From NCBI RefSeq assembly GCF_964019385.1, contig NC_088654.1, positions 5,291,597-5,355,596 on the forward strand: a stretch of DNA of 64,000 nucleotides, read 5' to 3'. A model generated the notes under the pieces. It was not told where the DNA came from. It searched no databases and saw nothing but the letters and a program-made list of their open reading frames with translations. The translations under genes were made by a program, and so were the position numbers. Origin of the DNA: Sycon ciliatum. Lineage: Eukaryota > Porifera > Calcarea > Leucosolenida > Sycettidae. How positions within the stretch are numbered: position 1 is the first letter of the stretch; each line of letters begins with the position of its first letter. Below, one piece after another: positions 1 through 64,000 of the stretch.

Positions 1-225
1 CTGGGTATAGGAGGACAAGTACAACAAACAGAAACAAAACAAAAACAATTCGAACGCCCGGATTGGGTTTCTACCAAAAAAACATTAACGTGTTCAACAT
101 GATGATCACAAGGGTACACTTTTCACAAGCTTAATGCATCGAACAGTCTGAAATTATGATACGGTAGTACGAAATACTTGGAACTGGAAAAACTAGGGTA
201 TATTCGAGACTACACAAATGCCTAA

Positions 226-231
226 TTTATT
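226..231 (-). terminator. Poly(A) signal overlapping the stop codon of copy 1
   Basis: The minus strand reads TAATAAA across the stop codon. The same arrangement is found at copy 2 (9239-9244) and copy 3 (16893-16898). Copy 5 has AGTAAA at the same place, and copy 4 lacks it. Confidence 0.5.
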
Positions 232-1210
232 ATGAAGTGCCTTCACGTAAAACATTGAGATAACATGCAAACGGATTGTGGTCGAGACGTACAGACTGGA
301 TGTTAAAAAAGTGACGCAACGAAAGCACCTCAGCGCACACTACAAATGGCAGCTTTAGCTTTACCAGTAATTCTAGTCTATCAGTGGTGTCTTGAACTTC
401 CCCAATAAAGCAGGAAATGGCCTCCTCGTGATCTTTGTAGTGCCCTGATGTCCGTTGCGTATGACCTTCAACATCAGTACACGAGTATCCACGCGTACTG
501 CTTGTCAGGCGGGAATGATCGATTGAGGAAGATTTGTAATAGATCTTGGTTCCTGGTCCTAACCATTTGTCTAAAAATGTCGGCACGCAAAAAAGGTCAC
601 CTAAACAATCCACCATAGTCACTGCAAAGTGACTGTTCATCTCCACGGCAATAAGAATCGTACTCCCGGTTTTCGGCTTGAAAACTTCAAAATACACTGG
701 ATGTATAAGTCCTAACGTCAAATTCTTCTCAAGCAGCCCGAAGCTTTTGGAGAGTATCCAATTATATGCACTGAATTTCGGTTTGAGCTCAACTTTCGAC
801 GAAGTTGGTAGGTCAAACAATTTGAAGAAGCCTAGCACAACCTCCATGGGAGTTCCTTGGGCACTGGAAAGATTCGATTCAGCTACGATGGGCCATGAAG
901 ACTTGCAAGGGTTGCACAGCCACCGATACCCGCCTTTTGAACTTGGACTAACATATATTCTGGCTGGTCTTTCGCATTTGTTGCATTGTCTTTCATTACG
1001 AATCACCTTCCTTCTCGCTAAGCAGCGTAGATATGACTCTTTGTCCTGTATATCTTCCGAAAGGTCTGTCCAAGAGTACAATTCCTTCTTCCACTGCTCA
1101 TCCTCCAGTATCATACCTGGTTGCACAATCTGGGTTCCCGTTAGACGTGCATTGGCTGCTACTCCTCGAGACGCACGAGCAGAAGCTGAGTCACCGACAT
1201 TGCACTCCAT
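230..1210 (-). CDS. Merlin/ISXO2-like transposase-derived protein, paralogue 1
   Basis: A 326-residue single-exon frame from the ATG at 1208-1210, a Met conserved in the other full copies. The frame stays open about 50 nt further upstream without an ATG, so a spliced or longer N-terminus is possible. Layout: variable N-terminus (1-50); a Leu-Arg-rich segment; a zinc ribbon with C76-x2-C79 and C99-x2-C102; a helical linker; then an RNase-H-like core. The core shows VYFEVFKP (172-179), where Merlin/IS1595 transposases have the first catalytic Asp, and a PGT-K-I motif (219-223), which normally precedes the second Asp. Position 174 is Glu, the second site reads Lys-Ser, and the usual HTQ-x-x-E is HTQRTS, so a working DDE centre is unlikely. 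Family assignment is from motif order. A host function is inference from the open frames of diverged paralogues. An AATAAA (226-231, minus) overlaps the stop codon. Confidence 0.72.
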   Translation of the reverse strand: MECNVGDSASARASRGVAANARLTGTQIVQPGMILEDEQWKKELYSWTDLSEDIQDKESYLRCLARRKVIRNERQCNKCERPARIYVSPSSKGGYRWLCNPCKSSWPIVAESNLSSAQGTPMEVVLGFFKLFDLPTSSKVELKPKFSAYNWILSKSFGLLEKNLTLGLIHPVYFEVFKPKTGSTILIAVEMNSHFAVTMVDCLGDLFCVPTFLDKWLGPGTKIYYKSSSIDHSRLTSSTRGYSCTDVEGHTQRTSGHYKDHEEAISCFIGEVQDTTDRLELLVKLKLPFVVCAEVLSLRHFFNIQSVRLDHNPFACYLNVLREGTS

Positions 1211-1231
1211 CTTGGCGGACGACGGTGTCAC

Positions 1232-2045
1232 ATTAAACGTTAGCAGAGATCCAGTTACCTGACGGCAAAGGCTTTCGACCAGTTATTGTTTCGAAAGTAG
1301 TTTATACAAGTCCCCTAGTGATCGCATAATTCGCCAACGTGATGATTTTGTCACTTTGTTTAGTTCAACTAGCAATGTCACTAGGGGCAGAGTAACATCG
1401 GGACAGCTAATAACGCTGTCGATCTTGGCACTTGAATTTGCATTTTTGTAATATACACGTATTATACACATATATAATAATTATTTAATGGGAATCGACA
1501 CACTATTATGAGGGTCACTTTGTAATCCTGACAATTCTATCTTCCAAATTGTGATGGATTAGAGGTTTCCACCGAACTTGTTCATTTTCTTCCCAGCTTT
1601 TACCACCCCCCCCCCACCCATTCCTGCGGCGCTAAGTTAATACAAGTGTTTTGTTAGTGATGTATTCAGTGGAAAAATTCGATAATTGGTCTAATTTGAC
1701 AATAAAAGGGAAAATATTTAGCACACATCGTGTGCAGGCGAATATTGAACTCTGTTGAATCTCCTTGTCTGCTTCCAAAATCCTAGCCAAGCCTACTCAT
1801 TCGGCGGAACTTTGTCAATAGTAATTAACTACACTGGTTTATCACCTTGATTATATTTATCTACCATTCAGTGATGTCCGCTAACGGAAGACCATCACGA
1901 GAAAAGGTGTTGAGAAACAAACCATTCCAGAGATGACGTGTGCATGCTCAGATGCATGTACTTAATGACTACGCGCGCATTGTAAAAGTATGCCCATACA
2001 ATTGAGATCTAAAATAGCAATGAAAAATATTAATTGTGCACTCAT
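1232..2045. other. Non-coding 5' flank of copy 1
   Basis: No coding signal seen. Similarity to 10460-11250 is recognisable throughout, for example around 1850-2000 versus 11080-11230. It should contain the promoter of copy 1 if the gene is expressed, but no element can be assigned with confidence. Confidence 0.5.
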
Positions 2046-2096
2046 AACCATGACATTGTGTGCAAATTTGGAACTCGGGTATTGAGCCAATAATAA

Positions 2097-2458
2097 AAGT
2101 AGAAAGGAAAAGGACATATGGAAACGAGTTTTAAGTAACTCTCCACCACTTTAACTAGATACTATTATACAGTCAGAAAGTGCAACAACTAGGCACAAAA
2201 CTGACAGAGTACTGAGACATTCGACGTCCTGACACCTAGCTTCAACACATCTCCGTAGCGTTAAGCGACAGCCTTCCAACTTGGAAGGTTCAAGGTTATG
2301 GAAAGACCAAAGAGGGGAAGGGGGGGACGTCGAATGTCTCAGTACTCTGTCAGTTTTGTGCCTAGTTGTTGCACTTTCTGACTGTATTATAGTATCTAGT
2401 TAAAGTGGTGGAGAGTTACTTTTAACTCGTTTCCATATGTCCTTTTCCTTTCTACTTT
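2097..2458. mobile_element. Foldback element, internally deleted copy
   Basis: Arms of about 135 bp (2097-2238 and 2326-2458) are near-perfect reverse complements around a short loop. A leader from about 2046, containing GAACTCGGGTATTGAGCC, precedes the left arm as in related copies at 2704, 3242 and 51926. It has no coding capacity. Confidence 0.85.
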
Positions 2459-2695
2459 CATAACCATGTATAAACAATTAAAATGAAACACTTCCAGAGC
2501 GTTTTCGTTTTCGTGTGACTATCATCAGTGGAACATCGTCACTTAGTAATAATCACTAAGACAACCAGTCATATCCCTAGCTACATAACTGGTTGATTTT
2601 GTGATTCTGACTATGTGACGATGTTCCACTGATGATAGTCACACGAACACGTTCTGGAATTGTTTCATTTTAATTGTTTAAAAATGGTTATGAAC
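2459..2695. repeat. Long hairpin of a different sequence family
   Basis: The left arm (about 2459-2540) and right arm (about 2612-2694) are inverted copies containing CATAACCAT, CAATTAAAATGAAAC and GTGACTATCATCAGTGGAAC. They surround a loop of about 70 bp. It lies directly beside the foldback, so insertions are clustered here. Confidence 0.8.
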
Positions 2696-2703
2696 GGACA
2701 ATT

Positions 2704-2881
2704 TGAAACTCGGATGTTGAGCCATAAATAAATGTAAAAGAGAAAAGGACATATGGATACGAGTTAAGAGTAACTCTCCATCACTGTAACATGATACTAT
2801 ATACAGTCAGAAAGTGCAATAACTAGGCACAAAACTGACAGAGTACTGAGACATTCGACGTCCTGACACCTAACTTCAACA
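2704..2881. mobile_element. One-armed derivative of the foldback family with 9-bp target duplication
   Basis: It starts TGAAACTCGG and contains only the left-arm half of the element. It is flanked by CGGACAATT at 2695-2703 and at 2882-2890, an exact 9-bp direct repeat. A single-armed copy bounded by a clean duplication suggests arm loss after insertion, or mobilisation of a deleted form. Confidence 0.7.
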
Positions 2882-2890
2882 CGGACAATT

Positions 2891-3241
2891 GTTATTTTTA
2901 ATTGCTATTTTACGACTGTTAACTCCTCGTCGGTTAATTAATTGAGATCTTATAATCTAATTTGTGTACAGAAAGATGTTTGGTGCGGCCAAGCTTGGCC
3001 GTTAATGTTCTAGGTGTAATGTACTGCTGTTATTTGTTATCACTTTGTCCTTCCTTCTTTCTTTCTCTTCTTTGTTCACTTTTCAGTTGCAAGTTTAGTG
3101 TTAGTACACACATTCGTTATTGCTCTCGCTTTCATGGTTAAAGTTCACACTTGTAAATTTCACTGCTGTTGTTCTTAGTGTTATTTCTCTAACTTAGATT
3201 TTCTATAATAATTCAATTTTGTTTTACAATATATAATTATT
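2891..3241. other. AT-rich spacer
   Basis: Nothing recognised. TTGAGATCTTATA near 2941 resembles 11236-11250 of unit B, so part of this is unit sequence between inserted elements. Confidence 0.4.
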
Positions 3242-3934
3242 TGAAACTCGGATGTTGAGCCATAAATACATGTAAAAAGGAAAATGACATAAGAATACGA
3301 GTTAAGAGTAAATCTCCATCACTGTAACTGGATACAATATACAGTCAGAAAGTGCATTAACTAGGCACACAACTGACAAGAGTACTGAGACATTCGACGT
3401 CCTGACACCTAGCTTCAACACATCTCCGTTGCGCTAACCGACAGTCTTCCAACTTGGAAGGTTCAAGGTTATGGAAAGACCAAAGAGGGGAAGGTAAGCG
3501 CGACGAAAACCAGCAAAAGCTACAGTCCCAACGGAACAAAGAATGTCGATTGTTACTGGGCGATGACGAGATCAATACGATATTTGACAAAGCGGTCTAA
3601 CTACAATTCGAAGCAGCAAAGCAGCACACCACCCAATTTGGGTGGGTCATAAATACCAAAGATTCTTTGTTCCGTTGGTACTGTAGCTTTGGCTCGTTTT
3701 CGTTGCTCTTGCGTTCCCCTCTTTGGTCTTTCCATAACCTTGAACCGTCCAAGTTGGAAGGCTGTCGGTTAGCACTACGGAGATGTGTTGAAGCTAGGTG
3801 TCAGGACGTCGAATATCTCAGTACTCTTGTCAGTTGTGTGCCTAGTTATTGCACTTTCTGACTGTATATAGTATCCAGTTACAGTGACGGAGAGTTACTC
3901 TTAACTCGTATCCTTATGTCCTTTTCCTTTCTAC
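3242..3934. mobile_element. Full-length foldback element
   Basis: Arms of about 300 bp (3242-3545 and 3660-3934) surround a centre of about 115 bp. The arms contain the same ordered blocks as the shorter copies (CAGTCAGAAAGTGC, CTAGGCAC, GACGTCCTGACACCTAGC, CCAACTTGGAAGGTT). Flanking sequence shows an 8-of-9 match (ATAATTATT and ATAATAATT). The 9-bp duplication at three copies is typical of Mutator-like or foldback elements. No transposase is present, so it is non-autonomous. Confidence 0.8.
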
Positions 3935-3949
3935 ATATAATAATTTATT

Positions 3950-4440
3950 TTATTTTATTTTACCGTCTAATGGCAGAAGGCAATGAAAAGGAGGAGGCGT
4001 TAGCCAGCCATGGCAAGAGAAAGGAAAAGAAAGAAAGAAGGAAAGAACATAATAATCGGAAGCATCAGCGGGGTGAAATTTATCACTATGGTTTACATGG
4101 TGGAGAGTGGCGAGATCAGGTAGCAAAGGAGGCGAGTTAGCCTACAACTTTGCATTACATTTAACATGGTCTATGAACTGTCTAATATTGGATATTGTCT
4201 TTATTTCCATCGGCAGCTTGAGCCACTGCGAATTATTACGCAGAAAGGATAGGAGATTTGGTAAAACTAGCTGGCAAGGATCTGGGAAGTACTATGCCAT
4301 TGCCAGTGTCCCGTGCAAGAGTAAACGAATTATACTTGCTGGGATGGTCAGGAACAATGTTCAGTTTAATACGACGGACCAGAACACATGATTGTGTCTA
4401 CGACAGGATAGAAATGGGGCTGGTGAAGGCCAAACTATAG
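3950..4440. repeat. Distal part of unit A, uninterrupted reference for the unit B insertion
   Basis: Similar to 11265-11550 joined to 14004-14200. Comparing the two shows that about 2.45 kb was inserted into unit B. Short open frames here are not conserved between the two copies and are not called genes. Confidence 0.7.
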
Positions 4441-4995
4441 AAGTCAGTAGAGCACGGCTGTCTCAGTGTACATGAATCCGCGCATGGAAGTACGGGTATG
4501 AGTACAGACGTCAAGGCCGTGAATGTGGGGAAACCCCTCACTCAAATTCAAAAATATTCTCAATTGCACTTGACGCGACCACTGATATCTGTCGGTGTCG
4601 AGACCATTCTGAGCTGCACATAACAACAAGAATCTGTTCATTTAGTCCTATGCATGCAGGATAACGGTACCTTGATGCGGACGAGCCGAAAAAACTGCTT
4701 CTTTCCCGATTCAGCTGTTTCTTTGCTGAGTTCGTTGTTGATCAGTGCTACGTAGTGACAGTTGAGTAACGATTTCGATGTGATTTTGGAGACGCCTGCA
4801 TACCCTACCAGAGCAAACGCCGCTGCTTTGGCAGGTTTTTGAAGACAGAATCATCCTTCGTCTCCACGCTGAGAAAAGTTAGTCGTGTTCTGATGGGCAG
4901 ATCCATGTTCTTGGCCGCTTATTCACTCATTATTTACTTTCTGTTGTTTTTGAATTTTTTCATATTTGTGTGCATAGGTTCTGTAAAGTGTTACG
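4441..4995. other. Non-coding stretch before the RAG1-N-like pseudogene
   Basis: Unit similarity stops near 4440. This is presumably the 5' end of the transposon whose broken gene follows. No terminal inverted repeat could be identified by eye. Confidence 0.35.
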
Positions 4996-7900
4996 ATGAG
5001 TTCTACTCTTGATCATGCATTTCATGTGGAGCATGAAAATTCCCTGTGTCGTTTGGATGGCTGCAAATTACCCACAAATCGCAAAGGCCACAAGTCATGG
5101 AGTGCTACTACTTACACCGTCAAGGAACACTCCCTCGATATATTCCGTGCCTTCAACGTTAGAGTTGAAGAGGTTTAAGAGGTAGTGCATCCCAATCAAA
5201 TTTGCAAATCGTGTTTTGATTTTTTGCATTCGACCCTGACGAAAGGCTTATGCAATGCAGGTGGTTGTGGGCAAAGTTTGCCAACTGTTCACGAATGGTA
5301 TGCACCGACAGACAGCAAATGTAGCACCTGCACTAGCATTGCTGCAAGCAGAAAATGTGGACGGCAAAAGAAGGCAACGAAAACGATTCGCGGTGCACGC
5401 ATGACACAGTCATGGTGACAGTGCTGTATCTACTTGCACCAATGCTGTTGAAATTGACCAAGAGAAGGTCGCATCTCTGGTCACTGACAACTATGTTTAT
5501 TGTTTGCCTCTGTCGCCGGACCGCTTCACGTTTGTGCCGAGCGCACTCATTTGCCACATTTGCGGTCTTGTTGCAAGTCGTGCTGTGCAATCTCCCTGCT
5601 GCAGTAAATTAGTTTGTGCTGAATGTATTGTTGGCTGGCTGGAAACCTCTTCGTCCTGCCACGCCTGCAAAAGTTTGTTCTTTTGTCGTCATACCAGTCT
5701 GTACATCCGTTTGCTCCGGTGACGTTGTCTGAAATTGTCCTATCCTGTGACAATGCTGGTGAATCAGCGCTCGAGGGTTGTCCAGCCAGAGCCACATTAG
5801 CATCTTTGCAGAGCCATGTTGCCGAGTGTCCATTCGCCAAACACCCGCCACCCAAGCGCTACTTGACGCCTTCCTGCACCGTGGCAACTGTGTGGGCTGC
5901 ACCACATGACCTTTTGCAAGGTGATGTTGCTTCCAAGCTCCTTAACAGGCTAGTTGAAGCTCGAGCGGAGGATGGCCGACTTGAGCAGCGGACGCGTGGC
6001 AGCCCATCAGTGTGGCACAGGGTTCCTGTGGCAAGGGTGTCATCTTCAGATGCCTCATCGTCCACGCTGCGGCGAAGAAAGAGCCTACTCGATGGCATCC
6101 AGCAGGCAGCATGCGGAGGAGCTAAAGGCAAGCAAGCGCAGAGCGTTCATGCTCTGCAGTCCCTTCGCCGAAGCCAACGGGAAGACCTTATCCGTGAGGG
6201 CGGCTTGCTACCAGAGGGGCTCCAGAAGGGCATCGGTCTTGCCATCAAGTCTGACCTCCAGCTACCCTGGAATGGGCTGCGCAAGCTTCGCCGATATTTG
6301 AGATTGTGTGGACTGTCGCTGGAGTCCGAAAGAGAGATGCGGAAGCAGTTGTCCGAGGAGCTGCCGTGTCCCCTTGTCGCCAAGGAAGTTCCCCTTTTAG
6401 ACAGTTCGGGCACTGTCATCATGAGCCCTGTTGTCTGCTTTGACAACCTGGTGGAGCTGGTTCTTCACTTTGTCGAGCTGAATGAGGAAGCTGGCACACT
6501 AGTTTGGGAAGGTGCCTGCCCAGAAGATGAGCTTTGGGTGAAGATAGGTGGAGACCATGGAGGGCATTCATTCAAGCTTTGCTTCCAGATTGTGAATGTC
6601 CTCCACCCCAACTCCCTTAGCAACACAGTTCCATTCTTGGTCTTTGCTGCGAAAGACTCTCCGTCAAACCTAGCCACGGCGCTTCAACCGTATGCAGACC
6701 AAGTCGACAGACTCCGTAGCTGTTCTTGGAAGGGAAAGAAAATCAAAGTTTGCCTCTTCGTGGACTACGATTTTATGATGAAATTGTATCGCTTGTGTGG
6801 AGCAAGTTGAGTCAGGCCCTGTCTGTTCTGTTTGGCAACAAAGAAAAACATGCAACCATCCCCTGCCACTCTCTTCCCCGACAGAACGCTCGACATACTG
6901 AAAAAGGACTTGGGTCGTTTTGTGGAATCTGGCTCAAGGCTGCAGAACGCCAAACAGTTAAATAACGGTATTCGCCCACAAATCCTGCCAAATGAACTGG
7001 ATTATGTATGTGTCCCAATCCTGCACCTCGACCTGGGAATCTTTCCATTGCTTTTTGGGGCTATGGTCCGAGATGCAGAGGAGATTGACCTGATGCTAGC
7101 CAGAGAAAGCACAGGCACATCTTCGAGCTCCACATTCAACGATGCAGCTAAGATGCAAGGAGAGTTGTGGGTACTCTTAGCAGAGAAAGCACAGCAAGAG
7201 CAGCAGCTTTATGTCGCACAGACACAGCTACAATGGGCAGTGCTAAATGCAGCTCAGGCCATGCAAGCCAATCATGTGGCAGAAGCACAGCACGCAGGCC
7301 TAGCTGCTCAGCTACAACAGCACTGGGCAGCGCAGCAGCAGCAGCTCAACGACATGAATGTGCGAATATCTAGTTTGGAGGAACGGCTTGTGAATGCAAA
7401 GGTTAAGAATGGCCCTTGTGCTTCATCATTCGAGCCAGTACTGGTGAAGCATAGAATAGATCGGCAGGCCTATCACTCGGGTGCTTTCGTTGGCAACCAC
7501 ATCAACAAAGCACTAAAGCCATCAGTGACACAACAGATTGTGTCTGCTCCATTGACAGTGTTTGCTTCTGTTGTAAATCCGGATGGTGCCTCCTTTGCTC
7601 CCACGCAGGCTTCGCATCAACTACTGAAAGCTGCCGAAGAATTCTCCGCTCGGTATGCGTCTCTCTTTGGCAAGTACACTAGTTGCAGAGCCATATTCGC
7701 ATCGACTATCACTGCAGACGACGATATGGTCAAGAGCTTGGAAGAGAAGATCGTATCCTTCATGGCGAACGTGCGGTCGGAGGTTGTTGTGCGGCACAAG
7801 CGTCCTGTCACGCCCGAATTGCATCTGCTTGAGTGTCATCTCGTTCCTTGTGTTCAGAGATTCGGCATGGCACTTGGTGCTCTCGGAGAGCAAGGCGGTG

Positions 7901-8064
7901 AGTCAATCCACGACAAGTTTAACCTGCTGCGAGCAACACTGCAGAATACGAACAAGGATGTCGACCGTCTCCGGACTCTTGTGGCTCAGTACCTGACGAC
8001 AGCGCTGCCTACCCCCAACAAGCTGATCGTGCCAGCTGCCAAGCGCAAGAAATCAGCTAGCTAG
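4996..8064 (+). pseudogene. Broken RING-containing transposase of the RAG1 N-terminus-like (N-RAG-TP) type
   Basis: Segments in order: a CRLxxC... VHPNQICKSC zinc module (4996-5260); a basic stretch; a RING finger CHIC...CCSKLVCAEC...CHAC (about 5540-5670); a GCPxxxL..H...CPF segment (about 5770-5840); a long domain with KIGGDHGGHSFK (about 6540-6580) and a CLFC motif just after 6810; then a C-terminal part (6832-8064) with LHLDLGIF, a Gln/Ala-rich stretch (about 7150-7360), GNHINK and GEQGGESIH. The order resembles metazoan transposons encoding a RAG1 N-terminal-like protein; that assignment is from memory of the family. Visible breaks: in-frame TAA at 5176-5178, a frame change between about 5335 and 5402, another near 5680, and in-frame TGA at 6808-6810. 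It is therefore a recently inactivated copy. The C-terminal 410 codons remain open. Confidence 0.75.
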
Positions 8065-8121
8065 TGACTTGGCAGAGTTCGTAGCAGCAGGGCCGGACAG
8101 CTCCAGGATCCAGACTTGGTG

Positions 8122-8704
8122 CAGGTAATTCAATTGTGTTTCTAGTAGTTCTGACATGTTCTCTTGATTCATATGAATGTTGTGTATCCACAATTTACAA
8201 GGTAGGTGAAACTTGTGCAGGTAAGTGGTATCCACACATTTGAAGAAATGAATAAATCACTGCAGTATTTTTACTTTGTGAGGCGCTGCAAAATATCACC
8301 TAGCTGGACATACTGGCATCCAAGCTCGGAACATGGCTGGTTAGCATGCAAGGTACGTAAACCATGATCGCTCTTTCAAGAACGCACCGCAGGCTGGAGC
8401 AGGTGAGTCGAAACTGCAGAAACTCTAATTAAATCTAAATTCACAAGTTCAACTAGACTGGCTGCGATTGGAAATTCGACACAAGGTACGTAGAACCTCA
8501 GCTTCAACGGCTTCCGTGTGTGATGCTTGAGCAGGTTAGTCACGTCCATAAGGTGAGGTATACTAGTATTGACGCCATCATCGCCACTTGGCGAGAACGC
8601 AATCGTAACCCAAACGTATAATCATTCTGATTCTAAAATAAATAATTGTCTAAGGTGGAACTGGGGCGCTCTTCAAGAGCGGGTGGCAGGTGGGACAGGT
8701 AAGT
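8122..8704 (+). other. Cluster of 5'-splice-site-like motifs
   Basis: Eight matches to MAG|GTNNGT or close variants occur in under 600 bp, with GT at 8125, 8202, 8221, 8353, 8403, 8486, 8535 and 8699. Examples are CAGGTAAGT, AAGGTACGT (twice), CAGGTGAGT and CAGGTTAGT. Several spacings are close to 132 bp (8221-8353-8486 and 8403-8535). No open frame connects them. They lie just 3' of the broken transposase, so degenerate subterminal transposase-binding repeats are one explanation. Confidence 0.4.
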
Positions 8705-9240
8705 CACTTCTACAAAATCGAACCAATGAATAGAGCACTTCACAGACATACTTCTGGGGAACTTGCCTTCTAAAGCTCAAAAACAAAGCTGATAATGAAG
8801 CGAGCTAGCTTCGAATGAGCCTACAAGAAAAAGAACAGTATTCAAAAAACGCCACAAAACACGATCGCAAGTACGGTCGCAGCATGACGCGTACGCGGAT
8901 CACCATCGAAACCTTTTTCGAAAACAATTGCGTAAAAAGACGCCATCTTGCCATATGCACAGCGCGAGTCAGCCGTGTGCATGCATTGTTAAGATCTGCA
9001 AGTACAATATAAAATACACTGGGTATAGGAGGACAGGTACACCAAAAAGAAAGAAAACAAAAACATTACGAATAAACGGGTGGGTTTCTACAAAAAAACA
9101 ACAACGTGTTCAACAAGATCACAAGGTAACACTTTTCACAAGAGTAATGCATTGAGCAGTCTGAAATTATGATTGGGTAGTTTGAAATACTTGGAAATGC
9201 AATAACTAGGGTATACTCGAGACTACACATATGCCCAATT
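8705..9240. other. Spacer and 3' flank of copy 2
   Basis: Nothing recognised in 8705-9010. From about 9015 the sequence matches the 3' flanks of the other gene copies, including the AGGACARGTA-CACCAAA segment. Confidence 0.5.
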
Positions 9241-9242
9241 TA

Positions 9243-10423
9243 TTAGGCAGTGCCTTCACGCAAAACATTGAGATAACATGCAAACGGATTCTGGTCCAGA
9301 CGCACAGACTGGATGTTGAAAAAGCGACGCAACGACAGCACCTGAGCGCACATTCCAAATTCCGGCTCTTTCTCTAGCAGTAATTCTAGTCTCGCAAGGG
9401 TATCTTGAACTTCTCCAATAAAGCAGGAAATTTCTTCCTCGTGGTCCTTGTACTGCCCTGATGTCCGTTGCGTCTGAACATCAACATCAGTACGCGAGTA
9501 TCCAAATGCACTGCTAGTCAGCCGGGAATCATCGATTGAGGAAGATTTGTAAATGATCTCGGTTCCTGGTCCTAACCATTTGTCCAAAAATGTCTGCACG
9601 CAAGAAAGGTCACCAACACTATCCTCCATAGTCACGGCAAAGTGACTGTTCATCTCCACCGCAATAAGAATCGTACTTCCGGTTTTTGGCTTGAAAACTT
9701 CAAAATACACTGGATGTATAAGTCCTAACTTCCAATTCTTCTCAAGCAGCCCGAGGCATTTGGAAAGTATCCACTGATATGAACTGTACGCATATTGCGG
9801 TTTGAGCTCAACATTCGACGAGGTTGGTAGGTCAAACAATGTGAAGAAGCCTAGCACAATCTCCATGGGTGTTCCTTGGGCATTGGAAAGATTCGATTCA
9901 GCTACCATCTGCCATGTAGCCGTGTAACGGTTGCACCTCCACCGATACCCGACTTTTGAGTTTGAATGAACATGTATTCTGGCTGGTATTTTGCAGTCGT
10001 TACATTGTCTTTCATTACGAATCACCTTCCTCCTGGCCAAGAAGCGTAGCAATGACTGTTTGTCCTGTATATCTTCCGCAAGGTCTTTCCAAGAATACAC
10101 TTCCTTCTTCCACTGCTCATCGTCCAGTATCATACCTGGTTGCACAATCTGGGTTCCCGTTAGACGTGCATTGGCCGCTACTCCTCCAGACGCACCGACA
10201 AAAGCTGAGTCAGCGACATTGGACTCCTGGCCAAGAAGCGTAGCAATGACTGTTTGTCCTGTATATCTTCCGCAAGGTCTTTCCAAGAATACACTTCCTT
10301 CTTCCACTGCTCATCGTCCAGTATCATACCTGGTTGCACAATCTGGGTTCCCGTTAGACGTGCATTGGCCGCTACTCCTCCAGACGCACCGACAAAAGCT
10401 GAGTCAGCGACATTGGACTCCAT
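9243..10423 (-). pseudogene. Merlin/ISXO2-like paralogue 2, N-terminus disrupted by tandem duplication
   Basis: Residues equivalent to about 15-326 of copy 1 are open (9243 to about 10224), with KSSSID, PGTEI and VYFEVFKP conserved. The second zinc pair is damaged (CNRY in place of CxxC). An exact 194-bp direct duplication (10031-10418) lies in the 5' part. Because 194 is not a multiple of three, translation from the conserved ATG (10421-10423) leaves frame and stops at 10178 after about 80 residues. A downstream ATG at 10305-10307 regains the correct frame and would give 354 residues with a foreign N-terminus. The copy is probably a recent pseudogene, or the duplication is an assembly error. 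AATAAA overlaps the stop codon. Confidence 0.7.
10031..10418. repeat. Exact 2 x 194-bp tandem duplication
   Basis: Bases 10031-10224 and 10225-10418 appear identical. They cover the first 60 or so codons of copy 2. No other gene copy has this duplication, so it arose after the paralogues separated. Confidence 0.9.
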
Positions 10424-11551
10424 CTTGGCGGACGACGGTGTCACATCAAGCATTTGCAGAGATCCAGTTACCTGACGATAAAGGCTTTATACCAATTATT
10501 CTGTCGGAAGCAGTTTATACAGGTCCCCTAGTGAAGACATAATTCCCCAACGTGATGATTTTGTGACTTACGCTTACGACATTGTTCAACTAGCATATGT
10601 CACCAGGAGCAGAGTATCATTCGGACAGAAAATACCGCTCGCGATCTTGTCGCTTGAATTTGCATTTTCTTTATATACACGTATATCATTTTAATAAGTG
10701 CGAGTCGACACACCATTGGGAGGGTGACGTTCTAATCCTAAAAATTCTTTTATCGTCCAAACTGTGATGGATTAGAGGTTCCCAGCGCACCTGCAATTTT
10801 CTTAACCATTTTTACCCCCCATGTCTGTGGCACTTTGTTGCACATGCTTTGTTACTACAAACTCAGTGATGTGAAGTATTCAATGGGAAACTTAGAACAT
10901 TGATCTGATTGCACAATAAAACGTAAAATATTTACCACAGTTTATGGCCGAAGATTGAACTCTCTTTAATCTCGTTGTCTTGTTCAGAAATTCTCGCGAC
11001 ATCCCCTGGAGACCGCCAAGCCCACTCGTTCGGAGGGACTTTGTCGATAGTAATAAATATCACTTATTTATCACCTTGATTATCTTTATCTACCATTTGG
11101 TGGTGTCCTCTAACTGAACATAATCACGAGAAAAAGGTGTTGAGAGAGAAACCATTCCAGTGATGACGTGTGCATGCTCAGAGGCAAGTATTTAATGACT
11201 ACGCGCCTTGTATAAGTATGAACTCTTCATTGAGATCTTATATTTTATTTTTATTTTTTTTTTATTTCACAGTCCAATGGTAGAAGCCAATGCAAAGAAG
11301 GGGGCTCTACCCAGCTAGGGCAAGAGAAGGAAAAAAGAAGAGAGAAGGAAAGAACATTATATTCGGAAGCATCAGCGAGGTGAAATTTATCACTATGTTT
11401 TCCATTGGAGGAGAGTGGCGAGATAAACTAGCAAAGGAGGCGAGTGAGGCTACAGCTTGGCAGGGCATTTTGCACGGTCTATGAACTGTCTAATGTTGGA
11501 TATTGTCCTAATTTCCATTGGCAGTTAGAGGCAATACGAATATGCAGGAAA
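10424..11551. other. Non-coding 5' flank of copy 2 (unit B)
   Basis: Shared with unit A (1232-2000 and 3950-4250). No independent coding signal was seen. A T-rich run lies at 11250-11270. Confidence 0.5.
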
Positions 11552-12300
11552 GGCTCGAAAACCGCGGCCTGATATTGAATGAACGCAAAAGTCAAGTTCT
11601 GTCCATCTGTGGGAGGGATGCGCAAACCAGTATCGCAGTAAATTGCCATCAGACCCGCTTACCTGCTCGTACTGCGGCAAAGTACTTGGGTTTACCCATC
11701 ACCGAGCAACTGAGCTGGGACCACCATATCCACGATGTTACAGCGAAGGTGAACAGAAAAGTCGGAGCATTGTGGCGAGCCCGGTGATCCCTTTCCCAAA
11801 GGGCCAGGGTCCAATACCTAAAATCCGTTGTGATGCCCGACCTATTATAATGGAAGTGTGGCCTATAGCACGTCCCTCTCAGCTTTTGTTCTAGGGAGAC
11901 TCCAACGTCTTCAGAACCGTGCCATCCGCGCTGTGTTCACCATACCACCCACATCTTCGGTAAGCCACCAAAGGGAGAGCATATCCCTCCGCAAAATCGA
12001 GGAGACACAACACCACCGACTCCTCGATCTCATCTGGCGCGGCCTGAACGGCCAATGTAGTACAGTGCTTTCAAAGCAGCTAACGCCCGCAACCACGGCC
12101 ACAACTCGACATCATGCCAACGCCGGGCTCATTCTCCCGCTGGCCAGGACGAATACAGGCACTGGCCGACCGCTCTTCCGCGAACCTGCGCTGTGGAACA
12201 CTCTGCCAGCCCGTGTACGTTCCTCCAAAGGCGTAACCGATTTCGCAGCAGTCGTGTACCCGTACACTTTCAGGCCATAAACGTTTTTATTAAAGAAGAG
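11552..12300 (+). mobile_element. 5'-truncated LINE, C-terminal reverse-transcriptase region
   Basis: Two overlapping frames encode the end of a CR1/Jockey-type polymerase: LNERKSQVL, KYLGLPITEQLSW and VNRKVGALWRAR, then RLQRLQNRAIRAVF, LPLART and LWNTLPARVRSS. Frame changes near 11780-11860 show decay. The probable 3' tail (ATAAAAACAAACAAA) is at about 13985-14000, after a nested insertion. Confidence 0.75.
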
Positions 12301-12368
12301 AAACAGTGACACACACACACACACCTTGACCTTGATACACGTTGCCTGGATAGGTTACACGGTCCCCG

Positions 12369-13558
12369 TCACAGGAGAGGGGTGGAAGAGGCTGAGGAGC
12401 AGCACTTCTGATGGCGCACTAGATGGTGACGTAGTCGGAACTTCCTTTGGCAAGGGCACTCAAACGGGAAGTCGGCCCTTTCCGCCACTGTCCTTCGTTT
12501 CGTGCGGTCGCACTTGTGTCTGGCCAAGCTGCTGGTGGACTTGAAACTCCGGTGACAGATCCTGCACTGCGGAACGATCGGGTTGCCGGGGTGCTCGATG
12601 TTGGGAGCAGGTCCCTGGTCACACCCATGGGTAGCCAATCCACCAGGGCTGCGGAACCAATGTTAGCAGAGACGACATTGGCAAGCGCCAGCCTGATCAC
12701 ACACTGGTTTCTGCTGTTCTGCCAAGCATTTGTGACGCTTCTCATCTGATGGGCGAGAGAAGTGCCAATCCTATATTTGGCAATGGACATTGGGTGTGGG
12801 TGGTTCGGGCTCAAAACAGCAGTACATGCAGCGCCAATCGGGGCGAGAATCTGCCCGATCCTACCATCCCTCCACAGCATTCAGGGCCTTCAGGTCTGCA
12901 CTAATGCAGTCCTTCCAGCGTTTGCGTGGACCGCCAGGTGGACGGCGGGATGGGAGCAGACCGAACAACAGAATCTTCGGAATGCGCTCTGGTGGCATGC
13001 GAGCAACATGACCCAGCCACTCAAGTCGTCGCTGGCGAATCCGCACAGCAAGTGGGCGCTTATCGCCCCACATTTCCAGCAACTGATCATTGCTGATCCG
13101 CTCTTGCCAGGCGTCTAACCTTGTTATGCCAAGAACGGTACGCAGACACTGCATATAGAACGTGGAGAGCCTCCGGATGTCGGCTTGGAGGGGTACCCAG
13201 CACTCAGCTCCGTACAGCAGAATGGTGACAACGCACGCATTGAAGATATTCTTCTTGGTGCGAACGGACAGATGGTGGTTGCTGAAAACTGGCTTCCACA
13301 GGGAGCCAAACGCACGGGAGGCAGCCGCAATTCTGGAGGAGATGTCAATCGAACACCGGCCAGACGTATGGATGATCGACCCAAGGTAGCGGAACTCCGT
13401 TACGCACTCGATTTCGTTAAAACCAACACAAACAGGGGCGAGGTCCGCATCAGAAATGTCTCTGCCGATCACCATGAACTTGGTCTTGGAGAGACTAACT
13501 GTCAGTCCAAACTCGGAGGCGACTTCATCGAATGTCACTGCAGCTCGCTCAAGCCCGG
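12369..13558 (-). mobile_element. 5'-truncated LINE with C-terminal zinc fingers, nested and inverted
   Basis: Reading leftwards from 13558: FRYLGSIIHTSG, LYGAECW, RRLEWLGHVARM and PGGPRKRWKD, then in the same frame three C2H2-like fingers (CRLC..HGC, CRICHRSF..H, CPCQRKF..H) ending at 12369. Three in-frame stops (about 12873, 12789 and 12687) lie between the polymerase end and the fingers. It sits in the 3' region of the plus-strand LINE remnant. Confidence 0.75.
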
Positions 13559-13560
13559 AT

Positions 13561-13561
<1 letters not shown>

Positions 13562-13619
<58 letters not shown>

Positions 13620-13672
13620 GCACGTACCGGTATACACACATGCACTCACACACACACACACACACACGCACA
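13562..13672. repeat. (CA)n microsatellite
   Basis: CA dinucleotide array with a few interruptions, abutting the 5' truncation point of the minus-strand LINE. Long open frames here are low-complexity artefacts. Confidence 0.95.
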
Positions 13673-14234
13673 TATACGGACAGAAGTGTGTACACGGACA
13701 GTATGTATAGGCATAATTATAACGAACGGTCTTTTCCTGTTAGCTCTGTTTGTCCAATACATGAGATAAAACGTCTTTCTTGTTGTTTTCTTCTACATGT
13801 GGCTGCTTCCAGCATGGTAAACGACAGTACCATGGCCTTTTCAGATTTTCATTGTATCTATTTGTAGTACCTCCCGGGATCAGTATTTCGACTTGAAATA
13901 TTATCTACCCCAATACCTCATTCTTAGCATTCTTTTATTCGCTTCCATGTAATTGGGCTTTTTGCCCGTTTGGTAATGCGAATTCTCATAAAAACAAACA
14001 AAAGAGATTTGTTAAGCACGGCCAAGGCTCTGGGAAGTACAATGCCATTGCGAGTGTCCCGTGCGAAAGTAAACCAATTATGCTTGCTGGAATGTTCAGG
14101 GACAATGTTGAGTGTTAATACGATGGACCAGAACGCATGACTGTTTCTACGACAGGATAGAAATGGGGCTGGTCGATGCCAAACTACAGAGGTAAGAAGA
14201 AGGGAATAGAGAGGGTTTACGAAAAATAGTTTTA

Positions 14235-14830
14235 ATGAACCTTTATGATGTATTTCTAGTGACTGTACAGCAGATTTACTATGCAGGGAATTTTTTATTT
14301 ACTTATCTAATTCAGTCTACTCTTGAGTATGGCAGCTCCGCATATGTACATTGTTTGTCGGAAGCTCTTTATAACAAACTTACTGGTGCCAGCCGCTTAG
14401 CGCTACAGAGAATTGTTTTTTTTTGTATAGAATGACCACAACTGCCCTTCTCTACAGAATACACACTTGAACAGCGCCTCAATTTTAAGACCTATCTATT
14501 TGTGTATCGCTGCCCAAATGGCCTTGCTTGCTCTCTCCTACAAGACCGCTTTACTGTTCATGCTCACGGTGCTCACACTGCTGCCATTACCCGTGGTCAG
14601 GTGTCTGCCGCGCTTGTTTTACCCCTTGCTAGCACACGCTATGGTTCCAGTGCAATTTTTTACGTAGGCGCTGACTGGTGAAATGCACTGCCACCTGCTT
14701 ACCACCTTTCTAATTCACGTGCTGAATTTTGATCATCCATCAAGACGTTCTTATGGTTCCCTGTAAGAAAGCGATGATGCCTGTTGGGAATTTCCTAGTA
14801 AAATAAGAATAAAAATGAAAATGAAAATAA
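14235..14830 (+). mobile_element. LINE 3' remnant
   Basis: Broken frames carry typical LINE C-terminal words: STLEYGSSAYVHCLS, then after a stop TLEQRLNFKTYLFVYRCP and VLPLASTRYGS, then W-stop-NALPPAYHLSNSRAEF. They are followed by GATGATGCCTGTTGGG and an A-rich tail (about 14800-14830). It is heavily decayed. Confidence 0.6.
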
Positions 14831-16620
14831 AAAATGAGCAGAGGGGAAAAGGAAACGAAATGAATATACAAGAATCCAGAGTAAAGAAAAGTGTTTAGGA
14901 ACAAGGAGTTTCGCCGATAACATGCTAGCTACTGCCAAGCAAGAGCTAAATGTCGCCCTTCAATTATGTGTAAAGAAAAAGGTTTAAAAGGTAAAGTATC
15001 GTGTCCCTTCCCGAAAGGTACTCAAGACGGCCTTTAACACCCGGAAAACCTTAGCGCCAGCATGATATTAATGATACGTATAGCCAGCTTGTGTATAGAC
15101 ATTTGGTTCGGGAGAAGTAACGTGCTTGTTCGGAAATGTAACGTTTCTCCGCGCTCTCTTTCGCTAGAGGGGAAAGTTGTTTATTAAAACGAGCCACCTA
15201 GCCACCTTGCAACACCGGCACTTGACTCCAACTGCCCGGCTGCTCTCTCTACTCAGCATTGTTAATCTACCACATAAATATACATACAACATTGTCGTAT
15301 GCGTTCATCGATGCAATAACTCTTCCTGTAGCACACTTCTTCAATAAGTATTATTCACCCGAACGGCCCCTAAGACTGTTCAGGAGGATCTGCGCACCAC
15401 ACGGGGACAAGTGTCGAACTTGCTCACAACGCGCTCCCCTCTAATTTTGGAGGGATAGGTGTCCCTGGTCCCTTCCGAAAAGCTCTTTCTGCCATTGATA
15501 TACTTACTTTGTGAATATCCTCGTTAAACTTTGATTATCTGCCACAAATTCCAACCTTCTCAAGTTATCAATCATTTGAGCATGCATGTCTATAAAATCA
15601 ACCACGTGTTCGTGACTCCATGAAATTGTCTTTCTATTCTTTGACTCCATGAATTTATTTTCTTTCTACTTCTGACTCCATGTCTTCGTCTAATTTTTCC
15701 TTTTCTTCTTTTGGTCCTTTATGTCTTATATTATTATCATTTCTTGTTTTCCCTTGCATATTATCCCTTCATCGTTCTGTGAGAACCTGTCCTATGAAGG
15801 CATCTCTGTCTGTTCATTTGGTGAAATATCAATACAACAACAACAAGGAGGGAATGGAGCGAGGTATAATACTTAGTAGCGCACGGACGGCCAGTTTTGA
15901 GCCACAAGGTGCAGATGTTAGGCTGGTTGATGACCCATAGCTTCGTCAACGCGGCCATGCAAATGAGCCCAGCGCGTGGCCGAGGTTGCGCTGACAAGGG
16001 GGCGGTGGCTAGCGGAGCTGGACGAAGTGCGGACTACGGCCTCTGTAACGGAACTGGCACCGCGATACCGAAAATGCAACGGCTGCAGAATGTTGGAGTC
16101 TGCCTTGTTCCTCCTGCCATGCAAGGACATGCAAGTCATGCAAGTAATTTATTTTTCGTGAACGTTCAAACCGTTGTGCAAATTGTATTTACATTTGATT
16201 ATCATTCACCCATGTTGGGTATCTTTCGAAATGTGGCTCTGGGCTGTAGGTTAAAAGTAGAATTGCACTGTCATGTGTACTCGTGTTATGTCGCGTCCAT
16301 CTCATTATCGCCAGCTGTTGCTAGAATGTTTGATGTATTCATCCTTTTCCAGTTTAATTTGTTGAAGTAAATAGTTGGCATCTTGTTCGTAGAAAAATTC
16401 CCAAATCTTGTCAGCACTATCTTCCAAGGTCTCGGTTCAGATCATCTTCCTACAATCGCTGTGACAAGGCTACAGTTGAATCACGGTACATATTCTCATA
16501 CAAATACACATAGAGGCAACGTGCACACCAAAAATTGACAACTGACCGCAGGCAGAACAAATTATGTTCGTGAAACTATTACAAACTAATAGCTTAGTGT
16601 ACACTTCTGCAGTCAAATCT
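14831..16620. other. Non-coding spacer
   Basis: No gene recognised on either strand; short frames lack recognisable motifs. A segment near 15780-15840 (ACCTGTCC..GAAGGCATCTCT.TCTGTTCATTTGGTGAAA) resembles 3' tails at 14760, 18560 and 29990, so it is probably another LINE or SINE tail. Confidence 0.4.
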
Positions 16621-18130
16621 TGAATTTCTCGTCGCTATTGTTACGACATGCAAGTACAACATAAATTACACTGGGTATATGAGAACAAGTACACCAAAGA
16701 GAAACAAAACAAAAACAATACGAACGTACGGCCGGGTTTCTACAAAAAAAAACAATAACGTGCTCAACAAGATCACAAGGTAACACTTTTCACAAGCGTA
16801 ATGCATTGAGCAGTCTGAAATTATGATTGCGTAGTATGAAATACTTGCAACTGAAAGTACTAGGGTATATTCGAGAGTTCACAAATGCCCAGTTTATTAT
16901 GAAGTGCCTTCACGCAAAACATTGAGATAACATGCAAACGGATTCTGGTCCAGACTTACAGACTGGATGTTGAAATAGCGACGCAACGACAGCACCTCAG
17001 CACACATTCCAAATTCCGGATTTTTCCTTAGCAGTAATTCTAGTCTAGCATGGGTATCTTGAACTTCTCCAATAAAGCAAGAAATGGCCTCCTCGTGATC
17101 ATTGTACTGCCCTGATGTCCGATGTGTATGACCATCAACATCAGTACACGAGTATCCACGTGCACTGCTAGTCAGCCGGGAATGATCGATTGAGGAAGAT
17201 TTGTAAATGATCTTGGTTCCTGGTCGTAACCATTTGTCTAGAAATGTCTGCACGCAACAAAGGTCACCTACACTATCCGCCATAGTCGCTGCAAAGTGAC
17301 TATTCATCTCTACCGCAATAAGAATCGTTCTTCTTTTTGTCGGCTTGAAAACTTCAAAATACACTGGATGTATAAGTCCTAACTTCAAATTCTTCTCAAC
17401 AAACACGAGGCTTTTGCAGAGTATCCACTGATACGATCTGAAAGCATATCGCGGTTTGAGCTCAACATTCGACGAGGTTGGTAGGTCAAACAATTTGAAG
17501 AAGCCTAGTACAATCTCCATGGGAGTTCCTTGGACACTGGAAAGATTCGATTCAGCTACGATGGACCTGGTGGAGTTGCAACGGCTGCACTGCCATTGAT
17601 ACCAGCCTTTGGCCCGTGAATTACCATAAATTCTGGCTGATGTTTCGCATTTGTCACATTGTCTTTCATTACGAATCACCTTCCTTCTTGCCAAGAAGCG
17701 TAGCAGTGACTCCTTGTCTTGCACATATCCCGCAAGGTCTTTCCAAGAGTACACGTCCTTCTTCCACTGCTCATCGTCCAGTATCATACCGGGTTGCACA
17801 ATCTGGGTTCCCGCTAGACGTGCATTGGCCGCTACTCCTTCAGACGCACCGGCAGAAGCTGATTCTCTGACATTGGAATCCATTTTGGTTGCCGACGGTG
17901 TCACACTAAACGCTAGCTGAGATCCAGTAACTTGGCGACAAAGGCTTTGGACCAGTTAATGCGTCTACAGTAGTTTATACAAGTCCCCTAGTGACGACAA
18001 AAGTATACAGTGTGATGATTTTGTCACTTACTCTTACGATATTGTTGAACTAGCAATGTCACCTGGAACAGAGTAAATTTTGGAGAGATAATTCCATTAG
18101 CGAACTTGGTGCTTGGATTTGCCTTTTCGC
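16620..18130. repeat. Segmental duplication unit C (gene copy 3 plus flanks)
   Basis: Starts with a 3' flank shared with copies 1, 2 and 4 (CTGGGTATA..ACAAGTACACCAAA). It ends in a 5' flank resembling 10480-10680, running to about 18120. Confidence 0.7.
16897..17883 (-). CDS. Merlin/ISXO2-like transposase-derived protein, paralogue 3
   Basis: A 328-residue intact frame from the conserved ATG (17881-17883). The zinc ribbon has CDKC and CSRC. Core motifs are VYFEVFKP, AVEMNSHFA, RPGTKIIYKSSSID, HTHRTSGQY and CFIGEVQDTHARLELLL. As in copy 1, the site of the first catalytic Asp is Glu and the other two expected acidic sites are not conserved. It is the cleanest complete copy in the window and would be the best reference for expression tests. 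AATAAA overlaps the stop. It lies about 1 kb from copy 4 in the same orientation, consistent with tandem amplification. Confidence 0.74.
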   Translation of the reverse strand: MDSNVRESASAGASEGVAANARLAGTQIVQPGMILDDEQWKKDVYSWKDLAGYVQDKESLLRFLARRKVIRNERQCDKCETSARIYGNSRAKGWYQWQCSRCNSTRSIVAESNLSSVQGTPMEIVLGFFKLFDLPTSSNVELKPRYAFRSYQWILCKSLVFVEKNLKLGLIHPVYFEVFKPTKRRTILIAVEMNSHFAATMADSVGDLCCVQTFLDKWLRPGTKIIYKSSSIDHSRLTSSARGYSCTDVDGHTHRTSGQYNDHEEAISCFIGEVQDTHARLELLLRKNPEFGMCAEVLSLRRYFNIQSVSLDQNPFACYLNVLREGTS

Positions 18131-18139
18131 TTCATCCTC

Positions 18140-18197
18140 AGGTAGTAAAGCCGTCTCTCTCCTCTTTCTCAATCTCTCTCTCTCTCCCTCTCTCTCC

Positions 18198-18235
<38 letters not shown>

Positions 18236-18440
18236 TTTGTGTTTGTTGCTGCTGTGTTGTTGCCATTGCTGTTGTTGTTGTCGCTGTTGCTGTTGTTCTT
18301 CCCGTTGCTGTTGGTCATTTGTAAGAGCTTTGACAATTCACTTGTCCAGGCACTAAAACAGTCTCTCTCTCTATCTCTCTCGTTCTCTCTCCCTCTCTCT
18401 CTGTTTCTATCTATCTCTCTCTCGAATCTATCTCTCCTCT
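18140..18440. repeat. (CT)n microsatellites with a TGT/CTG-rich centre
   Basis: CT arrays at about 18166-18235 and 18360-18425 are separated by a GTTGTTGC-rich stretch. Both follow a CAC/AAAG..GTCTCTCTC start, suggesting a duplicated microsatellite seed. Confidence 0.9.
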
Positions 18441-18900
18441 CTCATCATGCATGCGTCATACTCTCATGGAATTATCTCTTATAAGATTGCATGCTTCACA
18501 CTCTCATGTAATAGTTCTTTCCTTCCTTCGTCTTTTTGTGAGAGCTTGGACAATCCACTTGTCCAGGCAAGAAGGCAGCAATGCCTGTTCATTCTGGCGA
18601 AGTAAAATAAAATATACCAACCAACCAACCAACCAAGTGTAAGCTGTCCAAGAGCACAATACATTGTACTTGGCATGGTAGGACAAGTAGACCAAACAGA
18701 AACAAAACTAAACTAAACTAAACCAAACGACCATACGGGTTGGTTTCTACAAACAAACAAAACAGTACACAACAAAATCAGGTAACACCTTTACACGCGT
18801 AATTCAATGGATTGTACGAGTTGATGAGTAGGCAAGACATACTTGGAGGGGCAAGCACTGGGGCATATCCGAGACAACACAGATCCGCAATTTTCTACCC
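18441..18900. other. Spacer with retroelement-like tail and (AACC)n
   Basis: CACTTGTCCAGGCAAG..GCAATGCCTGTTC and AAAATATA at about 18558-18612, followed by (ACCA)n to 18636, look like a LINE or SINE 3' end. From about 18670 this is the 3' flank of copy 4. Confidence 0.45.
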
Positions 18901-19926
18901 CTACATTGTAATCCCCTCACGCAAAAAACTGAGATACAATGCAAACGGATTCCTGTCCAGAACCACAGACTGCATCTGGAAATAGCGGTGCAAGGACTGC
19001 ACCTCAGCGCACATTTCAAAATCCGGCACTCGGTTTAACAGTAATAGTAGTCGATTATGAGTTTCATCCACTTCTTGAATGAAGCAGGAAATGACAGTCT
19101 GGTGGTTATCCTTGTACTGCTGTAGCTGTGCTGACGTCAATTGTGACTGATCATCAACATCAATATACACGTAGTGACGTGCACTGCTAGTCAGCCGGGC
19201 AGGATCGATTGAGGAAGATTTATAAATGATCTTGGTTCCTGGTCCGCACCATTTGTCTAAAATTCTCGGCACGCAAGAAAGGTCACCTGAAGTGTCCGCC
19301 ATTGTCAATGCCATCTTACTGTATCTATCTACGGCAATAATCATCGTGCATTCGGCTCGTGGCTTGAAAACACCTAGATACACTTGATGCACACACCCAA
19401 ACTGCAAATTCTTTTCAAGCAGCTCGAGGCTTTTGTGGAGTATCCAAATATATGATTTGGCTCTCGATTTAATCACCAGTTTGGTTTCGGTTGGCAGGTC
19501 AAACAGTTCGAAAAAGCCTATCACGATGTCCAAGAGGTTTCCTGGGATACCGGCAAGATTTGATTCAGCAACGACAGTCCATGAGGACTTGCAAACGCTG
19601 CACCTCCACTGACACCTGCCGACTGACGATGGCCGAGCGTAGAGTAGAACTGGTCTTTTACATTTGTCACATTGTCTTTCATTATGAATCAACTTCCTTG
19701 TCGCCAAGAAGCGTAGCAATGACCGGTTGTTCCGTACATCCGCAGGTACGTCCTTCAAAGAATCCTCTTCCTTCTTCAACTGCTCATCCTTCAGTATCTC
19801 ACTTGGTTGCACAATCTGGGTTTCCTCTAGACTGGCACTCGCTGCTGCTCCTCCAAACGCACCGGCATAAGCTGAGTATCCGGCATTTGTATACATCTTG
19901 GCGGACGACGGGATCACAATAAACAT
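18901..19926 (-). CDS. Merlin/ISXO2-like transposase-derived protein, paralogue 4
   Basis: A 341-residue intact frame; the ATG at 19924-19926 gives MFIVIPSSAKM, and the Met conserved in other copies is at 19896 (331 residues). The zinc ribbon is CDKC...CSVC. The core diverges more from copies 1-3: VYLGVFKP has Gly at the first catalytic position, and AVDRYSKMALT, GPGTKIIYKSSSID and DDQSQLTS follow. A two-residue insertion (QLQQYKDNHQ) is seen before the CFIQEV helix. An open frame despite this divergence argues for past selection. The 5' flank is interrupted at 20173 by two DNA transposons and resumes at 29661. Confidence 0.72.
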   Translation of the reverse strand: MFIVIPSSAKMYTNAGYSAYAGAFGGAAASASLEETQIVQPSEILKDEQLKKEEDSLKDVPADVRNNRSLLRFLATRKLIHNERQCDKCKRPVLLYARPSSVGRCQWRCSVCKSSWTVVAESNLAGIPGNLLDIVIGFFELFDLPTETKLVIKSRAKSYIWILHKSLELLEKNLQFGCVHQVYLGVFKPRAECTMIIAVDRYSKMALTMADTSGDLSCVPRILDKWCGPGTKIIYKSSSIDPARLTSSARHYVYIDVDDQSQLTSAQLQQYKDNHQTVISCFIQEVDETHNRLLLLLNRVPDFEMCAEVQSLHRYFQMQSVVLDRNPFALYLSFLREGITM

Positions 19927-20173
19927 TAGCAGCGAACGATTTGAAGTAGTGACATGGATACCAAGACTTTAGATGAATAATCGTGTCGCAGACAGTTAAT
20001 ACAGTCCGCTAGTGATGACACAAACAGTGTGTTGATTTCATCACTTACTGTTACAATACTGTTCAGTTGGTTTAGCCGCCACTTCTAGAGCACACCAAAA
20101 GTGGGGATCACGTACTCTTGACAACACCAGTTCCGGCTTTGTCGCTAGAATTTGCATTTCCACTATATATTTA

Positions 20174-20968
20174 AGAGAGCATGTCTGAGAAAACCAGAAC
20201 ATATGTGCAAGTCGATCTCTCAGATTTCGCTCAAATTTTGCAGGTAGGTTTGCTTTGGGGTGTAGATCGACATTCCAAAGCCCGCACAAAATCTTTTGAA
20301 GGGAACCATGAAATTGGCATACCCCTCAATATTGGCCCAATATTGGCACGATTTATGGGTCTACAAACGAGCCACGGCACAGCGTACAAGAACAAGCTAC
20401 GAACAAAACTCCATGAAGCCATCATTACCTCATCTTAGAAGAGTTATTGGGGCAGCACCACTTAGCCACGCCAGCATCCCAGAAGACGAGGGAAATCATC
20501 CGTTTACGCCACAAATGATCGTCTTGAAAATAGCCAAATTACAAGCGCTCATAAAACAGCGAGCTACGTCCTCAATTAGCAAACACTATACACCGGCAGA
20601 TAGTAGAACACCTCTTCTAGCACTGAGGACATGTCCCCCATCATCCTTTTGGGGTTTTCTTGAAATAAACAATTTTGAATTTTTCCACTCGACCATTCTG
20701 AAATACGTCCAAACTCATACCTGCGCAGGAAAGCTCGCCCCTCCGCGACGTCTAGTCAGCAATTTCTACTCCAACACCACTCCCAACGCTGCAGAACAAA
20801 GTGTATTGTTGACTCTGACAAGGAAAAGCAGCGGTGATCACTTGTCACTCCAAACGACAAGCTTCTCCTTGCGCCACCAACATTTTTCGTTGCAACAGGT
20901 GATGCAAAAGTGACTGAATTTTTGCGTGTAGGTTTTGGATTTGACTGCAAGAGGAATGATGAAATCAC
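20174..20968 (+). repeat. Left terminal inverted repeat of the 7.3-kb transposon
   Basis: Reverse complement of 26650-27442, with only a few differences seen by eye. It contains an open frame of 205 codons (20296-20913) that is also open in the right repeat (26703-27320). Because the arms are near copies, that openness is not independent evidence of coding. Confidence 0.9.
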
Positions 20969-21158
20969 GTGCCTCGTGACACAAGAATGCCAGGTCTCCT
21001 AGATCACGGTTCAGCAATGGCACCTATGCATAAAACATGGCGGCCAGGTCGCCATCGCGACTTCGCACCTTTGTGCGGGGCAACTTGCTCGACGCGAGGC
21101 TCTCCTTTGTTTTCAGTCGTTGCAGTGGAAGACAGTATCGATATTAGTTGACAGGAAG

Positions 21159-23034
21159 ATGGCAGTCAGTCAGGATTTTTCCCAGCTCACCTTGAACCTT
21201 CTGAAGGTGAAGTGTGGAGAGTATGGTCTCAAGAAGTCGGGAAAGAAAGCCGATCTAGTTGCGAGGTGAGTTGTTTTCTTCCCACAACAAAATCTTATTT
21301 TTTTGAAATTATTTGTGAATCTGAGTTTGTTATTTATCTGCTCGTGTCGTTTACAGACTTGCTCAGCATTTCTCTGAAGGCGACGGTGATGGCAAGGAAG
21401 GTCCACCTCCGCCAGCTGCAGCGCTTGCTGTTATTCCCCACGACCCTCTGGATTTTCCTGTTACTGGGTGGCAGCCGATTAAATCTGCGAGTGGAAGGCT
21501 ACTCTCCCTGTCGTTCTCCATGCAAACTATGGTTTCTTATTTCGTGGACACTATGACCAGCGATGGACCTGCCAAGAATTTCAAAGCGCTTGCTGCCACT
21601 GATAGCAAGTCAATTCGTCTGTATCGAGCAGGTTATGTCCAGAAAATCGAACTGATGAAGGCCAACAGCCGTGTGTACTACCGTGCCCGCTGTCAGCCTG
21701 AAATGAAGACCAAAGCTGACTACAAACTTCGGCTCGTTGCTCAGTGTGACTCAGGATCTGCCACCAGTGTTGTTGGTGCTCAGTGCACTTGTCCTGCTGG
21801 CAAGGGTGTTACTGCCAGTTGCAAGCATATAGCTGCACTGATGTATGGCTTGTCCGAGTTCACTCTGCTTGGGTTTAGTGACGCTCCGACGTGCACGGAC
21901 ATGCTGCAAAAGTGGAACCAGCCTCCTGCAGGTGCAGGTAAAAAGAGTGAGCCCATGCTGGTTCAAGACATGGAGTGGCGTAGAGGTGGCAGTACCACTG
22001 ACAAATCTGCGCCAAAGAAACGTAAGCATTCTGCTGCAGAAGTACTTGACCCTCGTGCTGTTGCAAAGCGGATGGACTTTGCCCGGCGTGTGGAGGAATA
22101 CGCCAACTCAACCATTCACTCCAACTCCATCCACCTAGCATTGCCTCTTGTTGCTGGTAGCTCAGGATTTGCTGCTAAGCAGAAGGAGGACAGGTTGCAC
22201 AGAGCCCAAGCGCAGAAAAAGGAGAGACTGGCTAGGGCAGGGGAACAGAAGGACAAGTGGCAGGTTGAGCACAGCAGATCAGGTGATGTGACACCTGTGC
22301 CATCTGACTGCGAGTGGCTAACTGAGGACAAGCAGATGCTGTTGTACGAGTCCAATGTCATACTTACTTGTGAAGAAGCCAATGCCCTGCAAGAAGCCAC
22401 TGCATCCCAAACAACAAGTGAACTCTGGAGGAATGAACGAAAGAAGCGTATTACAGCTTCCATTGCCCATACTGTAGCTCATCGACGACCTCAGACTGAC
22501 CCGTCATCCCTCATAAAAACTATCATTGATCGGCCGGCGTTCACCACTCCTGCAACCAGATGGGGGATTGATCATGAAGAAGAGGCACGATGTGCCTACG
22601 TAGCCCACCAAGCCAAGTCTGGCAAGCTGATAGATGTTGTTGCATGTGGCTTATTTGTGCATGCTGATGAATGCTGGTTTGGTGCCAGTCCCGATGGCAT
22701 TGTTAGGGATGGTGATACATCACTTTTGCTCGAGATTAAATGCCCGTTTGTTGCTAGAGACCAAAGTCTAGCAGAGGTAGCTGGGTCTACTGCATCATTT
22801 TGTTTGTCCAACAAGGATGGTGTGCTTTCTCTCAAAACAACACATGCCTACTATACACAAGTGCAAATGCAGCTCTTTGCTGCAGGCCTTCAATTTTGTG
22901 ACTTTGTAGTGTGGTCTCCCTGCAATGATCTTTTTGTTGAGCGCATTTCATTTTGTGAAGTGCATGTCAAGAAAACTCTCGCAGCTTGCCGAACATTTTA
23001 TTTTGATCATGTTCTCCCGAAACTGGCTCTGTGA
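21159..23034 (+). CDS. SAP-SWIM-YqaJ exonuclease-like protein of the transposon (two exons)
   Basis: Proposed exons are 21159-21265 and 21357-23034, with a 90-nt intron (GTGAGT...TTTACAG). The split Arg codon joins in frame, giving 594 residues. Exon 1 plus the start of exon 2 forms a SAP-like helix-extended-helix (about 8-42; LKVKCGEYGLKKSGKK then VARLAQHF), a DNA-binding module. A SWIM finger follows (C179-x-C181...C191-x-H193). A Lys/Arg-rich linker leads to the YqaJ/lambda-exonuclease fold: ERKKRITAS (about 396), WGIDHEEEA, SPDG (Asp about 482) and LEIKCP (Glu about 495, Lys about 497). All nuclease motif residues are present, so the enzyme looks intact. Its probable role is DNA-end processing during transposition or repair, which is inference. 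It converges on the transposase gene, with about 0.7 kb between stop codons. Confidence 0.8.
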
Positions 23035-23725
23035 TCAAGTTTCTTGGTAATAGATATATTCCTCGTCATCTGAGATGACCATTGCTCACTTTGCTCCAGT
23101 TCCTGTAGTCTTGACTGTTTACATTCTTCCCTGATTTGTGGCAATCTTTTCTTCTGTAAGTGTGTCTGAACTGTTCTATACGCTGCACTCTATGTTCTTT
23201 ATTATAGCTTTTTCTGTTCTGCCCTGTTCTGTAGCTCCTTCTTGATATAAACGCCGTGATTAGATGGTGGATAGTTCCATCAGCTACCGGCTTCCTGCAT
23301 TTGTACATGATTAGGTAGTGTTGTATACATGTACCCAAGACGGTGGAACTCTGCTGTAAACAGTGCGTTATAGTAAATTATACTGCCATTACTGGTAACC
23401 ACTACAAAAAACGGCACGTACAACTGGTTTACAATAGCTCGCCATTCCGTGTTACAACGGAGTTCAAAAAGGCATGAACGTTACATGAGTATTCGTATTT
23501 ACTTCAAAGTAAGCGGCACTTGCAGCAGTCACAGGCCACATTTCCTACCTGGTGAACAGCACAAACAGACAAATAGGAGCATCACTACTTCTACTTCGAA
23601 GTACGAAGTCCTGAGTGAAATAAGCATCATTGTGTAGGGGCACCATTACTCACAACATAACACAAAGAAAAGAGGGGAAGAAAATACCGAGGCCACGTAG
23701 GAATATCGGCATGCGCAAAAAGCTT
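23035..23725. other. Spacer between the convergent transposon genes
   Basis: No coding signal. It should hold both 3' ends. A short AT-rich stretch is visible, but no poly(A) signal is assigned confidently. Confidence 0.4.
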
Positions 23726-25702
23726 TCAACAGAGCGGCCTGGTCATAAAGCAAGAATTACATAGACGCCCATCTTCATCATCATTCTGACACATATGGTG
23801 GTAGCGTGAGTTACAAGACCTACAAACTCTAAGAAGTGGGCCATCTGAGCGCTTGCAAAACAAACATACGGGAGTGGTCACATAGGCAGCAGCGGCTACA
23901 GAAGAAGATGGCACGCTGATAGCAGCAGCAGTAGCAGCTACAGGAGATGGCACGTTCGTAGCAGCAGAAGTAGCAGCTACAGCAGATGACAACTTGGTAG
24001 CAGCGGAAGCAGCAGCAGAAGCAGTAATGGCAGGTGAAAGAAATGTGCCAGCTGAAACAGCCACTGCAGAAATGTTTGCATCTGGTGATATCTGGGCAAC
24101 TTCTGCAGCAGAGGAAAAGTGCGCAGACTGTGTCGATGGCTTACTAACAGGCGGAGGTACCAGGGGCTCCATGTAGTTAGTGAGGAATGCACACACAAAT
24201 ATGATCTGCTCAGCCAAAGGGCACAACACGGAAGATAAGAAGTGAGTTATCCTGAAGTTCTTGATCCTTTCCATTGCTCTCTCCACATGAATACGCACGC
24301 TAGCAATACGCCGAGTTTCGATCACCTCTTCTTCATCAAGCTGATCTCGAGAACCAAGAAACGGGGGTATGTTGAGATCGACACCCTCCGGTAGCAGATC
24401 GGCAATGTCGAAACCACGGTCGGCCATGATGGCATCACCCTTCTCCATCAACTTCATTAGCCCACTTCGCTTTGTCAGTTTCTTATCAGAAATGCGCCCG
24501 CCATAAAGAGGAGACAGAAACGATATTGCACCGGTAGGTGTCACACCAACTAACAGTTTGAAAGTGTTCCTGTTTTTGTAATTCGACCAGGTGGCTGCTT
24601 GTACAGTTGGGTTGGCTGGCTTCTCAATGGGAAACTCTGTTGCGTCAATAATCACCCGGGTGCGTGGGTACTTGTCTTTGAAGACGTCGGGCATGTAGCG
24701 ATCAATCAGAGCCCGGCTCGGCCAAATGTCCACTTCTTTCATAGAGAAGTACATGCAACGAATGTACGTTGAAAATATTCGGGACACCGTGGATTGATCT
24801 ATTCCGAATCGCAGTGCTAAATCTGACTCAGGGAAAGCATGCCGAAGTTTGACAAGGGTCAATAGCAACTCGTCTTCATACACCAATGCTCTTCGTCTGC
24901 CACGGCTGTCCTGGCCAAGGAAATCAGCTGGCACTTTAGTAGCAAAGCACATGTCTTGACATCCACACCGCAACTGATCCAGCAACAAGTCAAACGCCAG
25001 AGAACTCAGGCCCGTGTAAAACAGTACAATCTTGTTGTCATGTCGGATGTTCGAGTAATGGAGTTGGCATTTCCGCAAAGCTTCTTCCGATTCATCCAAA
25101 TTGTACAAGGCCTGCTCCAACTGGGACCGCAACTTAGCCACTTGTGCTTCCAAAGTCTTTATTTTGTTCTCTTGGAGAACGGGAACTTCACCATAATCAT
25201 GGTCAGCTAAAAGTGTTGCAGCCTCAGGCACCGATTCATCTGTGACTGGTAAATCAACATCGTCATCAATATCAATCGCTTCAACGGGTCGACTGACTTC
25301 GCCTGTCGAAACACGGCTCTTCCTCTTCACTACGACGGCTTTGTCCAAGAAACGGGAAGGTGGCTCGTCCTCCGTCACAGGTCGACCACCAGGAAAGTGC
25401 ACCCCACAGACATACGAGTTTCCAGAAAGAGGAGTGTTGACTCTTGGTATTTTGGCAAGCCACTCGGCCCTGATATGCCGGCGTCGATCCGAATCTTTAG
25501 GCAAACGATGAAAAGATACAGCTTTACAGACCTCTGCTGTTCCTCCGCAGCCAACACGAGCCAGGTCTGATCCACATAGACGACGCTTCACAAACACTTT
25601 TCGTCCTTGCGAGTTCGCATCATCAGTTTCAAACAAACCAAACTTGCAGCTGCTTTTACGATTTGAGCAGCCAGGGACGATACAATGAGCGTTGCTTGGC
25701 AT
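23726..25702 (-). CDS. THAP-domain DDE transposase (DDE_4 type) of the 7.3-kb transposon
   Basis: A single intact frame of 658 residues from the ATG at 25700-25702. Domains: THAP zinc finger (C7, C12, W81, C99, H102); acidic linker; coiled coil (about 175-215); helix-turn-helix (about 280-315, FGIDQSTVSRIF); DDE core with IIDATEF (D353), MADRGFD (D428) and IHVERAMERIKNFR (E474), all three acidic residues present; an Ala/Ser/Thr-rich tandem-repeat linker (about 545-620); and a C-terminal Cys/His zinc module (about 622-655, CLFC...CRSC..RYHHMC...CNSC). The core matches the HTH_4 plus DDE_4 transposases found with THAP domains in animal transposons. It should bind the inverted repeats and cut and rejoin DNA in the nucleus. 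The C-terminal PHD/RING-like finger is extra to the minimal family layout. Confidence 0.88.
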   Translation of the reverse strand: MPSNAHCIVPGCSNRKSSCKFGLFETDDANSQGRKVFVKRRLCGSDLARVGCGGTAEVCKAVSFHRLPKDSDRRRHIRAEWLAKIPRVNTPLSGNSYVCGVHFPGGRPVTEDEPPSRFLDKAVVVKRKSRVSTGEVSRPVEAIDIDDDVDLPVTDESVPEAATLLADHDYGEVPVLQENKIKTLEAQVAKLRSQLEQALYNLDESEEALRKCQLHYSNIRHDNKIVLFYTGLSSLAFDLLLDQLRCGCQDMCFATKVPADFLGQDSRGRRRALVYEDELLLTLVKLRHAFPESDLALRFGIDQSTVSRIFSTYIRCMYFSMKEVDIWPSRALIDRYMPDVFKDKYPRTRVIIDATEFPIEKPANPTVQAATWSNYKNRNTFKLLVGVTPTGAISFLSPLYGGRISDKKLTKRSGLMKLMEKGDAIMADRGFDIADLLPEGVDLNIPPFLGSRDQLDEEEVIETRRIASVRIHVERAMERIKNFRITHFLSSVLCPLAEQIIFVCAFLTNYMEPLVPPPVSKPSTQSAHFSSAAEVAQISPDANISAVAVSAGTFLSPAITASAAASAATKLSSAVAATSAATNVPSPVAATAAAISVPSSSVAAAAYVTTPVCLFCKRSDGPLLRVCRSCNSRYHHMCQNDDEDGRLCNSCFMTRPLC

Positions 25703-26649
25703 GATTGTGTCAGCTGCTTACTGATCTCTAACTAACTTGCTACTTATACACAACAGCAAACTGTGACAACCCTTGCCTTCCAAGAAGGAAATAAATGTCT
25801 TGCTTTGAGTTTGATTCTTCACCAACACAAAGGAAAAAAATTTGTACATTGTACTTCAGCCTCAGCAAACGCGAAGCAGGTACGTAGATCTACGTAGGGC
25901 TCTACGATCATCAGAGTTTCCACGCGTGCATGCATGAGACTGCATGCTGCGCTGCGTGGTGCAAGTACAGTGTCGAGGTCGTGAAGTTGCCCCGCACAAA
26001 AAACCGCGGGAAAATTATGCATAGGTGCCATTGTTCCGTGTCACCTTGATCAAGCGCTCCTGCACTTACATGGATCACCCGTTGATCTAGATCGGATCAA
26101 GTGCATCTTGATGTCCAGCTCAAGAGCACGCATGTCCTGTTGTAGGCCTTCCAGCTGGGACTTTCCCTCAACATGCAGCACAGAGACGGGCGAGTAGGGT
26201 CAAATCACGTTGTTCATGACGTAAGAAATCTGCCATGTGGCCGCGCCACATACTTCATGCAACCAGTGTTGGCCGCGCGCTGGTCAACTCCAAGCGACCT
26301 TGATGGCATGGACCACGCTCATTCCTTGCTGTTGCAGATCTACGTGGATCATCAGCATGTAAACCAGCCGTAGTTCCTGCTGAACCATGTTCGGGATGAG
26401 CGAGGTTAGTGTGAAAAATTGCATCCCTGTTCTTACTGCAAGAGGAAATATCTCCAAGAATTCTTGCCAATGCAATACTGCTAGCGTTATAACGATAGTT
26501 TCTGCATGTTCTGAGCAGAGCATGCAAGAAATAAAATGCTTCTTACCTCCTCCCTCATGGTCCGTTTCGAATAGCGCCTCAGGAACGATCGTGATCGTGT
26601 GCATTGTGTCGTGTACCAGAAAGCATTATTCTACGTCACGATCCAAGTG
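25703..26649. other. Promoter-side interior of the transposon
   Basis: About 0.95 kb upstream of the transposase start and inside the right inverted repeat. No gene recognised. It presumably holds the transposase promoter. Several overlapping short frames lack motifs. Confidence 0.4.
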
Positions 26650-27442
26650 ATTTTCTTCATTCCTCTTGCAGTCAAATCCAAAAACTACACGCAAAAATTC
26701 AGTCACTTTTGCATCAACTGTTGCAACGAAAAATGTTGGTGGCGCAAGGAGAAGCTTGTCGTTTGGAGTGACAAGTGATCACCGCTGCTTTTCCTTGTCA
26801 GAGTCAACAATACACTTTGTTCTGCAGCGTTGGGAGTGGTGTTGGAGTAGAAATTGCTGACTAGACGTCGTGGACGGGCGAGCTTTCCTGCGCAGGTATG
26901 AGTTTGGACGTATTTCAGAATTGTCGAGTGGAAAAATTCAAAATTGTTTATTTCAAGAAAACCCCAAAAGGATGATGGGGGACATGTCCTCAGTGCTAGA
27001 AGAGGTGTTCTACTATCCGCCGGTGTATAGTGTTTGCTAATTGAGGACGTAGCTCGCTGTTTTATCAGCGCTTGTAATTTGGCTATTTTCAAGACGATCA
27101 TTTGTGGCGTCAAGGGATGATTGCCCTCGTCTTCTGGGATGCTGGCGTGGCTAAGTGGTGCTGCCCCAAGGAATCTTCTAAGGTGAGGTAATGATGGCTT
27201 CATGGAGTTTTGTTCGTAGCTTGTTCTTGCACGCTGTGCCGTGGCTCGTTTGTTGACCCATAAATCGTGCCAATATTGGGCCAATATTGAGGGGTATACC
27301 AATTTCATGGTTCCCTTCAAAAGATTTTGTGCGGGCTTTGGAATGTCGATCTACACCCCAAAGCAAACCTACCTGCAAAATTTGAGCGAAATCTGAGAGA
27401 TCGACTTGCACATATGGTCTGGTTTTCTCAGACATGCTCTCT
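26650..27442 (-). repeat. Right terminal inverted repeat of the 7.3-kb transposon
   Basis: Inverse of 20174-20968. It ends at the palindromic junction CTCTCTTAAGAGAG, where the next element begins. Confidence 0.9.
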
Positions 27443-27444
27443 TA

Positions 27445-29660
27445 AGAGAGCATGTCTGAGAATACCAAAGTATGTGTGCAAGTGGATCTCTCCGATTTCG
27501 CTCAAAATTTGCAGGTAGGGTTCCCTTTGGGGTGTGGATCGCTCGTGCAAAGCCCTTGAAAAAGTTTCTGAAGGGAACCTTGAAATTTGCATACCCCTCA
27601 AAAATGGCCGAAATATCACATTATTTATGGGTCTAGAAACGAGTCACGCCACAGCGTATACGAACAAGCTATGAACAAAACTCCATCAAGCCAACATTGC
27701 CTCACCTTAGAAGAGTTCCTGGAGCAGTACCGCTTAGCCACGCCAGCATCCCAGAAGACGAGGTCCATCACCCCCTGACGCCACAAATGATCGTCTTGAA
27801 AATAGCCAATTTACAAGCGCTGGCAAAACAGCCAGCTACGTCCTCAATTGGCCAGAACTATACACCGGCAGATAGTCGAACACCTCTTCTAGCGCTGAGG
27901 ACATGTCCCCCATCTTCCTTTTGGGGTTTTCTTGAAATAAACTTTTTTGAATTTTTCCACTCGACCATGCTGAAATACGGCCAAAGTCATACCTGCGCAG
28001 GAAAGCTCGCCCCTCCGCGACGTCTCCTCAGCAATTTCTACTCCAACACTACTCCCAAGGCCGCAGAACAAAGTGTAGTGTTGACTCTGACAAGGAAAAG
28101 CAGCGGTGATCACTTGTCACTCCAAACGACAAGCTTCTCCTTGCGCCACCAATACATTTTTGTGCGACTGTTGATGCAAAAGTGACTGAAGGCCTGAGCG
28201 CAGTTTTTGAATTTTATTGCAAGATGCACGGTGAAATCACGTGCCTTGTGACGCAAGAATGCCAAGTCGCGTGGATCACAGCTCACGAGATTTCAGAGTC
28301 ACCTTTGTCAAGTGCGCTTGTTGCCTTGAACGCCCGTTGGTCTGGAAGTGATCACACTTGTGTTGTTACTGCGCTCAAGAACACGCTGACCGTGTTGTAG
28401 GCCTACGAACCGGGACTTTCCCTGACCATGTAGGTCGAAGACCAGTGAAATGATGATGAAATCACATTCTTTATGACGTAAGAAATCTCTCATGCAGTTC
28501 ACGCAACAAGTGCGTGCAGCCAGTGCTACTCGCGTGCCAGTCAACACAAAGGGACCGAGCTAGCCGCTTTTGTCGAGCATCGACATGAAAACAAGGGACT
28601 TTACTGTTGGACTATATTCGGAATTCCAGGAGGTAAGTGTGAAAGACGAATAACTCTCCATGCTGTACGAGGGGCATATTTCAACGGCTTGCTGCCATTG
28701 CAACACTCCTAGGACAGTTTGTGGGGGTTCTCAGCAGTTCAAGCAGGAAATGAAGCTCATCTTACCTCTGCCATCATGGTCTGTTCCGAGTAGCGTTCCA
28801 AACACGTTCGCGATCGATGGCCGCGTGTCGTGATCCAGGAAGCGTCATCCTACGTCACAGAGCAAGCGATCTCACCGTGCATCTTGCAATAAAATTCAAA
28901 AACTGCGCTCAGGCCTTCAGTCACTTTTGCATCAACAGTCGCACAAAAATTTATTGGTGGCGCAAGGAGAAGCTTGTCGTTTGGAGTGACAAGTGATCAC
29001 CGCTGCTTTTCCTTGTCAGAGTCAACACTACACTTTGTTCTGCGGCCTTGGGAGTAGTGTTGGAGTAGAAATTGCTGAGGAGACGTCGCGGAGGGGCGAG
29101 CTTTCCTGCGCAGGTATGACTTTGGCCGTATTTCAGCATGGTCGAGTGGAAAAATTCAAAAAAGTTTATTTCAAGAAAACCCCAAAAGGAAGATGGGGGA
29201 CATGTCCTCAGCGCTAGAAGAGGTGTTCTACTATCTGCCGGTGTATAGTTCTGGCCAATTGAGGACGTAGCTGGCTGTGTTGCCAGCGCTTGTAAATTGG
29301 CTATTTTCAAGACGATCATTTGTGGCGTCAGGGGGTGATGGACCTCGTCTTCTGGGATGCTGGCGTGGCTAAGCGGTACTGCTCCAGGAACTCTTCTAAG
29401 GTGAGGCAATGTTGGCTTGATGGAGTTTTGTTCATAGCTTGTTCGTATACGCTGTGCCGTGACTCGTTTCTAGACCCATAAATAATGTGATATTTCGGCC
29501 ATTTTTGAGGGGTATGCAAATTTCAAGGTTCCCTTCAGAAACTTTTTCAAGGGCTTTGCACGAGCGATCCACACCCCAAAGGGAACCTACCTGCAAATTT
29601 TGAGCGAAATCGGAGAGATCCACTTGCACACATACTTTGGTATTCTCAGACATGCTCTCT
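27445..29660. mobile_element. Non-autonomous relative (2.2 kb, long inverted repeats), joined to the 7.3-kb element
   Basis: Same termini as the autonomous element. Its arms of about 745-770 bp (27445-28200 and about 28890-29660) are near-identical to each other, but visibly diverged from those of the large element. The interior of about 690 bp carries no recognised gene. It is a plausible substrate for the neighbouring transposase. Only one TA/TTAA separates the two elements (27443-27444). Confidence 0.85.
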
Positions 29661-30040
29661 TAAGTATTTAGTGAATCGACACGTCATCATTTGGGTCAGG
29701 CTCTAATCCTTACAGATTTGTGTCTTCGAAAATGTGAAGGAAAAGGGGTTCACCCCACACCTATCAATTTCGCGATCACTTTTTCGCGTATTTTCCTGCA
29801 CCTAGACCACTGTGAGCTCAAACTGTTTGGTGTGAAGTATTCATTGAGTACATTGAGTAACCTCGAACAATAGTCAATTTCAATGAGTGAACGCAGGATT
29901 ACACTGGTAAGCTGTTCAGAGCATTAGCAAGCACAGCGTCCACGGAAGTGTCAATCTAACAACCTCTACTACTAGTATACTTGAGGACTTGTCCTTTTGA
30001 GAAGGCACCATTGCCTGTTTGGTTGAACGACTAAAAATAC
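29661..30040. repeat. Continuation of the 5' flank of paralogue 4 (unit D)
   Basis: GAATCGACACG..CATT.GGG and GTGAAGTATTCA match the flanks of copies 1 and 2 (about 1493-1680 and 10708-10890). This shows that both transposons entered one site in the duplicated flank. The last part (about 29975-30040) resembles a LINE or SINE tail. Confidence 0.65.
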
Positions 30041-30044
30041 ACTA

Positions 30045-30375
30045 GGAAATTAGACGCCACATGCCACGTACTGCTCTTTTCTCTCCGAAACTCAACACTT
30101 GCAAGCCGTAATTATATGAAAGAAATAAAAAATCATCAGTCACACCACCGTAACTCGAACCAGGGACCTTGCTATTCGCGAGCAATGCTCTAACCAACTG
30201 AGCTACAGTATGACTCTTATCCACAGTGATAGTAAGTCTATCCTTCCTCGAGGAAGGTTCGAGTCCCGGTGGTGTGACTGATGATGTCTTCTTTCTTTTA
30301 TATCTGGCTTGCAAGTGTTGAGTTTCGGAGAGAAAAGAGCAGTACGTGGCATGTGGCCTCTAATTTCCTAATACT
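30045..30375. mobile_element. Inverted pair of tRNA-derived SINEs
   Basis: On the minus strand, TAGCTCAGTTGGTTAGAGC (box A) and GGTTCGAGT (box B) occur at about 30215-30150. On the plus strand a second box B (GGTTCGAGTCCCGG, about 30247) is followed by the same SINE body. Bodies 30045-30150 and 30258-30375 are reverse complements. The T-stem and anticodon loop do not make a good tRNA, so it is not called a tRNA gene. Confidence 0.7.
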
Positions 30376-30832
30376 TTGAAATTCTCGGTGGAATCCATAA
30401 TTGAATTTGACTATAAATACAAGCAGAACAAACAACAACAAACAACAAGACAAAATGGGTTATGAGATTAGCGATTTACTCGATATTCAAGCTCTTTCTT
30501 ATCAGTATGTAACGATTTCGACACGCAATAAAGCTGCACTGAATCCCTTTCAGGTGGACAGTGGCGACAAAAGAATAAGGTAAAACCATTAACGGCTTAC
30601 CGTTAACGTGCTGGTCACCGGGAGACGAGTTTTTTTCGCATCCGTAGGAACATCACCACCCACTATGGATCCAGGCGAAAATGCACCTCTTAAAGCGGTG
30701 GGATTTAGGCATATGCGGATAATGTCGGCAGAGAAATTGGCAGAATTCGGTAATTTTTCTGGTAAGTTTCATGCATGTTTGGTATTTGGATAAAGAAATG
30801 GAGCAGAATTCGAGGAGTTGCCCGCCATAAGG
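30376..30832. other. Spacer with possible exon-like pieces
   Basis: Short open segments end at donor-like sites (AATAAG|GTAAAA near 30581 and TTTCTG|GTAAGT near 30761), but they do not join into a long frame. GCGGATAATGTCGGCAGA near 30714 resembles the inverse of 33755-33805, suggesting an outer MITE around the following element. Confidence 0.3.
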
Positions 30833-31236
30833 TATATATGTAGGACTCAGTATAGAGTCCATGCACTATATGATGTCCAGCACCCTATATAGAGTCCATT
30901 GGTCCAAAATCCACTATACAGAGTCCAGGAGTCCACTCAGTTTTGATCAGCTTCATCCTGCCGCGCAATCCCCTATAAGGAGTACACTTTTTCTACAAGT
31001 CCCCTATTCACAGTCCAGGAGTCCAGTTTATCCAGTCACGCCGTCCTGTGTGTTGTGCCCGAAAGAGAACAAACACATTTTCTGTTTTGCTTGCCTCGTG
31101 GCAGCGCATTCCTTTCTTCACTTCAGCCATGGCTGCCAGTTCTGCTGTGCAGTTGCTGACAGTAATCTGTCTCGAGGTAACCAAGGAGGATAAGGAGACG
31201 TTCAAAATCAAATCTGGAAAGCGTCTTGTGGTTCTC

Positions 31237-31535
31237 TGAAGACGTTTCATCAGTGCGCGGGATGAAAGCAGAAATTGCAGAACGAGAAAAAGTTCAGCAC
31301 AGTTCAAATCTGACGAGTCAGGTACACTAACACTCTCTTTCGTTCGACGCCACAAGGATCCCCTGTTTGGCTGGCCATTGCTGCCAGTAAGACGTTTGAA
31401 CGGTTTCATCAGAGCGAGGGATGAAAGCAGAAAGCGGAGAAAGAGAAAGGTTCAGCACAGTTCCAATCTGACGAGTCAGATACACTGACATTCTCTTTCG
31501 TTCGACGCCACAAGGATACCCCTGTTTGACTGGAC
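31237..31535. repeat. Two direct copies of a ~150-bp segment
   Basis: 31237-31377 and about 31388-31535 share GGGATGAAAGCAGAAA, TTCAGCACAGTTC and CTCTTTCGTTCGACGCCACA. They are diverged, so older than the 304-bp duplication at 32912. Confidence 0.8.
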
Positions 31536-32704
31536 AAGAGCTGCCTGTACCACCGTGTCAAAAGGCTGTCCAACTACATGGCAGGACGATGACTGAGGTA
31601 AGGAAGCTTTTACTTGTTTCGATTGGTCTGCTGTTCTGTCGTTATGCTTGAATTTGTTTCCATTTTCAAGGAGCGTATCGTGTTTGTTTGATGTTGCTTG
31701 AATGAATGCCCTAAAAGTAATCAACCACTTCGTAATAGTCCTCAAGGACTGCAAGGACTTTGCATCAATCGTATACGATCGTCTAGCTATCATCAATTAT
31801 TATAATTATTTCATGAGAAATGTATTTTTATCCCTGTGAAAATTATGTGAAACTCCACGACACTCTTCCTCTACAAATTATAGTATGATGTCAAATACAA
31901 TGAGATCCACAAACGCAGTGCCAGTGTACTAGTAGTAGTAGGAGGATTGCTTGTATGCCAATGACAAGAAAAAGCTTCTCAAGCTAATACTCGTATTCCC
32001 TGAAGTAACCGTTTTGATGTCACGAACATGACATTGTGTCAGTGAAACTGCCTCGTGACAACAAATCATTGCATTTCCATCTTGGGGAAGACTGACTGAC
32101 GGCAACGCTGTACAGATTGTTCAAATCATCTCATTTCAATTTACTTCGAAGTATTTGCAGTGAAACACTGTGTACACTACATGTATGGTGGTGTGTCCGT
32201 GCGTCTTGAGTGTGCACAAACGATCTTATTCCTCGTATTACTAATAGATTATTGTCCCCACCGTCACCTGTTCACAGGTCTTTGAGTGGATTGATTTTCA
32301 TTGAGCATCACATTCGTTGAGAACTTGGTAGTTGTGTGCTCCCATGCATCATTACGTTAATAAGCGTATCCTTGTGCTATCTATTTGTTGCAGGTGTGCT
32401 GATCTTCAGAAGCTTGCAGAACTGAGTGCTGCTGAACATTTGCATGGCCATGAGCAATGGTGAAGCTTGCTATTGCACTCTCAGCATGTGCTAGTATTAT
32501 GCTGACCACTGCACTATGTTACTCTCTTACACTACTACATGTATGTAAACGTGCGTGTACCCGTCCCCGTATGCATTCGTTTCGTATAATTATTTGTTAT
32601 CCCTCTTGACTTTACGTGTAAATGGGTGGACGTTTGCATGGCTGTTGGAGTTGCGTGTGTATTGTGTCTCTACTCTTTTCTTGGTGTTTTCTTGGCGTTG
32701 TATA

Positions 32705-32707
<3 letters not shown>

Positions 32708-32768
<61 letters not shown>

Positions 32769-32781
32769 CGCGCGCGCGCGC
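32708..32781. repeat. (GT)n(CG)n microsatellite
   Basis: GT array followed by a CG array, then a similar imperfect array at 32868-32898 after a repeat of TTTTCTTGGCGTTGT. Translated frames here are artefacts. Confidence 0.95.
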
Positions 32782-32911
32782 AATAGTTTGAAAACAAATA
32801 ATTAATCCTGGGCTCTCCATTATTCTCTTTCGATTCTTGTTTTTTTTCTAGGTATTTTCTTGGCGTTGTGTGGGTGTGTGCATGTGTGTGTGTGCGTGCA
32901 CAATAATTTGG

Positions 32912-33519
32912 CAACACTGCATGATTGAGATATTGTAATTTGCAGCGTCTGCGAAGAGACCACTTGATTTGAGGATGGTGTTTGTAGGGTTTTTCATGTA
33001 GTGAAGTGGCTGCAGTGGCGCCTCAATACATATTTTTTATCTTGAGAAGTGAATGATGTAAAGGATTAAAGGGAGAGGCCGTTTTCTGGTTAATATTCAC
33101 TGCTTACAGCAGATCCTATGTCTAATTTCGAACTCGATAGGGGATGCCCAATTGGCTGGACTTTAAACAGGGAGTGTTGTCCACATAAAGACTCTTTAAT
33201 CTTTATAGTTGATTTCAACACTGCATGATTGAGATATTGTAATTTGCAGCGTCTGCGAAGAGACCACTTGATTTGAGGATGGTGTTTGTAGGGTTTTTCA
33301 TGTAGTGAAGTGGCTGCAGTGGCGCCTCAATACATATTTTTTATCTTGAGAAGTGAATGATGTAAAGGATTAAAGGGAGAGGCCGTTTTCTGGTTAATAT
33401 TCACTGCTTACAGCAGATCCTATGTCTAATTTCGAACTCGATAGGGGATGCCTAATTGGCTGGACTTTAAACAGGGAGTTTTGTCCACATAAAGACTCTT
33501 TAATCTTTATAGTTGATTT
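32912..33519. repeat. 2 x 304-bp tandem duplication
   Basis: 32912-33215 and 33216-33519 are nearly identical (two differences noticed). Each ends with a block related to the terminal repeats of the surrounding element (AATTGGCTGGACTTTAAACAG), so subterminal sequence was duplicated. Confidence 0.9.
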
Positions 33520-34169
33520 CAAAATTTGGACTCCGTACAGTTGATTTTGGACCAATGGACTCTATATAGGGGTGAAGCCAATTGGCTGGACTCTATACAG
33601 GGAGTGATGTCCATCTAAACTGAGCTCACAGTTGATTCCAATTTTGGACTCTGTACAGTGGATTTTGGACCAATGGACTCTATATAGGGGTTGGACATCA
33701 TATAGGGGCTGGACGCTCTACTGAGTCCAACATATATGATTCTGCCACTTTCACTGCTTTTCGAGCAGAATCTGCCACCTTTTCGAGCATTATCTGCACA
33801 CCCCTAGTGGGAGTTGAGTAGATGAGATCCACCACAAAGTGGTTAAAGCCGGAAAATCCCATTCGCCGCATTCATGCATCCATTCCAAGCTAACACAAAA
33901 CAAGAGAAGTGTTCGCTCCCTTCATCTGAGCCCGAGATTTCATTCCAAATTGACTTGGTAATTGACTGACTGATGACCGCAATCTCGTGCACATCAGCTA
34001 CGACCTGTCGACTACATGTAGTTGGTTATGCTCTCACCGTCCTGTTTCACGCTGATATTTTGGTGTTCACGACGTGTTTGTCGTGCTGGAAACGGAGCGT
34101 CTCTGTAAGTTCGTACCCTTGGTTATCCCACAGTTTGCCCTGGAGAGCACTATCATACCTGCACGGTCA

Positions 34170-34900
34170 CATTCCTAGTGGATCTCCACCTGAAGGGTCC
34201 GTCCCTGATTCACCTGCCGGCTCGTTTGCAAGTGATCTCTCGCAGATGGTGACCAGGGTCAAGTCCCTGAAGCAATCAGAGCACTATCGCTTTAACTCAT
34301 TGCTGCCACAGAGGAGTGAGGCGCTAAAGGACCTCCTCAGCCCATCACAGCACCTGATACTTGGCAAAACTGCAGAGGCGGGGGTATCCAGCTGGATGAC
34401 GGCTGGCCCCTCCGCGACTTGCCGAGCACATGTGTGTGGAGCAGTACTGTCTTTGAATCACGCAGCGACGTATCCTAGAGGGGATTATCCCACCCACACA
34501 ACACGCTGCGTGATCTTCTGGCTAATGCCATGGGCGCTGCTCTACCCATTGTCCGGATTGAGCTCCTCCTTCTGCCGCTGGAGGGTGAGTCGCTCTTCGG
34601 AGCCTCGGCCAATGGAAGAGAAGAAGTCAGGTTGGATATCTGTGCAAGAGGTTTCTGGTCTCGACAGCAGGATACATTTTTGATGTTACGGTGACTCGCC
34701 CATCAGCATTCGTGTTGTCGAGGGGCAACCTTTTGCACAGACGTCTAGGAATGAAAGCCGGAAGAAGAGAGCATACCTATGGATTTTAACAGATGTGCAT
34801 TCACACTTTTGGTCTTCAGCACCAATGGCTTGTGTGGCACGAATGTCTGCGGGCTTTGATATTTTAAAAAGAACTTGGTCGGCTTGATTGTCATGCATCA
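34170..34900 (+). pseudogene. Decayed 3' part of a retroelement polyprotein
   Basis: One frame gives QSEHYRFNSLLPQRSEALKD and GVSSWMTA. After a frame change, PLEGESLFGASANGREEVRL then DICARGFWSRQQ follow, and after a further change FDVTVTRPSAF. The pattern (SSW..; LQPL-GE; ARLDI-A-GFW; FFDV-V) is one I associate with C-terminal regions of reverse-transcriptase polyproteins in cnidarian and sponge repeats, perhaps a PD-(D/E)XK-like fold. At least two frameshifts and several stops are visible. Confidence 0.45.
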
Positions 34901-36524
34901 TTCTGGATTACAGTATTCATTGGTCATTTAAGATACAAGATCTCTTTCGTTTTGGTCAGGTGGTTCGTACTTGTTTCCGCAGTTGCCCGGCCTTGTTTTT
35001 GCGTGGGCGATCCAGGGCTTTATCATTTCTGGATGAGCGCCGTACACGGCCTTTGTAGACGCACCTTCTGGTTAATATCGACCTACTCTACAAGTAGGAT
35101 TGGTCTGGGATTTTTAACCGGCTTTCCAAGTTACGCTATTGCAAATAATGATCTTCTTTGATAGTAGTGACTGCTAAGAATTGCCTGGGTTGACTTTGGA
35201 TTTTTCTTCAATCATCTTTCAGATCACATTATCATGGACTTTCAATACACTTCTTTGGACACCCATCGTACCTGCCAAGTGCTGACAGGGATTTTACCGA
35301 TTTTTTCACGATTATCCAATTTTGGATGACCTCCCGAAAATCACGAATAACTGAAAGTGAGGTGAATTGCTGTGTTTACGATTTTCTGGCATACTGCACG
35401 CAGTTGGGTTAGGATCTCGGCCACAACGGTGAAGAAGAATGGTTACGCACAGTTTGTCCCGGTGGTGGTATGTCTCTGAAATGCTTATTAGCGATGGTAC
35501 ATGTATATTGCACATTTGATTGTATAACTTGTGTAAAATGGGTCTTTCTTGATGAATGACGTCACCAGAAAAAGTTAAAGTGACTAATGGGAAAGAGTAC
35601 ATATCCCGTATTGAAGTAAATCCAGGGATTTTGCACTGACAATCCCGAAAAACACTATCAGTACTTGACAGGTGTGCAAACGCCACTGTCGTCAACACAT
35701 GGAACCCCCACCGACTCTTTGTGGCCATGCCCGAAATGACCTTGCCATAGGTCCAGTGGCATCTGGGATTGCTACCGAAAACTGCATGATGAGCAACAAT
35801 ACCTTCAATAATTATCATCTCTTAGCGGCCACTGGCCATCGCGAGAATAATTATATCAACAAAGTTTTGCCGGAGGATGCACCCAGTGTGATGACAGTGC
35901 TCAACACCACGGAGGCAGAGCGTAATACAGAACAGCAAGGACATCAAGGCTTGTTGGATGCTCAGAGAGTAACCGAGGTTGACGCGCCTTGGAGTGTCTC
36001 AATAAAGGTTTGAAAATTGAAACACACGAATGCAATTGAACACCGAAATCAAAAACTAGAGACTGCTGAGTCCATTCTGTAAACCACAGGTACCATGTAC
36101 TTCAGTAGCAATATGAACACTAAACGCCAGTGGAGCTCATTATATACAAACGAATTGGAGAAGTCGGAAAGCATTCGCGGTTTTGTTGCCGCTTGGCCCT
36201 CACCACACAGGCGCAGTGCTAAACATGGTGTAAAGAAACTCAGCATCTAGAGAGAATCAGTTCGCCTAGAACAATGGCTAATAATATGCAGAGCAGATCA
36301 GCAGACTCCGGGGCAGCGTGTCTAAACAAACCCTAGAAACAAAATGCAAAAGAGGGGACGAAAGGATTTTCGCACAAAAGTGATGCTGGTAACGGAAAGG
36401 CATGAAAAAGTAACCACGCACATGTGTATAGGGCAGGGGCAGCTAAATGGTCTGAACGACGGGATGGGGGAGGGGGGTATGCTTATAACCAGTGCGTGTT
36501 GAAGAGTACTGACAAGGGATCTGC
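34901..36524. other. Non-coding spacer
   Basis: No gene recognised. A 168-codon minus-strand frame (35312-35818) has no motif, no credible composition and no neighbour support. A G-rich run lies at 36464-36478. Confidence 0.4.
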
Positions 36525-36836
36525 ATGCACGGCCTTCAATTAATGGTGGCGACTGCCAATACGCTGAGCATCAGGGAGATGAGAGCGGAGAGCGTCAGCA
36601 TACACGGCCTTCAATTAATGGCCACGGCTGCCAATACGTTGAGCAGCAAAGAGACGAGAGCGGAGAGAGTTAGCATGCACAGCCTTCAATTAATGGCCAC
36701 GGCTACCAATACGCTGAGCTATAAGGAGACGAGAGCAGAGAGCGTCCGCATGCACGGCCTTCAATTAATGGCCATGACTGCCAATACGCTGAGCAGCAAG
36801 GACCCGAGAGCGGAGAGCGTCAGCACTGACGCACCG
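36525..36836. repeat. 4 x 78-bp minisatellite at the end of the GPI-type gene
   Basis: Four units contain CTTCAATTAATGG, CCAATACGCTGAGC and GAGAGCGGAGAGCGT. On the minus strand the unit nearest the gene encodes the last ~21 residues and the stop codon of the exon at 36761-37265. The other three lie in the presumed 3' UTR. 78 is divisible by three. Confidence 0.9.
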
Positions 36837-37265
36837 CTGTCTTCACCGGACGGCGTGGTGGAGCTACGTTCACCATAGTTGAGAAGGGGAACACCGGCCT
36901 TTCCTTCACGCCTGGCGGTGTCGTAGAAGACGTCGCAGTACAGTCCGGAGGAAGTCTTGTTGAACTCCGGAATCGTGACGTTGGCAAACACAAATCCGTC
37001 GCTGTTTGTGTACGTATCGTGGACTTTGAAGCACAGGGATAGGTCGAAGTACTTGTTACCGCGTCGAATATAGACGTCGTCAGCATTAATCGGTCCACTC
37101 ATGATATTGAGATAGGAGACACAGTTCTCACAATACTCTACAGTACGACAGTAGAGGTTTATGGCGTTGGACACATTGAAGACGTTCTGGCAGGAAAGCC
37201 GATTGTAGAAGATAGCGTTCTGTGGACCGCCGTCAGCCGCATAGCTCGCTCGACGTAAGATCCGC
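36761..37265 (-). CDS. Terminal exon of a secreted/GPI-anchored Cys-rich protein
   Basis: The exon starts after a good acceptor (TTTTTCTGCACAG|G at about 37266) and runs to TGA at 36761-36763. It encodes a Cys-rich domain with YC, CENC, FDLSLC and LYCDVFYD, plus N-glycosylation sequons NVS, NVT and NKT. The C-terminus is a small-residue site (GEDSGAS) followed by a hydrophobic tail without a basic anchor stop, typical of GPI signals. The domain is homologous to that in the exon at 47011-47643 (shared FDLSLC and the Cys spacing). The same strand and the missing signal peptide here suggest one gene. However, that exon ends in phase 0 and this one starts in phase 2, so at least one further exon is needed between them. 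Function unknown. Confidence 0.65.
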
Positions 37266-37284
37266 CTGTGCAGAAAAACACACA

Positions 37285-37376
37285 CCGAAACAGGCACACA
37301 CACACAGACACATAGACACACACACGAAGTGACACACACACATGCACACACACACACACACATGCACATACACAAA

Positions 37377-37409
<33 letters not shown>
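37285..37409. repeat. (CA)n microsatellites
   Basis: Interrupted CA arrays directly upstream (minus sense) of the terminal exon, within the polypyrimidine side of its acceptor region. Confidence 0.9.
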
Positions 37410-37410
<1 letters not shown>

Positions 37411-37974
37411 ATGTATACGCACATCACAAGAGAAGAACACAAATCTGCAAATGGACTGGATGTGCACCCACAGATTTTCTCTTATAACAACAATAGCGGA
37501 TCTGATTACGAATGAAACAGATCAGGAGAAGCGCCAGATAAATCTCTAATCGATACAACTGGCAGTCATGTGAATCGACCCCAATGCACACCTGGTCTAC
37601 ACCAAACGGAGCATCGGAAAAGGACCGCAAAGGAAGTTACCTTTTTTAAGAAACTCTTTGTGGTAGCACTCTTAATTTTTCAACTGAAATTATGATTCTG
37701 CTGTATTTTATTGCCGTTGCAATGTCTATTGCTATGACGATGCGGTGCCGGCACTTTTTCTGTCTCCGTCTTTCAGTACTGTATACTCTCTGATGGCCTG
37801 GAGCAGACTTTTGTTAGGGTGTAGGAGAAATATCTTCATTTTTCCGGTTTTGATAATGATAGCACATCAATATACATTGTGGTCATAATGTGTTGGCATT
37901 TGGGCTAATTTCAACAGCAGCCCAATGGTCTGCTCTGTGGGCCATGTGATAAATTTGTTATCGCATGGTTGCTG
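37410..37974. other. Probable intron sequence
   Basis: No exon could be assigned. A minus-strand open stretch (37424-37630) has a hydrophobic segment but no matching domain. Confidence 0.35.
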
Positions 37975-38903
37975 CGGGCCTTATGGCATGTTTATTGCCC
38001 CTCAAGGTTAGCCCTCGGTCCTACGGCCCCCGGGCTAACCTCTCGGGGCAATAATAGAGAGGTTCTGGGGTACGATTTTCCGTGCCAAAATCCGTATGGG
38101 CGCTACGGATTTTTTCCAGGCGTGCTCCATACGATTTTTCGGCACGAGAATCCGTGTGGACTGGCTTTCATACGAACCATGCTTCGTATGGAGATTTTGC
38201 GTCATCGGGTGCAGAAAGATTTTTCGCGTACAAATTTGGTACGAGAAACATCGATTTTTCGCGGGAAGTTTTGATTTCGGTACAAATTTTCAAAATAAAA
38301 AGGCATAGCACGGGAATGTGACGTGTTTGCGATCGTAACCTAGGCAATGACCGCAAACACATAAGTTCCGTACCCCGGAACTTTTCACTGCTCGAAAACG
38401 ACGTATAAAAAATCCGTAGAGCCTCCACGGATTTTGGCACGAAAAATCCTACTCCGGAACCTCCCTAATAGGGAGGTTCCGGAGTACGAGTTTCCGTGCC
38501 AAAATCCGTATGGCCGCTACGGATTTTTTCCAGGCGTGCTCCATACGATTTTTCGGCACGGAGAATCCGTGTGGACTGGCTTTCATACGAACCATGTTTC
38601 GTATGGAGATTTTGCGTCATCGGGTGCAGAAAGATTTTTCGCGTACAAATTTGGTACGAGAAACATCGATTTTCCACGGGAAGTTTTGATTTCGGTACAA
38701 ATTTTCAAAATAAAAAGGCATAGCTCGGGAATGTGACGTGCTTGCGATCGTAACCTAGGCAATGACCGCAAATACATAAGTTCCGTACCCCGGAACTTTT
38801 CACTGCTCGAAAACGACGTATAAAATATCCGCAGCGCCTCCACGGATTTTGGCACGAAAAATCGTACTCCGGAACCTCCCTACTATGCCATAAGGCCCTT
38901 GCA
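37975..38903. mobile_element. Nested palindromic MITEs
   Basis: Three levels are visible. The outer ends GGGCCTTATGGCA (about 37977) and TGCCATAAGGCCC (about 38886) are inverted. Inside on the left is a hairpin (about 38001-38055, TTATTGCCCC..GGGGCAATAA). Two direct copies of a ~410-bp MITE (about 38059-38468 and 38473-38882, period 414) each carry ~35-bp inverted ends (GGGAGGTTCCGGAGTACGA). A and T-rich 3-bp steps (TAA/ATA) separate them, compatible with Harbinger-type targets. Confidence 0.8.
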
Positions 38904-40917
38904 GCCATGTGATAACATATACTTATTACAGCATCTCATAGCACAGTGAGAACACCGGCCAATGGAAAGAGAGAGGGTGTTAACCAACCACGGCAAGGAA
39001 GGAAGAAGGGGAGGAGAAGAAAAAGGAACCGGCATGGATAAGCAGTGATTGCAACAAAATGAGAAATACAAAATCAAAGCAAAGGCGCGACAAGGCTCTA
39101 AAAAAGGCGGACAGAAGAAAAGTCCTTAGCTTCTTGGGGAAGTGCCTAATTATATGGACAAAAATAAACAGCTACTGTGTATGGGCTGAACTGGGCAGCA
39201 GTGATGTACATATATCGTTTTGGCTTGGCCGCAGAAGTCAATTTTGAATGAGAAGCACCTCGGATAGAATGTACATTTTCCCATTCTCTGAGGGGGGGGG
39301 GGGGGGGGAGGGAGGGAGGTATATCTTATCTGATTTCTACTGTAGTACTTGGTCCGACTTGTTAAAATGTGCGCCTCACTTCAAAACTCAAGCATATGTA
39401 AAAAAGGAGCACCTTTACTAAAAAATCAGCCAAGAGACGGTAGATAGATAACTACTGTATCGTTTCTTGGCCTGACCTTCTAGTTTTCGTCGCTGCTGAT
39501 GTCTCAGCGCGCATCTGCAAGTGCATCAACCTGCAAAACGTCGACATTTTTCATCTCTTCCAAGCTACGCTGCGAATCCTTGATATTTTCACTCCATAGG
39601 CACGATTGAGACGATCGATTTCGCCCCCTCCTCGTGCAGTACGACTGCCAGAATGTTGGCTGTCGGTGTTGTTTTCGCCTGACGCTCCCACGATACCTTC
39701 AACTGAGGCGAACAAGTACACAACCACGCATAAAAAAATCACTTATCATCGCCATGTGCCGCGTGCGTGCTGAGTCTGATCTGTGTCGACATGTCATGGA
39801 GTCAGACTATGCGTGCTGTTCCCTGTCTGTTTCACGAATCCACTGCACTAGCCCCGCGGGCCCGGAGACTGGCAGTCTTGTGACGGAGCTTTAGCATTAG
39901 TTTGATGTAGCGATGACGCCTCGCGATCGCGGCTCTGAGGACTCTGCACCATTCACGCAACATACCCGCAGAATAATTCATCCTTTCTGAGCTTCGGTTC
40001 TGCAGCCAGGTTGCGCCTGAAAGGCGACCTTAGCTCAGGGGCGGGTATTTATTTCGATAAAATTCTCGGCGATCTCTTCTGTGATCATATTTCGTCGCCC
40101 GCCGTATCGTGAACGACTGCGAGAGAGATCAGCAAACTGGACGGGGCGATGCTGGTGCTTTCTGCACCAGCATTGCTGAAATTCTGCCAAGGAAACAGCG
40201 ACTGCAGCGATTTCAATCAGCCAGGAGGCACTCGAGAACAATCGGCCAGGAGTTTCTGGTACTCTGTGACAATTCCCCATCGCATTAGGGTGTTGATTTC
40301 AGAACCAGGCCTTCTCTGTGTTGCGCGAGGAGCAACAGGAGTCCTCTGATGACAAATTTTGGACGCAAAATGCTCAATTCGACTAGGATCCCAAGGCGCT
40401 GCCTCCTTTGGAGTTGTAGCCATTTCTTCTTCAACATCACAAATCGACAACTGAAGGACAGTGTTAGGTAGCTGGAAAGTTGAGAGATTATTTGAATTTG
40501 TTCGGTTGACTTTCGAAGCGAAGCGCACATTTTAATAACTCGGACCAAGTACGAAGATATAGCTTGGGGAGATGGAGTGACCTTTGGACAATATGACAAT
40601 GTTTGCTAGCGACTATAATCGAGCAATCGATCGTCAAACTAAGAGTAATCGAGAGTTGAAAATCCACAATCACTTCAGGCATACAATAAAGTCTAAATCC
40701 TCATCAACGGCAGGCTGTGATGTCAGTTCTCTTTCCAACATCTTGGATCTGATCACCAGCGCAGTGTTTTATCATGGGTACGGGATGACTGCCGAAAGGT
40801 ATGCATGATAAGATGGGGGCGCAGTTTTCCAATTAAATAAAGCCTTGCAGGGGCGTACACTGCTCGCCTCCAGGAGTGGTTCCTATGCCAACTGATCAAA
40901 CAAAATTCCACACAATT
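38904..40917. other. Probable intron or intergenic DNA
   Basis: No gene recognised. A poly(G) run lies at about 39293-39308. A repeat-like segment at 38925-39010 (GAGAACACCGGCCAATGGAAAGAG..) resembles 55500-55550 and 3965-4060. A short hairpin with GCTGGTGCTTTCTGCACCAGC lies at about 40149-40170. Two adjacent minus-strand frames (40035-40528) are unassigned. Confidence 0.35.
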
Positions 40918-41437
40918 AGCCCTTGGCGGATTATGCCGGCATAATATTTGGCATAATCTTGGGATTTGGTCCAAAAATTATGCTCCGGCATAATATACGG
41001 ATTCCAACGTGTAAGGTCGGCATAATCTTTCGGTTTAGACAAAAATTATGCTTAGGGGTATAATACAGCATTGTCAGAAAGCCTGCAGATGTTTTTTTTT
41101 AAATACCCCAGTTACGACTCCTTGTCATAGCCCTTGGCGGATTATGCCGGCATAATATTTGGCATAATCTTGAGATTTCGTCAAAAAATTATGCTCAGGC
41201 ATAATAATTATACTGATTCCAACGTGTAAGGTCGGCATAATCTTTCGGTTTAGACAAAAATTATGCTTAGGGCATGGCCGTGTGTGTATGCGTGGTTTCT
41301 CAATCCTCTATGTACAGCGTGAATACATAGTGGAACCAAGCATAATTCAGCATAATTCAGCATATTTGTTGGCATAATTGTGGCATAATCAAAAGCATAC
41401 TTTGACGATTGGCCAAGCATAGTCCGCCAATGGCTAC
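40918..41437. mobile_element. Tandem MITEs rich in GCATAAT
   Basis: TAGCCCTTGGCGGATTATGCC begins two direct copies (about 40918 and 41129, period about 211). An inverted end GCATAGTCCGCCAATGGCTA closes at about 41437. Between them GGCATAAT or its complement recurs at least a dozen times, a candidate array of protein-binding words. Confidence 0.75.
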
Positions 41438-41600
41438 ACACAATTGCTAGTGCTCGTATACGTATCCGACGGAGTTTCTGCATAAACTGCTGGATGTCAC
41501 TGCTACGCATTTTTGACTTAAAAAAGACTCAACTTTGCCAAGGCATTTTTATGGATGTTTTGTTCAGCGGGACGATTTCATGCAGTCTTGAGTCGGGTTA

Positions 41601-41794
41601 CAGTCAACTTCGCCAATAATGACTACGGATATAACAACAATTCGCGAATAACGACAGCATTTCCATGCCCAGAGCAAAGTCCCTTCCAACTGTAATACAT
41701 AATTATAATGGGACTTCGGGTATAACGACACTTCGCGAATAAGGACACTTTTCTGATGCCCCTCGGAGAGTGTCGTTATAAGCGAAGTTGACTG
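41601..41794. mobile_element. pogo/Tigger-like MITE
   Basis: Inverted ends CAGTCAACTTCG and CGAAGTTGACTG with TA on both sides (41599-41600 and 41795-41796). The interior contains repeated TATAACGAC and GCGAATAACGAC words. No coding capacity. Confidence 0.8.
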
Positions 41795-41902
41795 TACAAT
41801 AATATAACTATTCTCGAGAGAACTGCGGTAAAGCTGCCCAAGTTTTGAATCATCTGGAGTAAACATCACACAGGGCAAGCAGAAGCCACCATGGCACGCC
41901 GG

Positions 41903-42345
41903 TCAAAAGACTACCCAGGGAAACTCCTCCAACCCGGCAGGATAGTTGAAAGCGGCGCTGTCTGGACACGCACGATAAACGAAATCCTTCGCCTTCAGTG
42001 GCGCACAATAATTGTCGATGACGGAAATCTTTTCCATGTCCGGCAAATTTCGGGGGAAACAGGGATTCCACTGTGGAAGTACACTTTCAGAATATCCTTT
42101 CCAACACACTACAATGCCACTAAAGTAAGTCTTGGAAGATTCAGCAGCTTCTAACAGCGGTCGCTCTACAGCTTCGCCGACGATTCTGTCCCCTGTGCTG
42201 CTCGTTGCAGACTCCACTTGCAAGGCAGGTGCGTCCGCAATCTCATCTATCGCTTGACCTTCGTCACTGGCTACACGCTTTGCCTCCTGCTCCAAAAAAG
42301 CTCTGAATAGAGCGCTGGCCCTCTGGATGTCGACGCTTCATTTTT
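41903..42345 (-). pseudogene. Possible N-terminal fragment of a hAT-like transposase
   Basis: On the minus strand, MKRRHPEGQRSIQSFFGAGG (about 42340-42280) has the basic-then-SxxxFF start seen in some hAT-family proteins. After a frame change, an acidic linker and a segment ending LEEFPWVVF follow (41903-42295). Similarity is weak and from memory. It could also be an unrelated exon. Confidence 0.25.
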
Positions 42346-43149
42346 CTTTTCCACGAAGCGAAAGCATCGTCAAAAATGTAACCAACTAACGTTACTTTGT
42401 CTAAACAAACTGCAAAGGAAATGACTCTGAGATCGAGGAATTGATGTCACTAGTAGGTCTACATGGTCTTTGTAGAGAATTTGTTGCACCCAGTAAGTAA
42501 CTAACTTAGTTCAGTAGATCTATATTGTGTCACGAAAATGCCCCAGCAGAACTTTTACATCTGACCTACATTTCACCGTCCTCTGACCGTCAGGCGGACT
42601 GCAGGCGCCTAGGCATACATGCACTGCACGCTGGCCAGGATCGAAACATTCTCCGTAGATCTACCCACATCGAAAAAAAATTACTGGTTCCCGGGCATCC
42701 CGGGAACCGCTCTATGTACGCCCCTGCCTTGGAGGTCAGTTCAGCTGGTGTTGTTGATCATGCATGTTTCAATAAAAACTTACTCGAATCTCGGCATTGT
42801 CGTGCCAGAAACAAAGTCGGTGGTCCTGTTAAGACCACAGTCGTTGCACTCATAACGCAGTACTGCAAACGGCTGTGCAGGTAACATATTCCTCGCCTGA
42901 ACAGACGAAAAGAAAAGAGGACAACACCGCATACTGGGCTAGGCATGGCACGTTGTGACCTTTCGCAGCAGCAAAGGATGTCCGCAGCGAGGTAACGTGA
43001 GTAATGCCTAGCAGTGTGTTTCAAAAGTCCAGACCTCTGGTTTCAAAAAACCGTTAGGCCAGGATCAATACCACGTAAAATCTGAGATCACTTTACGCAA
43101 ATATTTTCCGAAATTGGGCATTTGTTATTCAATCACTTAGAAATGTATA
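42346..43149. other. Probable intron or intergenic DNA
   Basis: Nothing recognised on either strand. Confidence 0.35.
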
Positions 43150-43795
43150 ATTAAAATGGAAGAAATCACATGGAAACGAGATATGAAGCAACTACCCACG
43201 ACTGTAACAAGATAATAATCTTTATCCTTCTGCAGTGGATGTGTGGGCGCTATTAGTGGGCGCTGCACTTCCGTATGCATGTCTTGCTCTCATCTTGTTT
43301 TTCCCTCTCTTTTATGTCCTTCTCTATGTTTCCTGGCAAGCTTTGTCTGTGCAGACGCCGAGACCACCAAGGTCGGCTGAGCAGCATGGCCCCGCCACCA
43401 CTTTCCGCATTCATTCGGGAGCATAGTGAAATTTGTAAAAAATAAATAAAAAGCCAGTCAGAAAGTGGGATAAAAGGGCACAAAACTGAAATATTACTGA
43501 TATATTCAACGACCGGAGGCCTAGCTCTCACACACCTTCAGTGCGCAAACCAACAGCGTTCCAGCTTGGAAGGTTGAAGGTTATGGTAGGACTAATGAGG
43601 GGAAGGTGAGCGCAGCGAAAATCTGCCCAAGCTAAGTTCCACATTTCCGGTCGTTGAATATCTCAGTAACATGTCAGTTTTGTGCCCTGTTATCGCACTT
43701 TCTGATTGCTTATTATCTTGTTCCAGTCGTGAATAGTTGCTTCATAACTCGTTTCCATGTGATTTCTTCTATTTTAGCTAATTATATTTATAGGC
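43150..43795. mobile_element. Diverged foldback element with an internal insertion
   Basis: Arms resemble the 3.2-3.9 kb foldback (CAGTCAGAAAGTG, GGGCACAAAACTG, CCAGCTTGGAAGGTTGAAGG, ATGGAAACGAG). Left arm 43150-43220 plus 43450-43600; right arm about 43620-43795, ending in the GGCTCAGTATTCGAAACT leader. About 225 bp (about 43226-43450) interrupts the left arm. Confidence 0.65.
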
Positions 43796-44171
43796 TCAGT
43801 ATTCGAAACTTATAATTATGAGGAAAATTGCGGGAGCTCCCTAGCTGTGTCCGGGGGGGGGTGGGGGGGGGGCATTTTCAAAAGGCCGTCTTATTGCGCA
43901 AATTCTCACTCGAAAACGACTACAATACTCTCCGTGTCTGCTCATAGAAACCCATTCATTGCTGCGCATAGACATCTGTGTATTATACATGTATAGCCCC
44001 ACCCGATCCACACACACAGAGTCATACACCTGCCTGCTTATGAAGGGACGAGAGCGCCCCTCCCCCAGTCACTAATTTGCTTATGAGACCTCCCCCGCAA
44101 ACAAACTGACCTGATAACACATCCTCCCCCCCCCCCCCCCTCCTCTTGCTCAATCATGCACATGCTGGCTC
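43796..44171. other. Spacer with homopolymer runs
   Basis: Poly(G) at about 43851-43870 and poly(C) at about 44127-44140. No gene seen. Confidence 0.4.
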
Positions 44172-44177
44172 TGAGCT

Positions 44178-46550
44178 TTGCTACAGTACCATGGCCTGAG
44201 TCAACATGTCGACGTACCCACCCGAGGTGATAACACCCTGGACCTGGTGATGTCTGATTTCCCTTCACCAGCAACTGTTAAGGCACACCCGCCTATTGGA
44301 CTCTCTGATCATGCTGTCCTCCAAGTTGACTTTCCTGTGAAGCTCACCCGTGAGCCCAAGACATCGCGTAGAGTCTGGCGATACCACCGCGCAGACTGGG
44401 AGCGGCTTGCCCACTTCTACCGAACAACAGACTGGGAGAGCATGCTCGGACCTGAACCGGATCTCAGCTGCGACAACATCACCAAGAGGATCCTCGAAGG
44501 AATGGCACAATTCATACCCAACAGAGTTATCTCATCGCGCCCCTCCGACGAACCTTGGTGGACACCGGAGTGTACAGCTGCAGTCAACACCAAGCGACAG
44601 TTGTGGCACCAGATGCGCTCAAATCCCGACAGTGCTGATAAGAAAGCACACTACCGCACAGCTGCAGCCTCTGCACGCAGTACCATCCAGCGAAACAGAG
44701 AACGGCATATTACCATGCTCCGGCAGAAACTCACCACTGGTAGCCTTCGGGACAAGGAATGGTGGTCCATTATCAAGCGTGCGGGTGGCAAGGGCCGCAG
44801 CGCTGATATACCAACACTCCGATCTGCTGATGGAACTGAGTACACAACCAGTCAGGAGAAGGCCAAGTGCCTTGGTCAGTACTTCGCCGATAAGTGCAGC
44901 CTCGGCCCACAGGACTTCAATGAGGAATCTGAATTCCCCTTTGTCCAGCCTCGCTCCCAAAGCCGTCTCCTAAGTATTCGCTTCCGCCCTGCTGAGGTCC
45001 GTAAATTGCTGAGGGCCCTTGATCCTTCGAAAGCGTCAGGCCCTGATGCAGTTCCGGGCAGAGTCCTCAAAGCCAACGCTGAGCACCTTGCAGTGCCACT
45101 ATGCTTGCTCTTCCGCCAGTGCATGACGTCGGGGACACAACCACAGTCTTGGAAAGTGGCAAGTGTCGTCCCAGTCCATAAGAAACGGTCAAAGTCAGCC
45201 CCATCGAACTATCGGCCCATTTCCCTCCTGTCGCTCATCTCCAAGACAATGGAAGCAGTTGTTAACCGTGCTCTCACCAACTTTCTCGAACGAAATAATA
45301 TACTCTCAAACCACCAGTTCGGTTTTCGTCGAGGGTTAGGACCTGCTGATCTCCTAACAGGACTACACCACCAATGGAGCAAGATAGCAGCTGCTGGCGG
45401 TGCTGTACGTATTGTTGCCGTCGACATTGCGGGGGCCTTCGATAAAGTCTCCCACGCAGGTGTCCTTCACAAGGCAAAGGCTTACGGAGTGTCCGGGAAC
45501 CTCCTCAAGTGGCTCCACAGCTACCTGGCGGATAGACGAATCCAGGCCGTTGTTAGTGGACAAACCTCACCTAAATTCCGAATCAGCTAAGGTGTGCCGC
45601 AAGGGAGCATACTGGGCCCCACTCTGTTCCTCCTATATGTCAATGACATGGAGGACCACCTCCCAGCCACAACCCAGCTCGCCATATATGCAGATGACAC
45701 CACGCTTTATCAGTGCATCCCATCCCTGACCGCTCTCCCAGTTGGCCTAGCGCAGCTCCAGACTGCTGTGGATGCCTTAGCTGAATGGGGCCAGAGCTGG
45801 AAGATCGCATTCGAGCCGACAAAGTCGCAAGTCTTGACAATTTCGCATCACCGTCAACCCTGGCCGATTCCTCCAGCCACTTTCAATGGGGTGGCCATAG
45901 AGGAAGTGGAGGAGCTGAAGTTGCTCGGAGTGCTCTTTGATCGGAGCCTCTCCTTTCGCTCCCACATTCGACAGGTTGCAGTCCGTGGTCACCAACGTCT
46001 TGGCTTCATGAGGAAGGCCCTGCCCATTCTCGACAGCAAGGCCAAGTATGCAGTGTATCGCGGCTTCGTCCGCCCAGTACTTGAGTACTGCCCGCTTTCA
46101 TGGTTGGGTGCGTCCCAGTCTACCCTGAACCAGCTGGACCGGGTACAGCACCGAGCCCTAAAGCTCATCGGCCCAGGGTCATACCTCCCAAGCCTCACTG
46201 TTCGGCGTCAAGTCGCAGCACTCACATTCCTGTACAAGCTGCATTGGATCGACGGTCCCCCAATCCTGACCACCATGACACCACCGAGGGCAGTTGCAAA
46301 CCAGCACCGGCGCTCCACTCGCCAAGAGCAAAAGAACCAGCACCAGCACCAACTAGCACCGACACTGCACGCCGGAGCCCGTAATAGTGCTCTCCGATCA
46401 TTCCCCCATGCCACGATCCAAGACTGGAATCGTCTCCCATCTGCCCTGCTACGCAACCTTCCCACGCAGAAGGGAATGCAGGCATTCAAGGAAGGCGCCT
46501 ACAAGTCGCTCCGCAGCCGAGACTGGCGTTCAGCCACAGATGCCCTCTGA
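44178..46550 (+). pseudogene. LINE ORF2 (endonuclease end plus reverse transcriptase), one premature stop
   Basis: One continuous reading frame (790 codons) is interrupted only by TAA at 45588-45590. It begins inside the apurinic-type endonuclease (PTRGDNTLDLV, GLSDHAVLQ). The reverse transcriptase follows, with SNYRPISLLSLISKTMEAVV, FGFRRG, AVDIAGAFDKVSH, GVPQGSILGP and the catalytic AIYADDTTLY (about 45685-45715), then a C-terminal LQ-x-V-QHRALKLIGP region. It is CR1/Jockey-like. The 5' end is truncated near 44172, with a stop just upstream. It lies antisense within the presumed intron of the GPI-type gene. The single stop suggests a fairly recent insertion. Confidence 0.85.
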
Positions 46551-46906
46551 ACACTCCCTGAACACCCTCTCTGCTTGCACCCTGGCTCCCCCCTTTTTTA
46601 TTTTTTATTATTTTATTTTATTTATTTTTTTTATTTTTTATTTTTTATTTTCTTCCTCTATCACATGTATCATCTTTCCGTTTTTCCTTCCTCTATATAA
46701 ATGTACCCCCCCCCCCCTCCCCTCCCCCTGTGCCTACTCCTCCCCAGTTTTTGGTGCTCTGAAGTGTCGCTGAAGCCGAGACCTCAGGTCGGCGGAGATG
46801 CTCCAGTTTTCACCACCACAGTTGCGTCTGCAACCACCTCTACCATGCAGTATTCTGTTCTCGAGGTTCGTGGTTTCTCGTAAAAAAAAAGAAAAAAAAA
46901 AAAAAA
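46551..46906 (+). mobile_element. Probable 3' UTR and poly(A) tail of the LINE
   Basis: T-rich and C-rich low-complexity stretches (46590-46730) are followed by an A-rich run (46880-46906) directly before the exon at 47011. Target duplications were not identified. Confidence 0.5.
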
Positions 46907-47010
46907 CAGTGCTGCAGTGAGTACTGTATGTGAGTAGCCTCCACTGGCCCTGCTTATGCATACATAACATAATCATTGAAGAGAGCATAGCACTTGCTCA
47001 CTGCACTAAC

Positions 47011-47643
47011 CTTTGTCATGGGATCGATGCCATCTTTACAAATAGCTACGGTGGTATTTGCACTCCTGATGCACGTCTCAGGGTCATTGTCCGTGATGTT
47101 CAGGAACACGTCATACTGGCTCGCGTTGTAGAAGTCGAGTCCCAGTGTCTCCGTCACCACGTACGGATAGCGCACTATCCCACATCCCTCTTGCGAATCA
47201 TTCACTAGGGTGATGTTCGGTGCTTCGCTCAACGTATTCAGTTCCGCTATCAGCTCTTCCACGTTGCTGTCGAGGATGCCCTCGATCACATCGTCAAGGA
47301 ACATCACACAGTACGTGTGGAGGCCGAAACCACTGCCGATGTTGTCCAGTTTGTCTCCTTGCGTACACAGCGACAGATCAAACGTGATCTGGCCCTCAGT
47401 CGTCGCCACCTCTTTCAGAAGCGACTCGCCACTCTCCCGGCATGTATCGCACTTAGCATAGATCAGGGCCTGATTGCCGGACGATGCGGGACAGTAGATG
47501 TAGCGTCTGTTGGCGAAGCTTTTCCAACCACTTGAACATACCTTCACCTGCGTGCTGGGGCACACGTGGCTGTGCCCCAGAGCCACCCCCAACAAGCTAC
47601 ACAAGGCTACGAACGCCAGCACACACCAGCGTTCGGCATTCAT
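47011..47643 (-). CDS. First coding exon of a secreted Cys-rich protein
   Basis: The ATG at 47641-47643 starts MNAERWCVLAFVALCSLLG, a good signal peptide ending near GVALGHS. An upstream in-frame start codon (47676) would spoil it. The exon ends at AAG|GTTAGT (donor GT at 47009-47010), phase 0. The mature part has Cys-rich motifs (YCP, CDTC, FDLSLC, YCVMFLDD) and sequons NIT, NAS, NIT and NTT. It shares FDLSLC, the following Asp and a YC-V/M-F-x-D motif with the exon at 36761-37265, so the gene carries at least two copies of an unrecognised extracellular domain of about 100 residues. Secreted or cell-surface. Real gene status is supported by the signal peptide, splice site and domain duplication, not by known homologues. 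Confidence 0.7.
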
Positions 47644-48085
47644 GATTGATCGGCGAGACAGGGTTCCTCTATTCAACTCTTTGAAGTCTGACGTTGAGCC
47701 TCGTCAAGTTCACGCTCACTTCGGCAAACTCGCCGAGCACGCGGGCTGTTGCTTACAATTATTTGAAAGATGCAGGAAATCGTGACCACTAACACGTCCA
47801 AGCCACTGCAATCAAGAGAGACGGGTGGAGGACATTCGTTCAAAACTACACAGCAGAGTGCATCTGGCATCAATACTCAACTAATGTTGACCTTCGCTTT
47901 CTCAACTATTAGTATTACTTCAAACTGTGCTGGCCAGTAAATCAAGACAGTAGTTTGGACAGCTCCGGCACGTACGCAGCACTCAGCAGCGCTAGCTAGC
48001 TGGTGCTAGGGGTCGGCCCAGCTGCGTTTGCGCCGGAATGATCAAAAGTTGAGTACAATCGATCGAGCGGGCTGATCCTCCTACT
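47644..48085. other. Upstream region of the secreted-protein gene
   Basis: Presumed promoter and 5' UTR on the minus strand. No confident TATA or initiator. It is bounded by a MITE at 48086. Confidence 0.4.
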
Positions 48086-48887
48086 GAGTGCGTTCGATTA
48101 CACACTTGAATAGATTCCTGAATCCATTCGCCTGGATTATAGTCGTTCGTTTTTATGTCATGAGCCCTGGAATCGCTTCGGAATCGATTCCACCGATTCA
48201 CATGGTGTGATGTAAATAGCCAGGGGCGATTCTGATTCACCCGGGCAATGCAGTGGCGGGAAAAGAAGCCACGTGTTAAGAAGTCATGACGGTAATAAAC
48301 TGGTCCGAAACATGAACACAACTCCACAAAACCTCTTCCAGAAACAAAATAGGGGAAAGGCAAGATAAAGGAGGGAGAAGAATATGCTAGCGAAAATCGT
48401 GCATAGCACAACTGGGCACAGTGGTGAGTTGCTTCAGCAAAATGTGTTGCTCTTGGCATTGCTGCGCTCCGGTAACAAGCAAGGAACATCATAAGCGGAG
48501 CAATATCGCACCGAGCAGGGAACAGCATTTCTTCTGTCTTGTCATCATCGAACAGCGTCCAGATCCAAGGGAATGCCTCGGCATAGTCCATTTTTCTGGC
48601 AACACCTAGCGTCAAAGGAAACATGGAATCTTCTGCATGCGAAAGGAACTATATCATTTACAATTACATGTGAAAGAAAAGCGAAGAAAAGAAAGTCAGT
48701 TTCAAAAAGGATTTTTTTCGTGCAATCAACGACTTACGATCCTTTTGACCTTTTGTACAACGTGATGACCACGTAACCAAAACTCATTGTGATTCAACAT
48801 GTTTACGCGGTTCGATTACTTGGAAGAAATTACGCACTTGAATCGATTCACGATGAATTGATTCAAGTGTCTAATCGAATGCACTCA
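48086..48887. mobile_element. Inverted-repeat element of about 0.8 kb
   Basis: Ends GAGTGCGTTCGATTACACACTTGAAT (left) and its near-complement (right, 48863-48887). A subterminal GGAATCGATTCCACCGATTCA near 48178-48200 is echoed at 48840-48862. The end sequence recalls hAT-type MITEs, but no clean 8-bp duplication was found. A 210-codon minus frame spanning the left end is not credible as a gene. Confidence 0.6.
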
Positions 48888-49084
48888 CTGTGACTGCCAG
48901 TCTTGCGACTTGCGCAGGTAGACCTAGCGGCTACATGTATGTGCTCGCGCTGCAAAGTCTGCATGCCCTCACCTGTCAGTTTGTTGCCATCGAGCTTCAC
49001 GGACGCTCGCCATGACGATAGAACGTGACGCTCGCACAAGACGGAGTACGGCCGGAATAGGAGCACCTGTTGTTGCTGTCTGTC

Positions 49085-49345
49085 AGCCAGTGCTCCAGTA
49101 GATAAAAGAGGCATGTATACCCTACTATAACCGATATGCACTGTACATTGTAATAAAGTGTGTCTTGTAGTTGTAACCGATGTGGTACTAAAGTCAAGAG
49201 GCTAGCGCTCGTACTGTGACATCACCTTTTTTCCGGAAGACATTGAAACTTGATTGAATGAAAGCACAAGCGATTTGTCATGACTCGCTTTAGTGGTGGG
49301 AACGGATGAGACGTTTCCGTTATTTTTGCCCAAAGATGCATTGCA
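49085..49345. repeat. Partial copy of the repeat forming the arms around the BEL element
   Basis: 49105-49220 matches 55290-55412 and the inverse of 62735-62845 (AACCGATATGCACTG..TTGTAGTTGTAACCGATG). 49235-49345 matches 62595-62685 (AACTTGATTGAATGAAAGC..GGGAACGGATGAGA). Confidence 0.75.
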
Positions 49346-49411
49346 GGGTTGTAGCCACTCGCGCTCTTACGAAGTCATGTACGGTGACAACATACACACA
49401 CACTAGCACTA

Positions 49412-49561
49412 CACAAGGCAGAACAACAGAGACTAAGTTTTTCAAAAATCTTTCTGGTTACTCCGAGTTTCGCGTTCATATCAGATCGTCTGATGAGTGT
49501 TTATGAACGCGAAACTAGGAGTAACGAGAAAACGTTTTGGTCTCTGTTGTTTTGCCTTGTG
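49412..49561. repeat. Palindromic element
   Basis: CACAAGGCARAACAACAGAG and GTTTCGCGTTCAT at the left are reverse-complemented at the right, around a short loop near 49475-49500. No coding capacity. Confidence 0.8.
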
Positions 49562-49862
49562 ACACAGTAGTACATGTATAATTGTTCTTTTAGTAGTATC
49601 ACTCTCTTATTACTGACCGCCACAGAAACTTGTGATCCCTAAGTGGCCAAATATCAGTATTTATCACTCATCTATATTGACCTCCACTAATTCTCGTGAT
49701 CCTTGACTGGTCCTATATTACCCATATTGCCGTAATATCGACCGCTTGTATCGACCGCTTGTATCGACCACTTAGGCATTGTAATCTTTCGACTTTGGAG
49801 GGACTTAGAATTTTTCTCTCCACTTCAAAAAGAAAATTTGAAAGAAAGAAGACAAAGGAAGA

Positions 49863-49945
49863 GAACAAGCAGGATTCGAACCCACAACAGTATGAATCTC
49901 AAGCAACCCCATATACCACCCAGCTACTGTGCTGCAGATGCTGCA
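49863..49945 (-). mobile_element. tRNA-derived SINE head
   Basis: On the minus strand, TAGCTGGGTGG (box A-like) and GGTTCGAATCC (perfect box B) lie about 35 nt apart, followed by an unrelated CT-rich body. It is more like a SINE promoter than a functional tRNA. Confidence 0.5.
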
Positions 49946-50039
49946 CCCTGTTGTTCTTACAGTCTTGTACCCAAAATAGGCAACATCCTATGTACACTAT
50001 AGTACAAATGCTATACTAAAAAGGTTAAAATAGCTCCTC

Positions 50040-50320
50040 GGCGGACCTCGGTCTTTTACTCGGCCTATATTTCCCATATAGACCTCGTCTTGGACAATAT
50101 CCTATACATATTTACCGCTTATATTAACCACTTATTATTGACCACTTAGCCCGAGGACTTACAAGTAAAACCTTTTCCTCTACTTGGAAAACAGTCAGAA
50201 TTGAAAGAATACAATTGGCTATCTACTTAAGCGATGACTTTTGCTGAATATTCACCGCTTTTATTCACCACTTATCTAATATTCACCACTTATATTCACC
50301 ACTTTTCGATACTTACTGTA
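50040..50320. repeat. Array of ACCACTTAT/ACCGCTTAT words
   Basis: Short repeats of the type TATTCACCACTTAT and ACCGCTTATAT recur here and at 49735-49775 (ATCGACCGCTTGT). They are probably internal repeats of a MITE that could not be delimited. Confidence 0.5.
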
Positions 50321-50395
50321 AGTGTAAAGAGACCAGTACTTGGTGTTGCGCTTGATTCTTCTTGTTGTTGTTGTTGTGTTTATTTTAATTCGCAA

Positions 50396-51012
50396 ACCAA
50401 ACGGGCAGATCTGCCCAATGAAAAGGTGCGGAATGCAGATAGAAAGCAGTAATAAATGAAATTGGTGAGGGATGTAATAAGGATAGAGGTGGAGAATAAC
50501 TAAGCCAGCTGATCATCAAACAGGACGTTTGCTACTCTAGGTACTCTATGTACTAAGGGTGTGCGGAATCATGCTGGCGCGGAACTGGCGGAGCGTGCGG
50601 ATAGCACGTATATCGCTGGGTAAGGTGTTCCACAGCTGGGCGCCCCGGAACGCGAGGCAACCCTTGCCGAACCTGGTGCAAACTGGCGGTTGGCGCAGAC
50701 CAATGGTGGAGTGTACCTAGTTGGGCCAGCTGACGAAGGAACTAGAAGAGGTTACAGGTCAGAACTTGCGTGCCCATTCCGAGACCTCCAGGCAAGAATG
50801 ATGAACTTCTGCCTGAATATCTCGTATACTCTAAAGGTGTCCAATTTCGGCAGGAGGGTACGCGCGGAGGTGTGATGCGAGAGTCCGAAACCCCGGCCCT
50901 TGCCGCCCGATTCTGCATGACTTGTAGCCGATCTAATTGGTTGGCAGTAAGAATTGGGGAAAACGCATTGGATCCGCACATCAGGTCAGACATGATGATC
51001 GCTTTAAAGTAG
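50396..51012 (-). mobile_element. LINE C-terminal fragment
   Basis: Minus-strand words in shifting frames: NQLDRLQVMQNRAARA, then SHHTSARTLLPKL, then FRGAQLWNTLPSDIRAIRTL ending near 50550. At the far end GGGCAGATCTGCCC (50402-50415) could be part of the 3' UTR. Several frameshifts. Confidence 0.6.
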
Positions 51013-51110
51013 AGAACTGTAGTGTTTTGTACTCATGGTGGTTGTAGTCCGTTGTGCACGTTTTTAAAACGTCTCTGTCGCTTACAATGTGAGTCTTCTG
51101 GTAGAGAATA

Positions 51111-51640
51111 CAGTCCGTATCGCCTATAAGGTTGGCGGCTATAGTAATATACCGGATATAGTGATCAATTTCTCTAATTCATTTTCATTTGCCATAACTA
51201 AGTATACACAGTTATCGCGTATAGTAATAATCGTCTATAGTAATATATCGCCTATAGTGATCAAATTCTTATTTCAAAAGACGTTTATTACACTATTTTT
51301 GCATCGGTTATAGTGATTGATGTGAAATCAAGCGATGTCAGAGGAGAACAGGGTGTTACTTCTTCTTGAAGAACTTGTCCAGTGAGTGTTGTTTGGTGAG
51401 TTTTGCTTGTACAAGTTGCCAAAATATGCCTCCATCATGAGGAAATGCTGATTTTGTGTGTCAGGAGCTACAGCCAGCTACATGACATTGTACATGTATG
51501 TAGTGCGTATGTGCACGGCGCGCTGAGTCGTTTGACACCCCACTCGCATACATTGCATGCAGTATCGGTCATAGAAATATATCGCTTGTAGTGATAAAAT
51601 GCTCAAAATCAAACACCAACGCTATAGGCGATACTGACTG
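51111..51640. mobile_element. pogo-like MITE with TATAGTGAT repeats
   Basis: Inverted ends CAGTCCGTATCGCCTATA and TATAGGCGATACTGACTG with TA duplications (51109-51110 and 51641-51642). Internal CTATAGTAATATA and GTTATAGTGAT words recur. Its ends resemble the 41601 element only at CAGTC, so it is a separate family. Confidence 0.8.
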
Positions 51641-51925
51641 TACTCTGTTGTCATGAGTCCGCTGCGTGCCGGCTCTCTTTCTCCTACGATCTAGCATTCT
51701 TTGTGTCCGTGGTGCTCGTTCTCGTCGGGGTTTCCCCGTCCAACGTTTTGTGGATAGTTCGGTCGTGGTGGCTGAGTCTCGCCTTGTTTCGTAATTTTCT
51801 GATCTTTTAAACTTTGTTTATTTTGTTTATCTCAAGGTTTGGAGATCCTGATGATGGGCCTTGCCCGAAAATTTGAGCTAATGTATATCAATTGCAGTGT
51901 AATTAATATTTAGTACAATGTTGTT

Positions 51926-52110
51926 TGAAACTCGGGTATTGAGCCAATAATAAAAGTAGAAAGGAAAAGGACATATGGAAACGAGTTAAGAGTCTCAGTA
52001 CTCTGTCAGTTTTGTGCCTAGTTGTTGCACTTTCTGACTGTATATAGTATCTAGTTACAGTGGTGGAGAGTTACTCTTAACTCGTTTCCATATGTCCTTT
52101 TCCTTTCTAC
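51926..52110. mobile_element. Short foldback element with 9-bp target duplication
   Basis: TGAAACTCGGG leader, then arms (AGAAAGGAAAAGGACATATGGAAACGAG and complement) around the CAGTACTCTGTCAGTTTTGTGCC block. AATGTTGTT flanks it at 51917-51925 and 52111-52119. It is inserted in the left arm of the large inverted repeat: the right arm has the empty site near 63030. Confidence 0.85.
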
Positions 52111-52186
52111 AATGTTGTTGTTTTTTGTTATTGTTTTTCCCCTTTTGAATAGAGTTTCTTGATTGAGTTTATTTTAATTATAAAAC

Positions 52187-53504
52187 TTGACTGAACTGGA
52201 CTTCCTTAAGTCCGTTTTTCTAAAGAACGGGTACCCTGACGATCTATTGAAGGAACTCATGAGCGAAAGGTTGGATAAAATGGAAAAACGTTTTGGCCCG
52301 GACAAATGTCCAACGTATCTTTCTCTCCCCTGGAAAGGTAACCTCTCATCATTCATGAGTCGCTTGGTACGGAAAATTGTACAGCAAACTTACTACGCGG
52401 TACATTTTGTACCCGTTTTCACAACTGTACGTGCGTTCACGGTGAGGAAGGATGTCCTACCAACCCAACTTGCATTTAATTGGTATACCAATTTGAGTGC
52501 CGACAATGCGGTAGTCGGTACGTTTGTAGGACTCTTCAACATCTGAACGCATGTATCAAGCAGCACGTCGCACTGCATATGCTGACTGGCTCGGCACGGG
52601 CACTGCGACCAAAACGCGGCAGGCCACTGAAGAACCCTCGGCCACAGCCATCGTTAGCACAATTTCCGTCATCGGCAATAGTGCCTCCATTACCCGTATC
52701 GAGAGCGTTTGAGTCGGGTAATGGGCATATTGTCACCACAACACAATGCACCATAATAACACAAGATAACAACACACCACAACAACATTCAGCTCAAGAC
52801 CAAAGTGGACGCTGTGATGAGGTAATGCCCTCATCGCCGTCTTTGCCGTTCCCTCCCCCAGAACCGCCACCTACATCGGCGGTGCTAGGGCTGGGACTGT
52901 GGTGTCGGTGGCACGTGCATATATGGATGAGGCAAGCACTGATTGTGAACAACGAGAAAGAAGGCTGAAGGGAACGGAATTCAACAAAGAAAGTAACACA
53001 ATCAACATTCAAAGACGATCAACGGCTAATTATTCAATGAATTATTACAGTACTGGAGATCAAGCACCGGCGAGGACACTGGGAACACACGATTTAACAA
53101 CAACAACAACAATGGTAACAATTTGCCATCAAGATCAAAGGAGGAGTCAACGAACAGAGGTTAAACAACATGAAGCAAGCCTGGGACCGATCAGTGTTGA
53201 TGAGGAGAATGACACGGAGGATGACACTGAGGACGAGTTGGGAAATGAGACGGAGGACGAGGTTGCGGTTGTTGGAGACGAGGAATCAGATGGTGATTGT
53301 GATCGTAAGAAGTCTGCCGTTTTTCTTCACTTGTTGTCTCACCCTAAGTGTCTGCAGGTGTATGATGATTTTAGTTTTTCTGTTCTTTGTCGTGCACGGT
53401 ATGCTAGTCAGTTTAAAGTACTTGAGGCTGTTTGTATTCGTTTGCATAAGCCTGATCTTTGTAAGCAGAAGAAACATGTAGTTGCGTTAAAATTGTTTTC
53501 GTAG
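52187..53504 (+). pseudogene. Penelope-like element, 3' part with split GIY-YIG domain
   Basis: Frames in order: end of the reverse transcriptase (FLKNGYPDDLLKEL, LPWKG); GIY-YIG start (VYQFECRQCGSRYV then TLQHL and IKQHV, 52480-52600); a basic AT-hook-like KRGRPLK; a low-complexity acidic and polar stretch of about 240 codons in two frames; and the rest of GIY-YIG (HLLSHPKCLQVYDDFSFSVL, then VLEAVCIRLHKPDLCKQKKH, to 53504). Cys stands where Gly is usual in YVG. Frame changes occur near 52480 and 52900. 5'-truncated. Confidence 0.72.
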
Positions 53505-53802
53505 GTGCACAGCATGATTGTTTGTCTCACTACACAGTTTTAGCGTTATAATTATTAGTTTTTCACCAACCGTAGCACTTAGCTCTCACTTCACTTCTAT
53601 TGTCTCCCCTTCCCTCATTCTATTTTGGCACTGTATTTTGTTCTCGTAACACATCATTGAATATTTAATTATTGTTCAGCATGGTTACTCTTCAGTCACG
53701 ACTTTCCACTGATGAATGTGACAAGAAAATTAATTCTGGTAAACTTTCATGATTTCGTTGTAGTGTGGCGATGACTGCAGAACTTGTTCTATTTATTGCT
53801 GT
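53505..53802. other. 3' flank of the Penelope fragment
   Basis: AT-rich, nothing recognised. Confidence 0.4.
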
Positions 53803-54108
53803 TGTTGAATTCGAAACAGGACGACTGACGACATATCCAGACATTACAACGGGAACAGGTAGGTTGGGGGAACGACATTTATTATAGACGACGAGACAAG
53901 AGACCAAGACGAACGAAACGACTACATTGAAGAGTGAGAAAAGAGAGAGTGAGATCAAGTCTGAACGGCAAGATAAAGGGCCTGGGCAGCTATGGCAAAT
54001 ATGGACGCGCAAGTAGCTACCCAGGCCTACGGAACAAAAGGAGACAAAAGGTGAGTACGCAAGTGCATGCAGGCCAGCTAGAAAAGGTACGAGAGGGGGT
54101 ACCTAACA
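53803..54108 (-). repeat. 3' LTR of the mini LTR element
   Basis: 306 bp, paired with 54827-55132. Confidence 0.8.
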
Positions 54109-54826
54109 TACCACCCCTCCATGGAAAAAAATCCCGCGTCCTCGCGGAGAGAAAAAAAAGAGAGAAAAAGATTAAAAAAAAATGACTGACGGACAAAAAA
54201 ACACACACACACATACTGCACGCGCGCACGGATCTCACGAACGTGTGTACTAAATGCACTACAGATTATTCCTGTACTAAAAAATGACTGACGGACAAAA
54301 AAACACACACACACATACTGCACGCCCGCACGGATCTCACGAACGTGTGTACTAAATGCACTACAGATTATTCCTGTACTACTTATAGTGTGTAATAACT
54401 ATTGGAGTTTGACGAGGAACATGAATTACTAGTATTTTGCACGGCTAATACAGCCTAGTTACACTTTTGCTAAACATCCAAAAATTAGAGCGTGGCTCAC
54501 CATGATCGGACACCTAACTTGGTAATGTTTTACGAACACACGCGCGCACACACACTACAAAAAAATTCAGGAAAAAAAATTGACGAAGAAGGAACGCATA
54601 CAAAAAAAGAAAGAGAGAAAGGTAGCTGACCGGCATGGCTTGAACGAGACTAGACGAGGTTGGCGTAGGAGAGACGAGGTTGATAGAGACGAGACGAGTT
54701 TGGCGTAGGAGAGACGAGACTGACATGGATGAGACGAGGTTGACATAGACGAGACGAATGGCGGTTGAGGACGGCTGGGCATGGGATGATCTCAGGGTCG
54801 TGGGTCGATCAATAATCGGGCGCCAA

Positions 54827-55132
54827 TGTTGAATTCGAAACAGGACGACTGACGACGTATCCAGACATTAAAACGGGAACAGGTAGGTTGGGGGAACGAC
54901 ATTTATTATAGACGACGAGACAAGAGACCAAGACGAACGAAACGACTACATTGAAGAGTGAGAAAAGAGAGAGTGAGATCAAGTCTGAACGGCAAGATAA
55001 AGGGCCTGGGTAGCTATGGCAAATATGGACGCGCAAGTAGCCACCCAGGCCTACGGAACAAAAGGAGACAAAAGGTGAGTACGCAAGTGCATGCAGGCCA
55101 GCTAGAAAAGGTACGGGAGGGGATACCTAACA
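54827..55132 (-). repeat. 5' LTR of the mini LTR element
   Basis: 306 bp; the adjoining TGGCGCCCGA fixes the orientation. Confidence 0.8.
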
Positions 55133-55139
55133 CTATTAT

Positions 55140-56355
55140 AAACTTGTTCTCTCCACGTCGATTATTTGCAAAAAAATATTTGAAGTTTTTTGGTTTGGGT
55201 CTGAAATACTTTATTTTACACATGCATTATTCTGATTTCTTCTCCAGGGTATGATTTATTGCATTTAAAACCATTGCGTTAATTTGCCCGTAAAAGAGGC
55301 ATGTATACTCCACTACAACCGATATGCACTGAACTTTGTAATAAGGTTTGTCTTGTAGTTGTAACCGATGTCGTACTAAAGCCAAGAGGCTAGGCCTAGT
55401 ACTGTTGAGGACATGGAAATCCAGTCGCACGTCTAGCGGCCCCAGGGTACGCTCTGACGGAATATGCTCGCGAAATAATGGAATTTTATTTTATTTTTTA
55501 TTTATTGCAACATCTCAAGACTCGGCGGAAACACCGGCCAATATTACGAGAGTTAAGCTTTTTAAAATGAATTCTCGCATTATGCTCGCAAAATCCTCAA
55601 AACGCTTTGGCACGCGGGGATACATATTCACTTTGTTATACTTATGGAGCCTCAAAGTTCGGAAAATGTACTTTTTTAGTACCTGCTTGTCGCCTTAAGT
55701 ACAACAAAATGTTACATGAGTATCGCCATATCAATTTGTCCTCGCATTCTAGAGATCGACAGGGAAAAGAGAAAACAATACTTCTTCTCAGTATTCATTA
55801 GTTGACTTCTTTTCAAAAGAGTTTAACACTATCAAATTCGTTTGAGTTACCTTTGAAAAATGTGATGTTCAAGTGTGTTCGTGATTGCCATTATTTTTCC
55901 AACCGATGTCACCTCCACCTTGCGAATAATCAACTTATGTCCCCCGTAGCTGCACCTATCCTTCTATTCGGAAAAAGGCGCAATCACAAAAAGATTGTTC
56001 CAACTCTGACATCACGGTTTGGCCGGAAGGGGAAATATACCCTAGAATCAAATTTCGACCAGTTGTAGTCTTCGGGGTGCTGAGTCGAATGGTCTTGGTC
56101 CGAGGAAGCTGAGACGCTCCCTTCCTACTTGAATCCCAATCGAACTCGCGCACTTCCACCGAAACTGGATGACTGCGCCCTAGGACATGGGGATTTGCAC
56201 GCAAAATGTCATTAAAAGCGCCATTTCGTTCTTATAAAGGCACGGATGACCGCGATTGGCCCATATGTTGTAGTCTTTTGGACGCTGAGTCGACTGGTTT
56301 TGGTCCGAAAAGATTGCGATGTAGCGTTCCTCCTTTATTCCCAATCGAACATGGT
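55140..56355 (+). repeat. Left arm of the inverted repeat around the BEL element
   Basis: 55140-55450 is the inverse of about 62690-62985, and 56060-56355 is the inverse of 62268-62560. A stretch at 55460-56050 is absent from the right arm. Arm sequence continues leftwards at 52120-52182 and about 51895-51925, separated by the Penelope and mini-LTR insertions. Confidence 0.8.
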
Positions 56356-56565
56356 TGAACAAGCAGTCACGTGCTCCTGCGTACACCAGTCACCCGGTCG
56401 CTGTGCCTGCAGGGTACAACTTACTAGTCTGTTTGACCGTTTTTTGGTGCACTCCTATCACCCGAGTTGAACTCGAGTTGAACCTTGGTGTGAAATTTGT
56501 CGCCTGCTGGCGTGGTGACCAAGTGATTTGGGCACCCAGGAGCATGTGACCGGTTGTTCAACCAT
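56356..56565. other. Spacer between the left arm and the BEL LTR
   Basis: About 200 bp without recognised features. It ends in the ACCAT target duplication (56561-56565). Confidence 0.5.
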
Positions 56566-56906
56566 TGTTGTAAACCACCAGTTCTCAATTGGGAAAGGCC
56601 TTCGCGCTTATGGCATTGTATTCGTTGAAATGTTGTATTTCGACTCCGCTGTACCGCTGATGTTGCTGCATGGCATACGCTATATGCGTTGTGTGCGTTT
56701 TGCTGTATACGCTGTTATGTCCAGTTTTATATGCTTATGTTTTGCATGTACGCTGTTTCTGCATGCTATAAATAGCTGGTGTTATTCGTGTTCATTGTTT
56801 AATTATCAGATGAAGTGAAATATACTGTGTAAAGGAAAAGAGTTGTCCTCGTGCCGTGTGGTCGTACGATCCTGACAATTTAGAGAATCTTAGAGGGTTC
56901 ATAACA
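56566..56906 (+). repeat. 5' LTR of the BEL element
   Basis: Contains a TATA-like GCTATAAATAGC near 56767, presumed start of the promoter. A 96-codon open frame in it is repeated in the 3' LTR and is not called a gene. Confidence 0.93.
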
Positions 56907-56908
56907 TT

Positions 56909-56925
56909 TGGCGACCACGCCAGGA
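56909..56925 (+). promoter_or_regulatory. Primer-binding site of the BEL element
   Basis: TGGCGACCACGCCAGGA lies two bases after the LTR, the position and general form of tRNA primer sites in this group. The tRNA was not determined. Confidence 0.6.
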
Positions 56926-56936
56926 TAGGAGCGAGC

Positions 56937-59165
56937 ATGGCAGAGCAACTACACAATTTGGAAGCCAGCTTTATCGCCAATGGAGTTCGGTTAGGATTAG
57001 AAGGCGAGTTGTTGATGGAACATGTGGAGCAGAGGCTCCAACAGTACGAGGAGCGTGAGGAGCGCAGTGCCAGACGGCGAGAGGAGGCGCTCCGCACCGA
57101 GTTTGACAAAACACTAAAGGAGATTAACGAGCGCATCGCCAATGCGTATGAGGGTGATGGTAAAGCCACGATGGGAGGTACAGAGGAAGCTCCCAGTAAC
57201 AGCGGGGGGCGTCCACCGTTGATGAAAATCCCCTCATATGATGGAACGCAGCCATTGGAGCGTTATCTTGACCTGTTCGAGGACATCTGCTCCAAGAACA
57301 AGTTCGAAGAAAGCGAATGGCTGCTGCGATTGCGCATCGCGCTAGCGGGTAGCAAAGCGGAGAGGATATGCATTGGATGCAATAATTACGAGGAAGCGAA
57401 GCGAGAGTTGCTCGCCTCGCTCGGAAAGACTCCGGATAAAGCGTGGAAGACATTGCTGACAGGCAAGCAGCGGTCAGATGAGTCGTTTCACCAATACGTT
57501 GTCCGTGTTTGCCGAGAAGTAGAAGTGTGGGCCACACTCGCTATGACAGAAGATGGCGAGGTGGACACCAAGTATAGCGCCGATATAGGAAAAATGTCCC
57601 CGGTGCTGCAAGCAATGGCAAAGCAGGTAATCTTGGAGCAATCCGGACCTGAGATGAAGACGTACCTGGTCGAATGGCAGTGCTACGGGATGTCACTGCG
57701 CCAGGTACAGGAGCACGGCGCGTCTTACCAGGTCGCGCACGGACGACAGGGTGATACTGCCAGGAAGCCAGTAGAACGATCCGTGCCAAGGCCCACGGCG
57801 TCGGCACAGTGCATGGCGATATCGGTCGCAGATGCAGAGAAGCAGCTAAAGTCGCTGCCACTGGAAGGGAGAAAGGGTTTTCTGCAGCGAGAGAGACTCT
57901 GCTGGAACTGCCTTAAGTATGGCCATATGGCCAGAGAATGTCGGTCAGGCTCGAGATGCACGAAATGCCAGAGGAAACACCACCTGCTAATACATGAGGT
58001 GTTGGATAGAGCAGGTTATAGCCGGGAGAAACCGACTGAGATAGTTACGGAGAAGAATGTTGGGTCGTGCTGTCTACACTCGCCAAGTGTGCGGCTGATG
58101 ACCGGAGTGGCACGAGTTGAGGGAAGAACTCGAAACGCGAAGGTTCGCGTGTTCCTGGACTCGGGTGCTGAGGCGTCATTCGTGACTGCAGCGTTGGTGT
58201 CAGCAATCGATGCAGAACACGTTGGGGTTGAAAATGTAGAGGTGAAGCCGTTCGGCGCGGAACCAACCCAACAGCGCATGGATAAGTACGCCATCACGAT
58301 CCAGGGTAGCTCCGCTAGCATTCGGGTACGCGCGTTCGTGAAACCAACGCTTGAGATGGACCTGAAGTGCGCAAGTCCGCAGACCATTGCCCAGTGGCAC
58401 AGTTGGGGAGTAGAGCTGAGTGACAAGCCTCAACAAGGGACATCAGACGAAATACATATGCTGATTGGTGCAGACTATATCAACGCGGTACTGCACAGCA
58501 AGAAGGAAGTTAATGGTGAGACGGTGTGGAACACAGAGATAGGTAATGTATTATCTGGTCCAGCGTCTGCACCAAGTCGAAACAGTCAGCCGGTGACCGT
58601 GTCATGTGTCACAGCCCACATTGAACAACTATGGCAGTTGGATGAACCTCCAGAACAACATCAGCACCTGCCATCTTTCCCGCTATGTCGCCAGGGCAGC
58701 GGGTACCAAGTGGGTCTCTTGTGGCGAAATGAGCGTCGCCCAACGGATAACTTTGCTCAAGCTAGAGTCATCGCAACGCGGCTTCTTGAAAAGCTGAAGA
58801 GGAATGGGAAGCGTGCGCTCTATGATGATGTGCTGATCAGGGAGTACCGCGAGCTTGGAGCAATTGAGCTGGAGCCATGTGAGAGCGATGCCGGGTACTA
58901 TGTACCGCATCATGGTGTATTCCGCGAGCACGCTGCAACCACGAAGTTAAGAGTGGTGTTCAATGCCTGGGCGACGGCTCCAGATGGCAAGTCGTTGAAC
59001 GACATGGTTGACCCTGGACCGTCGCTATTGCCGAGTCTCGCAGGTATGCTATTACGGTTCCGTGAATATAAGAGCGCGCTGCAAGCGGACATCCGCAAGG
59101 CTTTCTTCATGGTCGCGGTTAATCCCGAAGACCGTCCGTACCTGCGTTTCTTGTGGCCCGGTCGA

Positions 59166-59197
<32 letters not shown>

Positions 59198-61502
59198 CGA
59201 TGAACTGTTAACCTGGAGGCTAACGAAACTGCCATTTGGCGTAAACTGCTCGCCGTACATGCTTACTGCGGTGATTCAGCATCACTTGAAGGAGCTACGG
59301 GCGTTGTCTGCACCCAAAGAGCGAGATCGTATTGATCTCTTGCTCACGAGTTTCTACGTTGACGATTTGGTCTCTAGTGTGTCAAATGCCTCGGAAGCCA
59401 AGGAGATGCAAGAGTTCAGCGTGCGTGTGCTTACGGATGCTGGCATGGAGTTACGCAAGTGGCGAGGCAACGAAATCCCGTCCGATCCAGAGGCCGGAGA
59501 TAAAGTCCTCGGTCTGAAATGGAAAACCAGTGATGACTTGCTCAGCATAGCAGCGCTAGGCGAGTCCGATAGGCCGTCTGTTTGGACCCGGCGATCCCTC
59601 CTCAAGTGTGTTGCATCAGTGTTTGATCCGCTAGGTCTAGCAGCACCGGCAGTTGTGCCGGGAAAGATACTGCTACAGCAAGCCTGGAAAGTCGGAGGCG
59701 ACTGGGATGATATGTTGCCTGATGGCATCGCAGCCGCATGTGCGCAATGGTGGGGAGAGTTGGCCGAAGTGGTGAGCATTGACATACCACGTTGGATTTG
59801 CTGCAATCTTGACACGCCGATTGCGCTTCATGCCTTCGCCGATGCCAGTGAGAAAGCGTTTGGATGTTGTTTGTATGCAGTCGTCAATGGACAGTCGCAC
59901 TTGGTATTTGCCAAGGCCAAAGTGTCACCTGTGTCTCCGCCCACGTTAGCCCGCCTTGAGTTACAAGCAGTATGTTTAGCGGCTCGCTACGCTGAGTTTG
60001 TGGTGAAGGAGCTGCGTGTTACCGTCACGCAAGTCTATGGCTGGACTGACAGTCTCACTACCGTTCATTGGATCAGTAATCCATCGTACAAATGGAAAAC
60101 ATTTGTGGCTAACCGCGTCAGTCAAGTCCAAGAGATATCGAAGAAGGTCGGCATTGTGTGGAACCATTGCCCGGGCCTTCACAACCCAGCAGATTTACCG
60201 TCGCGTGGGAGTAGTGCACAGCAGATCCGTAGTCCGTTCTGGAGGGGCGGACCAGCCTGGATCACGGAGCCCAATGACTGGCCCACCGCATCCTCAACCG
60301 CAGCTACAGATGAGTCCAGTGTAGAAGTACGAGTGTCAGCCACCACCTGTTGTCGAGAATCTGATAAGGAATGGTGGCTCCGATTCAGTAAATGGTCGAG
60401 GGCACAGGGCATGGTGACTCGGATGTTGCAGTGGAAGCACACTGAGCCTCGTGCTGAACTCTATTTTGCAGCAGACAACGTATTGTACCGCATCGTTCAA
60501 GCCGCCTGTTTCGCTGAGGATCTTGAGCTGATCAAGCAAGGTCAACCAGTGAAGCCCGGGTCGAAGGTGTATCAGCTTGCACCGTTTCTGGATGAGCATG
60601 GAGTGCTCAGAGCCGGGGGACGACTTCAGCACAGCGAGTTGGCGTATGGAGCCAAGCACCCAGTCCTGTTAGGCAAACATCATCTGACCGATTTGCTGTT
60701 GGAGAAAATGCATGTTGAAAGGATGCACCAAGGTGTAGAAGGAGTCTTGTCGTTTATCCGTCAGAAATTCTGGATTATCGGGGGTCGACGAGCGCTACGC
60801 AACATTACTCAGCGATGTGTTACATGCCGCCGCTACAAGGCTAAGGCTGCCTCAGAAGTCTGCCCGCCGCTGCCAGAAGACCGAGTTGTTCACGAGAGGC
60901 CGTTCGCAACTACCGGCATCGACTATGCTGGTCCGTTGTACGTGCGCCGTGGTGAGTCATCTCCGAAGGTATGGATAGCATTGTTTGTGTGTGCCACCAC
61001 CAGAGCAGTTCACTTGGAGGTGGTCGATAGTTTAAGTACCGAGTCATTCTTGATGGCATTTCGGAAGTTTGTCGCGAGACGTAGTTTGCCGTCTCGGATC
61101 AGGTCTGACAACGCTACAACGTTCAAGGCGGCATCTGACAAACTGAGTGTGCCATGGATGTTCAATCCTCCAGCTGCACCATGGCATGGAGGCTTCTATG
61201 AGCGAATGGTTGGTACAGTGAAGAGTGCCTTGAAAAAGGTAATGGGAACAGCGTTTCTGAAGGTTCAGGAGCTTGAGACCATCTTGTATGAGGTTGAAGC
61301 AGTGGTGAATAGTCGTCCGTTAACTTATGTGTCTGATAGCCTGGATGAGCCACCAGTAACCCTTGCAATGATGATGGGTAACATTTGGATGTCGTCAGCG
61401 AAGCCAGCAGGTACCCCGGACGCTACGCATATGTCAGCGAGATTGCGTTACCTCAGTCAGACACGAAGCATGTCAAGAATCGTTGGGAGGTGGAGTACCT
61501 AA
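56937..61502 (+). CDS. BEL/Pao Gag-Pol polyprotein, C-terminal frameshift
   Basis: The ATG at 56937 is the first after the primer-binding site; upstream open codons lie in the LTR. 1521 residues. Order: Gag with coiled N-terminus; zinc knuckle CWNCLKYGHMAREC plus CTKC (about 321-345); aspartic protease FLDSGAEASF (about 405); reverse transcriptase ALQADIRKAF, KLPFGV and YVDDLVSS (about 807); RNase H HAFADASEKAFG (about 963), LELQA and TDSLTT; integrase zinc HH..CC (about 1250-1300); and core GIDYAGPLY (Asp about 1327), IRSDNATTF and WHGGFYERMVG. All active-site motifs are present. A Ser-Asp repeat (AGCGAC units, 59163-59202) sits in the reverse transcriptase just before ELLTWR. The frame is lost between about 61450 and 61480. 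The expected C-terminal domain (GDVVFVLDD, WRLGRIIELFPG) continues in another frame to 61873. Confidence 0.92.
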
Positions 61503-61873
61503 GTCAGCTGAACAAGCACCAACAGACCATGTCGCGCCCTTTAGCTGTGGGTGATGTTGTCTTTGTTCTCGATGATACCAAGCGCAAACAGTTCTGGCGT
61601 TTGGGACGGATCATCGAGTTATTCCCTGGTCGAGATGGCAAGCGTCGTGTTGCCAAGGTTAAGTTGAGTACCAGTACCCTGTTGAGGCCGATCCAAAGGT
61701 TAGTGCCATTAGAAGTATCGTCACAGGACGTGGCTCCTGGGCTTGCCGATACCGCTCAACCTGCTATCGTCCCTCAGCAGCCAGCGTATGAACCGCCAGC
61801 ACAATTACCACCACCACGGCAGCAGGAGATGACGCGTTCTGGGCGCGTAGTCAGAGCCCCGGATCGTTTTTGA
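61450..61873 (+). CDS. C-terminal segment of BEL Pol in the shifted frame
   Basis: Frame +2 relative to Gag-Pol. It encodes KHVKNRWEVEYLSQL, VGDVVFVLDDTKRKQFWRLG and PGRDGKRRVAKVKL, the conserved tail after BEL integrases (DUF5641-like), then a Pro/Gln-rich end and stop at 61871-61873. It is part of the same gene, displaced by a one-base change upstream (or a base-calling error). Confidence 0.8.
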
Positions 61874-61921
61874 CTTGTGTGCATTGTTGTACGGCGGTGA
61901 GAAGCCCTTTGGTGGGGAGAA

Positions 61922-62262
61922 TGTTGTAAACCACCAGTTCTCAATTGGGAAAGGCCTTCGCGCTTATGGCATTGTATTCGTTGAAATGTTGTATTTCGAC
62001 TCCGCTGTACCGCTGATGTTGCTGCATGGCATACGCTATATGCGTTGTGTGCGTTTTGCTGTATACGCTGTTATGTCCAGTTTTATATGCTTATGTTTTG
62101 CATGTACGCTGTTTCTGCATGCTATAAATAGCTGGTGTTATTCGTGTTCATTGTTTAATTATCAGATGAAGTGAAATATACTGTGTAAAGGAAAAGAGTT
62201 GTCCTCGTGCCGTGTGGTCGTACGATCCTGACAATTTAGAGAATCTTAGAGGGTTCATAACA
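61922..62262 (+). repeat. 3' LTR of the BEL element
   Basis: Identical by eye to the 5' LTR, followed by ACCAT. Confidence 0.93.
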
Positions 62263-62267
62263 ACCAT

Positions 62268-63085
62268 GTTCGATTGGGAATAAAGGAGGAACGCTGCATC
62301 ACAGCCTTTTCGGACAAAAAACAGTCGACTCAGCGTCCAAAAGAATACAACATATGGGCCAATCGCGGTCATCCGTGCTTTTCTAAGAACGAAATGGCGC
62401 TTTTAGTGACATTTTGCATACAAATCCCCATCTCGTAGGGCGCAGCCACCCAGTTTCGGTGGAAGCGCGCGAGTTCGATTGGGATTCAAGTAGGAAGGGA
62501 GCGTCTCAGCTTTCTCGGACCAAGACCATTCCACTCAGCACGCCGAAGACTACAACTGGTGAAGTTTTGATTTTTGCCTTAACTTCCCCTTTAAAACTTG
62601 ATTGAATGAAAGCGGGAACGAGTTGCCATAACTCACTTTAGTGGTGGGAACGGATGAGATGTTTCCGTTGGTTTTGCCCAAAGAGGCATACTACCCTGGG
62701 GCGGCTAGACGTGCGACCGGATTTCCATGTCCACGACAGTACGAGGTCTAGGCTTATGACATAAGTACGACATCGGTTACAACTAAAAGAAAAACCCTAT
62801 TACAATGAACAGTGCATATCGGTTGTAGTGGGGTAGACAGGCCTCTTTTACGGGCAAATTAACACAATGGTTTTAAATGCAATAAATCATACATTGGAAA
62901 CAAAATCAGAAAAAAATGCTTGTGTAAAATACAGAATTTCGGACCCAAACAAATAAAACTTCAAATCAATTTTTTATAATTAAAATAAACTCAATCAATA
63001 AACTCAATTCAAAAGGAGGAAAATATTACAAAAAACAACAACACTGTACTAATTAATAAGAACACCCAAAACCTCAAGAAGGAAA
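62268..63085 (-). repeat. Right arm of the inverted repeat around the BEL element
   Basis: Uninterrupted inverse of left-arm pieces at 56355-56060, 55450-55140, 52182-52120 and about 51925-51895. It gives the empty-site state for the foldback, Penelope and mini-LTR insertions in the left arm. Confidence 0.8.
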
Positions 63086-63089
63086 ATAA

Positions 63090-64000
63090 TAATTTGTGAA
63101 ACTATTACCATAGTACACACTCCTGCAGTAAAGTATTGAACTTGACCTCCTCAAGTTTAAGACGTACAAGAGCAAAATATATTATAGTGGGTCCGAGCAG
63201 TAGACCAAACGGTAGGGAGGAACAAAACAACGAATACTTCAAAGTATGTGCAATTGGTTTCTGCACATTAACAAAAAGGTGAGCAACACGATGACGAAGT
63301 TATTATTTACACAAGCACAATACATGGAATTGTTGAGATTGTGAATAGATATGAAAAACTTGAAAGGGTCAACACGACTGTCTATTCAAGACTACACAAT
63401 ACCCGCAATTTACTATGTACGAGTAATGTCTTCACGCAAGAAACTGAGATAAACTGCAAACGGATTTATAGCCTGATATGAAGATTGTATATAGAAATAC
63501 CGCTGTAATGACAGCACCTGAGCACAAATTCGAATATCAATCGGTTCCTTTAAGAGCCCATTTAGTCTAGCATGGTGTGTGAACATTTCATCAATGAAGC
63601 AGGCTATAGCTGCCTCGTGCTTTTCCTTGTACTTCACAAACGTCAATTGTGTGTGATCATCGACATCATTATAAAAGAAGTCTCGTGCACTGCTAGCTTG
63701 CTGAAAATGATTGATTGAGGAAGATTTGTAAATGATCTGGCTTCCTGGTTGTAACCATTTGTGTAAAAATGCGTGCATGCCAGAAAGGTCAACAGAACGG
63801 TCCAGCTGGGTCACAGCAAAGTTAGTGTTCATCTCTACCGCAATAATCATGTTAAATTCGGCATAGGGCTTGAAAACATCCAAATATACTAGATTCAAAG
63901 GTCCAAACTTCAACTTCTTTTCAAGCACTTCGACGCTTTTGGAGGTTATCCAATGATATGATCTAGCTTTCGACATAATCTGCACTTTGCACGAGGTTGG
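63090..64000. repeat. Segmental duplication unit E (gene copy 5), continuing beyond the window
   Basis: 63090-63410 resembles the 3' flank of copy 3 (16560-16895), including GTGAAACTATTA and CTCCTGCAGTAAA. Confidence 0.65.
63413..64000 (-). CDS. Merlin/ISXO2-like transposase-derived protein, paralogue 5 (partial)
   Basis: About 195 C-terminal codons. The frame is open to the window edge and aligns from the PTS..V segment after the zinc ribbon. Motifs: VYLDVFKP, AVEMNTNFAVT, QPGSQIIYKSSSIN, DDHTQLTFVKY and CFIDEM. It is roughly half identical to copies 1-3 and is the most divergent. It alone keeps Asp at the first catalytic position (VYLD), but has Asn at SSSIN and no Glu after HTQ, so the triad is still incomplete. 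The stop is TAG at 63413-63415, with AGTAAA overlapping. The N-terminus and zinc ribbon lie outside the window. Confidence 0.72.
   Translation of the reverse strand, partial: PTSCKVQIMSKARSYHWITSKSVEVLEKKLKFGPLNLVYLDVFKPYAEFNMIIAVEMNTNFAVTQLDRSVDLSGMHAFLHKWLQPGSQIIYKSSSINHFQQASSARDFFYNDVDDHTQLTFVKYKEKHEAAIACFIDEMFTHHARLNGLLKEPIDIRICAQVLSLQRYFYIQSSYQAINPFAVYLSFLREDITRT

Follow-up and report, generated by a model that had tools for sequence, protein, structure and literature searches.

Merlin-related genes in a one-strand array of the sponge Sycon ciliatum, a candidate family of host-co-opted transposases

Described relatives and analogues

Co-opted transposases are known mostly as single genes or small families. 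Among those of the Merlin/IS1595 class, the domesticated DDE_Tnp_IS1595 proteins of Oxytricha number 11, seven of which keep the DDD residues; they lack terminal inverted repeats (TIRs), and a role in the cutting or pasting of DNA during genome rearrangement was proposed for them (PMC3558436, in the parts of that report drawn on here). Merlin-related open reading frames of Stentor, Symbiodinium and Perkinsela are conserved and without TIRs or TSDs, some have been amplified by segmental duplication, and their domestication was suggested by the authors; in the sections used here, that account reports neither a large one-strand array nor an analysis of selection (PMC8101967). A more distant parallel is offered by the KRAB zinc-finger gene clusters, which, according to the part of the source cited, are amplified by segmental duplication and change at DNA-contacting residues (PMC5363842).

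The family described here was found in a window of 64,000 nucleotides of Sycon ciliatum DNA. It resembles Merlin/IS1595 transposases (PF12762) in its collinear homology and DDE-integrase fold, but it has no PF12762 match, no family-wide TIRs and a Lys at the position of the second catalytic Asp, and it is clustered whereas those elements are dispersed. Like the Oxytricha set, as far as it is described in the parts consulted, it would be a multi-member host family of the same transposase class without TIRs; unlike it, it comprises about 40 clustered copies, has no triad and shows an apparently diversifying ribbon (PMC3558436). With the KRAB clusters, as partially sourced, it shares clustered amplification, the DNA contact of its ribbon being putative, but the proteins are unrelated, strings of C2H2 fingers plus KRAB on one side and a dead transposase with one zinc ribbon on the other (PMC5363842). 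Literature searches found nothing on a Merlin-derived tandem array.

The array and its copies

The sequence-only reading had described a tandem family of five minus-strand copies, and all five were located where it had placed them. Copy 1 (230 to 1210, minus strand; C13:5291829-) is intact, with 326 residues and E, K and IS at catalytic columns 177, 228 and 267-268; a TATAAA on the same strand (1301 to 1306) stands at -96 from the conserved ATG, within a 5′ region that alignment shows to be common to the copies. Copy 3 (P0002; 16897 to 17883, minus strand, 328 residues), the basis of the structure model, is also intact and has its minus-strand TATAAA at 17974 to 17979, again at -96 from the ATG. 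On the same strand, its zinc ribbon runs from Cys76 to Cys102 (17578 to 17658), its RNase H/DDE-integrase-like core covers residues 170-305 (16969 to 17376), and the codon of Lys228, which replaces the second catalytic Asp of Merlin, lies at 17200 to 17202. Copy 4 (P0003; 18901 to 19926, minus strand) is intact over 341 residues, with Gly in the first catalytic column and the family's conserved start Met at 19896. Copy 5 (63413 to 64000, minus strand), with Asp in that column, is cut by the window edge and represented by its 3′ part only; its whole open frame occupies C13:5355012-5356049 (346 codons). Its identity to copy 1 is 48%, in line with the rough half estimated beforehand, and that of copies 2, 3 and 4 is 78%, 76% and 55%. 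The view that the frames are open apart from a duplication in copy 2 held for copies 1, 3, 4 and the whole of copy 5. In copy 2 (9243 to 10423, minus strand), however, an exact 194-bp tandem duplication (10030 to 10421, no strand assigned) breaks the ATG frame: translation from the ATG (10423) meets a stop after 81 residues, and the remainder (9243 to 10310) is open but without the family's start Met. Copy 2 is best called a recent pseudogene.

Tandem amplification was thus correctly read in the window, but the size of the family was not. The interval C13:4.898-5.416 Mb holds about 40 copy loci, every one on the minus strand, and additional clusters are found on C11 and C9. The C13 count (28 loci with open frames of at least 330 codons, counting copy 2, and 12 broken) results from merging search places by eye, with two small fragments omitted and short C-terminal fragments beside genes joined to those genes, and the locus search gives lower bounds. 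The 28 open copies include, besides copy 2 with its broken ATG frame, C13_5023390, whose C-terminal end is altered. Full-length copies extracted outside C13 number four on C11 and three on C9; alignment A2 has 34 rows, that is, the 35 full-length copies minus C13_4969518, which spans two fetched stretches. Several array copies share 95-98% identity with one of the window copies, and some duplications are therefore recent.

That the frames are maintained beyond chance was upheld by a simulation of neutral codon evolution along the inferred tree, in which a mean of 0.08 of the 28 copies stayed open; these copies were chosen for openness, and the simulation therefore speaks mainly for the inner branches. 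In recent pairs (n=12, covering 24 of the 28 copies with no copy shared, two pairs sharing one short branch) pN/pS was 0.60. Upstream flank divergence over all 12 pairs was 0.097, and 0.030 (59/1978) when the copy 2 pair and the copy-4 type pair were left out, the upstream alignments of copy 2 with its duplication and of the copy-4 type pair being unsound. The start Met and the TATA are retained as far as C11 copies of 30-33% identity; in counts covering -140 to -51 only, TATAAA is missing from 10 of 35 copies.

Ancestry, catalytic positions and selection

The proposed Merlin-like ancestry was borne out by profile comparison, hhalign of the family profile against Merlin giving 95.9% (E 5.8e-9) and controls less than 0.5%. 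Two other DDE-family residents of the window, a Harbinger-like THAP protein and a BEL/Pao pol, were rejected as sources (hhalign <0.5% each). Homology to Merlin/IS1595 is collinear, spanning an N-terminal I-x-x-P motif, the ribbon and the RNase H core in turn; the local alignment ends at residue 227, beyond which the global one carries little confidence. The HMM check against IS1595 that had been proposed came out negative: none of 34 members matched PF12762 (DDE_Tnp_IS1595) even with E values of up to 1 allowed, whereas a true Merlin of the same genome (L049) matches it at E 3.9e-20. Pfam scans of the copies returned no useful matches, and a PDB sequence search with the family profile returned no convincing one. 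A different fold, which would have spoken against the initial idea, did not appear; in Foldseek the copy 3 model has a DDE-integrase fold with modest TM-scores (query-normalised ~0.3), and matches in the viral structure library were largely retroviral integrases again.

The claim that all three catalytic positions are substituted stood only in part. The second Asp (column 228) is Lys in 34 of 35 copies, and the third acid, placed by eye and without certainty at column 267 or 268, is not conserved at the columns examined (267: I in 32/35, otherwise V, M or T; 268: S or A in 30/35, D or E in four C11 copies, Q in one). The first column (177), however, often still holds Asp; 30 of 35 copies have D or E there, and window copies 1 to 5 have E, E, E, G and D. 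A complete DDE triad is absent as a conserved feature from the 35 copies. Because the second Asp has become Lys, the family is expected to have lost the DDE chemistry by which DNA is cut and joined.

TIRs, which with 5′-GG would mark a Merlin transposon, were not found around each copy: in 33 copies the inverted-repeat scores of the flanks equalled those of shuffles on average, and no family-wide TIRs emerged. The single outlier, C13_5007904, has an inverted match of 46 bp (score 22) that by eye resembles sequence lying upstream of window copy 4, and it is taken for a repeat in the flanks. True Merlins are present in the same genome as near-identical copies with sharp terminal repeats, and their terminus has no match in the array. 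The true Merlin of this genome has three of the four ribbon Cys; the array family has a four-Cys ribbon. An open frame under selection without mobility, by which domesticated transposases are recognised, was found here.

Retention of the zinc ribbon was confirmed, each of the four Cys and Trp97 being conserved in 34 or more of the 35 copies. In the selection tests, which concern C13 alone and control only partially for gene conversion between copies, the one-ratio omega was 0.85. This is near the value of about 1 that the sequence-only reading had set against itself, but it mixes constrained, neutral and diversifying sites: 36% of sites have an omega of 0.22, and the M2a test for diversifying sites is significant. 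Twelve sites reached a posterior above 0.9 (none above 0.95 on the coarse grid), six of them in the ribbon, Cys76-Cys102 plus residue 103, and the others at 15, 117, 152, 159, 292 and 310. For the ribbon as a whole, singled out post hoc, omega was 1.24 (2dlnL 1.3) or, without the ligands and Trp97, 1.43 (2dlnL 3.5), in neither case significantly above 1; in recent pairs it was 0.90, not above 1. The C half gave a weaker signal (2dlnL 10.6). The family seems to change fastest around the zinc-binding tip that may recognise DNA.

Competing explanations and significance

Ancestry, fold, loss of the conserved triad, lack of family-wide TIRs, maintained frames, a shared promoter region and site-level diversification are supported by the computations. 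They are probably best explained jointly by Merlin co-option, one-strand amplification, purifying selection on frame and fold, and ribbon diversification. The host would have taken over a Merlin/IS1595-type transposase as a gene of its own, with Lys replacing the second catalytic Asp and the N-terminal zinc ribbon and RNase H-fold core retained. Units that each carried a TATA promoter and one coding frame without interruptions would then have multiplied by tandem and segmental duplication into the C13 array, the C11 and C9 clusters being older branches, and the 12 broken loci would reflect birth and death of copies. Purifying selection would hold frame and fold, and diversifying selection would act on the neighbours of the four zinc ligands and on the hairpin of the ribbon. 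Host co-option and any role of the family are what we infer from the sequences; the ribbon presumably binds DNA, its changing residues may alter what is bound, the core may act as a dimer or scaffold, and the conflict partner could be a mobile element, perhaps the true Merlins of the same genome.

The broken loci, the recent duplications and a one-ratio omega close to 1 would also suit functionless old Merlin copies carried in segmental duplications, their frames surviving through youth or homogenisation. This is improbable in view of the neutral simulation, the constrained class of sites, the near-invariant Cys and Trp97, the pN/pS of recent pairs and the persistence of start Met and TATA to the distant C11 copies; neutral relics were rejected on the simulation, the recent pairs and the flank divergence. 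More credible, but still unlikely, is a co-opted family in which the partner of the diversifying ribbon is a protein or an RNA, for instance from a pathogen or a reproductive rival, rather than DNA. Zinc ribbons can bind proteins as well, and half of the diversifying sites lie outside the ribbon; against this, the ancestor was a DNA-binding transposase, and in DDE transposases the N-terminal module usually binds the element ends. It is very improbable that the family is a still-mobile unusual element, or a non-autonomous partner that the true Merlins mobilise: the near-identical Merlins of the genome and the 46-bp match in 1 of 33 copies speak for it, but the copies all lie on one strand of one 0.52-Mb block, family-wide TIRs and the true Merlin terminus are lacking, and the second Asp is almost always Lys. 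An ordinary dispersed transposon family was rejected on the one-strand clustering and the same two absences at the termini.

Co-option with ribbon diversification, the preferred explanation, can be extended, tentatively and with some doubt, by analogy: the array might be an independent counterpart of the KRAB zinc-finger clusters, its ribbon tips diversifying to recognise, and silence or block, the changing sequences of mobile elements. If so, the end-binding module of a transposon would have been turned into an anti-transposon recognition repertoire, and the intact relatives with sharp terminal repeats in the same genome are possible targets for asking what the array recognises. The evidence suggests that the host may reuse an array of dead transposases in a fast-evolving recognition role; dozens of tandem copies with residues diversifying beside the zinc ligands would, if this is true, represent a second, independent, fast-evolving recognition repertoire.

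The array and its relatives

Sequence comparison found all five Merlin-like genes that the sequence-only reading had placed on the minus strand (copies 1 to 5; 230-1210, 9243-10423, 16897-17883, 18901-19926 and 63413-64000). That all of them except copy 2 are open held for copy 5, which is truncated by the window edge and has an open frame of 346 codons in the chromosome, and was refined for copy 2. Here, an exact 194-bp tandem duplication ends the ATG frame after 81 residues while the remainder is still open, so copy 2 is considered a recent pseudogene. It is also the sole copy in which Tyr replaces Cys102, a ligand of the N-terminal zinc ribbon.

The window corresponds to C13:5291597-5355596 in an assembly of 538.4 Mb (313 contigs), whose eukaryotic nature is clear from BEL/Pao and THAP-DDE_Tnp_4 sequences. 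Searching this assembly with copy 3 gave at least 109 matches. After merging by eye, about 40 loci, every one on the minus strand, lay in C13:4.898-5.416 Mb, the array to which the window copies belong; 28 of them retain an open frame of 330 codons or more, and the other 12 are broken. A second cluster, at C11:2.69-3.02 Mb, contains diverged copies on both strands, whose longer matches mostly show around 30-36% identity, and further relatives are found on C9, C10 and C8. Two diverged C9 relatives (L055 1-1177; C9:15.32-15.33 Mb) form the ends of N-terminally extended open frames of about 700 codons; in one, of which the last 391 codons were read, the extension is acidic and the ribbon contains extra Cys. 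Partial duplication was also observed: several copies are followed, after a few hundred bases, by a gene-end fragment of at most the last 59 codons (matches to copy 3 at C13:5291415-5291591 and five comparable sites).

Other features of the window

An apparently full-length BEL/Pao retrotransposon occupies 56566-62262, and its insertion is very recent because its 341-bp end repeats (56566-56906, 61922-62262) are 100% identical. A Harbinger-like protein with THAP, HTH_Tnp_4 and DDE_Tnp_4 domains (23726-25717, minus strand, open over 663 codons) carries a repeat rich in Ala, and inspection by eye suggests a Cys-rich finger at its C terminus. A YqaJ exonuclease-type protein (21325-23034, plus strand, 569 open codons, E 9.7e-17) also gives a weak SWIM match, under Pfam's cut-off. 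At 5623-8064 (plus strand), two adjoining open frames, the first with DUF1280 (E 1.6e-15), share one reading frame with a single stop between them and are possibly one element. Four copies of a 0.8-kb unit in both orientations (20161-20990, 26623-28285, 28853-29673; 86-99% identical) form large palindromes, and an imperfect palindrome at 30043-30370 contains a predicted tRNA-Ser (CGA).

Catalytic residues, mobility and kept frames

Substitution of all three catalytic positions had been proposed. This is correct for the second: in a gap-free alignment, Lys228 (PGTKIIYK) takes the place of Merlin's second Asp (PGTRIMSD), and residue 228 is K in 34 of the 35 full-length copies extracted and T in the other. 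Even by itself, losing this middle acid would be expected to eliminate DDE chemistry. The third substitution is probably correct: the position is 267 or 268 and no acid is conserved there family-wide, with 268 being D or E in all four C11 copies. As a general statement the first fails, since residue 177, aligned with the first Asp (IDES), is often acidic (C13: E 15, D 10, G 3; C11: D 2, N 2; C9: D 3).

That the array family is itself a mobile element was rejected. Flanks were long enough in 33 of the 35 copies, and in these the best inverted match between upstream and downstream sides averaged 9.7 against 9.4 in shuffles; the outlier, C13_5007904, scored 22 (46 bp) and the next-best copy 13. 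The terminus of this genome's true Merlins is sharp at five of six loci, the sixth being a two-mismatch variant. It has 39 genome matches at up to two mismatches, none of them inside the array, versus 3 for the pattern read backwards. By hand, 14 convergent pairs were counted, 11 spaced 2.4-4.8 kb (seven at about 3.6-3.7 kb) and three 0.7-1.2 kb. The true Merlins include several elements of about 3.6 kb with a 337-codon transposase and are probably recently active, because they are near-identical at several places.

The array frames are kept beyond neutral expectation. In 300 neutral simulations of the 28 C13 copies with stops permitted, each copy gained 7.1 stops, and on average 0.08 copies (maximum 4) stayed open. 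Twelve recent pairs showed 165 nonsynonymous and 78 synonymous differences (pN/pS 0.60); their coding sequences had diverged by 0.021, compared with 0.045 for the 230 bp downstream of the stop codon. The start column is Met in 32 of 35 copies. Up to about 250 bp upstream of the ATG is common to the C13 copies, with weaker likeness to C9 and C11. Of the 35 copies, 25 have TATAAA in the interval from -140 to -51 (1.8 in shuffles). It sits at -96 in 14 of the 28 C13 copies and at -82 in four; each of the four C11 copies has it at -87 or -88.

Possible diversifying selection on the zinc ribbon, and interpretation

Across the 28 C13 copies, the one-ratio omega was 0.85 (lnL -7614.46 versus -7617.77 at omega 1; kappa 1.5), and our own codon-likelihood script returned the same lnL. 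With branch lengths fixed up to a scale, M2a improved on M1a by 2dlnL 63.5, with 36% of sites at omega 0.22, 52% at 1 and 11% at 2.9. The improvement was 48.2 for the N half (own tree), 10.6 for the C half, 37.3 for residues 55-125 (local tree) and 57.2 with 12 representatives. When synonymous rates were left free in a FUBAR-like analysis, 12 sites exceeded 0.9 (15, 78, 87, 90, 100, 101, 103, 117, 152, 159, 292 and 310), eight of them above 0.95; a coarser grid gave eight and none. No more than 2 sites, and in some runs 0, came out of 24 null simulations, half of which used four different segment trees. Six of the 12 sites are among ribbon residues 76-103 (Fisher P 1.6e-4 for a region picked post hoc). 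The four zinc ligands are kept in 28, 28, 27 and 27 of the 28 C13 copies, and their neighbours 78, 98, 100, 101 and 103 show 6, at least 8, 8, 7 and 7 different residues (posterior for 98, 0.89). Counting against ribbon diversification, the ribbon-wide omega of 1.24 does not exceed 1 significantly (1.43 without the ligands and Trp97, 2dlnL 3.5), and the ribbon ratio in recent pairs, 0.90 versus 0.56 elsewhere, is raised but does not exceed 1.

Precedents are available in the form of domesticated IS1595-type proteins. Eleven are described in Oxytricha, seven of which keep the catalytic residues (PMC3558436), Merlin-related ORFs without TIRs are reported from several protists (PMC8101967), and the DDE/D domains of Blepharisma include an IS1595-type (Merlin) one, the triad not being intact in every copy of these domains (PMC9942856). 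No large Merlin-derived tandem array was found in the literature searched, a coverage that excluded most subscription journals. The family is taken as a set of probably co-opted, catalytically dead transposases amplified by birth and death, with an apparently diversifying ribbon. The pattern of the array recalls that of KRAB zinc-finger clusters (PMC5363842). The partner of the ribbon would more likely be DNA, because the ancestor binds DNA.
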